Assembly: GCF_000143535.2 (NCBI RefSeq) | Contig: NC_037319.1 | Span: 682,001-746,000, forward strand | Origin: Botrytis cinerea B05.10 | Taxonomy: Eukaryota > Ascomycota > Leotiomycetes > Helotiales > Sclerotiniaceae | Direction: 5' to 3' | Length of the DNA stretch: 64,000 bases | Part shown: positions 1-64,000 of the stretch, one piece after another | Numbering within the stretch: position 1 is the stretch's first letter | Layout: each line of letters starts with the position of its first letter | Made by a program: the position numbers and the translations under genes | Notes under the pieces: model-generated | What the model was told of the DNA's origin: nothing | Database searches by the model: none | What the model saw: only the letters and a program-made list of their open reading frames with translations

Positions 1-1
1 T

Positions 2-1230
2 CCAGATCTCGAAGCTTTCAAAGCCTTTCGTGACCTTAATATCAAAAGTCTGCTCTATTATCAAGCAGAACTAGAGAATCTACGCAAGAAGCTACACAAA
101 GCAGAATATGAGGAACATCAACAGGGTGAACAAGATGGCATAACGAAAGCTTCAATGATGGCGATGAATTTAGACTACTATCTTCTACATGCTCGAATGG
201 ATGATAGCAAGTGCAAGTCTAAACAAGTGAAGATAATGAAACAGATCAGAGTAGTTTTGAAAGAATATAGTATGTAATTCAATCTCCCAATTCATGATTC
301 TCATTGCTAATAATATCAATCTCCTCAGATGATGCGTTATTACAATACTCCCAGATTACAGCATTACCGAAAGCAGACCCTTACAATGTGGAAACTCTAA
401 GGACATGGCTCAAGACAGTGGGCAAGGACTGCATCAGTGGGAATGCAGCGTGTATATGGGGCGACTATACAGAGAATGTAGGCGAGGAAAAGCCTTTGAG
501 ATGGCGGTTCGTAAGTATTATGCGTAGCATCTTCTGGCCCGCAGCCCCCAAAGTTGATACTCTCGATCTTATTGTACCTCGGCAAGGTCATACGGTTGAC
601 GGCCTAACTACGTGGGTTGCAAATGAATTTGTCCCATTCTGGCACAGTATCAAACAAGGATTACGGCGAAAGAAGGCGAGAACCGTCTCTGAAGAAAATG
701 GCCTACCCACTACTGAAACAAAGAGCAATTCATTCTTTGAAACAAGCGAATGTTTAAGAAGCCCCAGATTTTGGTTCAATCCTATGAAATCTACCTCTGA
801 TACATCGGAAGGAGATCAAGAGTCAAAAGATAGGTTAGGGCTTACTGTTTACTCCGAAGCACGCATGTTACGTTTCACCTCAGCTATAGCCACTGTAATT
901 GCGTGTTTGTTACCAACCGTCGCCATCGCAGTACTTTCAAGTCTTGAATCTACCAAAGAGCTACTGGGAGTTATTGCGGCATTCACAGCAATCTTTGCTA
1001 TGGGACTTATGTTTTTGACTGATGCGAGTACATCGAGGGTTGAGATATTCACCGCCACCGCCGCGTAAGTTCAGAGATACCTTGAAATTTTCCGGATTGA
1101 AAGACTAACATCATCATACAGCTTTTCCGCCGTCATGGTGGTATTTGTGCAGAATCAAAATGTCTATATAGGCTCGTCTCCAAATATTCCTGGAACTCGA
1201 ATTACGAACGGGACAAATTCAACGAACTGA
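2..1230 (+). CDS. DUF6594-family membrane protein, 5' partial, three exons visible
   Basis: The gene enters from the left edge; the reading frame starts at base 2. Exons are 2-269, 329-1064 and 1122-1230, with introns of 59 bp (GTATGT..CAG) and 57 bp (GTAAGT..CAG); both joins keep frame. The first exon has the FRDLNIKSLLYYQAELENL stretch, typical of the N-terminal helical part of fungal DUF6594 proteins. The second exon ends with hydrophobic segments (about ATVIACLLPTVAIAVLSS and LLGVIAAFTAIFAMGLMF), followed by a loop, SRVEIFTATAA. The third exon adds AFSAVMVVFVQN, the last membrane segment. This C-terminal three-segment pattern is the family hallmark. Function of the family is unknown. The true N-terminus lies outside the window. 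Family call is confident; role cannot be stated. Confidence 0.85.
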
Positions 1231-2399
1231 TAAAATACAGCGTGGCACAAGTGTAAGCACTAAATTTCATTTAACGTGCCTTTAGGATGTTATGCTGATG
1301 AGCTCTAGTTTATTTCCCATGCATGTCTCCACTTTAATGTCGAACAGAGCATGAAGAAACGACCTCAAATTATTATCTGCAGAGACCAATGATTCTAGTT
1401 CCTACAGAGTTAACACTTCGCCTTTTCCCTGCATATATTTCTTGATATACATTTTCATTGTCGGGGATAATTATCATGAATCATGAGTCACGAAGTCACG
1501 AATCACGAAATTTTAATCCAATCAAATACTCCTAAACTTCCGAACCCGAATTTGCCATGAAATATGCCCTGGGAAACGCCCAATGTCGTAGTTACCACTT
1601 TCGGAAGAACATACATTAGCGTTATACCATTCAAACTTTTACCCCTCACCAAGCCCATGCATTGCAAAAATTTCCCACCCATGAACAAGTCTGACATAAG
1701 TAGATATGAGCCTCATTCTGTTCTAGAACATTGATGCTTATATGTAATACAATTTCACATGGTCTAGAGAAGTCCCCAATATTGATCGACACCACACCCC
1801 CTGTCTTTTCTTCCTTTGCTTCGCTCCTGTCTTTCAGACATGCGAACTATTAATATTGCGAACCACAATGCAAGGTGTGGTAATCTTTAAGATTGGTTAT
1901 AAAACTATGAGTGATTAATGATGAGTTGGACGGAAAAAAATGTGGTTGTACAGAAAAGGAGTGCAGGCTGAAGTGATATGTGCTAAGGCTTACATTGGAG
2001 ACTTCTATTGCATGAAAATCGTCAAAAAATCGGGTCAGACTGACGACAAGGCTTCATTTCTGCAGTAAGATAGCACATTGAAAGTTCTTCTGAAGACGAA
2101 GGTTTGGCCCCTCTGATTCCTTTTCGATGCAGCTTTTCAAAATAGATTATGCTCTGGCGTTATAGCTAACGGAGATTTTGAAACTGGTGGAGGATGAGTA
2201 ACAGATCTTACAAGAATGTGGCAGCTTTGATTGATCTACAGCCGCCTCACTGCCTCATTTTAAGATAGCCTGATATGAAATTGCAACGTTTTAAGATACG
2301 TTATCTTGTCATTTTTCCTGATGTCAGAAATTGAGGCTGCCGGCTTGGCTGCTTAATCACTTAATTAATGAGAGTAGCCTTATAGCCTTCTATTTGTTT
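1231..2399. other. Gene-free stretch
   Basis: No coding frame convinces here; the open frames are short and lack splice partners. At about 1478-1510 there is a short imperfect tandem of GTCACGA/ATCACGA units. The right part may include flanking sequence of the decayed minus-strand gene that follows. Confidence 0.5.
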
Positions 2400-3778
2400 C
2401 TACGGATATTTTGACGCTGAATTTCGCTTGGAAAGCCCTTGGTCAATTAGTCTTTTTGGTCAAAGGCAATTCCATTAATACGTCGTTCCTGACGAACTGA
2501 ATCTTCTTCTCCAGATGCAATGATGTCGACCTTATAAATAAGCTTTCCCCACAATACCTGTCGTCAAACACTTTGTTTACATCTTCGCTATCAACCCTAC
2601 TGATTTCATTGTCTTTGCTTGGTTTTGACTTCTCAGCATTCTATTCTTTCTCTCCTCGTGCCTCATTTTCTTCCGTGATGCCGCGGCATTGCATGCTATC
2701 AAGCTCGCTCATATACTCAACAATATCTTTGGCCCAAAAACGAGTGTTTTCATGAGAGCGTCGAGACTTTCTTTGCAGAATAAAAATCGCTTTACACTGA
2801 ATCTGGTGTAGGTGACTCCTGCTCGTTGAGCTAATGCTTTTAGAATATGTATTAATTCGAGGTCCAAGGCATTCTAGCCAATAGTTTGATTGTTCCGTTT
2901 CCTTTGAATAATCAAGAAGGAGAGTAGCTTAGGGCTAGTCTTTCATCCAAAGAATCATTACCGCTGCTAAGAGAATCCTGGTTTTTTCAGTTACATCAAG
3001 AGCCTTACGAATATACCACATTGCGGTTGCACCGAGGCGGCTGTGAACACTGAATGACAATGCCACAGCAGTGATTCTAGCCAGGCTATACTGGTTCATC
3101 ACTGTATCTTGAGTTGAAGATATCAGGCCTCTCCATATCTCCTGCGTAATTTTGATTAAGTGTTGATATTCCCATGCGGATTCAGTACTAACTTCTTCTA
3201 GCTCAAAGTCCTTACGAAGCCGCTAGGTTCCTTTCTCACAGACCAACAGGCAATTGATTTATCATGAATGAAGTTTGTATTTGAAATTCCGGGCAACTTC
3301 AACAAAAATGTTGTTCAATTATCCCGCACCGTCCAAATAGTCTCATCAATCTTCACAAATTCACTAATGGAATAGATGTGACAAGTAGGCCACGTATTAT
3401 TGCTAGATTGGCTCGTTACTCACAACAGTGAAAAGATTGTTGCCAAGTCTAAAAAAGTCGTACTCCCAACGTCCAAGATGTACCTATTTTTTCTCTCCTC
3501 ACAGTTGTCACTAGACAATGCAACTTCACCGTATTCATCACCTCAAAGAATGTTTAAGAATTGGTCGCACTGCTCTTTGATGCTTCGTCTGCGTACGCTC
3601 AAGCCCCTCCTTCTGAAAATCTCAGAGAAGCCCTGGATCTGGAACAACATTCCGATTGTTGTATATCCATAAAGAGCAAAGTTCCATGGTTCAAACCCAA
3701 AATCAAATCATAGAATATCAACAATCCGGACAGAAGTGTTGTTGTATCTCTGTTGACAGAGGACTAGATTTGAGGTCA
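2400..3778 (-). pseudogene. Decayed minus-strand gene, unknown family, broken by C-to-T-type stops
   Basis: Reading the minus strand from an ATG at 3778 gives a protein-like frame (begins MTSNLVLCQQRYNN, later RYILDVGSTTFLDLATIFSL) interrupted by TGA at 3708-3710 and 3543-3545. A 60-bp intron with GTGAGT donor and TTAG acceptor fits at 3364-3423, then the frame continues with EFVKIDETIWTVRD and a TGA at 3315-3317. Near 3200 the frame shifts; after it ESAWEYQHLIKITQEIW and AMWYIRKALDVTEKTRILLAA are open until TAG (2935-2937) and TAA (2929-2931), and coding-like sequence goes on with further TAG and TGA stops to about 2400. Every stop noted can derive from CAG, CAA or CGA by one C-to-T change, as RIP would do. 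I do not recognise the family. The exact 3' end is uncertain. Confidence 0.6.
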
Positions 3779-4942
3779 TCTGATAGATAGATTGAAATAG
3801 GTCCCTGATTTTTCCCGATTTCTAAAATACAATTGAGAGGAAAACTGCTAAGCAGGTTTTGCACACGACAAGAAAGGGGTTTGTGGTCTTATAATCTCAA
3901 CTCAAACGAATAGTGAAATTGATGCACCAGTGTAGTGCTGTTTGAAATGTTTCAATTTTTATTCGGAAAGCTATGCCCAGTCATCTCCATAATACAGACA
4001 TTTATAAGACTGGTGGCACTGATAGCTGGTGAGTCGTGCGCTTGCTGACAACGGCGTTCGGAGATCATATCACAGAATGCTGAGCATTCGTGTTCTGGGT
4101 CGGACCGGCAAAGGGATTTCACTATCAAATCTATGATCTCTGGTCATGAGACTGATAGGTATTGAGATGGTCGAGGCAGGAGAGGATCAGTGGTCGTTCA
4201 TGGTACCGCTAGCGTGCCCCACACCCAAAGCTGAAAGCCGAGTCACGAGAAACAAAAAATCACATGATTTATGGGGAAATCTCCACCACATTCCCGAACC
4301 TGGCAAAACAGAAGTAATGCAGTTTTTTTTTAATTCAGAAGGGCTGACTCTCACTCCAAGACCCCCCTGAGACTCAAATCAATATTGAGTCGATTATGTT
4401 CAAAATTCTACAATCACAAACCCCTAGCTTGAAGCCGGTATGAGTTGTCAATGCTCTCCAAAATTGTACGAAAAATATACAGACGACCAAAAATCTCACA
4501 ATAGTATAGTACTACCAAGATGAGCATCCGACGGCAACCTTTTTCACATAGGGTTGTATTTGTGTGTTGTTTCTCAAAAACCCCTAGATTGCATTATTAC
4601 CCCCTCTTGTCTCACCCAAGAGCGATGCACTTTGAATTCAGCTACCGCCATTTGAGCCCTTTCAGGTCTCAAACGGGCTGAATAAATGCACTCGAGGACC
4701 AATCCAGTGTGTATCGGCAAGAAAATCTTCATCGGTGAGTATTTATCTGCAAGCCAAGTATGAGCCAAGAATTTATCTTATGTAATAGGATGTGGCTGAA
4801 GGTCGTTGTCTTATGGTATGCATGTAAATTCCTCCCTTGTCCAATAGCTCCGGAGGAATCGTTGTTTAATTTAACTAAAAAATCATTCTTGACATCCGAT
4901 GTTTACATAGCAAATTAACAACTGGGCTTATACCATTTCGAA
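3779..4942. other. Gene-free stretch before the TNT-domain gene
   Basis: Open frames here are short and unlike proteins. A short phrase AACCCCTAG recurs (about 4419 and 4579). Nothing else can be supported. Confidence 0.45.
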
Positions 4943-4950
4943 TATAAATA
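4943..4950 (+). promoter_or_regulatory. TATA-box candidate for the TNT-domain gene
   Basis: TATAAATA lies about 120 bp before the ATG at 5070, followed by a pyrimidine-rich stretch (CTTACCTCACC, CTTCCACC) typical of fungal core promoters and transcript leaders. Confidence 0.5.
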
Positions 4951-5069
4951 TATGCGATGGCTGCCTCTCACTTACCTCACCTAGTTCCTCTGTTATATAT
5001 CTTCCACCATCGTTGAGGTTCAAACATATCCGCAGTAGCCTTGGTAATCATCATTTGCTGTTCCAAATC

Positions 5070-6091
5070 ATGAAGCTACAACTTGCTTTTCTTGCTGGTG
5101 TCATCGCGATTAGCAATGCATCTCCTCATGTAAGTCAACTATGCCCTAGCTATTGCACACAGATGCTAATTCAACTCAGCCCACATCAGTGAAAGGTCGT
5201 CATTTTGACGAGCCTGGCAATCCAGATCAACCCGATCAACCATATGGATGTAACTGTACTGGTACAACTCCAGGCCCGCTGCCATCTTCCGCTCAATACA
5301 TTTGCTATGACTGGAGACTTGGGCCAAAAACACTTCCAAAATATCTTCCTCTCTCCAGCGAGCTATCATCTTATGATAGATTTGATGGACTAACACCCGG
5401 AGAATTTATCAAAACCTGGTGGGATCCCGAACTCAATCCTCCATATGGGAGCTTCAGATATCCGGGTGATGTAACGCCGGGGGACCAAGGCTTTTCAATC
5501 GACATAAATGGAAAACCCATCAGCGGATTTGTAGAACTACCACCAAACACCTACTTAGATAGATTTGGAAAAGAGACTGGTTTGTTCCGCACCCTCTATC
5601 TCTGTGAAAGATTGTTGGCGGCTAACACAAATAGGCATGTTTTTATCCTCCGCGGATACGCCATATTCCCAACGATCCCTTCCGCCTTCGAATCTCAATA
5701 ATCGACCTGATGATCCAGGATTCCCTAACGACTATCATGTCTACCGAACTACCCAAAAGCTGATATTAAATGCTGGACCTATCGCTCCTGTAAGTATCTT
5801 CGGCTCTTGGTCATCACAATTCCCTACATGGAGATTCAGGATCATAATATTGTTACCACATCATCTCTCTATTTCATGATATTGCTTTTGTTCCAGCTTT
5901 CACAACACAAACCTTTGACAAAAACTCATGCTGACTCTACAATTTCACAGTGGTTTGGCCAGCCGGGACTTGGAACACAATTCTATTCTGGTCCTCGGAC
6001 CATTGCGGACTTGATAGGCAATAAAACCTTAGAAAGAGTCGATCCTTCTGTTTTGATCTCCAATAGACAGCAACAAGGCTGTGGCTACTAG
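5070..6091 (+). CDS. Secreted TNT-domain protein, probable NAD glycohydrolase
   Basis: Four exons: 5070-5129, 5180-5579, 5635-5789 and 5951-6091. Introns are 50 bp (GTAAGT, branch-like GCTAAT, CAG), 55 bp (GTTTGT..TAG) and 161 bp (GTAAGT, CTGAC, CAG); all joins keep frame. The first 20 residues are a signal peptide (KLQLAFLAGVIAIS core). The body has the order seen in fungal TNT-fold NADases: a Cys-containing N-terminal part, YDRFDGLTPGEF, a GFSID strand, LDRFG, TPYSQRSLPP, YHVYR and, in the last exon, WFGQPGLGTQF with LERVD near the end. In characterised fungal members this secreted domain hydrolyses NAD+ to nicotinamide and ADP-ribose; it shares its fold with the mycobacterial NADase TNT. 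The Gln of the WFGQ block matches the position generally considered catalytic. The gene looks intact. Six Cys or so suggest disulphides. Whether it is active, and on what target, is inference. Confidence 0.85.
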
Positions 6092-6649
6092 ACGTACTTG
6101 AATGCGTAGAGAAAATTTCGGCGATTTTAGCTATTTTTCTTCGCTGTCGATTTTTATGGAACTAATTTAATTATAATACTTATCAACGATGAAGGATTAG
6201 TCTCGCAGTATAAGCTGACTCTGAGGTTTTTGCAATAGCTACTTTCACTTCATTCATTGCTTTCCCATGTTTGAAGAGAGGCTCTTGTTGTGCACGCACC
6301 TCACCTTGAAATTTGCAATTGTTGTGAGCATGATCCGTGTTTGTAGGCTGATTCCAAATAGCCCGCGTTAAAATGGAATAGAAATCTTATCATGTGTGCC
6401 TGGCCAACACATACGAGCGTGCTTATTGTACTGTTTCCCAGTTCTATGAAAGGTCAAAAAAAAGTGTACAATCTCTAGATAGGCGGCTGATCTGAGACAA
6501 TCAATCAGTTACAGTTAGTATAAAAAAAATTCTCCATACGTATTATCTAAACAAGCTTATTCATTCATTAATAGTATACAAGCCGATAGCTTACCGTTCA
6601 GTCCTTCTATTCCAGTTCTTCATCAGACTGAAGGGGAATTCGTGGTGAT
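6092..6649. other. Intergenic, convergent 3' ends
   Basis: Lies between the ends of the TNT-domain gene (+) and the small minus-strand gene. It holds only AT-rich probable 3' untranslated sequence; no further gene is seen. Confidence 0.5.
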
Positions 6650-7122
6650 TTATAGATTTCCTGCGAGAAAGTTTTCTTCGGTCTTCTTTTGAGAGATTCG
6701 GTGACAAGTAGAATAATTACTCTTCTTCTTTGCGAAGAAATAGTAGAATTCCTCATCTGCGAGAACGTCACAGAATTCTTGCGATAGTGGGGAACACCTT
6801 ACATAAAATTCAGAGAGCTGCTGGACAAGATAGGTGCATAACACTTGATGGATGCCCATCTTACTAATCTAGAATATTAATGAATTCTGTCTCAAGATTT
6901 ATTTATCGCTGAGAGCAACAAAGATGGAAATGTTCACTCACACACCTTTTGATACGCAAAATTTGATTGAACTGTTCTTCTGGCACTTCTTGAGGTGCCA
7001 TCTTTTCCCCACACTACTAGATTACATGTGAATGAATAGATAGATGACTCTGAATTGGCTACAATGTATCTACTTGAAGCAATCGCGACGCAGCCACTGA
7101 TTAAAGGTTGTTGTTGGTGCAT
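6650..7122 (-). CDS. Small two-exon gene, about 128 aa, unknown function
   Basis: Exon 1 is 6946-7122 starting at the ATG of MHQQQPLISGC; exon 2 is 6650-6859. The 86-bp intron between them has a GTGTGT donor and an AG acceptor, and the join leaves both reading frames open and in phase. The first exon contains IYSFTCNLVVWGKDGTSRS and the second has Cys- and Phe/Tyr-rich text such as SEFYVRCSPLSQEF and EEFYYFFAKKKS, which reads like folded protein rather than random sequence. No signal peptide or membrane segment is seen. The gene might be longer at its 5' end. I do not recognise the family; it may be lineage-specific or a fragment. Confidence 0.45.
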
Positions 7123-7857
7123 ATCCAATGCTGATAAATTCAAAACTTTAGAATCAATTCACGCGGAAACTCTCTCGAGAGAAAGACCATGGTGAATCTT
7201 GTAGCCGTGATGGGTGTCTCGGGAGCTCTAGAAGACCTCATTTATGCCACCAAACGATTTGAATTGCTCTCTATATATACAATGAGGATTTTATGAAAAC
7301 AAAGCTAATTCGCTTACTCCAAGCTCAATGTTGAGTATTAAGAAGCCGAAATGAAGGGAGTAGTACAGCAGCTGAGACTTATTGCATCACTTCGCGCTAA
7401 TCAACTTAAGCGAATCTTTGCCTCCAGTCCCTTGGCACTTATAATTTCTTCTACTCTTTAGACTTAATACTTGACTTCTTCAACTAGCTTTCTGTATAAC
7501 TAAAGATACCGTTGTTATTTCATTGCGTAATACGACCTTTTTTTTGGACTGCGATACAAATTCCGTCAATTCTTCAGAAGTTCATTCCCGGTTTTCTGTC
7601 CACTTGCACCATTTAAATTCTGGTTCGAACTTCAAGTACAAATTCGCGCTCTCATATCTCATAATCACTAAAAACTTGGTAAGCCATCACGAATGTAGCA
7701 TTCGGATGTATATCTTTACCTGTTGAGAGGGTGGGAGTTGCTCTCAAACGTCTAGGGATCTTGGCCATTGAGAGATACTAACACCCACTCAAACCATCAA
7801 CAATGGTAACACATTATATCAGAGATCCACTAATCGATTAAAAATCTAGTTATCAAA
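7123..7857. other. Divergent intergenic region
   Basis: Separates the small minus-strand gene from the first F-box-like gene and should hold both promoters. It has pyrimidine-rich tracts near 7430-7560 but no motif I would name. Confidence 0.4.
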
Positions 7858-9744
7858 ATGGACAACGAAACAACCGAGAGAAGTTCCCAGTGTAATGGCA
7901 TCGTGAGCCCTTGTCAAGAAGCACCTGTCGAACTTCTCGGCACCGGCCCAACGAATCAAGATCTTCTCGAAAATTTCGAAATCACAGGTACAGAATACGA
8001 TGATATACTCGAATCCAAGAGTACAGCCCCAACAGTGTCATCATACCATGGTATTCCTGCAGCCTTGAGCCATGAGATGGCAAAATTTCTTTCCAACGAC
8101 CAGCTAGCCAAGTTAAAAGACCTCCTCCAGACACATTTGCCTTCCCCAGTCGGCAACCCAGAGATACCTGTTGAAGGATGCCCACTTCTCAATGTGCTGA
8201 ACCTGGACTGCCGCAGGCTGATCTGGAAGCGTTTGCTGCTGAACCCACTTCTTGGGGAGAGTTTTGCCATCGACGATGATCAGGCCAGCTTCGGGTTGTT
8301 CCCCACGATCTTAAGAATTAATAGTCAGATTTATAATGAGGGCATGAATATCCTCTATGGCAGCAACAAATTCTTGATTGGGTGCATGCCGTACAAGCCA
8401 TATTCCTTGGCCGATTGGTACCCCAAATCGTGCGCTTTGACCAGGGCCAAGCACCTTAATTACACATATGACAACGTATTAGAAAGTCAGAACAGCGTTA
8501 TTCCAGCTGCAAGATATGTTCAGCACTGGAAGATTTTGATCAGTGCTGTTGTCCCTCCACCATACGCAACAGAGAAGGAACTCTTGTATCTGTGTCAAAA
8601 AATTTATATGGCCAACATTCAATCACTAGAAGTGTTGATCATCCCACGCGGCATTGAAAGAGGCTGGAATGAGAGCGATAACTATGTAAATGAGGATCAG
8701 CTCGCGATCAATCTGTCACCACTTGAACGTCTTCGGAATGTTCAGCAAGTCGTCATCCGGTCTGCAGAGTTTCACGAGATTCCGGGTTTCGCATTCGATA
8801 AGAAACTTGCGGATGAGCTCATACCAATCTTGCCCGACGCATTTGATGAGCTGCGGCTCATTGACCTTATTCAGGGTGACTCGGAGGTTGAGACAATTGC
8901 GGAGATGTACAAAAGTCTTCTCGCCTACGCCCAAGCCTACGAACGATTGAAGACCTTTCAGTTATCAATGGACATGAATGACATGAATGACATAAAAGAA
9001 ATGCCAGACCGGGGGTACAGCTTTGAACCCACCAAGGATGTTGCCATCTCTGATCTATACATCAATCCATTCAAGGCCAGCTCTCATCCTGTCGAAAGAG
9101 CAATCAGTGCAGCCAAGACTTCAATGTTTCAGGATAAGATAAATGATTTCAAAACCAATCGTTCCATTTTAATTCAGTACTTGGAGCCCCAGTACCAGAC
9201 CATTGAAGCTGCATTCAAGAACTTGGTCGATTATATCAAACCCCATAATATGTCATATGGGTTCTTCCAGTGCCCTTCATTTATCCACACGAATGAAGAT
9301 GAATATGAAGATGGAATCGCCTCGTACAATGATATTGCCACACAAGCTTTGGTCTTGCTAGAAGACTATGCTGCTAGCTTCAAGCGTAAGTTAGAGCCGG
9401 CTACAAAGGTTGAGATACGAAAGTATAAGTCTCTTTTCAATACCCTCTATGACGATCTTCCACGCGAACGACTCATGAAGCTATGCGAGATGGCTTATGA
9501 GAAGCAATGGTGGAGTCAATTCATTGAAAGTTATAGGGAGGCTGTAAATGATATGGATTCTCAATATCTTGCGATTCGACAGGCTCGAAAGAAGTTGTAT
9601 GCGTGGGATCTTCAGGCAACCGTACGGGAAGTGGATGTGAAGGCTATGCTTTCCGATGAGGTGATTAATTGGGACGTATGTGAACCAGACTTGGAGTCAA
9701 TGAGGCGTGGCGCAGATACCGCTCTTATGGAGGGCATGAAGTAG
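7858..9744 (+). CDS. F-box-like expanded-family protein, paralogue 1 (628 aa)
   Basis: A single-exon gene. After a loose N-terminal 100 residues comes the family core: an F-box-like helix pair (about 110-130, LLNVLNLDCRRLIWKRLLLNP), the turn LLGESF, then FPTILRINSQIYNEGMNILYG (about 147-167), which in this kind of fungal protein follows the F-box-like part. The C-terminal half is helical and ends in the shared signature DMDSQYLAIRQARKKLYAWDL (about residues 560-580). In fungi, F-box and related 2EXR-like proteins with this ILRVCKQ..EG..ILYG phrase are usually of unknown role, possibly SCF ubiquitin-ligase adaptors. Compared with paralogue 2 the C-terminal signature is nearly identical. The F-box assignment is by pattern, not by measured similarity. 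Confidence 0.8.
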   Translation: MDNETTERSSQCNGIVSPCQEAPVELLGTGPTNQDLLENFEITGTEYDDILESKSTAPTVSSYHGIPAALSHEMAKFLSNDQLAKLKDLLQTHLPSPVGNPEIPVEGCPLLNVLNLDCRRLIWKRLLLNPLLGESFAIDDDQASFGLFPTILRINSQIYNEGMNILYGSNKFLIGCMPYKPYSLADWYPKSCALTRAKHLNYTYDNVLESQNSVIPAARYVQHWKILISAVVPPPYATEKELLYLCQKIYMANIQSLEVLIIPRGIERGWNESDNYVNEDQLAINLSPLERLRNVQQVVIRSAEFHEIPGFAFDKKLADELIPILPDAFDELRLIDLIQGDSEVETIAEMYKSLLAYAQAYERLKTFQLSMDMNDMNDIKEMPDRGYSFEPTKDVAISDLYINPFKASSHPVERAISAAKTSMFQDKINDFKTNRSILIQYLEPQYQTIEAAFKNLVDYIKPHNMSYGFFQCPSFIHTNEDEYEDGIASYNDIATQALVLLEDYAASFKRKLEPATKVEIRKYKSLFNTLYDDLPRERLMKLCEMAYEKQWWSQFIESYREAVNDMDSQYLAIRQARKKLYAWDLQATVREVDVKAMLSDEVINWDVCEPDLESMRRGADTALMEGMK

Positions 9745-11202
9745 ACCATGAATACGATAATTATAGCGATAGCTATGGCAATGGTTGGCCCTCTGCAGAT
9801 AGAGGACATCTTCCATCTAAACCCACTTTAAGAGCAGTCAAAAAATGCAGAGGTCTGATAAAGGGTTGTTTAGACAGATAACGTGGGGATTTTGTGAGGG
9901 ACATCAAATATTGATGATCACTATAGCTAGCGATGCTTGGGTAGTGTTTTCAGTCCGACTGTATATTATTAGATTTCATTTCAAAACTTAAGGTAGATTC
10001 TGTGAGCAAAAATGAAACTCATTGATCTCAATATTACCACAGTTCTCTTCCTTATGTGAAGTTGACTTTATGGGGAGCCGAAAAGTACACATCTGTGAAC
10101 ATAAAGAGCCATTAGGGGCTTACATTTGGTCAAATTTGATATCCTTACTTGCACAGCAATTTTAAAAACTAATACTAGGATCTCAAATATTTCCGACATG
10201 CGATATTACTATTTTCTGAGTGAACTGAATTGTTTAATCAACGATGATAGAGCTTCTGGGCCCAGTTCGCTGAGAAAGAAAGACCTAATCAAGATCAAAC
10301 CATGTGAACTGCTCGTGATGGAATGATGACGTGACAATTCATGACCGAGTTTAAAACTGAGATTCTTAAGTGAAGTGAAGTGACAAGAAGTGATAGTCTA
10401 GCGTGTGCACAAAACTCTCGAGGCATGTCAAGGTATGGGTAAAGAATTATATTGTACCATAAGGGTAGAAGAGCTATGGAAGAGTGAGGCCCTAGGTATT
10501 TATAGGAAGTAGGGCACGCTAGTAGGCCGTGCCTAAGGTACGAAGGTAACTACAGAATATGTAGTTGGCGATGTGATAGTATTTGAATATAAAAATTAAG
10601 AAAGCTAATTCTTGATTTCTCTTATTAAAAGTATATTAAATGGATAATTAAGAAAATATACTGTGATTCTAATAAAAGCTTCAGATTATTTTTAACTGTT
10701 TTATTCCAAAATTTATAAAAATAAGTAATTTCGCATCGGGCTGACTATAGCACATTTAGGAAACGGCCGATTAGACCCTTTAAAAGAACTTCGTGTATAT
10801 CAGCCAATCAAAAAAGCGAAATGTCCAGAAGTGGGTCGATGTACACACTAGACTAGTGAAGTGAATACCCGGCGGTATTCTGATAGTATCTGGGAGGGTT
10901 AGTTTTATTAATACAGAGCCTTCTCACTAGCGTAATCTTATTTTTCAGTACAATTTGAAAATAGTCCTTGAGCTTCGCCTTCCGCGACCAAAACCACATA
11001 TCAAACGTGTTTCTTCTCTACTTCTCTCCAATTCATTTGACAACTTTTGAGTAAATTTCAAGATCAAACCACCGTAAGTACTGCCATATCGTTCCATTAA
11101 AGTGTTGTAGCTATCTCAAGTATTTGTTTCCAAGTATTATCGAGATAGAAAATTAATCATGAATTTGTTCTACAAGACTGACAGCTGATTTAGTCCTACA
11201 CA
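9745..11202. other. Intergenic between paralogues 1 and 2
   Basis: Holds the 3' region of paralogue 1, a possible decayed LTR fragment (listed separately), an AT-rich patch at about 10570-10730, and the pyrimidine-rich leader of paralogue 2 (about 10990-11060). No gene is supported. Confidence 0.5.
10360..10735. repeat. Possible decayed solo LTR or other transposon relic
   Basis: Between two normal genes the composition changes: short direct repeats GTGAAGTGAAGTGA, a TATA-like TATTTATAGG followed by the GC-containing AGGGCACGCTAGTAGGCCGTGCC, and then an AT-rich tail. This resembles an LTR promoter region but no second copy is visible in the window, so the call is weak. Confidence 0.25.
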
Positions 11203-12975
11203 ATGAGACGAACCAAGAAACGCAGTACCAAGAAGGCGCTTCAAAAACAATGGCAGAAAGTTGATCGAGGCAATGGCCAATCCTTAGAACAAAATGCGCC
11301 ACAAGCCTCCATCGGCAACAGAAAGACTCCACCTGCAGCAAAGTCAACATCAATTTTAAAACGCATGCCAGCTGAAATACGAAGAGAAATATTGAAATAC
11401 CTTTTAATCAATCCTGACTTAGGCACAGCCTCGTGTATTCACAGGGATGAAGGATGGGGTTCCAAAGTCAAGTACGAACTTCAGCCCGCAATTCTACGCG
11501 TCTGCAAGCAACTTCACATAGAAGGAGTGGAGATACTCTATGGAGTAAATCAGTTTTTCATAGAATGTGCCTTGTCAACTTGGGACCATCTACTTCACCG
11601 CTGTGCCTTGACCAGGTTTCAGGAATATCAAAGGGATGGCTTCGGTTTATCCAGCGAACTAGCCAAAAATCAGTTAAGAGCTGTGCCAAGTGTGAACCGC
11701 ATCAGAAATTGGAAGGTACTAATAGCTCCAATGCGCAGTGGCATGCGCATTAATATCATGAACTTTTGTCGTTCCATATGTCATAGTGGGTTAAAGTCGA
11801 TGGAGATTGTGATTGCGCCTTGGGGTGGTCTACAGTTTCAAGACTTGATGTTAGAAGGTCCCGGCGGAAGAGCTGAAGCCAATAAAGTAACGGCGGAAAA
11901 GTTACAGGAAGTTTTGTCACCCTTGGAGATTCTTCGATGCACTGGAAATTTTGACATTCGTGGAGCAAACCCAGAGGAAATGCCCGACTTTCTCTTTGAA
12001 GGAGATATACCAACGTTGGACTACCACGACTGGTTAGTAGGGAGCCGTGGGAAAGTTGTTGCACCTCGTGGAAGGGCATCGTTACCGGATACGACATACT
12101 TACCTCATCTGATTGAACTCGTTCGAGGTGATTCTAAAGTCGAACCTTTCCATGAAATATTTTACGCTTTTTTCAACTACGTACAGGCTTTCGAACGAAT
12201 CGATAAATTCCGAGACCACATGACTGTTCACCATCCGTGTCCAACTTCAGACTTGGCACAGAATCCTTTTCGTCTAACCCATCCTGTAGATTCCGCTCTC
12301 CTAAAGGCTTTGCGTATGCAAACAAACGACAAAGCAGGGGCACAAAATGTTCTTGAATTGAAAGTTCTTCGGTCAAGTGCCATAAGGTTTCTCGAGAGAC
12401 AATATCAGAGAATTCAACAAGCCGCCAATGATTTGGTCAGATTTGTCAAAGAACACAAGATATACGGTGGTTTGCTCGATCCTACTCAGTTACCACCATC
12501 TGATTCTTCTCGTGAAGCGCAATGCGAGGGACTTGTTTTGTTGAAAAACTACGCGGAATCCTTGGATAGAGAGTTAACAACGGCAACCAAAATTGCTATC
12601 TGCCAGTTGGAGGGTCAATATGAGAAGAGGTTCAAACTACTTCCCCGAGAGATTGCTATTGCAAAATGTACGCATGCTTATAGAGGTGGAAAAGTGCAAG
12701 AATTCGTGGAAAACTTCAAGTATGCAGTCGATAACATGGATACTCAATATCTTGCAATTCGCAACGCGAGGAAGCAGCTCTTCGTATGGGACTTGAAGGG
12801 TCCTGGTTATACTGCCGAAATTGACGTGGAGCCATTAAGATGTGATGAAAGAATTGCGTGGGGTAAATTTGAGCCGGATATGGATGCCAGGAAGGCAGAG
12901 ATACTGGGACGAGGAGGTTGCAGATCTTGCCGCAAATCGCTACGTGCAGAATCATATCGAGAAGATTTAGTTTAG
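11203..12975 (+). CDS. F-box-like expanded-family protein, paralogue 2 (590 aa)
   Basis: One exon; the start follows a leader and opens with a very basic tail (MRRTKKRSTKKALQKQWQK), which could act as a nuclear or RNA/DNA-binding signal. The F-box-like core is at about 50-70 (ILKRMPAEIRREILKYLL), followed by YELQPAILRVCKQLHIEG and ILYGVNQFFIE to about 120. A helical middle region carries RNPF-like AQNPFRLTHPV and LERQYQRIQQA. The C-terminal signature is DNMDTQYLAIRNARKQLFVW. Closest to paralogue 1 by eye at the C-terminus. Role as a ubiquitin-ligase adaptor is inferred from the F-box-like element only. Confidence 0.8.
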   Translation: MRRTKKRSTKKALQKQWQKVDRGNGQSLEQNAPQASIGNRKTPPAAKSTSILKRMPAEIRREILKYLLINPDLGTASCIHRDEGWGSKVKYELQPAILRVCKQLHIEGVEILYGVNQFFIECALSTWDHLLHRCALTRFQEYQRDGFGLSSELAKNQLRAVPSVNRIRNWKVLIAPMRSGMRINIMNFCRSICHSGLKSMEIVIAPWGGLQFQDLMLEGPGGRAEANKVTAEKLQEVLSPLEILRCTGNFDIRGANPEEMPDFLFEGDIPTLDYHDWLVGSRGKVVAPRGRASLPDTTYLPHLIELVRGDSKVEPFHEIFYAFFNYVQAFERIDKFRDHMTVHHPCPTSDLAQNPFRLTHPVDSALLKALRMQTNDKAGAQNVLELKVLRSSAIRFLERQYQRIQQAANDLVRFVKEHKIYGGLLDPTQLPPSDSSREAQCEGLVLLKNYAESLDRELTTATKIAICQLEGQYEKRFKLLPREIAIAKCTHAYRGGKVQEFVENFKYAVDNMDTQYLAIRNARKQLFVWDLKGPGYTAEIDVEPLRCDERIAWGKFEPDMDARKAEILGRGGCRSCRKSLRAESYREDLV

Positions 12976-14192
12976 TTGGTGGGTGATTCCTAAGACAAAA
13001 TGCTGCAAGGTAATCTTTAGCTGCCAAATTTCAATGGTTTTGGGACTGATATTGTCTAGTGGTATCTTTTATTGCTTTCGCGGACGAGCATCGGATATTC
13101 GTATGGCCATTTCTTTCTCTATTCTGCTTTGAGTTGTGGCATCAGGATCTTCTTTTGTGTCTATCTTATTTCGTGGGGGTGGCAAGTTTGGGATTCAGTT
13201 ACAACGTTTGTCTTTCATCTTGTTCCCTGGTCGGACGGCTAAAATTTCTAAGAAATGGTGGGAAAAATGAAGTTGCTCATATTAGTCATTGTTTCCTTCA
13301 TCTTACTTAGTAGTTATCAAGCAATTGGCCGTTGGTTCATCTTGCCCATTTAACACGTGAATGTTCTGAGTGATGACATGATGAGTGCGCACCTAAGTTC
13401 TAGCAAACCTACAACATTTTCCATCGTATCGTGTTTTCCAACTAATCTTCATCGCAGTTCGCCACTGAATACACTTATATTAGAATTAACGGTTTTTCAT
13501 AGACAGCAAGGTATTCCTTGCAGAAGTTCTATTTAGTTGAGCATGCATATCATCTATCACTAATGTTTTTTTTTTCGTGTTTAGAATGCAATAAAGTATA
13601 TTGTTATTACTATCTCTGAGTGTCATCACTTCTAGCGGAGACAATCTTCAGTTCTCAAGTTTTCACTTACTTCCTGACTTTTTAAAAGCTTTCAGTCATT
13701 AAACAATCCACCAACAAAGTTTTCTCAGATGTAATTATTTGCTTAGTTTGTAAGTTTGATCTAGCACACCACCAGTGGGCACATTGACTAATGGGACACT
13801 GTGAGAATGGACTTAGAGACATCTTTTGTAATACGAATTCATATATTTTAGGAATCATTAAAATCACACATTAGCAATTGAAAAATATCAAGACGGACTC
13901 TGATGTCAAATAATTGAAGAATGAGTTTGTTAAAACGTTTGAAATTTGAGAAGTGTCCCGCCAGTCTATGCACCCACTGGTGCACCCATCAGCTTCATCA
14001 AATCCTCTAGAATCCAGTGTACAGAGTCATAGTTCATCAATTAGGACAACTAGGACCGTTAAGGTCTACTACAACCATAGTGGTAACGGATATAATCCCA
14101 TAAATCCACCAAGGGCTTAGATGATACGACTACAGAAGCATTATCGGAGATAACTCTGGTCAAATATAACAACCTCGATAAGACTTGGGCAA
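12976..14192. other. Intergenic between convergent paralogues 2 and 3
   Basis: The 1.2-kb gap between the 3' ends of two converging genes has no supported coding frame. It includes a poly-T run near 13566 and otherwise ordinary AT-leaning sequence. Confidence 0.5.
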
Positions 14193-16374
14193 TTATAGCT
14201 CAGAGAGTGTCATCCACGGGAACACATGTGATAGAGAACCTCCAGAGTCCCCGGGGTAAGGTAGGTCGTGAAGGGTAGACCTGTCCCTATCGATACAGTC
14301 ATCGCCGACTTCAATGTCGTCTTCGGATTCCAAACAAAAGCTATCGTCTTCCGGGCGATCTCTGAAAAGCTCTTCGTAGAAATCATTTTCTGAATCATTG
14401 TCAGAATTCATGAGGGCTTCGACAGTAGATGGTAGTGGAGGCTGTTCTTCATCCAGATGTAAGATAAGCTTAGAGACTTCGTCATCTTCATGATATGGTA
14501 GAGACTCCCAATTGGCGATATCAAGTTCGAGTTCCTTTTCAGTAGTGCTCCCGCTCTGGTCATGAGCCTCATCACAATTCGCTGCATCCAAATCCTGGTT
14601 GTCCCCGGGAGCTTTGTTTTCTGCCTCCTGTGCAAGAAAACATTTCTGGGCAATCTGGCGGCGAAGATCTTGTTGAATCCTTTGCGCTTCTACCTCTGTT
14701 ATAGCGGTGATTGCTGGTTCCTCTATCTCCCATCTAATTTGCCAGTCCTCGAATGAGCTCAACGGTGCGATATTGATATCGGGAATACTGCTACCAGCGT
14801 CCCAATCGTATAGCTTAGATCTAGTCGTGAGTATGGTATGATACTGCAACTCCATATCGCTCACCGCTTCTTGGAAGTTTGCTCTAAACGTGATGGGGTC
14901 TCTTCTGTTGTAAGCTATCCTACATTTTTGAAGTTTGACTTCCCTTGCCATTAACTCGTAGCGATGCTCAAAAAGACCAAATTGCGCGCGCACTGCTCTT
15001 TTCGTTGATGCGTCTAATTCTCGGATAAATGACGCGGCGTAGTCCTCAAGTAGAACCATGGCCTCAGTATAAATCGCCATATCAAAACCGTTGTATTTTT
15101 TTGTACAAGCAGGATCAAAAACGCCCCACTTTCTCTTTTGTAATTTGAGAAAGTCGATGAGCTCGTGGGATGCGTGGCTTATCCTGCAGAACTGACGTTC
15201 CAAGTATTTCAGGATAACAGATCGCTCTTCCTTGAACTGGGTGGTCTTGGTAATATCTCCACTTTCGATCTCGGTCATATATCGTGCTCTTTGTAGACCA
15301 GTCTCGATAGTGTGAGCCAATTCTTTTGAGTGAAACTCTTTGTTGAGGAACGGATTCTCGCTTAGTGCAGGCAGCTTCGGCATCAAAGCGGCTACCTCTT
15401 GGGAGCTCAAGGACATCGCGTTCTTGAATTGGGCATCTCTTTCAAAGGCTTGCGTGTACTCCAAAAGAGAAGTGAACATCTTGGTACTCAATTCGACTTC
15501 TGAATTTCCACGGATGAGGTGGATGAGGAGGCGGCGATAGGATGCGGTAGGTAGCATTGACGGTGTTACGAGTGGTGTATCAAGCCACTTATGCCTATAT
15601 GCAAAGTCTGGTATCTCATCAATGCTGGCTGTTCGAATCGACACTATAGGTATATTTCGTAGCAGCTCCAGTGGCACAAGACTTTCGCGCATTTCGTTCA
15701 TGTCTGTATGAGCCAATAGCGCATTAGTAGCTGTTAAACCCAGAAACCCAAAAAAAGAAAATAGATTTCTTACTCATGTAGCCATATTTGACTTCGACAC
15801 CCTTGGGAATGATGCATACTTCTAACTCCCTCAGTAATGACCCTCCTGAAAGTGTCTGCAGCTCGCACAGTAAACGGCACAATTCAACAAGTCCATCTCG
15901 ACTTCTGGGCTCATAGAGCCTGGCGCTTAAAATTATTCTCCATTTTCTGACGAATTTAATAGCTTGATTCCTGTGTAATAGAGTCTTTTGAATGGAGTGG
16001 GTTGGGAGATCCGTGGTGGGTTGGTTGTCCCAGCGAGTCAAAGGACTGCATATGGTGAACGGATGAAGTACATCCATTCTTTTAATGCGTATACTCGGTA
16101 GTGATTCGATAATGAATTGGTTCAAGCCATAAAGAATCTCCATACCTTCTTCATGGAAAAGGCGGCAGACGAGTAGTATCTGTGGGCTCAAGCCATATTT
16201 CGCATCGGCTCCATATCCCTCAAGTTGGTCAATGGAAGACGCCTCTCCTAGCTCAGTACTAACCAACAGACATATAAATATCTTTCTCCGAATTTCTGCA
16301 GGTATATATTGTAAACTTGGTGGCATCGTAGCGGCGGGTAGAGAAGCTGGCTTGTTAGTAGCCTCTATATCCAT
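14193..16374 (-). CDS. F-box-like expanded-family protein, paralogue 3 (712 aa, one intron)
   Basis: Two exons on the minus strand: 15774-16374 and 14193-15730, joined across a 43-bp intron (15731-15773, GTAAGA donor, AACAG acceptor) which restores frame from KYGYM into TNALLAHTDMNEMRESL. The family core is at about 20-40 (LQYIPAEIRRKIFICLLVST), then GLSPQILLVCRLFHEEGMEI and LYGLNQFIIE to about 90. The C-terminal family signature is DMELQYHTILTTRSKLYDWD. Unlike its sisters it carries a further ~170-residue acidic tail rich in E, D and S, which is likely disordered. It is the only member transcribed from the minus strand and the only one with a clear intron. Confidence 0.82.
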
Positions 16375-17313
16375 CTTGAGAAGTAAGAAAGCAGTCCGTA
16401 GTGTTATGGAATGATGGGTTTCACAGAACTGATACCTGCGCTATTTGCTATGAGAAGTATAACACTGGCAATGTTGCGCAAAGCCCAAACAAGCGCCAAC
16501 ACAAGCTGACTCTTTCGAAAGATACTTCTGGCTTGGTTCTATGACGTTTGCTATCTAATAAGAAACAACAATCCAAGGCCAAATGTGAATAAGGGCACAG
16601 TCAAAGTCGGAAAACTGTAGGTTAAATTTCAAATCTACTTTTCTGTCAAGATTCGTCTTGTATAAATATCGAGAATTTTCGTTAAAGGAGATGTTTTAAA
16701 AATATAAAGCGACGCTAAAAACAAGTGTAGTAGTCTAGACTATCTTAAAATCAAAAAGCCGGCCAAAATTTAGTTTCAATGCACTCACTGCTGTATCCTG
16801 TGCTTTGACCTACTTCAAACTCTCACAACTATTGGCTTTCGGGCTCGGACTCCGGCTTAGCATGCTTTTGGGTAGAAATGGACGTATAAGTGAATTTGAT
16901 AGTCAATAATTCTGTTGTTCAGCAAATATTGGTTTAATTGGTATCCAGTAGAATTCTGAAGGTTGCTCTTAGCGTCTCTTGTAAAATCAGTCTCATCTTT
17001 TGAAGTTTCCCAACCTCAAAGAACCCCTCTTTCAGGTTTTTACTTTATTTCGAGCTGAAGTTCTTTAGAATCCCATGTCCATAAACGTTGTTTGATCACA
17101 AAATTTGTTTGCAGTTTCTTCATTGCAGAAGATAGATATTCATCAAGAATCTATCAGTGAAGAATCAAGAAGTTTCCCCTCGACCAGAGTCTTCTATTAG
17201 ACAGACACATGTGAGTTGTATCTGATTTATCAAGATTCAAATTTGAAGATCAAATAGCATCTGGAGTTATGCCAAAGTATCCACTGACACTATAATTCTA
17301 GACAGCATAGGTC
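16375..17313. promoter_or_regulatory. Shared upstream region of paralogues 3 and 4
   Basis: A 0.94-kb gap between divergently transcribed sister genes, so both promoters must lie here. A TATAAATA-like TATAAATATCG is at about 16660-16670. No conserved operator is recognised. Confidence 0.45.
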
Positions 17314-19278
17314 ATGGATCTTCCATTATCCAAGGAAAGTCTCACAAAGACTACACGACAAGTTCCGAAGTCGACAACTCCAGACGAAGAGATTAATCCT
17401 AATATGAATACATCTCACTCTGCATCGACATCATCACCCAATCAAGCCATGAATTGCACATTAAAGACCACATCTTGTCATTCTCCAGTCAAAGTTAAAG
17501 AATTTAAGAGCGCCCTCCTAAGAATTATTCCACAAGAAATTCGAGATATGATTTACTCATACCTCCTAGTCAGCCCAGTTTTAGGGCTAGCCGCTTCAGT
17601 CTCGTCGGAAACCAACTATGGCAGTACTCAACAGTACAACTTAGACATTGCAATCCTTTATGTGTGTAAGCAAACGTACCAGGAAGGCATGCCCATCTTG
17701 TATGAAAACCCTATTTTCATAGATTGCAGCAACAGTCCAGGTGATTGGGATTTCACAGATGGCGTCTATGATGATGGTTGTTTGGAAGATGAAGAAGACC
17801 AACAAAATGGAATTACGGAGCCATATATCATCAATCTCTGCCCATTAACCCGATACACGAATTGCCAACCCAAAAACCATCAAGATAAGCCATTGTTTCG
17901 CAATACTCCCAACATTGAGAATGTAAAGACTTGGAACATCCTTCTGAACTCTTTCGACCACAATGATTTGGGTCTCTGCAGGAAACCACTCAGCTCGAAC
18001 GCTTTTGCTGAGTTCTGTGTTTCCGTGTATTCATACCCGAATATCTCCCTAAACATCTCAGTCTTGCCTATCGATTTCCATAAAATGCAAACTAGAACAG
18101 AAGCAGGGCCATTTCAACTAGACGAAGACTTGTTCAACAATCTGCTACCATTAAAGATTCTGCGAAGTATCAAGGGACTTAGGTTCAAGAGTGCTGAGCT
18201 CCCTGAAATTCCGGACTACTGCTGTAGCAAAGAACCCAATATGCAGAGATTTCTCGAGGGCTTGAGTACAAGCGAGTTACCTTCGCCACCGGAGCTCATT
18301 ACAGAGTACGTCGAGCTTACAAGTGGTTCAACTCCTGTTGTTGAATGTATAGGTCTCATTGGGGACAGATTGAAGGAGTATTTCTGGTTGTTCCATCGAG
18401 CCGAATTTGTAGTGATTGAAAGAGAGTTTGCTGGCCGTCGACGTAGCATCCGAGTCCATGACATTTCTATCCGTCCGCCTGAGAGAATCAATGGTGGTGG
18501 GCTGGTAATCCAAAAAGATGAAGGAAGATTTGACGATTGCGCAGAGATAGTACTTGGAGTTGGCAAGGATTATTATCTTGAACACACTGAAACCGCCGAG
18601 GAAGTTCTCCGTTTCAAGCGGTACCGCGCAGAGTTACTTAAAGTCTTAGAGCCTGACTACCAAAATGTTCGTGCTTGTTCTATCAAATTTCGAGAGTTTC
18701 TTCAAAGCGAAAGTGGTCCAGCTGGCATTTTCGTAGTTGGGCCTTCCAGAGCTACTGATCAACTAGGCTACTGGACCAGAGTGACGAGAGCCATGGAAAT
18801 ATTAGAGGAATACGAATATTCATTTGCGAGGGGGAAGACAGAAGAGCTACAGCTTTCTTTGAGAGAGAGAAACAAGTATTTCGTGTTGTCGTATGACTCT
18901 TTTGAGTCAGGAATGGTCATGAAGAAGATAGCTTGGGCATACGAAAGGAGGGCATGGAAAAAACTCATCATTTATTACAAAATCGCCATTAGACGCATGG
19001 AAAAACATTATTTCAAACTACGATGGTGCCGAGCAGATCTGTTCAAATGGGATGTTCTAGACAGAGGCTCTGATCTGGACACTCATTTCGATGTACTGGA
19101 GGCAATTATTTGGCCAAAGCGGGAGGACAATGGAGAGCTCGACCAGAAGTATTTTTTAGAGCCTTTACAGGGTGAGACAAGTGACGAAGAGCTCGAGGAT
19201 ACTATAAGCTTTTGTAGAAGTGGTGATAATGTCGATGTTGACGATGATGACGCTGATGAAGATGATGATGCTAGGTAG
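17314..19278 (+). CDS. F-box-like expanded-family protein, paralogue 4 (654 aa)
   Basis: One exon. A Ser/Thr-rich N-terminus of about 60 residues precedes the core at about 68-90 (LLRIIPQEIRDMIYSYLLVS), then LDIAILYVCKQTYQEGMPIL (about 110-130). An acidic insert (DDGCLEDEEDQQNG) follows. The C-terminal signature is diverged but readable, AIRRMEKHYFKLRWCRADLF followed by KWD. The protein ends in an Asp-rich tail (VDVDDDDADEDDD). It is the most diverged of the four left-hand members. Function is not known beyond the F-box-like element. Confidence 0.8.
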   Translation: MDLPLSKESLTKTTRQVPKSTTPDEEINPNMNTSHSASTSSPNQAMNCTLKTTSCHSPVKVKEFKSALLRIIPQEIRDMIYSYLLVSPVLGLAASVSSETNYGSTQQYNLDIAILYVCKQTYQEGMPILYENPIFIDCSNSPGDWDFTDGVYDDGCLEDEEDQQNGITEPYIINLCPLTRYTNCQPKNHQDKPLFRNTPNIENVKTWNILLNSFDHNDLGLCRKPLSSNAFAEFCVSVYSYPNISLNISVLPIDFHKMQTRTEAGPFQLDEDLFNNLLPLKILRSIKGLRFKSAELPEIPDYCCSKEPNMQRFLEGLSTSELPSPPELITEYVELTSGSTPVVECIGLIGDRLKEYFWLFHRAEFVVIEREFAGRRRSIRVHDISIRPPERINGGGLVIQKDEGRFDDCAEIVLGVGKDYYLEHTETAEEVLRFKRYRAELLKVLEPDYQNVRACSIKFREFLQSESGPAGIFVVGPSRATDQLGYWTRVTRAMEILEEYEYSFARGKTEELQLSLRERNKYFVLSYDSFESGMVMKKIAWAYERRAWKKLIIYYKIAIRRMEKHYFKLRWCRADLFKWDVLDRGSDLDTHFDVLEAIIWPKREDNGELDQKYFLEPLQGETSDEELEDTISFCRSGDNVDVDDDDADEDDDAR

Positions 19279-19826
19279 TTTGACGATAGCGAAGATTGAT
19301 GTCATCCAAGTAGATTGCTGACTTTGTGGAAGCTCTTGTTAGCTATTCATCTAGCACTATAATCAATTGTCTCAATTCTGCTCTAGCTAACTAGCTATTA
19401 CCTAGTGTCATCATCCAATCCATTTCTGGTCAAATGGATGTAGGACACCAGTTTTCATTGATGGCGATATTGGAATCCCAGATGCTCCAGGACTACCGAA
19501 GAGACTGCTTTTTAGTTCTACTTAGGTACTCAAGTACAAAAATAGTTTCAAAACGAGATCAATTATGAACATACGTGGTGACAGATAAACCTATTGACAT
19601 GTCAACGGCAATCTGGTGAATGAATTTGGAAAGAACACCATCAACCGTCCCCACACATATTTGCTATTAATTTATTGCGTTCTGTTTCTCGCTTATTGTT
19701 TTCATTCTATAATTATAGAATTTCTATTACACTCCACCAACACCAACACCACAACTATCAAAATCATCAAAATCATCATCGAATAGGTCACAATCAACGC
19801 AAAATCCGCCAGTCAATCATTTTATA
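19279..19826. other. Intergenic between paralogue 4 and the first decayed gene
   Basis: Nothing coding is seen. Near 19733-19775 there is a short CACCAACACCAACACCACAA / ATCAAAATCATC microrepeat ahead of the start of the next, decayed gene. Confidence 0.45.
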
Positions 19827-21108
19827 ATGTCTAAACGGTCCGCCAACGAGATTCCAATGGATGAAGGTCAATTCCCACCGGGCTGGAGCATCGTCGATGA
19901 GGCCATGTTACAAGCTACTTGTTTTGCTGAAGCAAAGGTTTGACGTATGGCAGAAATGATGTATGGAGTTAGTGCATTCGAATTGTGACCTGCAGACGAA
20001 ATTTGAAATTTTACTGCCCTCACAAAGGGGCCAAAAGCTGTCCACCCTGTTACTGGAGCTCTTTTTGACAATACCAATGGAGTGCACAGTTTCCACAAAA
20101 GCTTGTTGCCATCCTCTGTTGCCTAGTTTTTGCAGGTTAATGTGGCTTTTCAATCCTTCGTCATGCCATCAAGTTGGCAAAGTGGTGTCGTCAAAAGGGG
20201 GGATTGTTATTGACGGCTCAATCTTTTTGTTACCATCAAAGCCGATGTTAGAAGTGTTAAAGGAAGGTGAAGTGGAACCCAATTATCTCGATTTCCTTGA
20301 TAGAATTGAAGAGGCTGCTCACATTGGAGATAAAGAGAAAACCGGAATTTCGGCAGGAATCATTCATAGGGATTTTGTTACAATTGAGAATGCTTGGGAG
20401 AATTATGTTCATGTCAATCCTCAAGCAATGTTATCTGTTTTGACGGTGATTCAAAGTACACTCAAACGCAAAAAGCAAGGATTTGATCACCACGAAAGTC
20501 TCAATTAGAAGCGAAATGTAATGTTGCAGCAGAGAAGAGAGGCTGAGGCTGTTAATGGAGAGCAAGACAATGGTGAGGGAGAAGATGGTAGAGAAAAAGA
20601 GATGAAAGAAGAGTTGGCAGAAGGAAAAGAGGGGGTGACAGAGGGGGAGGTGGCAGAAGATTTGGGGATCTTGGAAACGCCCGAAGAAGATGCTACCAAT
20701 GATGCCAATAGTCCAGCTCTGGTTACTCCGCGAACCTGTCACACTACGCAAATTGTTAGTGCTAACGGGTTCGATCCTGTTTCTCCTACCCTCAGGAATC
20801 CTGGAGTTGATAACACGACACTGGATGGTGATTGGTTATCGACTTTCTCAGGCTCTGTTATTGAAAGTACATTGGAAGATGTTGATCCGAAGGAGAATGA
20901 TTACATGAATCCTTTAAATCACGATCGACGACCGGGTATGGGCGCTTCGATTGAATTTCATTTGTTATAGAGCTTTGATCCTCTTACCTGGGTTGTGGAC
21001 AACGACAATGTTGTGTGGCAATTACAAGATGATGATCCAGTCTTTTACTTGCAAGATGTTACGAACAGAATGAGTACTCTTGAAGAAATGGAGGATACAG
21101 GTAGTTGA
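19827..21108 (+). pseudogene. Decayed gene, unknown family, two in-frame TAG stops and a frameshift
   Basis: Starts with an ATG at 19827 (MSKRSANEIPMDEGQFPPGW), with a possible 60-bp intron at about 19936-19995 (GTTTGA..CTGCAG). Exon 2 reads best in one frame (HPVTGALFDNTNGVHSFHK) up to a TAG near 20126, continues in that frame to about 20195, and then must shift at an A/G homopolymer near 20200 into the frame of GGIVIDGSIFLLPSKPMLEV. That frame runs to TAG 20506-20508, resumes directly (MLQQRREAEAV, a Glu/Gly-rich stretch), meets TAG 20968-20970, resumes again (FDPLTWVVDNDNVVWQL) and ends at TGA 21106-21108. The TAGs are one C-to-T step from CAG. Open frames on both sides of each stop argue for a recently broken gene rather than separate small genes. 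The family is not recognised. Confidence 0.55.
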
Positions 21109-21229
21109 TTGTAAATACTGTTATTCTTTTTGAATGATTATTCAATTATTAAAGAATGCGTCAAATTAGAAGCCCAAATCGAAACATCGATTTAGTGCTG
21201 TGTATCTAAAGATATAGTCTTGTAGAATC

Positions 21230-22343
21230 TTGGTGGCAGAGATGATACTTGTGAAGCGAGGTATGAGTGAAGTAAGAGACGAGAAACATTTTTGGGGGAG
21301 GAAGAAATCTAGTTCGCGTATCTCTCTTCTCACAATCAGAAAACTTCACAACCACCAACACCACAAGTATTTACAATTCTGGATCCAATTCCTCTCCTTG
21401 ATGTCCTCTCTTTTGATACTCAAATATACAAGCTTTTGTTACCAGCCTCTGCGGTTATCATCCATTGATTGTTACCAAAGGAATTCATCTTGGCCCCCAT
21501 TTCAGCCAGGCCGCGAATATCATAGATTCAAAGTCATGATAGTTCAAGAAACCCAAAGTGAAGAGAATGCTTACTTTTTCAACACCGAATTCAATGGGAT
21601 ATTATTAGAATTCGACTTGTTTGTCAAGAAGACTGAAGAGGTCCCCGAAAGAACTTTCGACAGTGACATGTTAGAATGCATGAGGGATTCTCTCGTGTGG
21701 CAGAAGTTCTGTAAGTATCTTCATTATATCTCAGTCCCAATCTCCTCTCTTTCAATCTTAAGTCTACTAATTAAATCTCTCTCTTCTACTGAATTTGACA
21801 GAAGACTTCTTACAATCATCATACTTTTCGACTATAGCGACACTTGCTCCGCAGGAACCACTTTGTCTCCAAATGTATCCAAAGAATGATTTTCATTGTC
21901 CAAAGCACTCGATATACAATAATACACTCAATTTGATCACATAATTGGCACTCCCGGTCGACGAGCGTATTCTCGCAGAAAGGAAGTTACTTGGTTTGAT
22001 TGGTGGATCTTATAGCCCATTTCTAGAAACCCTTGTTTTATATATCTCTTGGTGTTCAAAAGCTAATGGCATGTCTCCAGATCTCCTTCCTCGCCCATCG
22101 AGTTTTACCAATCTCGACCTTCCATCCCCTTCATCACTGTTACAATCAATCGAACATTTGGCAATCCATCTCGAAAGCAAAGGCAAAGATACGACTACTG
22201 TTACCGAAGATGTCATTGCTCATGATAATAGTCAAGCCAAGCTATCGGATGCTGTTGCCGAGGGTTTTGCAATCCAATCAATCGAAGCACAGAATGATAA
22301 AACCCTTCGGCTGGGGCTCGAGTGCTGTCATTGTTACAAGTAG
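21230..22343 (+). pseudogene. Decayed gene, unknown family, frameshift and in-frame TAA
   Basis: Near 21330-21470 one frame reads like protein (PQVFTILDPIPLLDVLSFDT) until TGA and TAG; another frame is coding-like from about 21530 (FNGILLEFDLFVKKTEEVPE) to a GTAAGT donor at about 21711. A spliced continuation using an AG at about 21805 (YFLQSSYFSTIATLA) reaches a TAA at about 21942-21944 and then continues in the same frame (LPVDERILAERKLLGLIGG) to a final TAG at 22341-22343. TAA is one C-to-T change from CAA. It could be the tail of the preceding decayed gene or a separate one. No known domain is recognised. Confidence 0.45.
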
Positions 22344-22818
22344 AAATTAATGTTGAAATGAAGATAAGTGTGAGCGTTTGAAGAGAGCCTTGTTATTATA
22401 GATGGAAATATATGGTAGATTGACATAGAATGGAAAGGAACGGTGTTTGACGTAGATCTCATTATTTCCATCGATAGAGTGGGGGGTAGAATGAAATTTA
22501 GTCATAGGCTTTTCAAAGACAGAATTCAGAAACAAGAGTGCAGGAAAACGGATTCTATGTTTAGGGAACTTTTCTCGCTTGTCGGGTGGCGTAAGTATTT
22601 AGCCCTCTTTGGCTCCCTGCCCGATCCTTGTCAATAGAATCACATAGGGAAGACAAATCGGATCGCCTGCTCGATTCCTACAAATAGAACTAGATAGGCA
22701 CTCAAATCGGCACCCGAGAGTCAAGGCCATCATAACTCAACTCAGCACATTAGAATGAGGGTTACATAGTACCCACACTCCAAGCATCGAACTCATACAT
22801 CTTTCCGCCCTACCTACT
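22344..22818. other. Intergenic, convergent
   Basis: No gene is supported. Two similar phrases (CTTTGGCTCCCTGCCCGATCC..CAATAGAATCACATAGG and GATCGCCTGCTCGATTCC..AATAGAACTAGATAGG, about 22609-22650 and 22660-22700) form an imperfect tandem repeat of about 50 bp. Confidence 0.4.
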
Positions 22819-23863
22819 TCATTTTGCATAATTCTCACCCAACCACTCCCTGACAAGTCCCGCAATCTCTTCTGGCCTCTCATATGGCATCCAATGCGCC
22901 GCATCCAACAAGGGCTTCTGATCCAACTTCGGCAACCATCCCTGCTGAATCGCCGGATACATGGTCTCGACACGGCATGGGCCATCGTCTTTCCCTCCAA
23001 TATACAATACCGGAACATCCACCTTGTCTCTACCTTCAGGAAGGTTCTCATCGCACAGGTGCTGCTGCTCCAAAAAGGCACGGTACCAGCACTGTGGCGC
23101 GTCGAAACCATCACGGCGCATTCTGTCGATGAAGTCCTGGCGGAACTTTGTGTCCTGAGCGTAAGGACGGACTTCCGGACCCGGAGCGCTGCTCGAAAGG
23201 TGCTGACGCATAGCATTTGGGACGCAGAAGTATCGCTTCATCGAGTCACCTGTGCCATGAATGCAAGAGTAGAGACGCTCAACGTTGTCTTTGAGGAGTT
23301 TGCCACCATTTGGGTCGGCAAAGAGGTACCTAAAAAGATCAAAATTGGTTCTGTTGGGCGTAGCTTCGCGGATTTACTTACCAGTAGTGCAAGGTTCCGT
23401 AGCCGAAAGCCTGCTCGGCGGTCTTATTCCATTTCGCGATATCGAAACGCTCACGACATGGGGGGGTATATGCGACATTGAAAAACATGCAGCCAACGAC
23501 GCGGTCAGGGTGGTAATTGTAGAGACGGGCGGCACAAATGGATCCCCAGTCGTGACCGATGGAAATTACTTTGTCCACCTTTTCCGTGTCGATGATATCG
23601 ATGAGATCCATGGTCATTACATCCCACCTATACTCGGCTGGATCGGTTGGCTTGTCGGTGCCGTCATAGCCAAGTAAATCTGGAATGATAATGGGGAAGT
23701 TGGTATCAATAAGACGCTCTGCGATACCCTTCCACATCTCGGCATGGTCGGGCCAGCCATGCTGGAAGAAAAGGGTTGGAAGAGATCTGTCGCCTTCGGA
23801 CGTGTAGTATGTGTAAGTATAACCCCGCGATGTCTTCAAGGTCTTCTTCTCGAAAGCGTCCAT
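22819..23863 (-). CDS. Epoxide-hydrolase-like alpha/beta hydrolase (330 aa, one intron)
   Basis: Exons 23382-23863 and 22819-23329 on the minus strand, intron 23330-23381 (52 bp, GTAAGT..TTTTTAG) splitting a Trp codon; length is usual for the family. Start is the ATG of MDAFEKKTLKTSRGY; an upstream in-frame stretch lacks an ATG that would fit better. Motifs: HGWPD (oxyanion-hole motif, usually HGFPE/HGWPx), the nucleophile elbow GHDWGS with Asp as nucleophile, which is the epoxide hydrolase/dehalogenase type, the acid-loop GGKDDGPC and the catalytic His in DAAHWMPYERPEEI. A cap domain lies between. These proteins hydrolyse epoxides to diols (or related substrates) in the cytosol; the natural substrate is not evident. 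The gene appears complete and intact beside decayed neighbours. Confidence 0.88.
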
Positions 23864-24607
23864 CTTGAAATTCAATTGACAAGTGTAGTCACCGCGGATT
23901 CTCAAGAATGTCAAGTGATAATGTCAGAAGCTTGGAGAGGTATAAGGAGCAGGTAGGTCAAGGCCCTTTTTAACATGCACCTACTCTTTTAAACCTTCCG
24001 GTACCAGGCGGAAAGTAGCATCGGCGAGTCAGGCGTAGATTATATTTGCGAAGCATTTGTAAGACGAATTAGGGTAACGCACGAAAGTATCCGCCCCCAC
24101 ATTCTACTTATAAATATAGGAGGGTTTTTTGGCGATGCTTGATGTAAGTTTGACTGCCAACATGTGGTATGAACTATGCGATGCTGTAATGGTTTTAAAA
24201 ACCCACCAGCTAATTGTCGATCGGGCAACGCGGTAATTGGTGGTAAATTATTCAGCCAAGTATGTTGCCCGGCTCCCACCACAGACTGACGGGGGAGTTC
24301 GTCTTTCTTAGTCATCCCTGTGATTACTATACAACGTAGTTCAACGCCGAATAGCCCATGTCACCAAGTGCCCCACTTTCACCTCAATTTACAAATAGCT
24401 TTAAAGCTCTAGCCTTCGATTATAGAAGTAGTGGATTAGTAGTAATATTAGGATCCTCTATTGAGCTCGGAATCGGTGCGAGAGCCTTTTTTGCCTCGGC
24501 AACAAGGCGATCAACACGTGCTGGCTTCACGTGATCCTGGCCGGCTATTTCCGTCACTGAATTTTATTATGAAAGATATTTAGTATTATCGGAAATAGAC
24601 AGCAAGT
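23864..24607. promoter_or_regulatory. Upstream region of the hydrolase and left border of the AT-rich island
   Basis: Contains the hydrolase promoter (a minus-strand TATATTTATAAG candidate at about 24108-24119). From about 24340 composition begins to change. Two CACGTG E-box-type hexamers sit at 24515-24520 and 24528-24533 just before the AT-rich block. Confidence 0.4.
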
Positions 24608-24642
<35 letters not shown>

Positions 24643-24667
24643 TTATATATTTATATATTTATATATT
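24608..24667. repeat. AT microsatellite
   Basis: A run of (TA)n followed by repeated TTTATATA units, about 60 bp, marking the left edge of the AT-rich island. Confidence 0.9.
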
Positions 24668-25144
24668 TTCAATTGTAGTATATATTCTGATTCTACTATT
24701 ACTAGCCGTCGGGGAAAAAGAATTTTTCAGACTATGGATTCATAGTAGCTTTTTTTCTTTTTTTTGTTATGAGAACTGCCTCTAGGGTTATATAGAAGTA
24801 TTTAGAAATCTTTTGAAATGGTTTAAACTAGATTTCAAATAGGAATTCAATAAGATTATAATTAATTGCAATTCTTGTAATTATAATAATAAAATTAATA
24901 ATTATTCTTAAATACAAAGCTTTACATTATAATGAAATTCATTTCCTTTATATAAATCTTTATTTTCAGTATACTAATCCCTAAATCCTTTCAATATAAT
25001 AGATTACAATAAATCGTATTGTGTTTTAGAAATGCTAATACTTTCTAATGCTTTATTACATATTCAAATCATATAAGTTCTAATGTTTTAGTTTATTATT
25101 CTATTTTTGAAATTAGTTCTCTAAAATACTTTTAATAATTAAAT

Positions 25145-25173
25145 ATAATTTCACAAAAAATTTGCAAAGTTAT
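25145..25173. repeat. 29-bp palindrome, copy 1 (A2 LTR)
   Basis: Left arm ATAATTTCACAAA, spacer AAA, right arm TTTGCAAAGTTAT. The right arm is intact apart from one G-to-A; the left arm shows C-to-T change. Flanks AAT and ATT extend the symmetry. Confidence 0.85.
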
Positions 25174-25983
25174 ATTCCTTTTAATTCCAAGATTAATCTA
25201 TTATCCTATAATTTCTGATTGATTTATTATCAATTCGTTATAATACTATCCCCTTTTTAATCTAGCATTTGTTCCAAATATTTATATAGAATGTATTATT
25301 TCATTTGGGATATTTATTATTGTATAGTATTTTCTTATTTAATATAACTAACAACTTTTATAAATGAAAGGAAAGATTATATTTAGTTTGTTTTGTTGAA
25401 TTCTATGGTTTCGAAATATCTTTTTATTTTTTATATAAATGTTAAAGATATAAATGTATTGTTTCTTTTTCAAATTTCTTATAATACATCAAGTGTATTT
25501 ATTAAAAGTGAAAATGTGATATTTGTAGTCCTATAGAAAATGATTGGGATAGTTTGGATTATTAAAAAACCAAATTGAATAAAAAGAAGGAATATACAAT
25601 TAATATTTTTCAAAAAGTAATAACTAAAATCTTATAATTATAAAAGCAAAAACATTTCCTATTAAAATATAAATCTGAAATACTTTATTGTAATTTACAA
25701 ACTCTTAATAAATTAATAAAAGTAAAAAAGAAAAAGAGATTTGAAAAGGAAAAGATTGAAAAGAAATATATTAAAAAAGAAATAGTAAATATTAATATTA
25801 TATCTATTTTTATTGATTCTTTTTTTTTTGATTTCTTTGATTCTTTTTTGTTTGAATTGTTCAAAACGGATTTTGAGGCTTTATTAGCAGGTATAGGTAT
25901 TTCAAATGGAATGTCTATAGTTTTTTAGGGTAGTTGAAATCTTTTTTGAGTTTTTATATATTTTCTGAATATAAATAATTTAA

Positions 25984-26172
25984 TTATTTAATTAAATACT
26001 TAATCTTATTTTTAATATATTTGTAATTTAATATTATTTCGATATTGTATATAGTATTTAGATTGATTAATTCAATTTCTGTAAATAATGTATTTAATAT
26101 TTCTAATAGTATTGATTTAAATAAGAATATATAGAATATTAAATGGATATTTATTATATTTAATAATTTCAA
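25984..26172 (-). pseudogene. Chromodomain remnant of gypsy integrase (element A2)
   Basis: A 62-codon frame beginning MKLLNIINIHLIFYIFLF and ending IILNYKYIKNKIKYLIK. It corresponds to the region in gypsy polyproteins that normally reads HPVFHVSLLEP...YEVEEILDSR..KGKLKYLVKW, after many C-to-T/G-to-A changes. Its sister copy is at 34031-34219. Confidence 0.65.
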
Positions 26173-26953
26173 TTGATAATTAATTATTTCTATTATTTTA
26201 TTAATTTTGAATGATTTTAGTTTTCTATAATCAAATTTATTGTTTAGTTTTTTGATTTTAATATTTTGTTATAGCAAATAAACTTTATTTTCTTTTTTAA
26301 GTATAGGTTTTATATTATATTTTATATTATAATATATTATTGTTTTGAAAAATATGAATCTTAAATTAAAAATCAATTATTTTTAGAGATCTTTTAGTTA
26401 TTCGATTTATATTATTATTGATTTGATATTAATTTTTTATGGTATTGGGATTTTATATATTTATAAATTAAATTCAAAATTAGCTTATACTAAAGTGATT
26501 TTCGTAGTTTTTATTTCCAATATATTATATATGAATTGTATTATAAATAATAGTTCTATTCAATTATCTTATCAATAATTTATATAATATTTAAGATATA
26601 CTTCCATTATCTAATTAATCCTTTTTATTTGATTATTTATTTATAAATAAAAAGATATTAATAATTTTCTTTTAATATCTATAAATATTAATAAAGTAAT
26701 TTAGAATTTTGAAATAAAAAGTTTATTTCGATTCGAGATTATTTTATTTAATATTTTATATATATTTATTATAACCTTTAAAAATATATATATTAATTAT
26801 TCAATATTCTATATTTCCTTAAATAATATTATATATATAAATTTCATTAATCTATTTATTATATTAAATATCATATTATATTCAATTCCTATAATAGAAT
26901 TCTTTGAAAGTAATAATTTAATTATAAAATTCTATATAATAGATTTTTATAAT

Positions 26954-27291
26954 TATCACAGGAGATAGCTATATCACTTGATATCATTATAATTGAAAAT
27001 AATAAAAATAAATAGTAATATACTAGATTGATTTAAGGATTGATTAAAAAAATCAAGTCTTATATATATATCTAAAATAAGTAATAAAATCACTTGAATA
27101 GATAATAATAATCTTTTTATAAATTATAGATATAATTATTATAAGTAGAGCTCTTAATAATTAATTTAATAAAAGTGTATATATTTATAAGAAAGATTAT
27201 AATAATTAATATAACTTTATAAAAAATATACAAAGTTATAGTTATATAAGATTTATATAATATTATATAGAATATAAGTTTTTCTATAATA
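26954..27291 (+). repeat. LTR of element B, left copy
   Basis: 338 bp, matches 52409-52747 throughout with one 1-bp length difference and many transitions. The expected ends are TGTCA..TGACA: the right copy keeps CCATGACA at its end, the left copy has TATCACAGG at its start. It carries one copy of the 29-bp palindrome. Confidence 0.75.
27211..27239. repeat. 29-bp palindrome, copy 2 (left B LTR)
   Basis: Left arm ATAACTTTATAAA, spacer AAA, right arm TATACAAAGTTAT. Homologous to copy 13 in the other B LTR. Confidence 0.85.
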
Positions 27292-28931
27292 TACTCTTCA
27301 AATCAATCAAATCCGATTGATCTGTATTTTTATAAATAAATAAATGAAAATCTTTTTAATAATAGTTAAACTATAATTAATAATAAACAAATTTAAATAA
27401 ATAATCGAATTGATTTCCCTTATTTATTCTATAAATACACAAACAAAAAGAAGAAAATGATATAATATTATAAAGAAAATTTTTATTAAATGAATTATAA
27501 TATATATAAATATATATATATTTATATATAAATCCTTAATTGAATGATTTAATATCTTAAAGATTTGCTAATAAAATTGATTCCATTGATTTTGAAAATA
27601 ATCAAATATATTAATTATGAATATTGATTCGAAAGATTATTATATATAGTATTTATAATAATAATAAACTTAAATGATTTATTTCAAAAATAAAAAGTTT
27701 TTCATTTTAATAATTAATAAATAAAATAATAAGAATAAATTGATTTCTATTTAATTAATTTTGATTTTGAATAATTTCAATTAGTTTTTTTTTTATACCT
27801 TTTTTAATTAGAGATTCTGATTTTAAACAAATCATTCTTCCTTTTCTATATAAATATTTATTTGTTTTAAATAATCTTTTTTAATTATATTTAATAATAA
27901 TAATTGATTATATTAAATCTTTTAATAGAATTAATTCTTTTTATTATTTTATTTTTATTAATTCTTTACTTAGAATTCTTATATAGAATAGTATAATTAT
28001 AAATCCTTTAAATAGTTTTTATAATTCTTATATAATTTTTATTATTTATTAAATATATTCTCTTTATTTTGAAAATAGAAAATCAATTAAAATTATTTCT
28101 AGTTTTGAATTGTTTATAAAATCTGATATTCGATTGGAGAAAGTAAAAGATATTCGAAGTGTAATACTTTTTTATAATGAAGAGAATAATTAGATTATAA
28201 TTATTATTATAGATTATAAGAATCCTTTTCGTTTATTTAATTTGAGGGATATAAAGGAGTTTCTTTTTGATAAAAATAGTTTATCTTCTTTATTAAATAA
28301 TTCTTTATCTTCTTCTTTCTTTCATTTTCCTTTTCTTTATTCTAAATCGAAAAGAATGAAAGTTTGTTCCCAAGATTGTATTGAAAAAAAAAGATTGTTT
28401 GAAAATTGTTTCTTATAATCCAATAAATAAGAGTATTCAGAATAAGATATCTTATATTGAATATATTCAATCTCTTTTATTTAATTATTATAAAGATTAT
28501 AAAAAGTGTTTTAGAAGAAAAAGTGATAGTTTAATTTGATATTAGAAATATAATATTTATAAGTATTCAATTCTTTCTATTTTTTTGTAATTATTGATTA
28601 TTTGATTAATAAAGTTTTGGGATTTTGAATATATATTGATTTTTAGAAAAATAAATGATAAAAATTTTATTAATTATTTATTGAATTTTGAAAATTAATA
28701 TATCTTTTTAAAAAACAATTTCTAATAAGAAATCGATTTGTATTGTAATATCAATTATATTGATAATAGAAAAAGAGAATAAGAAGTTTATTAATTTTAA
28801 TTCTCTTTTATTATTAATACAAAGTATTTCTTTTATTCGATTTATATTATCTTTTTCTATTAAAAAAAAGTTATTATCTCCTTTTCCAATTAAAAAGCAG
28901 AAATTCATTTCGATCTTTCAATCTCCTATTA
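27292..28931. mobile_element. AT-rich interior, assigned to element B
   Basis: No protein can be read; more than 80 percent A+T by eye and stop-dense in all frames. It lies between the left B LTR and the insertion point of element A, hence assignment to B by position. Confidence 0.45.
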
Positions 28932-29506
28932 TATTACGACGGATTAGTAACAGGCTATAGAATCACCAATGTATAGGCTATAATGGTATTATAGGTCTCA
29001 ATGATTCAACTGTAGTATACTGGGGGACACTAGGTACCCAAAAAAAGCCTCAGATATGTATATAATATTAATCATAGGATATCCTAGAAACATAAGATAT
29101 AATTCCTAGGACAATAGATTTTAGGAAATATTGAATATAACTTTACAAACTTTTTGCAAAATTATATTAATAATATTTTAAAGAATTAATTCCAGAATAA
29201 AAGATAAATTAGAATATTAAGAGTTATAGAATTAATATTCTGTAATAACTAATTTAGAAACAATAATGCTTCAGAAACAATCGGCTATTCTAATTATCTA
29301 AATAAAATAAAGATTTATATAAAGGAATAGGTTTTATTATAATATAAAGCTTTATATTTAAAATAATAATTATTAATTTTATTATTATAATTATAAGAAT
29401 TATAATCAATTACAATCTTATTAAATTCCTATTTAAAATTTAATTTAAATTATTTCGAAAGATCCTTAAATACTTTTACATAACCCTAAAAATAATTCCC
29501 ATAATA
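28932..29506 (+). repeat. 5' LTR of element A
   Basis: 575 bp, begins TATTACGACGGATTAG (TGTTACG.. expected) and ends ATTCCCATAATA where the sister LTR has CTCCCGTAACA. It is more heavily mutated at its right end than the sister copy. Contains a 29-bp palindrome. Confidence 0.9.
29137..29165. repeat. 29-bp palindrome, copy 3 (5' LTR of A)
   Basis: Left arm ATAACTTTACAAA, spacer CTT, right arm TTTGCAAAATTAT; flanked by GAAT and ATTAA. Confidence 0.85.
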
Positions 29507-30820
29507 CTTTAAATATTCTTTTTATTTCAAATATCGATTCGATAATCAATTATTAATATAATATTCAAAGCTATTATTATAGATTAATTTATTAAAGATA
29601 TCAATAATATCGAAATAATCGATATCTTAAAGAAGATTACTATTAATGAAATATTTAAAATTGTTTTATTAAATAAGTATTAAAGTAGTTAATAAGAATT
29701 TAATACTTTCTTTTTATAATTTGAGATTTATTTTCAATTCAATAAAAACAAATTCACTATTAAGGAATTCAAGAATATATAGATAGTATTATATCTTTAA
29801 GATAAAATAATCAAATGGATTTAATTATATTTATACAATTATTTCGAATATAATAATAAGGATTGTATACAATTCATTTGAATAATTTTCAATAATTTTG
29901 AAGGATTTAAAATAGAGATTTATAGAATCTTTAGAAATTTTAATAAATTAAAAATAATAGAAAATAAAATCTTTAATTTTAAATAGATAAAATTAATATT
30001 AAAATATATTACAGAATTTCGAAAATATATTGAAACAATTAAATGAAATGAAATCGCTATTATAAATTATTATTATAAGGAATTCAAATCAGAAATCAGA
30101 TTAGAATTAAAAAGATTTATTGAAAATATAAATCTAAACAATCTAATTTAGAACTCTATCAAATCAAATAATCGTTTTTATAAATATTAATAAAGTTAAA
30201 GATTATATAAATCTTAAAAAAATTAAAAACAAAAGCATTATTGTAAAAATAAAAGTAAACTATATTACAATTTATAGAAATATAAAGATCTTATAGAATT
30301 AAATATTATATATTATATAAATGGAAATAATAATTTAGAAAAGAAATGAAAATGAGAAAACAATTTATATTTTGAATATAGAAAAGTAGAATATTGAATA
30401 GCAAATTGCTAAAGCAAAAAGATAAAAGGAAAAAAAAGCAATTTCAAATTTAAATTCAATAAAAACTAATTTAATATTATTTTTATAATTCTAGAAAATC
30501 TAATTAAATTCAAAAATATTGAGATTTTTATTATTAAGAAATTTCAATAATTATTAAAGGAATTATTATAAAATCAAAAGGATATAAATATAATAGATTT
30601 ATAAAAGCAAGAGTATTATAGAATCTTAATATTTTTTGTAATAGAAGAAAGTTATCAAAATAAGATAGAAATAGATTATATTATAATAAATTGGATAACT
30701 TATTATAATGAATTTTATAGAATTTATTAATTAAATAAAAAAGTAATTGAATAATTCTTTAAAAAGAAAAAAACAAAGAATTATTAGAATAATATAATAT
30801 ATAAGGATTTAACTTTTAAT

Positions 30821-30849
30821 ATAACTTTGTAAGAAATTCATAAAGTTAT
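30821..30849. repeat. 29-bp palindrome, copy 4 (interior of A)
   Basis: Left arm ATAACTTTGTAAG, spacer AAA, right arm TTCATAAAGTTAT. It is inside the element, about 1.3 kb after the LTR, so it is not an LTR-duplicated copy. Confidence 0.85.
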
Positions 30850-31639
30850 TTAGTAATTGAATATTATAGAATAAATGGAATAGATATATTATAAAATTTA
30901 AATAAATGGATATATACAATCAGTTATAATAAATTCAAAAACTATAGGAAATTTTATTGTATTAGAAATTATAAAGTATTTAAAAATATTATTTTAAATA
31001 AAATAATATTCTTATTAATTATAATTAATTAATAAATAACTAATAGGGTTTAATAAAAAGATTTTACAAAAAACAATTCTAATATAAATGAATATAATTC
31101 AATATATAAAGATTATACAGTTTGATATTATACCATTAAATCAATAATAGATTATCTTAGAAATACTATAATTAAAGATATATAATTCGAAAATAGATTG
31201 AATATAAGGAATTATAACATTTGATTAATACAAAAGCGATTATAGGGATACTAAAGGCATTTGCAAAATATAATATATATTAAGGAGAATTGAATACAAA
31301 TAATATCGGTGATATAGGATATTTAGTTCAAAATTCTTTATTAAAAGTGAAAACTAGTATATCTTCTTTACAAATGTAAAAGCTAACAATATGGTATAAA
31401 ATTGTAATTGAAGTAAAAGAAAAGTCTATGATATTAAAACAATATAAGAATTATAAATATATTTTCAAAGAATTAGGGATTTATAAGGCTTTATTGGAAT
31501 ACAAGTTATAGAATTATAAGATAATATTAAAGAAAGGTAAAATACTTATATATATTCCAATTTATTCAATATCAGTCAATAAATTAAAAAGGTTTAGAGA
31601 ATATATTGATAATAATTTAGCTAAAAAATGAATTAAGGA

Positions 31640-32146
31640 ATTTGTATTCCAAATAGCCAATCTAATTATATAGGTATTTAAAAAGAATGGATTTGATAGA
31701 TTAATTGTAAACTATAGAAAGCTTAATATATTCATTAAAAAGAATCGATATTCATTTCTATTAATTATAGAATTAAAAGATTGGTTAGGTAGAGCTATAA
31801 TATTTATTAAAATGGATTTATATAATAGTTATGATTTAATTAAAATAAAGGAAGATAAAAAATAAAATATAGGTTATACAAATACTAAGTTATATTATTT
31901 AAATTAATTAATATACTAATTATTTTTATAAGATTTATAAATAATATATTATTACAATATTTGAATATTTATTGTATATACTATTTAAATAATATTCTAA
32001 TATATTTAAATAATAAGATTCAATATATTAAAAATATTAATAATATTTTTAAAAACCTATTCAAAACAGATTTACTATATAAATTAAATAAATGTGAATT
32101 CTATATTATAAAGACAAAATTCTTGGGATTTATTGTATTAAGTTAA
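31640..32146 (+). pseudogene. Gypsy reverse transcriptase remnant (element A)
   Basis: About 31678-31865 reads KKNGFDRLIVNYRKLN, then NRYSFLLIIELKDWLGRA and IIFIKMDLYNSYDLIKIKED, which is clearly the gypsy RT stretch usually KKDGSLRLCVDYRKLN...LPLI.EL.DRLGGAKIFTKLDLR.AYNLIRIKEGDEW. At 31961-32146 CIYYLNNILIYL replaces the canonical C.VYLDDILIYS: both catalytic Asp of the YxDD box are Asn, as a G-to-A change gives. KLNKCEFYIIKTKFLGFIV follows as in the thumb region. The enzyme is dead. Confidence 0.85.
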
Positions 32147-34030
32147 AGATTCAAAATAAATAAAAACAAAATTAAAGTAATATTTGAATAAAAGCAACCA
32201 ATTATAATTAAAAAAATACAATTCTTTTTAAAATTCGTTAACTTCTATAAAAGATTTATTAAAAGTTATTTAGAGATTATTATATCCTTAATTATATTAA
32301 TTAGAAAAAATCAAAAAAGCTTCAAATAAATTGCCAAAATATAAAAGTCATTCAATACACTCAAATAAATAATAACAAAAGAATTAATATTATTAATTTT
32401 TGATTTAGAAAAAGAAATCATAATAAAAACAAACTTTTCAGATTTCATTATAAAAATAGTTCTAAGTTAACCAGGCCAAAATAGAAAATACTAATTAATT
32501 ATATTTTATTCCCGAAAACTATTATTAATTGAATTAAATTATAAAATATATAATAAAGAATTATTAATAATAATTAATATATTTAAAGAATAATAAATAT
32601 ATTTGAAAGAATCAAAATATATAATATAAATATATATAAATTATAAGAATTTAGTTTATTTTATTATAACAAAATAATTAAATAAATAATAGATTAGATG
32701 ATTGGAGATTATAATTAATTATAATTTCAGAATTTTATATATTAAAAGATTAGAAAATGTTAAAATTAATATTCTTAATTGAAAACTAAAATATTAAGAA
32801 AACAAAATATATAAATTATATATTATATTTAAGAAAGATAGCGAATTATTAATTTATAATATATTATAGTTTATAATAATATATCTATTAAAAAATAATC
32901 ACTTCAAAAAATAGATCTAATTATATTATAACAAAAATACTATTATTATATATATATATAAGATAATAGAATCAGAATTCATTATAGAAAATAATATTAT
33001 ATATTTTTATGGAAAAGTATATATTCTGAATCAAATAACTAAGGAATTTATAATAAAATAATATAGATTGCTAGTATATAAATATCAAAAAATTATAAGG
33101 ATATTTATAAAAATATAAGAAATCAATTACTTCCTACAAATGAGAATAATAATTAAAAAAATTATTAGAAATTATAATATTTATATACAAAACAAATTAT
33201 TATAATATATTTTATATAATCAATTCCAAATCTTAAATATACTTTTTTAATTATGGAAATCTATTATATAGAATTTTATAATTAAATTATTACTTTCAAA
33301 GAATTCTATTATAGAAATTGAATACGATATAATATTCAATATAATAAATAGACTAACAAAATTTATATATATAATATTATTTAAGGAAATATAAAATACT
33401 AAATAATTAATATATATATTTCTAAAAATTATAATAAGTATATATAAAATATCAAATGAAATAATCTCGAATTGAAATAAGCTTTTTACTTTGAAATTCT
33501 GAATTATTTTATTAGTATTTATAAATATTAAAAGAAAGCTATTAATATTTTTTTATTTATAAATAAATAATTAAATAAAAAGAATTAATTAGATAATAAA
33601 AATATATCTTAAATATTATATAAATTATTAATAAAATAATTGAATAGAATTATTATCTATAATACAATTTGTATATAATATATCAAAAATAGAAACTACA
33701 AAAATCATTCTAATATAAGCTAATTTTGAATTTAATTTATAAGTATATAAAATCCCAATATTATAAAAAGTTAATATCAAATCAATAATAATATAAATTG
33801 AATAATTGAAAGATTTTTAAGAATAATTGGCTTTTAATTTAAGATTTATATTTTTTAAAATAGTAGTGTATTATAATATAAAATATAATATAGAATCTAT
33901 ATTTAAAGAGGGAAATAAAGTTTATTTACTATAATAAAATATTGAAATCAAAAGATCAAATAATAAATTCGATTATAGGAAATTAGGATTATTCAAGATT
34001 GATAAGGTAATAGAAATAATTAATTATTAA

Positions 34031-34219
34031 TTGAAATTATTAGATATAATAAATATTTATTTAGTATTTTATATATTCTTATTTGAATTAGTATTATTAG
34101 AAGTATCAAATATGTTATTTACAAAAATTGAATCAGTTAATTTAAATACTATATATAATATTGAAATAATATTAGATTACAAATATGTTAAAAATAAGAT
34201 CAAATATATAATCAAATAA
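34031..34219 (+). pseudogene. Chromodomain remnant of gypsy integrase (element A)
   Basis: A 62-codon frame (MKLLDIINIYLVFYIFLFEL .. NIEIILDYKYVKNKIKYIIK in two pieces) equivalent to the integrase C-terminus and chromodomain. It is less mutated than the A2 copy (ILDYKYVKNK versus ILNYKYIKNK). Confidence 0.7.
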
Positions 34220-34940
34220 TTAAACTATTTATATTCAAAAAATATATAGGAATTTAAAAAAGATCTCAATTATTCTAAAAAGCTATAAATATTTTATTTA
34301 AAATATTTATATTTATTAATAAAATCTTAAGATTCGCTTTGAATAATTCAAATAAAAAAGAATTAAAGAAATCGAAGGAAAAAGAATTAATAAAAATAGG
34401 TATAATATTAATATTTGCTATTTCTTTTTTAATATATTCCTTTTTAATCTTTTCCTTTTTTAATCTTTCTTTTTTTTTTGTCTTTATTGGTTTATTAAAA
34501 ATTTATAAATTATAATAAAGTATTTCAAATTCATGTTTCAATAAAAAATATTTCTGTTTTTATAATTATAAGATTTTAATTATAATCTCTTTTTCTTTTT
34601 AATTCAATTTCTTTTTTTATTAGAATAAATTTTCCCAATTACTTTTAAATAGATTTTAGATATTATATTTTTTATTATTACAAATATATTCACTATATTA
34701 TAAAGAATTAGAAAGCAAAATAATACATTTATGATTAATATATTTATATAATAAATATAAAGATATTTCGAAATCTTTTTGTTTAATAAAATAAATAAAA
34801 TAGATTTATTCTTTTTTTTTATTAATATTCAAAAAAGATATAATAAAGAAAAAAAGAAACATTATAATTATTAAATATACAAAAGAAAAGATATATTAAT
34901 ATAAATGTTTGAAATAAGTATTAAACTAAAAAAAGAATAA

Positions 34941-35515
34941 TATTATAACAGATTAATAATAGGCTATAGAATTACCAATATATAGACTATAATAGTATTA
35001 TAGATCTTAATAATTCAACTACAATATACCAGAGAATACTAGGTATTTAAAAAAAACCTCAAATATATATATAATATTAATTATAGAATATTCTAGAAAT
35101 ATAAAATATAGTTTCTAGAATAATAGATTCTAGAAAACATTGAATATAACTTTACAAACTTTTTGCAAAGTTATATTAATAATATTCTAAAAGATTAGTT
35201 TCAAAATAAAAGATAAACTAGAATATTAAGAGTTATAGAATTAGTATTCTATAATAAATAGCTTAGGAATAATAATACTCCAAAAGCAACCAGCTATTCT
35301 AATTATCTAAATGAAATAAAGATTTATATAAGGAAATAGATTTTATTATAATATAAAACTTCATATTCAAAACAATAATTATTAGTTTTATTATTATAAT
35401 TATAAAAATTGCAATTAATTACAACCTTATTGAATTCCTATTTGAAATCTAGTCTAAACCACTTCGAGAGATCTCTAGACACTTCCACGTGACCCTAGAG
35501 GCAGCTCCCGTAACA
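34941..35515 (+). repeat. 3' LTR of element A
   Basis: 575 bp. Its last 60 bases keep near-normal composition (CACTTCGAGAGATCTCTAGA, CCACGTGACCCTAGAGGC, CTCCCGTAACA), in contrast to the 5' copy, showing the unmutated family sequence. Confidence 0.9.
35146..35174. repeat. 29-bp palindrome, copy 5 (3' LTR of A)
   Basis: Left arm ATAACTTTACAAA, spacer CTT, right arm TTTGCAAAGTTAT: the best preserved pair of arms in the plus orientation of the spacer CTT. Confidence 0.88.
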
Positions 35516-37575
35516 TATTACAAAGTATATAAAAAATAGCAAAATAATTTTATTAATTAATTTTAATTCTAAAACTAAATTCAAATTTATTCAATCTAAT
35601 TCAAATCCTACAAATATTAAAGGAAAAAGGAAATAGATAATATTTTCTATAAATAATAATAATAATCTAAATAAAAAATATTATTTAATTAATAAAAATA
35701 ATATTATTAATTTTAATAATAATTTAATTAAAAAAAAGAAATAATTGAATATATTAATATTTGAGATTAAATATATTATAAAGAAATAAGCTTTTGAAGG
35801 AAAATATATTATATAAATCCTATTTGATTTATTTAATTATTATAATTATTCTTTAATATAATATAAATATAATTTTGTAAACTTTTTGTAAAATTATATT
35901 TATTGTAATTTATTTATTTTTTTTGATTTTTATATTTATATTTTGAAGATTTAGAAATATTATGAAATAGCCGAATTTTTATTATAATAAATTCTTAATT
36001 AAATTATTTATTGCTATTTTAATTATTGAAAAATATATAAAATAAAAGTTTCTTTTTATATATTTTTATTTTAATTATATATTTTAAATATCAATATATT
36101 TTAATTTTGTAATAATTCTTTCATTTTCTTTTATTATTAATTTAATTGATTATTGATTATTATAGAATATAATAATTGATTATTTAATAATAAAATTGAT
36201 TTCTTTAAGGAATTTAAAAATTATTAATATTTCTTTTGATATATATTCAATTTCTAATAATTCTATTTCAATAATTGATATTATTATAATATCTTATTAT
36301 AATATTTTTTATATTATTAATTTTTTAAATAAAGAAATAATATATTTTTATAATGATTAATAAGAATCTTAATTATTAATAAATAATATATTTGAAAATA
36401 ATAAAAGTTAAGGGATTTAATTATTATTATATTTTATAATATAATATTTTATATTTCAAAAATATTGAATATAATAATTAATTGCTTTTATATAATTTGA
36501 AAATAGATTTATAAGATAATAATTGAATTGTAATATTATGAATGTAATATTTAATTTTATAATAATTATTATATATAATATTAATTTTATTTTTTCTTAA
36601 TAAATTTATATATAAATAGTAATAACTTTATTATTGAATTTAATAAATTTAATAAATAATAATAATATATATATATTTCCTTTATTGAATTCGAATTTCT
36701 TTATTATTTTTTTATTTTTTAATTATATAATATATAAATATTTAGGAATTATTTAATATTATTTAATTCTTTAAATTTATAAATAATTTTAATTTTAAAG
36801 ATAATTTGATTAATTAATATTGAATCTTTTTTGTAATATATAATTTGAATATTATTAATAAGAAATAAAACTAATATAATTTGATTCAAATTAATAAATA
36901 AATAGAATTCCTTTTTACCTTAATTAAATTCTATAACTTTAAATATTTTATTAAAATTCTTAAATCAAATAATTAAAAAATCTCAAAGCTTATATAATAT
37001 ACAATCAAAAATAATATATTTATTAGATTTTTTAAATTTATTAAATAAATAATAGATTATTAATATTTTTAATAAATTTTTATAAATATTAATAAAAGTA
37101 TTTATTATATCAAATTGTTTTATTTTTAAATTATATTTTATTATAAAAGCTATTATAATTCTAAATAATTTTTTGATTAATATAATAATATAGATTAATT
37201 CGATTATATCTTTTATTTATAAATCTTCTCAAATTATTAATCTTATTTTATATTCAATAAGAAAATCTTATTTATTATATTTATAAATAAATATCTATTA
37301 TAATAAAATAAAAATAATTAATATATTCTTTATATTTATCTTATATCAAATTTTATAATCTTTTAAATTATTAATTTTAATTTCATATTTATATTTAAAT
37401 CAAAAATCTAAAAAATAATTTTTAAAATATTAATAATATTTGAATAATTTAAATAAATTTGAAAAATAAATCTTTAATAATATTTTTAACTAATTTTTAT
37501 TTAAAAGAATTAATAAATTGATTTTAATATATATAACAATTATAATTATATTATATATTATTATAAAAGAATTAT
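35516..37575. mobile_element. AT-rich interior between elements A and C, assigned to element B
   Basis: Stop-dense in all frames and without readable motifs. It contains a 29-bp palindrome at 35869-35897. Assignment rests on position between the two nested insertions. Confidence 0.4.
35869..35897. repeat. 29-bp palindrome, copy 6 (between A and C)
   Basis: Left arm ATAATTTTGTAAA, spacer CTT, right arm TTTGTAAAATTAT; flanks AAAT and ATTT. Confidence 0.85.
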
Positions 37576-37846
37576 TGTAAAAGAGTAGAAGGTGGTAATG
37601 ATCACACAAGAAAAGCCTTCGCATATATTAAGCATAGAGTAAGTGGCTATTTGTAGTAAAATAGAGTGAACCATTATATTACAACAGCGAAGTGAGAGAG
37701 ATAATAAAAATTAGATATTCAATTTTTTAGAAGATAATTTTAAAAGATAAAAAATTCGATGATATTTTTAAATCTATAAAAAAAAAGCTATAAATATTAA
37801 ATATTAGTAGTATATAATTTTGAAGTTATATATTTTCATTTTTATA
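37576..37846 (-). repeat. LTR of element C, left copy (3' LTR)
   Basis: 271 bp. On the minus strand it ends CTACTCTTTTACA. The left half retains GC-containing sequence (CACACAAGAAAAGCCTTCGC), while its right half is more decayed than that of the other copy. Confidence 0.85.
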
Positions 37847-37926
37847 TTCCTTTTCATTTTAGTCAATTGATTATTTAATCAATTAAAATTAAAAATTTAA
37901 ATAACAATACTTTTTTTACTATAATT

Positions 37927-37955
37927 ATAATTTCATGAAAAGTTTGTGAAGTTAT
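37927..37955. repeat. 29-bp palindrome, copy 7 (interior of C)
   Basis: Left arm ATAATTTCATGAA, spacer AAG, right arm TTTGTGAAGTTAT. It is about 80 bp inside the left LTR of C. Confidence 0.85.
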
Positions 37956-37998
37956 GAAATACATTTATTGTTTTTCTTTATAATTTTGGTTGAGAATT

Positions 37999-38289
37999 TT
38001 AATCAGTAAATCTTTTATTATACCTTTCTTTAAAAATAACTTTATATATTCTTTTTAAACCTCTTAATCGTTTAAAAAGATTTCGATTATTGGAAAAACT
38101 ATTTTTTATTATATTTGTAACTTTTTCGTTTTCATCTTTTTCATTATTTAATCTTTTATTTTGTTTTGTAAATTTATATCTTCTTTGTTTTATATATTTG
38201 ATTTTTTGGGGAGAGGGGGTAGGGTTTGAGGATTGAAATAATAAAGAGGGAGTAGTATTTTTATTACTAATATTTATAAAGAATCCCAA
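37999..38289 (-). pseudogene. Open frame in element C, near its 3' end
   Basis: A 96-codon frame, Lys/Arg/Asn-rich (KQRRYKFTKQNKRLNNEKDE; later FKRLRGLKRIYKV), the longest in that part of the element. It may be the C-terminal end of pol or a later ORF. No motif is recognised. Confidence 0.3.
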
Positions 38290-40889
38290 TATTCTTTTTT
38301 TTTTATTAACTGAAATATATTTTTGTTTTTGTTTAATTGTTGGTTTTATAGAGACTATATAATAATATGATTTTTTATTATAAATTGATTCTTTAAAAAT
38401 GATATTAATAAAAGTATATTAATATTAATACCAAATTTCTTACTAATATTATTGATATCAATTATAGAATTTGTTATTATTTATTTCAAATAAAAATAAA
38501 GTTTCAATAAAAATAGAATAATTATTCTATAGCAATCTTTTGATAAGAATTTATTCGATAAGGTTTTTAATAATCAGATAACATTCAGTAACAAATCTTA
38601 GGATTTCGTATTGTTTATTTTTTGTAATTATTTTATTAAAGATCGATTTTAAATTGTTATAGGTATTCTTTAGGTTTTAATATTTCATACCATTTTCAAG
38701 GATCGGATTCAAGGTTTTATTATTGTTTTTCTTTATGGTTGTATATGGAATAATTGTGGTTGCGAATAGCTTATCCTTGTATATATCTATGTATGGTTGG
38801 ATAAAAATAGAGTTTTCTTTAATTACAAATGTCCACAAATTATTTTATTTATTTATATATTAATTGGATTTTGTTAAGTTGGTATAACTTTGATATTGTT
38901 TTTTAACCATAATATTATAAAAGAATTTATAATTGAAAATTATCTTACCCTTATTAAATGTATTTTTAGTTAAGGTTTTTTAATCTGTATCATTTAAAAT
39001 GGAAGGTTTAATCTTTTTGTATATAATTTCAATTTGTAATATATTTTTATCATTTTTGTTATAGAAATGTATAATATATACTATAATATAATTCACTGTT
39101 TTATAATTGAATATAGTATATAGGTTTTTAGTATTTCTATATACAAAGGTGTAATCAAACTCTTCTTTTGCTTGAATAATGAGTGTAAGGAATAGTATTA
39201 TTATCAAATGGTATTCCCAATCCATTTATTATTTAGCTATTTCTTTTTAAAGTATCAGATCTTATTTGTAACCTTATTGTTAAGAAATGTAGTAATAGTG
39301 ATAAATGAAATCAAGTTTTTGTTTTTTATATTGATTATGGTGATAATATATTTTTATTAATACAAATATAAAATTCGAATATCGATTTATTAATATAATA
39401 AGAATTGGATTAATAATTAATACTTTTTATTTATCTACATTGTGAATTTTTGTAAGGATAATAAATAACTCCAATTCGAATATTGGTTTATTAATTGTAA
39501 AATTTAAGGGTTGAAATTTCAAAACTTTAAGGAGTCTTTTCTTTTTTTTCTTATTTATGCTTTCATTGGGTTTAAATTAAACAAAGTATTTATTATATAT
39601 TTGTATATCATTAATATAATTCCTACATTTATATATAGTTTTGAGATGGTGGACAAAATACTCACTTTTTATATAAATAGTTTTAAGGCTTAATACATTT
39701 ATTAAATAATAAAAATAGAAATTGCAAAGTCCTTTAGATCTATAGGGAATCAATTCGACCATAATTATCCAGCCGATTTATTTGATTATAAATTTTTTTT
39801 TTAAGATTAGATACCAATCCTTTAATACTAAAATCTTTAATAAGTATTCATATGATTCGAGCTGTTCCACATTTTCTATCTTCTCCTCACTACCCAATAA
39901 TATAATCTATCTCACAATCTATTTATTTATTAAATAATTTTATTACAACTTTTTATTCTTATCAATTACTATAATATTCAATCTTGATTATCTTTTTAAA
40001 TTTATAATCACTTTCTTATTAAAAAATAAAAATAATATAACATTGAATTCAATATATAAATCCCCTACCAATAGAATATCTTTTGAGTAATTGAAACTTT
40101 CTTTTCCAAGTATTCCAATTATATTATATTTAAAACCAAATTGTTTTCGATTTTTATTATTCTATTCAAAAGCTTTGAGTTTTTACTTGAGATTGAAAAC
40201 TTTAAATATTATTCTAAATTTAGAAGATATCAAATATCTATTAACTTATATTTCAGATTTGAATAAGCTTATCAAATAATATATAAATTCCCCATTAACC
40301 ATTTCCAATAATATATCAAAATCAACCAATTTGATTACTTTAAATAGTTTATATTGAAACCTAATTTCATATATCATAATAAGAATTATAATAAAGATAA
40401 CATTTTTATAAAAATAATATTATAATAAACTGAATTTGTTGATAACCTTTTATTATATATATCAAATCTTTTCTATTTTTATAAAAGTCTTTTTATTATC
40501 GATCTTTATTTGCTTTATCAATATATTAGTTTTAATATAGAAATTATCTCGAATAATAATAATTATAGATATTTCTTTTAAATTGTTTTTATAATCTTTC
40601 TAAGTATTAACTTAATTATTGAATTCTAAATACTTAGTGTATTATTCTTTTTCCGAAAATATTTGAATGACTTTATAAGCCTTCATTATTACTAATATAG
40701 ATTCGTTTTTTGCAATTATTATTGCATTGTATCACATATGCTAAAATTGTATATCTAACACATCAATTATTATAATCTAATCTTATTCTTCCTTATTACC
40801 ACTAAAAACTAAAAATTAATTATTTAATGAATGGTAGCCTGAATCTATACTATTATCTTTATTCGATATTATAAAATTCTATATTGAAT

Positions 40890-40918
40890 ATAATTTTGCA
40901 AAAAATTTACAAAATTAC
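40890..40918. repeat. 29-bp palindrome, copy 8 (interior of C)
   Basis: Left arm ATAATTTTGCAAA, spacer AAA, right arm TTTACAAAATTAC; the last base of the right arm is changed. Confidence 0.8.
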
Positions 40919-42796
40919 AATTATAAAAAATATAAAAAATATTTTTAAAAAAAAATGCAAAGGAAAAGAAATAATGAAAAATGAAATTTAAGAGATAAAG
41001 AATCACTGAATACAAAAATATAATAATTGAATCTCAAATAAAGGGAAAATGGGAACTCTATCTATCTTTATAAATCTTTTTTAGCTTTTCCAAATTTAAA
41101 TACAAATTTCTAAACGATTTAATTATAAAAGTAATAAAAGAATATAATATAAAAAAAAGTATTCTTAATTAAAATAAAGAAACTCTCGATTTCTAATAAA
41201 GATAAACAAAATTTATTATTATTTATTATTCTATCCTACCTTAATATATAATTAATACCCTATCAACTACTTCAGTATTATCAAAAAAGTATATTATATT
41301 AATAAACTAATAACTGGGATTTCCATTACAACACAAATATTTATATTTATTAATAATATAATATTTTGATTCTTCTATATCTGATTTATTATATCCTCTA
41401 TTATCACAAAACATTAAACAATTCGCTCACTCCTTTTTGAATTCAATAATACTTCTAAAAAATCTTCAAATTCATTTTCAATAATATTTCCTATATCCTC
41501 TTCACCTCTAATTGAAATATATTCTCCCTTTCTTTTAACAAACTTCTTAAAACAAACTCTTAAATAAATTCTATCAATTGAAAATCTATTCATTTCTTTA
41601 AAAATATAAATACTTTTATTCAATAAAACCTTACTTACATAATATAAACCAAATTATCAATATACAAGCTTCCTTTCCCTAAACATATCGATTTTCAATT
41701 ATAAATCAAATTAAAAAACAATATCCCTTATAATGATTTTCTTATTAATTATATTATTATCTTTATTAAAATACAATTTCCTATCCAAATAATATTATTT
41801 TTTATATATTACTACTTCTTTTATATCCATATTATACATTTCTAATTGATAAAGATATAAAACTAAAAGATCTTTATAAAAAGTAACTTTTTCCCAATTT
41901 AAAATTCTCCATATACTATATTATATTTTTATAAATAATACTAAATGATATCCATAAATTATATAGAATGAAATCAAATTGATTGATTGATATATAATAA
42001 CCCTATCCATAAACAATATTGAATTTAAATAATACAGTTATTCGCTTTTGCTATTTATTATTTTTGCTAATCCATTAATTATAAATCTATATTTTTATTT
42101 GATTTGACTGTTTACTTTCGAATTATAGATGAAGATTTATATCTATTTAATCTTATACTTTCTCAAGAAATATTCGATATATATTTTATTTTTGGATCCT
42201 TCGTTTATAAAAACCTTATCAAAAACTGAATGCCTATAAATAATACTTCAAATAAAGGCAGTAATGGCTTACAATATTGCATTTCTCAATAACTTAACTT
42301 TAATTTAATCTAATAAATCATTTTATAAAGAAATAAGGTATTTATAGTTGTTATTCGGGGGTATATATATAATATCTAAATTGTATTTTTGCTAATAGAT
42401 ATTTATTTATATAGAGTATAAAGATTCTTTTTAAATATTAAATTATTGTTTCTAACAATTGGAATAGGATTTAATAAATCATTTAATATCTTTATATATT
42501 TTATTTCAATAATAAAGTTTATATATTTTATCAAATATATTTTCAATCCTTTTGTAATCATATACTTTATATAAATTATTGATTAATAATATTCTTTATT
42601 ATTAATCATCAATAACCTTACAATGTAATATATTATAAATCTCATTTCTATATAAATACCTTTTATATATGGAAAATCCTAAAATACACTTTTTGAATTT
42701 CAAAAATTCTTAATTTATTATACCTTCGAAATATTATAGGCTAATTAGATATTAAATAATCTTTCGATTTTTAATATTATATTCTTTATTCAATTT

Positions 42797-42825
42797 ATAA
42801 CTTTATAAAAAGTTTACGAAATTAT
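42797..42825. repeat. 29-bp palindrome, copy 9 (interior of C)
   Basis: Left arm ATAACTTTATAAA, spacer AAG, right arm TTTACGAAATTAT. Confidence 0.85.
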
Positions 42826-43864
42826 ATATAATAGAAATATCTTTTATATTATTAAATTAATTTATAATCTATTTATTAATATCTTCCTCTTTATCTTTTT
42901 TAAATATATTAGAGAATATAATTAGTCTTTTTGATAATTTGTTAATAGTAGTGTAGATTGTATCTTTAATATATTATATTTCAAAGTCAAATAGTTTAAT
43001 TTATATAATCTATTGAATAACAAAAGCTTTGAAAAGGTCTATTACTGTTCGATTTAATTAAATAATTAAGATTTTGATATTTGTTTTTAAAATAAAATAT
43101 ATTTTATATAAATCGAATTTATATTTTCGAAGAGCTTTCAATATTTCTTTATATTTCCTTTTTGTTGTATTATAGTTTTTTTCGGCGTTATTTTATAATC
43201 TATTTTTAAAGTGTGTAATAATATGTTTTCTTTTAAATTCTTATTTTAAATATGCTTTTTATTTATTAATGCTAACATTTATTTTAAGAACAATTTGTTT
43301 AATAATTATTGTATCTCTATAATCTAAAGATATCAGGGTTGGAGGTTTAATTAAGTTCTTTTTTAACAATTTTATTATTTATTTTTATTCAATTGTTTAT
43401 AAGAATTCAATATTCTTCTTGAATAAGCGATATAATGGTTCTGCTTTTTATATAAACTTTTCAATTTATATTCGATAGTATATATAGATATCTAGAAATA
43501 TTCAAACTTTTATTGTTGATTTGGGTTTTGGTTAGTCAAGAATCTTTTTGATTTTAACTTTCACAAACTTTTGTTCTTTTGATTCAATTATATAGCTTAC
43601 TATTTTCATTTCATTATAATATTATTTAGACTTTGTATTAATAGTATAGTTTATATATTCAAGATATTCAAGGGTTTTATTAATTGCTTAAATATATTTT
43701 AAAACGAATTTTCATATATCCAATATTATTTTTTTATTATTATATATTGTTTTTGGTTTTTTAATACTGATATTATTTAAAAAGGATATTATTATTATCG
43801 AAATCAAATTATTAAGAATTTTTATAATAATATAATAGAATTGAATTATTGAGTTGGTTGCTTT

Positions 43865-44062
43865 TTAGGGAAATATAATATATTGGAAAAGGTTAAGCGG
43901 GATTTGAAAAGTTATTAAGTTTTTATTTTCGAGAGTTAAAAGTATTTGATTATAATTAGAAAAGAAATCGATTAATGAAGCTATTATGTAGTTTGCAAAA
44001 TTTTCTATAAATATATTTGTATTAGGTGGTAGATTTGTATTTCGAATTATATATCGATTCAA
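43865..44062 (-). pseudogene. Gypsy reverse transcriptase remnant (element C)
   Basis: The frame YIIRNTNLPPNTNIFIENFA, then ASLIDFFSNYNQILLTLENK and NLITFQIPLNLFQYIIFP matches the gypsy RT segment that commonly reads RNTNLPP..D.F.E.FAG..I.SLLDFFSGYDQ..L...SRD.TAFQTPLGL.R...LPQG. D-to-N and G-to-N/S differences fit G-to-A decay. This is a different gypsy lineage from element A, judged by the FFSGYDQ phrase. Confidence 0.8.
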
Positions 44063-44788
44063 TTTTATTATTGTATTAATAATTCAATAGGTATTTAAGA
44101 TTTTCTTTTTTATTAAGAATCATAAATTACAATAGGGTTCATTATATAATTCAAAGATTCCTTATTTTATTCTATTTCTAAGTATAATAGATATTATTTC
44201 TATTAAAACTTTTGATATAAGGAAATCAAATGTTTGCTAGGCTTTATAGGGAATAGTTTTAATTCTTTGTAATAGGATTATATTCTTTTGTACTCATTTA
44301 GTATACATCTAATTGAATACTAAAACTCCTTTTCGATTGAGGAGATAGATTATTAGTATATCTTTTTTCAAATTCATTAAAAGATCTTTACAATCAATTG
44401 CTTTTATTCTTTTAGAAATGAGTTGATATCTTTCAGATTCTTTATTAAAATGGGATATAAGAAACTCTTTCTATTTCCCAAATGGTTTTTGATATGGATT
44501 TCTTAATTAATCGTGTTCAAATTAATCATCTCTTTCATTAAAAGGTTTTTCAGTGATATTACCTAATTGATTCGAAGGATGGATCTTTGTAGTTTTGTTT
44601 TTGTATATTATATTTATTTGTTTTATATTTCTATTTATAATATAAATATTAAACAATTCTTTAAAGGTTTGTAAGAAAACAATATGTTTTCTTTTATCTG
44701 ATTTATCTAATATATTGAAATAGAACTTTTGAAATTCAATATTAAAGGAAACATATATTCTTACAAAATACTTTGATTTACTATTATA

Positions 44789-44817
44789 ATAACTTTATAA
44801 AAAGTTTGCGAAGTTAT
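44789..44817. repeat. 29-bp palindrome, copy 10 (interior of C)
   Basis: Left arm ATAACTTTATAAA, spacer AAG, right arm TTTGCGAAGTTAT. This right arm appears unmutated and gives the likely ancestral arm. Confidence 0.88.
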
Positions 44818-47523
44818 TTAGATTAAAGGAATTGGGGGAATTACTGATATATTGTTTTTTCAATATATTAATATTTAGTTTTCTGATTATATAATTATTT
44901 AAAACTTTTGTTTTATATTTTAAATACTAATTTAAATTTCTTTATTATTATCCATAATTATAAAGTATTATATACTATTTCGATATACAAAGTTAATCTC
45001 TCCTATAATAAACTATAATATTTTTAATAATAATTTATTACAAATATTTTCTATAATATATATATTGATTATATTCGAAACTCCTTTTAATATAATATAA
45101 ATATCTTTATAAATTCCTTTAAAATTCAATAAATCTATATTGATATTTATAATGATTATCTAAACTGAGTTAATAAGTAGATTAAGTTTTCTAACTAAAA
45201 TAGAATCGATTAGATTGATTATAAATCCTAAATTCAAAATCATATTGATTGGATTTAGGTTATTAATACTAACTTTAATCTTCAAAAAGCTTTCTCTATT
45301 TTTATTTGTAATGTATATTAAATCGATATGGTTTATTTGCTTCGGGGTTTTAGGTTAAAGATTAATAGGAAATCGATTGATGGTATTAATCAAGTAACTA
45401 TTCAATTTTGAAGATATAATAGAATCGTTTATTTTAATTATCCATCTTTTCCAAATGACTGAATATTCCCTAAATATCAATTCTAAAGATATATTAATAA
45501 TTAATAAAAGAATATCTTTATTAAGCTTTTTTATATTACCAAAGGTATTTATTATAAGCTTAGGTATTATTCTCTTTTTTGATTTTTTAATCTTATTAAT
45601 AATCCTTTCATAAATAATCTCTGATTTATTAAGGTTTTGAATATTTATAGGTTTAATATCTGGTTCAGTTTTATTATAGTTAAGAGTATCTTTCTTAGGA
45701 GATATCAAATGAATATATTTAAGAATCTTTGAAGTAAGAATAGAATTCTAATTCTTCATATTTTTAATAAATATTTTATAAATCTTATTAGGGTTGTATA
45801 AAGGTTGGCTGCATTTTCTAAATTCAAAACTGATTACATTAATATATTTATTTATAATGAAATTTTCTAGATTGTTGATATTGAAAATTTCTATAATATA
45901 TATATCTTTAATTAATTATATTTGTTTTATTTTTCTTTATAATTAATTCCATTTATTTGATTTAATTTTTAAACTTATTATTTTAATAAAGGAATCTTGA
46001 ATTTTGTAATTATAAATAATAAATAAAAAATTCTCTTTTATATCCTTTAATCTTCAAAATAGTTTGTTATATTAATTATAATATATATATTTATAATCAA
46101 TATACTTTTTAAAAATAGAATAGTTCTTTTTGAAATTGTAATCTTTTTTTTTAAGATATTGATTTTAATAAAAATAATAATATCTTTTCTAAACAATATT
46201 GATATATTCTATATTATTGTTTATATTATTTTGTATATTGTTCAAGTTTAAAAAGAAATAGTATATTGATATTTGGAATTATATAGTAAAAGGGATTTTA
46301 TAATTTAAATAGAAATTAAATATTTGTATTTTTCCTTTTATTCTTTTAAAAGCTTTTTTTTATTGGGTTATTGTAAAAAAGCTTTTAAGTATTTTTATAA
46401 TTTATTTGATATTATTTGTCTTTGAGATAATAGGATTTTTAATTTGCATTTTGATTTTCTTGAATAAAATAATAGTATTAATCAACTTTTCCAAACCCAA
46501 ATCTTTTTTAGAATTGTTTATTTCGAGGATTTTAAATTGGGATTCATTGTTTGTATATTGTATTATTTATTGAAAAACTTTATTCTATTCTATTGTATTA
46601 GATTTTTTCAAATCTATTTTGAATTCAGTAATATATTTACAAACAGTTTTCTTAGGAATATTTTTCAAAAAAGTTTTAGTGATTTCGTTTTTAATTAAAA
46701 CTTTGTTTTTAATCAAATATTGAATAATTTGATTATATTGATATATAAAGTATATAAGTGTATTAATATTATCTTTCCTTTTTTGTTTATATTTCCTAAT
46801 AAAGCAATGAATATAATCTTTTGAATATATTTTCTAATGAATATTATTTATCAAATGCTTTTTGAGAAATATGGGTTTGAATTTGTATTTCCAATTCTAA
46901 TTTTTTTATTATTATTTTTTTATAATTTTGATATTCTCTTAAAGAATTCTTTTTATTTGTAATGGAATTCGAAAACGGAAATCTTCTTTATTTATTTTAT
47001 AATTATATCGAAGTTGTTTTATACCTTTGTATTATTTTATAGTATTGAAATCTTAGAATTATGGTATTCCTTTTTGTTTGAAAAGAAGCAATAATGGAGT
47101 ATTTGTTTTATTCAATTGTTTTAAAATAATAGTAAATTGTATAGTATTAATATGTTCTTTTTATAGAAATATATTAATATCTTGTTTTTATTTGATAGAT
47201 TTGGTTTTTTGTTGCTCCTTTATTTGTTAAAAGAGTGGTTCTTTTTTTTTTAGAGTTTCAGGGGTGTTTTTTAATTTTTGGGAGTTGAATGTGGTAATTG
47301 AATTTAATATATTGAAAGTTGAATTAAAAATCAAATCTCTTTTTTATATTTGATTAACTTCTTCTTTGAATTTGATAAATTCCATATTATTTGAAATGAT
47401 TTCTTTTCCTTTTTTTTTTAATATTTTTATTTTCAATTAATTATTATAGATTACAATTATAAAAGGATAGCAAGATTTTATATTATTATTTTTATATAAC
47501 TTTAAAGTCTTTTATTCTTTTTT

Positions 47524-47552
47524 ATAATTTTGTAAAAAGTTTGTGAAGTTAT
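47524..47552. repeat. 29-bp palindrome, copy 11 (interior of C)
   Basis: Left arm ATAATTTTGTAAA, spacer AAG, right arm TTTGTGAAGTTAT. Confidence 0.85.
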
Positions 47553-48260
47553 AAAAAGATTTATTGTATTTATAATAATCAATATTTCATTATTTTTTGA
47601 TATATTAATATTAAACTTTTTCTAACTTGTAATCTTTTACTTTTTCGAATTTTCGAAATAGTTTTTAATTAAAAAAGTATCTTTATTCTTTGTTTCCTTT
47701 TTATTATTGGGTAAAAGAGAATTCACTTTTGTATTGTTAATAAATATTTATTAAATGGTTATTAGTTCATCTTTATTCTAATTATATATAATCAAAACTT
47801 TATAGAAATTTTCTAATCTTGTAAACTTTTGAATTTTCATTTTATTTATTCTGGTGTCTTTTTGTTTATATAATTTATAAATTGAAAAAGCAAAGATTCT
47901 CTTTTGATTTCTAAGTGATATTGGTATTTTTGTAGAAGATTATTTTGTTTGAGATAGTTATAATATATTTTTTTGATACTATAGTAGATATGGATATAAT
48001 AATAAAATTTTTCTATTTCTTTTTATTTTTATATTAAGAAGTTATATATCGATTTTGAATTTTTAGGAAAATAATATTTCTTTTATTATAATAATTATAA
48101 ATTGCAATATTATATTATTTATAGGTATTCCGGTAATCCCGTTATTTCAATTTATTTATTGTATTCAATAATTATTTACTTTTTGAAGATAATCCAAAAG
48201 CTTAGATTTATATATAGTTATTTGATTTTTCAATATTTTCTTTCCTGTGTAAATCACTAA

Positions 48261-48531
48261 TATAAAAGAATAAAAGGTAATAATGGTTATACAAAAAAAG
48301 CCTTTATATATACCAAACATAAAGTAAATGGCTATTTATAGTAAAATGGGGTGAACTGTTATATCGCAATAGTGAGGTGAGGGAGATGGTAAGAGTTAAG
48401 CATTCAATTCTTTAGGAGACAATTTTAGAAGGTAGAAAATTCGATGATATTTTTAGGTCTATAGAAGAGAAGCTATAAATACTAAACGTTGGTAGCACGT
48501 GACCCTGAAGTCACGTGTTTTCACTCTCACA
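48261..48531 (-). repeat. LTR of element C, right copy (5' LTR)
   Basis: 271 bp. On the minus strand it starts TGTGAGAGTGAAAACACG. Its right end is nearly unmutated and holds an inverted repeat CACGTGAC-CCTGAA-GTCACGTG (48496-48517) with two E-box-type hexamers. Confidence 0.85.
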
Positions 48532-51500
48532 TTATTTCCTTTTATAATTAAATAATTAAATTAAAATGTTTTATAAAAATCTTTTATTTTTGAATTACTT
48601 TTATTCGATATATTCATAATTAATATTTTAATAAATATTTTATTTAATAATTTTAAAACTTGTTTTTATAAATATAAATATTAATATATATTATATTAAT
48701 AAATTAGAGAATAATCTATTTAAGGATTATCTTAATTGAAATCGAATATTTAATATTTTAAAGAATTTAAAATTAATTTTAATATTTCGATTTTTATTAT
48801 TGTTTGTTTTTTAAATAATTAATTAAAAAGTAATAAAAATTAATCCTTTTTAAATTAATCGATTATTTATATTAAATTTAATAACCTTAATAATAAAATT
48901 ACTTCTTCAATTAAATAAAAATCTGAATTATTAATAAAATGATTTTTTATATTACTAATATATTCTTTATAAATTATATCTATTATATAACCAATTATTT
49001 TATAATTTATATTATCGATTTATTCTTAAATAATTATTAATTATATAATAAAAATAGAATATATAGCCTTCTTTATATAATCATAATCAAAATATTCATT
49101 ATATAATAGGTTTTCTATATCAAAAACCTCTTCTAATTATAGATTCTATAATATAAACCTATTATAACAATTTATAAGTTTATTTCTATCCTTTAAATTC
49201 ACCCTTAAATCCTATTTATATATAAATATATTTGAAATATATATAATAAAAATATTTAATATTATTAATATTTCATTTTATAAAATAATTATATTATATT
49301 TATTTTTAATAATTATTTCTTTTATATTCAAATATTTTTAAATATTAAATTGTTATATATATTCTTGAAGTTTTTATTTAATAAAAATATTAATAATATA
49401 ATTATTAAAATTTATTTTATATATTCTTTTTTTATTAAATATAATATTATAAATAATAATGATTTATTTGAGTTTTGATATTTATATATAAAAGATTGAA
49501 GATTTTAATATATATCTAATTAAATAATTAATATATATTTTTAAATTAGTTTTATATATTTTTTTATTAATTTCTAATTCCCTTTTTTTATTCAATAAAT
49601 AAATTCTGTATTTGTATTAATATATATTATTTCAATTTGATTATAAATTATTAATTAAATAATCGATTTCCAAATTGAATATAATTTTATAAAAAGTTTG
49701 TAAAATTATAATTAATTAATAATAATTCTGAAATTATAATTTCAATATTTTATTAAAAGATTTGAATAAATATATTTTATAAAGGTTGATATTGTATAAA
49801 TATATTATTATTTGTATTATTTCTATTTATAATTAATTAGAAAGTTTTATAAAAATATATATTTTAATTTATTTTATAATTATCTTTTATTTTATTTATT
49901 TTAATTCGTTATTTGATTTGTATATATTTAATAATAATAGTTTTAATTCTATTTCTTTTTATTTTATTTAATTTTCGAATATAATATTATTTATAATTCT
50001 AATAATTAAGATATTATTATTTTGTTTAATATATATAATTAATAAATTATATTTATATAATATTTAAGCAAAAAAGCTTTGAATTGTATTAAATATTTTA
50101 AAATAGATTTTTTAATATAATAGAAATGAAAATATTTTATTATTATATATTTCTTTGATTATTAAAAATCAAAATAATTTTATATAGTTTTATAGAAAAT
50201 CAAATAAATCCTATTAGATTTTATAAAAGAAATAGAATAATTATTTTTTATTAAATAATTATAATATAATTTGTTTTATATATATATATATATAATCAAT
50301 ATAGTTTTTTTTAATAATTCTTTTAATCTTTATATTTTTTATAGCAAATATTAAATATTTAAATATCTTTTTTTTTAAATATTTTAATTTTTTATATTAT
50401 AATTTTATTAAATTCTTTTAAGATTTCAAAAGATTATATAATTTGTAAAATAATTTATTGATTTTTTTATTAATAATTAAGTATATTAGAATTGAGGGAT
50501 TTATTAGGATATTTATAAGGGATTAAGAGTAAAATGAGAATGGTTTATATTTTAAAAATAAGAAATTATTTTTATAAATGTATTAAATAATAATAGAATT
50601 ATTATTCAATATTTTATATTGAAAAGTTGAATTCATTTTTAAAAATTATAAATTAGTTTTTTTCAATTTAATTTTTAAAATTATATTAATATAGAATTTA
50701 AAAATATATATAATATTATTTAATATTAGATTTTCATTTGATTTATTATTTGAATGTATTATAATTCTTTTAATTATTTAAATATCTTTTTTAATAATTG
50801 ATATATAAATTGTTTCAGATTCGATATAATCTAAAAAGGGAAATGGAATATATTCTTATTTATTAAGTAGTGAAATATTATTAATCAAATATATAATATT
50901 ATTTATATTAAAAACAATATATTGAATAAATAAATAAGAAATAGATTCTATTATATTATAAATATCTTTTTCCAATTAATTTTGAATAAGATATATATTG
51001 AAATATATTTCTAAATCAATTAAATTAATTAAAAAGATAATTATTAATAATAGAATTCAATTTTTATTCTCTTATATTTTATATATAAAATTCTATCTTT
51101 TGTTTTTAATTCGATATTTAATATTATTATATTCTTTTATTAATAGATTTAATATTTTAAATGATTCGATTTTATTTATAAATATATATTATAATATTTT
51201 GTAATTCTTTATGAAATATTTAAAATCGGATTTATTGTTTTTCTAATTCATTTCAATTTTGTATAAATATTTATAAGAATTTAAATATTATTTATAATTT
51301 TTCTTTTTATTTTTAAATTTATATTAATTAATAATTTGATTTGAAGATTTATTAATAAAAAAATTAAATATTAAAAAGATATTTTTTCTTTTAAATAATA
51401 ATAAATCTTAATAAATTAAATTATTAAAGATATCTTTATATTACTTCAAAAAGTAATTCAAAAGATTTAATTAATTATTAATTTCGATTTAAATAAATAT

Positions 51501-52408
51501 TATATTAAATTAAATAAAAAATATACAAATTCCTATAATCTATAAGAAATTAATTAATATAAAATTATTATTAATTTCAATATAATATGCTTTTATATTA
51601 ATATAAGCCTTAATCCAATTATTATACTATTTTACAAAATCACTTTTATTTAAAACTATTTGTTAAAAAACATTACAATATTCTTATATTATTACTAACT
51701 TTACTATAATCAATATAAATACAAGCTTATTATATAACTTAAAAATAATTATTCTAAATAATAAAGCAATAGAATTGTCATTCTCAATAATGATTTCCAT
51801 AAAATAGAATGAATCCACTATTTCAATAATCCATTAATACACATTCTAATAGAACTTATACATAAAATTGTATATATCTCTCTTGCTTCAATATTCTCTT
51901 TGAAATACAAAATATTCTATATAAATATCTTGAAATATATAAGAAGATAATATAAAAAGGAATTACATTTTCTTATCTCCCTTATTATCCTTTAAATAAA
52001 CTTTGTAATATTCGAAATTTCAATTATATTTTTCAATATTTATTATATTATTTCTTTTAATAAATTCAGAAATCTTTATAAATTATAATAGATTTTTAAT
52101 TAATCAATTATTCATATAATCTAAATTTATTCTAATAAAATCTTTATTATTTTCCAAAATGAATTCAGAAATAAATAGGATAATCTTCTTTCTAATAAAT
52201 TTAATATTTTTTCAAATTCTTTTAAATATATAAAGATATTATAATTGAAGGAATTATTTTATTTAATATTTATAAATAATTAAATAAATCAAATTTATAA
52301 AGTCTTTTAATATAATAATTTATAAAATATAAAAAATAAAAATAAAGATAATAATATCAAAAGATATATAGATATTATACAATCTTAAATACTTATCGAA
52401 TTCATAAT
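48532..52408. mobile_element. AT-rich interior, assigned to element B
   Basis: Stop-dense in every frame. It contains a 29-bp palindrome at 49681-49709. Lies between element C and the right B LTR, so it belongs to B by position. Confidence 0.4.
49681..49709. repeat. 29-bp palindrome, copy 12 (interior of B)
   Basis: Left arm ATAATTTTATAAA, spacer AAG, right arm TTTGTAAAATTAT. Confidence 0.85.
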
Positions 52409-52747
52409 TATTACAAAAGATAGCTATATTATTTAATATAATTATAATTGGGAATAATAAAAATAAATAATAATATACTAAATTGACTTAAAGATTAATT
52501 AAAAAGATTAAGTTTTATATATATATTTAAAATAAATAATAGAATTATCTAAATAAATAATAATAATCTCTTTATAAATTATAAATATAATTATTATAAA
52601 TAGAGCTTTTAATAATTAATTTTAATAAAAATATATACATTTATAAGAAAGATTATAATAATCAATATAATTTTGTAAGAAGTATATGAAGTTATAGTCA
52701 CATGAGATTCACATAATATTACACGGGATATAGGTTTTTCCATGACA
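52409..52747 (+). repeat. LTR of element B, right copy
   Basis: 339 bp. Its right third is much less mutated (GTCACATGAGATTCACA, TTACACGGGATATAGG, TTTTTCCATGACA). No 5-bp duplication flanks the B pair: ATAAT precedes the left copy and TCTAT follows the right copy. Confidence 0.75.
52667..52695. repeat. 29-bp palindrome, copy 13 (right B LTR)
   Basis: Left arm ATAATTTTGTAAG, spacer AAG, right arm TATATGAAGTTAT. Confidence 0.82.
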
Positions 52748-52941
52748 TCTATTATATACTCAAGTTATATAAATTCCAATATTTTAGCTTATCATTCTAT
52801 CCCTGAAATTAGTTCTTTAAAATATTTCTAATAACTAAATATAATTTTGCAAGAAATTTGCAAAGTTATATTTCTTTTAATTTCAAGATTGATCTATTGT
52901 CCCGTGACTTCTGATTGACCTGTTATCAATCCGTTGTAACA
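52748..52941 (-). repeat. LTR fragment of the A2 family, lightly mutated
   Basis: Matches 25052-25245 along its length, e.g. GAAATTAGTTCT, TTTCTTTTAATTTCAAGATTG and the end CAATCCGTTGTAACA. It begins exactly where the B LTR stops. After it comes TTTTT, and TTTTT also precedes the other A2 LTR at 24760-24764, a possible but low-complexity target duplication of the outermost element. Confidence 0.7.
52841..52869. repeat. 29-bp palindrome, copy 14 (A2-type LTR fragment)
   Basis: Left arm ATAATTTTGCAAG, spacer AAA, right arm TTTGCAAAGTTAT. Homologous to copy 1. Only 145 bp separate it from copy 13. Confidence 0.85.
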
Positions 52942-53973
52942 TTTTTCTTATTTTTGAGATATATAAAATTTTAATTTTAATTCTGTTTGGTTTCACTTGG
53001 GGGGTTGGTCGAATTCGAACCACTAGGTAAAGCACTATAAAAAGTCTATACAAAATGAATAATATGAATTGAGATGATCTATTATAAGGTATGATTTTTC
53101 CCTCTATATATAAAGGGAAGAATCATGTGATTCGCTTAGTCATATGATATCGTACGTTCCGACAATATGGTTATTATACAAACCAAACCGATTTATGAAT
53201 AACTATCTTTCTATTAAGTAGGAAGCAGTTATTTTCGCTCACAGATATCTATCCACGCAGGTGTTCATTGACTGATGTTGATTAGGAACAGATAAATTAA
53301 CTAGAATCTCTACATGCAGGCAAGTTTAATGTTCTCATGTATGAGAATGCCATTTCGGCGAAAGATAATTGACTAGCGTATTGATGAGAGTTCTTCCATT
53401 CTGACTAGTCTTGTAAATCATGATGGAAAAGTCTTTTCCAGCTATCATGAAGCTTGAAAAGTAGTGAAATATGTTAGGGCCCCAAATTCGGAAATCATTC
53501 TAGTTAGGAAGTATGAGACGAGATTATATAATATTGTGGCGTCTTATCCTATAATGATGTACTACTCTTTTGCTACGGTGGTTCAATATATATCGTGACA
53601 ATACATAGATCATTGTTCTTGTACGGCCACTTAACTACCTATGTCACATTAGCGGCCTAGGGTCGCTCATTTTGATAGTCGCCAATGTATTTAAAGCTTT
53701 CACACTCCAGTTGTAAAAGAGTTCTAATTCTTTACAATAACTCTTCTTACAATAATCCTTCTGCAATAATAACTTTCAGACAACTTTCATCTCAGAGAAA
53801 AATCACGACTTTAAGAAGATATAAGATCCTTGTTCAGATAAGGTTTCTATAATTCTAATTGCCATTCGTCAATCAGAACCCTTCCTTCAAGCGAACAGTT
53901 ACAGATACTAGTTCTACTTTTCACATCATACCACTTCAAAAGATTGTGAGCTTATAGTCATAAATATCTCAAA
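52942..53973. other. Right border of the island and upstream region of paralogue 5
   Basis: Composition returns to normal by about 53000. No gene is seen. A short TTACAATAACTCTTC / TTACAATAATCCTTC / TGCAATAATAACTTTC triple repeat is at about 53734-53778, in the probable transcript leader of the next gene. Confidence 0.45.
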
Positions 53974-55755
53974 ATGCAGCGGTCGAATACGAAACGTCCC
54001 GATCTTCGCCACATCCGCGTCGCTATCCCCAAATCTCTCCAGCATGACATAGATCCTAAAATTACGCCATCAACTTCGTTCACTGCAACCCCACAGAATA
54101 CAAAGCCCACTCTCCTCAATATCGCCCGAGAAATACGCGATCTGATTTTGGATAATCTTCTCATTAGTCCCGCACTCGGAACGGGAGCATCAATGTGCGC
54201 CAAACTCAATGGCACCGAGATCCCGATTACAAAAGAGACTCCTCAATTCTTATTCCATACTTCTATTCTCTATACATGTAAGCAGCTATATGAAGAAGGT
54301 TTTAAGGTGCTATATGGACGCAATGAATTTATAGTCGACTGTTTGGAATACCCAGATGCACGTCCCAGGCGTAATCAAAACTGGCGTTCAACACCTGTAG
54401 GATGGTTTGATAGTCTTGAAGTATACGCCATCAGTGATACTCTGGTTATCAGTCCTCTGACTCGAGTATTGGAGGATAGTTACTTTACGCATGGCATGTG
54501 CATGGCACTAGATTGCCAAACGCTTGAACTGGCTTTTGGACAGTATCGTTCTAAACAAATCAGCCAGATCAAGAACTGGAAGGTACTTGTCCGTTGCCCT
54601 ACCGGTATCTATGATATGCACGCGCTATTGAGATTCTGTCAAGCGGTGTGCCATGTTCCAGGGCTAAAGATTACTTTTCTGTTCGTTGGGACGGGCAAGA
54701 GTGAAGATGAATCAGTGGATCTCAACACGGCGGTTAAAATATGGAATCCGTTGAAATTGCTTCGAAATGTTGCCAAGGTTGAGTTCCGAGAGGCGACGCA
54801 CGAAGAAGTACCAGAGTACATGTCTTATACCTTGTCAAGAGGGTTTTACTCCTGCAAAGGTTTTCTCTCGTCGATAAATCTTCTCAGAGAACATGTGGCT
54901 TTAATGAAAGGGTCTTCGCCATTGATTGACACAGAGTTCATTCATCTACAATATGAAAGATTATTGGCATATACCCAGACATTTGAATGCAACCCGGAAC
55001 TTAGAGCTGATCTCGCTTTTCACGTGGATCTTGAGGCAAAATCTCCACGTTGGGGATGTCCAAACAACATATTCCGTGGAGAGAATCTTTACCACATCGA
55101 GGAACACCTCAATAATGCCCGCAAAGCTGCCTCTAGTAGCAACATAAACACGAGTTTGTTCAAATTTTCACGCAATCATGTACTGCTCGAGCTAGAGAAG
55201 CAATACAAAGCTATCAACCGACATGCTTTCGAAATCAAGGAATTCATAAAATTAGAAAAGAGATCTGAAGGCTTTTTCGGCTTATCAGGGAGTGATCCCA
55301 GGATTTCCCTAAATAAACCTTATAACGGGACAGGTACGATTATGAAACATCGTAAGACCAAGAGAATAGTCGAAGCCCACCAAGAATTTTTGAAAAATGA
55401 ATGGTGGGACCCGAGTATAGAGGCACTTATGCTCTTAGAAAAATATGCAGATTCTTTTGCCAGAGTACCATCTCGACAATGGAGCGTTCATTTTCGCAGG
55501 CATAACACCGCCTCCTTGAACGCTTCTCTACCGAGAGCAAAATTGATTGAGAATATCAAGGAGGCCTATAAATGTCGGGAGTACAACGATTTTGTTCAGG
55601 GGTTCAAGGAAGCGGTGGATGATATGGATGGTCAACTGATTGAGATTAGAAAAGAAAGACAGAGATTATTTGAATACGGAAATATTGAAGAGACTGAAAG
55701 GATCATTCGCCTGGACTACAGGAAGTTTGAAGCTGCTTATTGGAGTTTGAATTAG
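53974..55755 (+). CDS. F-box-like expanded-family protein, paralogue 5 (593 aa)
   Basis: One exon. The N-terminal 40 residues are basic and Thr/Pro-rich. The core is at about 46-66 (TLLNIAREIRDLILDNLLIS), then PALGTGAS, and LFHTSILYTCKQLYEEGFKV with LYGRNEFIVDC to about 123. The C-terminal signature is weaker (AVDDMDGQLIEIRKERQRLF) and the WD seen in the sisters is replaced; the protein ends soon after. By eye it is closest to paralogue 6, sharing LGTG, KGSSPLID/VDP and YAQ/TQTFE. It sits 1 kb from the edge of the RIP-decayed island yet is fully open. Confidence 0.8.
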   Translation: MQRSNTKRPDLRHIRVAIPKSLQHDIDPKITPSTSFTATPQNTKPTLLNIAREIRDLILDNLLISPALGTGASMCAKLNGTEIPITKETPQFLFHTSILYTCKQLYEEGFKVLYGRNEFIVDCLEYPDARPRRNQNWRSTPVGWFDSLEVYAISDTLVISPLTRVLEDSYFTHGMCMALDCQTLELAFGQYRSKQISQIKNWKVLVRCPTGIYDMHALLRFCQAVCHVPGLKITFLFVGTGKSEDESVDLNTAVKIWNPLKLLRNVAKVEFREATHEEVPEYMSYTLSRGFYSCKGFLSSINLLREHVALMKGSSPLIDTEFIHLQYERLLAYTQTFECNPELRADLAFHVDLEAKSPRWGCPNNIFRGENLYHIEEHLNNARKAASSSNINTSLFKFSRNHVLLELEKQYKAINRHAFEIKEFIKLEKRSEGFFGLSGSDPRISLNKPYNGTGTIMKHRKTKRIVEAHQEFLKNEWWDPSIEALMLLEKYADSFARVPSRQWSVHFRRHNTASLNASLPRAKLIENIKEAYKCREYNDFVQGFKEAVDDMDGQLIEIRKERQRLFEYGNIEETERIIRLDYRKFEAAYWSLN

Positions 55756-57180
55756 CGGGAAATGGGAGTGAAAGTTCCCATCAACAAAGCCCGAGATATG
55801 TGGATTTATGATTCGAAGGCAAGATACTACCCATAAGAACTCTGAATAATGGTATCGAGCATTAGCCATAGTTCATAGAAGTAATTGTAATAAGACCTCA
55901 AAGTTCATCTTAAAAAATTCAGACCATTTGCTGCTACTAATGAAAACATAAGTAACTGCATTCTGAAGATGGCTTAAAATGTCAATCATACTGGGACTGG
56001 CGATTGACCGTTAATTCGAGTTGTAACGTGAACTCTTACTTATCAATCTGAATTTCTATGTCTATAAGAAGGTATCAGGCAATTTAACAATACTATATTT
56101 GAAGTGAATTAAAATATGCATAGTGGGTTATCGGAAGTTATATACCCTCAAAATATTGCCGAAAATTACTCTTTCCTTCCATTTTTTTCAAAACACTTTT
56201 CTCGAAAGCTAGTCTGGATTGTGAAATACAAAGTAGATATGATTTTGAATTACTCTGCACTCACTATCATCCACTGATCAAGTCACACATAGACGATCAA
56301 CTCAGGATCTCAAACATGACTTCATGAATACTAAAAATAATATCGATGCTCCAGAACAAGTACACCTATTCACGAGATCGGACGACACCAAAATGATAGA
56401 CTCTATTCAATATCCCCTATTCACTCTACACTGCCCCACCGGACTTATACCCACCACCCGTAGCATTAAATTTTACTTATTGACAACAAACTATTCAGAC
56501 CAGTATGTCCTCAATCTCGATACATCTTTGGGAAACAGATCACGAAGACACTCGACCTTAAGTTAGATTGGCATGGCCCAAAATTCTCCTTAATCTATAC
56601 ATACGCCCAAGTCAAACACAAGACAGTACAGCTTACTAAGCATTCTGGCTCTTACAAGTCGGTATGTATCGTAAAACGGATCATTGAGATATGGCACATC
56701 AGATCTAGAAATACCTCTGTATACGACAGTATATAAAGCTCGCTATTTCTCCTTATTCCCCTGAATAGCTACGTCGTCTTCCAGTACAGCTCGCTAATCA
56801 TGACCACTCCTTAGGACGGCGCGATACGGTCTAAGCAACTACCGCTAGACTACTTAAGTTTTTTCCTCCTCCCACCTCCAAACAACATCTTATTCTGATA
56901 TTCCTCGTTCAATCTGTTGATCACCACCTCCCACGCTATCCTCTTCTCTAAACAATCAACATTCAAAATCAATCGGCGAAAAAACCAAACCAACATCCAA
57001 CCTCCAGCAAAACTCAACTGCACTTCGTATCTATTGAAAGTCTCTAGCTTCGATAGAATCTAGTCCGCACCTCTGCCGGCTAGTTACACCTTCCGTTTCA
57101 CAAGAACTCAATAGCTCTTGTGCACTCACACAATATCTTTCATCGACGCTACCACTTCATCAACAGATTCCAAATAAATC
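55756..57180. other. Intergenic between paralogues 5 and 6
   Basis: No gene is supported. A minus-strand tRNA A-box-like word (TAGTCTAGCGG, about 56843-56853) occurs without a tRNA structure. The stretch 56870-57180 is pyrimidine-rich and is the likely promoter and leader of paralogue 6. Confidence 0.45.
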
Positions 57181-59091
57181 ATGCAGACCAAGCCTTCTCT
57201 TTCGAAAGCTCGCAATAGAAACAGCATGTCCCCTAGACACCATTCCAATGACATCCTATCAATTGAAGGCACCCGGGTACAGAATCCCATGAGATCTGGC
57301 ATTCCATCTCGCGACTCAGGTGCCCACATTCTGAAGATGCCACGAGAAATCACTCATCAAATTCTCTCGTATCTTCTCACCGATCCCATTCTAGGAACCG
57401 GTACCGCCATCACCACGATCGCAGATCCCGTTAAGAATGGCAAGCGAGTATTCAACGTACCCAAGTATGGATTGCATCCAGCAGTCCTCCGTGTTTGCCA
57501 GAAGATGTATCATGATGGTATACACGTCCTTTACCAACAGAATGAATTTATCATGGATTGCACCAACTGGATGTATCGAGATGATTCGAATCAGGAACTA
57601 GGTGGAATCTATGAGTACACAAGCAGTTATAGTCAGGATTACTTCCCAATTACGACTGCTTTGAATGTCTCACCACTGACTCGATATGCCGAACACTCTA
57701 ATGTGGCTCCATCTGAGCAGGATTGGGAGTACCAGGGAAACCAATTCTTTTATGATCAACCGACTTTCAATCGCCTCATGGGTCATCAGGCCCGATATGT
57801 CCGAAAATGGAAAGTCATTGTTCGTGGGGATGAGGGTAATTATACGCATAGATTCGATGGAGCTGCATTGACACAGTTCTGTCACGCTATCTGTCAAGAA
57901 CCAAACCTTTCCTTGACTTTCATTGTTTGCATAGACAAGACCTCGGAAGAGACCAAAAAGGCAACTCGCACGGATTTCGTCAAACATTTAGATTTCGAGG
58001 AAGTCTTCTCTCCTCTCAAACTATTGAGGAATGTACGAAGCGTAAATTTCAAAGAAGCACATTCGAATGTCGATCAGGAAAAGGGTGGAGAAGAGTTCCC
58101 CGAATCGCTCCCTGTCTATCTTGATGAGATTCATCAGATAGTTGATGACTCTGCGGCGACCATCACATTGGGAGAGGCTAAGGACAAGTACACGGATTTA
58201 ATAAAGGGATCCTCGCCATTAGTCGACCCTATAAACCTAATGTGTGATGAGCTTGTGGCATATGCTCAAACCTTTGAGAGTGTGCCCGAATTCAGAAAGG
58301 ACATAGATGTGGGTGACTCAGATACTACCAATCAATACAGAAAGCCGCAAAATACACTCGAGGTCTCTCTTCGACAAGCACGAGCAGCAGCATTGGTTGG
58401 CAACCTTGAACTTTTCAAGGCTCTGCGCATGGAGCTGCTTCTAGATATTGAAAATGATCAATTCCAGAGAATCAAGGGCTGTTTCATCAAATTGAACAAA
58501 TTCAACTTGCAAGATAGGATATTTCGCGGGATATTATGTCAAGGAGAATTCAACAATGGTATATATGAGGATCAGGGGTACACGTTGAATTTCAACAAAA
58601 ATTCGTCCGAGACACGTTACTGGCGAGAGAAGATGGCTAAAGCTCTCCTTTTGCTGGAAGAATATGCTGAATCTTTGGATATATCTTTGAACAAGAATTC
58701 TATCTACCGCCCGGGATATCATAAAAGAAGCCCTGGAGCTTATGATAAGGATCCTGCAAGAGAGAAGTTGTTGCGAAGAATCAGAAAGGCGTACAAATCT
58801 CGGGATTACAGCTTTTTCCTGTACTGCTTCAAGAAGGCTGTCAACCAGCTGCATGATCAATACATTGAGATTATGAAAGCGAAAAAGAATCTATTTCGAT
58901 GGGACGATGGAGCTAATCCCGGGCAAATTGACATCCCCGCTGATGATTTTGATAATATTGTTTATCATGATATTGAGCCTGTCGAATGGACTATTCATGA
59001 TTTTGATTACAGCCACAAGCCAGAAAAACGAGCACGGGAGACTATGGAGCAAGCGCCAGTGACTGCAAAGCGACAGCGTCGTTCGAGATAG
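57181..59091 (+). CDS. F-box-like expanded-family protein, paralogue 6 (636 aa)
   Basis: One exon. Core at about 50-70 (ILKMPREITHQILSYLLTDP) then ILGTGTAI, and YGLHPAVLRVCQKMYHDGIH with VLYQQNEFIMDC to about 127. Helical middle with LLEEYAESLD. The C-terminal signature is AVNQLHDQYIEIMKAKKNLF followed by RWDD, and the end is strongly basic (KRARE..AKRQRRSR), a likely nuclear localisation signal. This suggests a nuclear role, but the family function is unknown. Confidence 0.8.
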   Translation: MQTKPSLSKARNRNSMSPRHHSNDILSIEGTRVQNPMRSGIPSRDSGAHILKMPREITHQILSYLLTDPILGTGTAITTIADPVKNGKRVFNVPKYGLHPAVLRVCQKMYHDGIHVLYQQNEFIMDCTNWMYRDDSNQELGGIYEYTSSYSQDYFPITTALNVSPLTRYAEHSNVAPSEQDWEYQGNQFFYDQPTFNRLMGHQARYVRKWKVIVRGDEGNYTHRFDGAALTQFCHAICQEPNLSLTFIVCIDKTSEETKKATRTDFVKHLDFEEVFSPLKLLRNVRSVNFKEAHSNVDQEKGGEEFPESLPVYLDEIHQIVDDSAATITLGEAKDKYTDLIKGSSPLVDPINLMCDELVAYAQTFESVPEFRKDIDVGDSDTTNQYRKPQNTLEVSLRQARAAALVGNLELFKALRMELLLDIENDQFQRIKGCFIKLNKFNLQDRIFRGILCQGEFNNGIYEDQGYTLNFNKNSSETRYWREKMAKALLLLEEYAESLDISLNKNSIYRPGYHKRSPGAYDKDPAREKLLRRIRKAYKSRDYSFFLYCFKKAVNQLHDQYIEIMKAKKNLFRWDDGANPGQIDIPADDFDNIVYHDIEPVEWTIHDFDYSHKPEKRARETMEQAPVTAKRQRRSR

Positions 59092-59501
59092 ATGGATGGA
59101 TCAGGTTCGAGTTGTGGATTTCTACATCTTCAGGCTTGCCTTAGGAGATCTCTTGTGACGGATGTGTGATCTCGGAGTGGAAATTCGAGTGCAGATGGGA
59201 GAATTGTAACTACTCGATCAATATACTTTCATAATCGATTCAATCAAGAATCATGAAAAAACTGGCAATTGTGAATTGAATGAAGTGAAATAATAATATC
59301 TAATTTTGAGAACTCCAGGTTTTCGTGAATAGAAAATATGATCGCTAGGATCACCATATGTACGCTAAGATTACTAAGCTCCCTCGATTTCCGAATCAAG
59401 TCCTCTAACAATAAGGGAACTGAAATCCCAAACTCATTAATACCAAAGTACCTCCCCAACACCATTTTCCATACAGTCTTCCTCGTATCTGATCCATCAT
59501 G
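59092..59501. other. Intergenic, convergent
   Basis: The gap between the 3' ends of paralogue 6 and the transporter gene. No gene or clear signal is seen. Confidence 0.5.
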
Positions 59502-61160
59502 TCATAAAGAATCTCTAATCCTCACAAACTCCAAATATCTACCTTTAGTCCATCGTCTACAGCTCTTTCCAAATACCATCATCGGCCATGTACACATTAC
59601 GAACACGAAATCCAAAACACCTATCGCGATAAATGTCTGTTTAACTCCAGTATCCAACCAATAGCTCGCTGCAAATGTAAAGATACACCCGATGGTATTG
59701 TTTATGACGCTAACTCCAACCATACCCTCGAGTACCATTTCCGGATATGCATCCATAAGGTAAGACATGGACAAATCTCCCGCACAACCCCATCCAAAAC
59801 CAATGAACCCAAGCCCGACGTACGGAGCTGGCCACGACCATTCGTATGCTGTACCGAGACCGAAGATAAACATTCCCAATGGTGAGAATATAGCACATGG
59901 ATACATCATCCAGAGACGATCTTCGGCTTCTAAAATACCATGACGATATTTCTTGGAGTACCAAAGTACGAAAACATCCGAAAGATAACCACCCCAGAAA
60001 CAACCGATAATGGCGCCGATCAAACAAGGAACGTTCATAAGACCAGAACCAATAGTGGAATAGTTCCAAGGATCCTCAGTCCAGTTATCTTCTTCAAGAG
60101 TAAGGTAGAAGGTAAGCCAGGCGTCTTGGGCTCCCCATTGCAGACCACTGTACCAGACGGCTGGGAAAGTGAAAATGCGGAGAGTATGGAAGAGACGAGA
60201 AAAGTATTGTTTGAATCCAGTTCCCTTGAGGTTAGATGCGGGCGTAATTAGTCGAATGCGTTCGCGAAAGGACTTCTTTGCTGGGGCAGTCGCAGGTGGA
60301 ATGGGAGGTGTGTCGGAGGGAGTCGTGGCTAGGACTGTATCTTTCTCGTTGCTGCTGCGAATTGGAGATTCTTCAATCTTGGCCTGGGACCCAACGCCAT
60401 TGATTGGAACATCATACGCAGACTCGGGGCGATCGAACATAGTTTCTTCGAGGGTAAAGTAACACACAAGTATGGTGCAGGAGGAAATTATGACGGACCA
60501 CCAACCAATCCATCGCCAGCCTAGAGGCCCCCCAGCAATATATCCAGCAATAATAGGACCTAGATAGGTACCAATACTAGTCGACAAAACGTATATGCCC
60601 AGAACAGTTCCTCTTTGATGTTGAAAGAACAAATCCGAGAGGGAAAGCTGCACATTGGCCTCGGCACAAGCTTCAGACGCTCCCACAAAGAGTTGATTCC
60701 AGATCGAGTCGCTCGTGGATTGCACACGAGCCATCCATATAGCGCCAATAACTCCCAATGTCAAACAAATGATATAGGTAACCCTTCTTCCGTATAACCA
60801 CGCAGCAGGCGAGATCAACAAAGTCCAATAACCAATTCCTACAAACAAAACTCCAGCCCCAGTATTCATTGCGTCGTAAGTGATTCCATATTCCTCGTTC
60901 ATGCCATCTTGCGCCGAGCCCGCATCGTTCGAAGTGGCAGCCGTTAGACCTGTGATGAAGCAAACCAGGAAAACGTGCCAATATTTCCTCGTGCGAGACC
61001 AATTGAGTGGATCGAGAGGCGACGAGGTAGGTTGTGGTTCCAAAACGATGTTCCCATGTTTGAGAAGGTGGGAATTGTTGGATTGTTCGATATCTTCTAC
61101 CAGTCTTGTGGTGCCTGGAAGGAAATCTTCACCGTGCATGTGAGTTGGGTCCATCGCCAA
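59502..61160 (-). CDS. MFS transporter, DHA1/HOL1-like, 12 membrane segments (552 aa)
   Basis: Single exon. The N-terminal cytosolic part ends in LDPLNWSRTRKYW, the usual lead into segment 1 in fungal drug:H+ antiporter-1 type carriers. Segment 2 is followed by WLYGRRVTYIICLTLG, a form of the conserved cytoplasmic loop motif A. The segment 4-5 region has SEACAEANVQLSLSDLFFQH and RGTVLGIYVLSTSIGTYLGP as in HOL1-like carriers. A hydrophilic loop of about 70 residues rich in S, P and T (about 245-315) separates the two halves, as expected. It should export or import a small molecule across the plasma membrane; the substrate cannot be told. A second in-frame Met two codons later could also start it. 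No biosynthetic partners lie nearby. Confidence 0.88.
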   Translation of the reverse strand: MAMDPTHMHGEDFLPGTTRLVEDIEQSNNSHLLKHGNIVLEPQPTSSPLDPLNWSRTRKYWHVFLVCFITGLTAATSNDAGSAQDGMNEEYGITYDAMNTGAGVLFVGIGYWTLLISPAAWLYGRRVTYIICLTLGVIGAIWMARVQSTSDSIWNQLFVGASEACAEANVQLSLSDLFFQHQRGTVLGIYVLSTSIGTYLGPIIAGYIAGGPLGWRWIGWWSVIISSCTILVCYFTLEETMFDRPESAYDVPINGVGSQAKIEESPIRSSNEKDTVLATTPSDTPPIPPATAPAKKSFRERIRLITPASNLKGTGFKQYFSRLFHTLRIFTFPAVWYSGLQWGAQDAWLTFYLTLEEDNWTEDPWNYSTIGSGLMNVPCLIGAIIGCFWGGYLSDVFVLWYSKKYRHGILEAEDRLWMMYPCAIFSPLGMFIFGLGTAYEWSWPAPYVGLGFIGFGWGCAGDLSMSYLMDAYPEMVLEGMVGVSVINNTIGCIFTFAASYWLDTGVKQTFIAIGVLDFVFVMCTWPMMVFGKSCRRWTKGRYLEFVRIRDSL

Positions 61161-63137
61161 TAGCGATTTCTATATCGTGGCTAAACCACGACGATAGAGC
61201 GACCTGATCTTTGCGAAAATTCAATGATTGACTGGTGAACAATTGCAGCGACAAACACGGGAATAGAGAGTGAGGAAAAAATTGTATGGAAGAGAGAAGG
61301 CTTTAGGTAAGATGACGAAAGTCCTCACAATCACAAACCTTAGGAAAATTACTTTGTAGATAAAGTTATAAGAATTTCCACTTGGCTGTCTTATCTGTGC
61401 GATTCCCACATTACCATTATGAAATAAAAACTCTAGGGTTATGGTTGGGAGTTGAGCAATTTGTGTGTGCCCGATAAGAAGATCGATGATCGGGTTTCTC
61501 TCCACGCACGACTTACCGAAGTGTGCACGACACAAACCATGTTGGAGTATCATCTCCCATCTCTCTGGCGTAGGGGGGATGAGGAGAAGGAGAAGGAGAA
61601 GGAGAAGCAGAAGATCGGTAACCGGTGAATATGTGTATTCGTATGCTCCGACTTATCAAGATTGACATTGGATTAGACACGAAGCGTGGGATGTTATCTG
61701 GATAATCAGTCTGAATGACGGAGGTACAACCAGAGTTGGGACGAATAGGTCAGGCCCACCAGGTCTCAATTGATTCACTGAATTCAATTGTGCTCCGTAT
61801 TTGGTGGAGCCTTATCAGAAGCTTGTATTGGAGGGAGCGAGCTGACAAAACCATAATCATATCCCGATGCTTGACTGAGCTGTATCCATATTTAACTTCT
61901 GCCCAAGTCAGTCACACTTATTATTACTGTCTACTAGTGATCACCCAACAAGATTTACCGTTTAGCATTGAACTCTGTTGTCAAGCTATCATTCCCTGGG
62001 CATCATCATTGTGCTTCTCTCCCTCGTCGATCAAGATAAAAATAAGTATATTGCCAATACAACGATAAATATATGGAGATCAATATTACACACACTTGCT
62101 ACTTATTGAGCTCATGGGTGATGAATATACAGTGTACAGAGTATATTTCATCTCTCGGCTATCTCTCCTTCATTTGTCTCCTCGCCTCGTCATTTCCATC
62201 CTGTCGAGCCTGTTCACCTGCCCCGAGAACTCGACTGAAGCTACTCATCCGGATACTTACATCCTCTCAATTCGTACACCTTGCTTGTACTTTCTCTCTT
62301 CAGCTTAGCAACGATATGACGGGAAGACCAACAGGACCCTGAAATGCCATCTCCCACTGTACCGCCTAGACTTACCAAGACAGGGTCTGATGTACCGATA
62401 CGATAAGAAGGACACTTGGTTTGCAGGAACGATAAGACATTCTTCAACCACCAACTCGCAATCGATCCAATCTCGTCGGTCCTTCAATCTCTCGTCCAAT
62501 GCAAAAGCAATCATCCAATCCAGAAGCAATCAAATCAATGTTGTTGAATACTGGACCTCGGGAGAACAGCATGTAATCTCGCCCTGCGTCCACTCAGCTA
62601 GCATCATTGTTGTCAGGTGGTCAAGCCCTGCGTTTGATAGTTACACTCCGCCGCTGCAAAGGTATGAAGTTGTCTTAATCTATTTTTGAGTACAGCCATG
62701 GAATGATATCATCCCTTTACGTTTCGAGTTTGTAATACATAAACGCATGCCAGATAGATTTCGTTGTTGAAGACAGTAGCTTAAATAAGGTGGATCAATC
62801 ATATGATCATACACTAAGTATATTTTACATTTCTCATCCCGCCCGTTCTCTTCTCCTTTTCCTCTCCTCTGAGTAACAACCACAATCCACTACTCTGCAG
62901 AGTTTCTCATACGAAGAATCTTTGATTGCTAAAATCAAACGGCATACATCTGCAATTGACCTGAGTTAACAGTTTTGAGAAACGGTGCAGCTACGACAAA
63001 CTTTCGCAGATTCTTATCGACTAGCATCTTTGCTATTTTGTACCGCCCACTCGTCGACGTCGACTTATATACGCAGCTCATCGAGCATAGCCAAACACAC
63101 CCACCAGTCTCCAAACATACGCAGATGTTGAATCAAT
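61161..63137. other. Divergent intergenic region, about 2 kb
   Basis: Holds the promoters of the transporter (minus) and the amine oxidase (plus). A GGAGAA trinucleotide-pair repeat is at about 61577-61607. Several short frames exist but none looks like protein. Plus-strand TATATACG at about 63066-63073 is a possible TATA element for the amine oxidase. Confidence 0.45.
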
Positions 63138-64000
63138 ATGTCAACCTTATCCATATCTCCTCTTGGCGCTCTAAATCCAAACGAAATAAACCGGTCATAT
63201 CAAGTAATTACCGCGCCATTGCCAATCCAGAACTCAAAACCTTTGATCTGGTCCACAGGACTTGAGAGTCCCGACAATTATGGCAATGGCGTGAAGAAAG
63301 CCCACGTAATTATCGTGGGTGCCGGTATTTCCGGTTTACGTGCAGCATCAGTCCTACAACGACATGGAGTTGGTGTAACAATCTTGGAAGGACGGCCAGA
63401 TCGCATCGGTGGTCGAATCCACACCAGTCGCAAATCTCCAAACGGGAAAGCTCGAGACATTGGTAAATACACCTGACCTAATAGGCAGAACAATATCTTC
63501 CGTTGTGGGTGGTTGGGACTACGGTCTTGACCACACAATGTGGGTTGTTTATCCTTTCCCCCGGCAAAAGTGTGCTTACTATATATACAGGTGCTGCATG
63601 GATGCATGAAACTTCGCAGAATAAATTGGTTCAGTTGATCAAGAAGCTCGATATCGAGTACTATTATGATGACGGTACACCTCTGTACTTTACCAAAGAG
63701 GGAAGAGCAGGATCTCAATTCAAGGCGAAGAAAGTCGCTGATGAATTTGCTGACTACTGTGAGCACTACTTTGAAACTCATCCTCATGCTTCTGATCGCT
63801 CTGTGAAAGAGTTCATTCATGAATTCGTAGAGAATCATCCTTTGATCACTAACAGTGAACGCAAATGGGCTCCCCAAGCCATTCGTGAGGTAGAGCTTGT
63901 GAGATATCCCAATGCTCCAAATTATAACGCAAAACTAATTTTATAATTGTAGTGGATCGGTACATCCATCGAAGAAGCTTCTTCTAAATACTTGAGCTAC
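63138..64000 (+). CDS. FAD-dependent amine oxidase, 3' partial
   Basis: Exons so far: 63138-63462, 63591-63898 and 63953 onward; introns 128 bp (GTAAAT..ACAG) and 54 bp (GTGAGA..TTGTAG), both in phase. The N-terminal dinucleotide fold is complete: HVIIVGAGISGLRAASVLQR (GxGxxG) with the ribose-binding Glu in VTILEGRPDRIGGRIHTS and the GGR motif. After the join the frame reads AAWMHETSQNKLVQLIKKL, then the third exon gives WIGTSIEEASSKYLSY, as in fungal polyamine/monoamine oxidases. No signal peptide is evident; the first 50 residues are unrelated to the fold. It would oxidise an amine to an aldehyde or imine with release of H2O2; the substrate is unknown. The gene runs off the right edge. Confidence 0.88.

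Follow-up and report, generated by a model that had tools for sequence, protein, structure and literature searches.

A short palindrome shared by gypsy and copia retroelements of Botrytis cinerea and possibly kept as a protein-binding site

The stretch of Botrytis cinerea B05.10 DNA analysed here (64,000 nt, NC_037319.1, positions 682,001–746,000; hereafter the window) holds an AT-rich island of retroelements in which one short palindrome recurs. This raises the question of how a single word came to stand in different LTR retroelements, and whether they make any use of it.

Results

The palindrome in the window

An initial annotation listed 14 palindromes with 13-bp arms and a 3-bp spacer, all of which we confirmed at their starts; 8 to 12 of the 13 arm positions pair in each of these window copies. 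A degenerate pattern allowing up to three mismatches finds exactly those 14 places in the whole window (28 strand matches versus 0.04 in dinucleotide shuffles of the window), and the same threshold yields none in the 34 kb of flank, which the annotation had rightly described as free of the motif. Shuffling the AT-rich island 30 times produced no motif match with at most one mismatch, versus 14 observed. Unspecific 13-3-13 palindromes pairing at 10 or more of 13 positions are common by chance (165 observed in the island versus 124 in shuffles), so that the signal lies in the shared sequence and not in palindromicity.

The copies belong to three families, namely GypA (gypsy, probably Boty-type), GypB (gypsy) and CopC (copia). 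The elements and palindromes are listed below; palindromes are given without strand.

24764–26919, minus (coding strand): GypA fragment, F2 subfamily, heavily mutated
25145–25173: copy 1, U3 of GypA LTR, F2 subfamily
26907–28930, minus: CopC copia fragment, 3' part with LTR
27211–27239: copy 2, LTR of CopC copia fragment
28928–35515, plus (coding strand): GypA, near full-length, F1 LTRs, heavily mutated
29137–29165: copy 3, U3 of GypA LTR, F1 subfamily
30821–30849: copy 4, GypA coding, linker between gag zinc knuckle and protease
35146–35174: copy 5, U3 of the other LTR of copy 3's GypA element
35563–37268, minus: CopC copia fragment
35869–35897: copy 6, CopC copia fragment, just downstream of the pol stop codon position
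37576–48533, minus: GypB gypsy element, five internal palindromes
37576–37838 and 48260–48533: GypB LTRs, both without palindrome
37927–37955: copy 7, GypB gypsy, between an extra ORF (ORF3) and the 3' LTR
40890–40918: copy 8, GypB, just upstream of the ORF3 start
42797–42825: copy 9, GypB coding, linker between RNase H and integrase zinc-binding domain
44789–44817: copy 10, GypB pol ORF start, between protease and reverse transcriptase
47524–47552: copy 11, GypB 5' untranslated region, upstream of gag
49270–52747, minus: CopC copia fragment, LTR and integrase part
49681–49709: copy 12, CopC coding, between integrase and SH3-like domain
52667–52695: copy 13, LTR of CopC copia fragment
52750–52954, minus (coding strand): GypA LTR fragment, F2 subfamily
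52841–52869: copy 14, U3 of GypA LTR fragment, F2 subfamily

About eleven independent contexts had been proposed for the window; our count is 10, across the three families. GypA carries the palindrome in its LTR (25145, 29137, 35146, 52841) and in the gag-protease linker (30821), and CopC in its LTR (27211, 52667), after pol (35869) and in the linker between integrase and SH3-like domain (49681). The five GypB copies (37927, 40890, 42797, 44789, 47524) occupy five positions within one element. Sites within an element lie ~1.7–4.4 kb apart, and we do not favour regular spacing as a signal.

A symmetric unit with a fixed spacer

The unit measures about 27–31 bp, has the usual form TAACTTYGCRARAAGTTYGCRAAGTTA and is normally bordered by a YR step at either side. 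Over 13 contexts, 20 of 27 core positions are invariant, and the symmetry extends outward by one YR step on both sides (on each side Y in 13/13, R in 12/13); the flanking dinucleotides are YR on both sides, yet within most sites they are not identical. A genome pattern search with exact matching indicates that the spacer is fixed at 3 bp: at least about 50 sites have this length among the matches listed, whereas spacers of 0–2 bp gave no match and spacers of 4–30 bp a single one, apparently by chance. Two-fold symmetry and a fixed spacer are features of a dimeric site. A reading of TTC/GAA units as heat-shock elements was dropped because many intact arms are without them.

Fourteen contexts in five retroelement families

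The B. cinerea genome contains ~380 copies at up to two mismatches, versus 1–2 for the reversed pattern. We examined 111 of the ~380 for context, 14 serving as references and 97 being additional. With the palindrome masked, all 111 sort by their flanks into 14 contexts, which belong to five LTR-retroelement families (two gypsy and three copia, with one to five contexts each). The same unit is found in many different flanks, as is the case for a mobile repeat, and palindromes are intact in some unmutated elements. Most copies of a given context carry it, among the copies read.

These data leave next to no room for the view that the palindromes arose by chance in AT-rich RIP-mutated DNA or descend from one ancestral segment. 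Loose 13-3-13 palindromes do abound in the window's AT-rich DNA, and the LTR positions of the GypA subfamilies F1 and F2 are homologous, as may be the positions after pol in CopC and CopE. However, shuffled window and island both lack the motif, unmutated elements hold intact copies, and the masked flanks form separate contexts instead of one segment with long flank homology. The shuffles and masked-flank contexts bear out the annotation's proposal of a defined unit of fixed length residing in different elements.

A mobile repeat able to insert at any place finds no support. Of the 111 sites examined, not one is outside the five families, and isolated arms occur at chance level (8 CpG-intact arms followed by G or T versus 16 for the reversed pattern; three of these 8 are CopE palindromes with a GTT spacer). 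The count of arms followed by G or T and the single chance-like match at spacers of 4–30 bp likewise lend no support to DNA-transposon terminal repeats.

The contexts fall in the LTR U3, in untranslated gaps and in the linkers that join domains of the polyprotein. In coding contexts the reading frame stays open, and the copies are located in linkers or variable stretches. The five coding contexts use two different frames of the unit, which means that conservation does not act on a single peptide. With respect to the coding strand, GypA and CopC carry the unit in both orientations, and all five GypB copies point the same way; mixed orientation is expected of a DNA site.

Recombination site or RNA hairpin as less likely readings

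The length of 27–31 bp, the near-perfect symmetry and the asymmetric centre fit tyrosine-recombinase sites, and the uniform orientation in GypB would suit one. Such a site (about 10-7-10 or 12-7-12) would serve in resolving or shuffling elements. We nevertheless regard this explanation as very improbable: orientations are mixed in GypA and CopC, no recombinase gene or recombination product was noticed at the palindromes in a non-systematic inspection, and neither prokaryote genomes nor viral contigs contained an exact match. On the last result we also rejected a bacterial or viral origin. The arm begins with nine bases identical to those of loxP, a likeness raised by the annotation that gained no support, given the same missing matches and the spacer, which is 3 bp in the unit and 8 bp in loxP; no recombinase is linked to the unit.

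The unit is predicted to fold as a hairpin of ~10–13 pairs (DNA parameters) in 5/5 single strands tested, one of them weakly, with 5/200 shuffles folding equally well. An RNA hairpin acting in packaging, dimerisation or processing would be consistent with this prediction and with the hairpin or palindromic signals known in retroelements, for example the CHS of fungal GalEa copia elements (PMC5445492). We nonetheless hold it to be improbable, since the copies in the F1 LTR and at the F2 gag-protease site leave one inner arm position unpaired, the unit stands in either orientation to the coding strand, and a single signal per genome would not be spread over positions from U3 as far as mid-pol.

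Retention, loss and decay

Much of the U3 differs strongly between F1 and F2 GypA LTRs, whereas the palindrome core differs at 1/27 positions. R and U5 are also near-identical between them, so U3 may turn over by exchange and not by slow divergence, which weakens the footprint. One conservation count rests on an LTR sample fetched by the palindrome pattern and is biased upward.

In a third GypA subfamily, F6 (7 elements), the U3 lacks the palindrome in 4/4 LTRs read, whereas the gag-protease palindrome is present in 7/7 elements. The four LTRs do not differ from one another; transposition therefore does not require the U3 copy. In one old LTR (L086) a replaced block of other sequence occupies the palindrome's place. 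We rejected a palindrome-for-palindrome swap in the F6 LTR, as F6's own 22-bp palindrome is confined there (14 sites). Of the empty sites that the annotation proposed to look for, none was met in clean form and with a duplicated target, although some GypA LTRs are free of the palindrome.

At the gag-protease site, the residues encoded by the palindrome are missing from five Monilinia fructigena homologues, so the palindrome was gained or lost there. Three of the homologues (P0002–P0004) align over the whole region at 69–74% identity; the alignments of P0005 and P0007 cover about 70% of the region. The Monilinia proteins differ by 11 residues at this site, where the linker has diverged; the two residues that end the unit's encoded stretch, V-T, are also present in them.

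Protection or selection was not apparent in the one dead GypB copy tested, where mutation rates are similar inside and outside the palindromes (CpG 21/34 in palindromes versus 599/950 in flanks).

Discussion

The reading we prefer, at somewhat less than even confidence, is that a small symmetric DNA unit was copied between retroelements and kept as a putative site for a dimeric protein. Copying between retroelements is well supported, while a function of the unit is something we infer. Point mutation should not produce the same 27-bp word a dozen times over, which points to the unit having been copied as such from one element to another. It would be kept where harmless, in U3, untranslated gaps and domain linkers, and its retention would reflect a function as double-stranded DNA, each arm receiving one subunit of the dimer. 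The binding protein could be host- or element-encoded and would act on the element's expression or replication, a role presumably lost once the element dies. As a candidate binder, GypB ORF3 gave no notable Pfam, NCBIfam or PDB sequence match and no zinc-finger pattern. A blastp search with the CopC linker against the proteins collected in the analysis returned no match. A stronger version, in which a 31-bp sign common to two superfamilies hops between elements during their replication, spares reading frames and brings unrelated elements under the control of one DNA-binding protein, appears unlikely as a whole.

A purely selfish mini-repeat, useless to the element, is nearly as likely as the binding-site reading, though we would not call it probable either. 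A hairpin-forming unit would enter the RNA or cDNA of a retroelement by copying, perhaps through template switching inside the particle, and be amplified by that retroelement, with survivors only in tolerant places. Copying within the replication cycle would explain the restriction to retroelements, and 14 contexts are packed into an estimated few tens of kb of distinct element sequence with none found elsewhere. The siting of coding copies in linkers or variable stretches and the predicted hairpins agree with it, as does, weakly, the V-T shared with Monilinia, as though a short stretch of identity had served to join the unit. Against it, identical words in long-diverged families require either very recent spread or constraint, retention in the F1 and F2 U3 would be unexpected without use, and we saw no flank-to-flank empty site.

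The literature searched contains no description of this unit, but several known systems resemble it in part. Rickettsia palindromic elements (RPE) are repeats tolerated in many unrelated genes, often in frame (PMC10969869), and this tolerance within genes is the likeness. RPEs are about 150 bp long, bacterial, located in host genes and encode a conserved peptide; the B. cinerea unit has neither that length nor such a peptide, being a fungal repeat of 27–31 bp read in two frames and confined to retroelements among the examined sites.

Very short, dispersed palindromes of Volvox organelles have an affinity for selfish elements such as introns, and those of the mitochondrion are almost only intergenic and intronic (PMC2670323). 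The B. cinerea unit, by comparison, is chromosomal, has one fixed sequence and inhabits LTR retroelements, genes included. Other selfish palindromic repeats of organelles are the yeast GC clusters and the Neurospora PstI palindromes.

The CHS hairpin is a palindromic motif conserved in fungal GalEa copia retrotransposons, where its 9 bp lie against the inner border of the 5' LTR in one clade (PMC5445492). Our unit is not a 9-bp palindrome beside the 5' LTR, but has 27–31 bp, several positions and a range of two superfamilies.

Cis-regulatory binding sites also occur in LTR U3 regions. The unit resembles them in its U3 position and in the retention of a symmetric sequence while much of U3 changes; unlike them, it occurs up to five times per element, in coding sequence, and in both gypsy and copia.

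Short palindromes that spread in bacteria (also within genes) and in organelles were already known, as were regulatory sites in LTRs; here one 27–31-bp word is common to gypsy and copia, several per element and in frame. Our analysis shows that five families of two kinds carry the same palindrome, which suggests a tiny unit copied between elements and perhaps kept for a purpose. The unit would be either a hyper-repeat carried about by retroelements or a site through which unrelated retroelements are controlled in common. B. cinerea retrotransposons are sources of small RNAs linked to disease (PMC8365987), which makes the control of these elements of interest. Under either reading one can test how units this short pass from one retroelement to another, and what it is that unites a genome's retroelements.

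A shared word in the AT-rich island and in the genome

The AT-rich island of the window (contig 10, 682001-746000; genome of 42,630,066 bp in 18 contigs) spans about 24.7-53 kb and is a nest of mutated retroelements within normal DNA, bordered on its left by a TA-rich simple repeat (window 24608-24668). The initial annotation had listed 14 palindromes of a 13-bp arm, a 3-bp spacer and the inverted arm in this island, and all 14 were confirmed: a degenerate pattern matches just those places, with 28 strand matches versus 0.04 expected. The normal flanks had been described as free of the palindrome, and indeed hold none in 34 kb even when 3 mismatches are allowed. The comparison with shuffled sequence that the annotation had set as a check also came out in its favor, the motif being absent from 30 shuffles of the AT-rich island alone. 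Unspecific 13-3-13 palindromes are frequent in these shuffles; the finding is a shared word and not palindromic form as such.

Allowing up to 2 mismatches, the whole genome yields 380 forward and 382 reverse matches, mostly one site read from either strand, while the reversed pattern, used as a control, gives 2 and 1; the genome sites among the matches listed at this setting (about 100) are all exact. Intact, unmutated palindromes exist, with 70 genome sites of the strict pattern. The spacer length is fixed: exact matching across the genome gave no match for spacers of 0-2 bases (12-bp arms) and a single one, apparently due to chance, for spacers of 4-30 bases. Isolated arms were at chance level in a limited test (arms with intact CpG and a following G or T).

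The core is invariant at 20 of 27 positions among 13 contexts, a comparison that leaves out the LTR of the GypA subfamily F1 as homologous to that of subfamily F2. Of the seven variable positions, four form the Y or R of CpG steps, two fall within or next to the spacer, and the last, a T-to-G change, is confined to the CopC LTR. Symmetry extends one step outwards (Y in 13/13 and R in 12/13 contexts on each side), so that the unit measures 31 bp, its ends being degenerate. The outer dinucleotides of a site mostly differ from each other and thus do not have the look of a simple target duplication.

Contexts in five families of LTR retroelements

The unit occupies 14 reference contexts in two gypsy families (GypA and GypB) and three copia families (CopC, CopD and CopE). 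GypA, which is probably Boty, has a single ORF for gag, protease, RT, RNase H, integrase and chromodomain. GypB has 273-bp LTRs that lack the palindrome and, besides ORFs for gag-protease and for pol, an additional 963-residue ORF3. The gypsy palindromes are placed as follows.

GypA: both LTRs, within U3 (in subfamilies F1 and F2)
GypA: zinc knuckle-protease linker
GypB: 136 bp upstream of gag
GypB: start of pol
GypB: between RNase H and integrase
GypB: about 20 bp before ORF3
GypB: about 23 bp after ORF3

Four intact GypB copies (contigs 3, 13, 14 and 16) each carry five palindromes, spaced alike in all four copies (2963, 1925, 1992 and 2729 bp), contig 1 holds two copies with four palindromes each among the matches listed, and window sites 37927-47524 are the same five palindromes in a mutated copy. 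ORF3 is open downstream of pol (locus L064, 2043-4934, minus strand) and matched nothing in Pfam above the cut-off, in NCBIfam or, by sequence, in PDB. Two GypB palindromes (L064 1971-2022 and L065 350-402) are also alike over about 22 bp of their left flanks (85% over a 53-bp alignment), possibly a trace of copying one from the other.

CopC carries palindromes in both LTRs and between the integrase and an SH3-like domain; a further one lies 13 bp beyond the pol stop codon. One CopC copy (locus L033, about 1440-1500) ends about 12 bp past its 3' palindrome and runs into GGTGGTCC/GTGGTCCG words, which we take to resemble a Fot1/pogo transposon end. CopD, named similar to an integrase of B. cinerea T4, has one palindrome in its integrase-RT stretch, and eight sites among the matches listed show the CopD variant of the palindrome sequence, five of which were read. 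CopE, an AT-rich, degraded family recognized by tblastn with the CopC pol (24% identity, E 1.5e-31), carries two, separated in most cases by about 4.2 kb.

Confinement of the examined sites to retroelements

Sites differing from the 27-mer at no more than 2 positions were compared with the reference contexts after masking the palindrome and four bases per side. All 111 distinct genomic sites were assigned to retroelement contexts, or 97/97 once the 14 references themselves are set aside; the sample was drawn from about 380 and over-represents known families, since some loci were fetched by family homology. No palindrome outside retroelements was found among these 111. Had the unit landed at random, 14 contexts in distinct element sequence totalling a few tens of kb would lead one to expect thousands elsewhere in 42 Mb.

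Presence within a context is near-fixed, in samples biased to palindrome-bearing copies. The GypB RNase H-integrase palindrome is present in 16/16 copies (the query itself contained it), the GypA gag-protease palindrome in the 12 copies read out of 40 matches, and those of CopE in 4/4 and 5/5. For the F1-type LTR, 40 of 41 matches carry it (39 by place in the strict-pattern list, one read), with a palindrome-containing query and 40 of 144 candidates scored.

Since the independent origin of a 27-bp word in a dozen places is not expected, a unit of such size was copied. As far as examined, copying took place only among retroelements, which suggests that it happened in their replication cycle or that selection acted there; the unit would have been copied as such from one element to another. 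A selfish mini-repeat copied by template switching is an account only somewhat less probable than a protein-binding site, and explains almost as much.

The palindrome in diverging LTRs

The inner stretches compared agree at 93-97% between F1 and F2 elements, and R-U5 is almost the same in both. Their U3 regions, however, are set apart by indels and substitutions to the left and right of the palindrome, which itself differs at one base. Among 14 distinct GypA LTRs, 26 of 27 core columns are invariant, a figure biased upwards by retrieval with the palindrome pattern. In 27-base windows the count is 0-13 of 27 for starts 42-177 bases left of the core, and 0-9 on the right for starts at 39 bases or beyond; on that side most windows still reach a mean column agreement of about 0.9, few rows being F2. 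R-U5 windows have 18-26. One of the 41 F1-type matches (L085) has a C-to-T change in its palindrome. In another of the 41, an old GypA LTR (L086; contig 13, 52366-52648), unrelated sequence of about equal length takes its place; this LTR lies some 75 bases from another, palindrome-bearing one.

A third GypA subfamily, F6 (7 elements), is 97% alike in R-U5 and has its whole U3 exchanged. The palindrome is missing from U3 in 4/4 LTRs read and kept between gag and protease in 7/7 elements. The F6 U3 contains repeated CTATCC/GGATAG words (L099-L102; L099 about 141-600). F6 LTRs also hold their own perfect 22-bp palindrome, found only there (14 genome sites), which, in contrast to the shared unit, behaves as expected of an ordinary LTR palindrome.

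Copies in coding regions

An open frame crosses the palindrome in five contexts: GypA gag-protease, GypB pol start, GypB RNase H-integrase, CopC integrase-SH3 and CopD integrase-RT. GypA, CopC and CopD use one frame (T-S-Q/R...) and GypB another (N-F-A-N-F-S..., read at the pol start in the mutated copy L040 and derived from ORF coordinates for the intact copy), while the third contains a stop. The exact palindrome-coded peptide occurs in 2 of 178 homologous proteins, P0001, which over the region searched is 98% identical to GypA, and P0133, from B. cinerea T4; two more differ from it at 2 of 8 residues. The GypB RNase H-integrase site sits in a linker of variable length among the homologues listed, 39 of 103. 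Monilinia homologues of GypA (P0002-P0004) have a linker 11 residues shorter, devoid of the palindrome residues and sharing the end V-T-Q-Q-L-N, indicating that the unit was gained or lost at this site; the 33-bp difference also covers changes in a diverged linker. The palindrome residues are likewise missing from a Sclerotinia homologue (P0006), which has another long linker.

Decay in a dead copy and putative function

The main text of Porquier et al. 2021 (PMC8365987), which describes the LTR families of B05.10, contains none of the words "palindrom", "hairpin" or "inverted repeat", and none of the titles and abstracts listed in searches of open-licence papers described the unit. Related phenomena in print are RPE (PMC10969869), Volvox palindromes (PMC2670323) and the CHS hairpin of fungal GalEa elements (PMC5445492).

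The symmetry with a fixed spacer, the indifference to orientation and reading frame and the U3 position suggest that the unit is bound, as DNA, by a dimeric protein, a reading that we put forward tentatively, at somewhat short of even confidence. The strongest evidence against it is the multiplication of F6 without a U3 copy and the decay of the palindromes in a dead element, which speaks against host-level use. In the mutated GypB of the window, compared piece by piece with an intact copy, C-to-T type changes affect 21/34 CpG in the five palindromes versus 599/950 outside, 7/12 versus 1002/1467 CpA, and 6/15 versus 769/1461 CpT. RIP-like mutation of this copy (window 37576-48531) is, outside the palindromes, not restricted to CpA (CpA 68%, CpG 63%, CpC 60%, CpT 53%). 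The palindromes of this one dead copy are neither protected nor maintained, so that any use of the unit would serve the living element.
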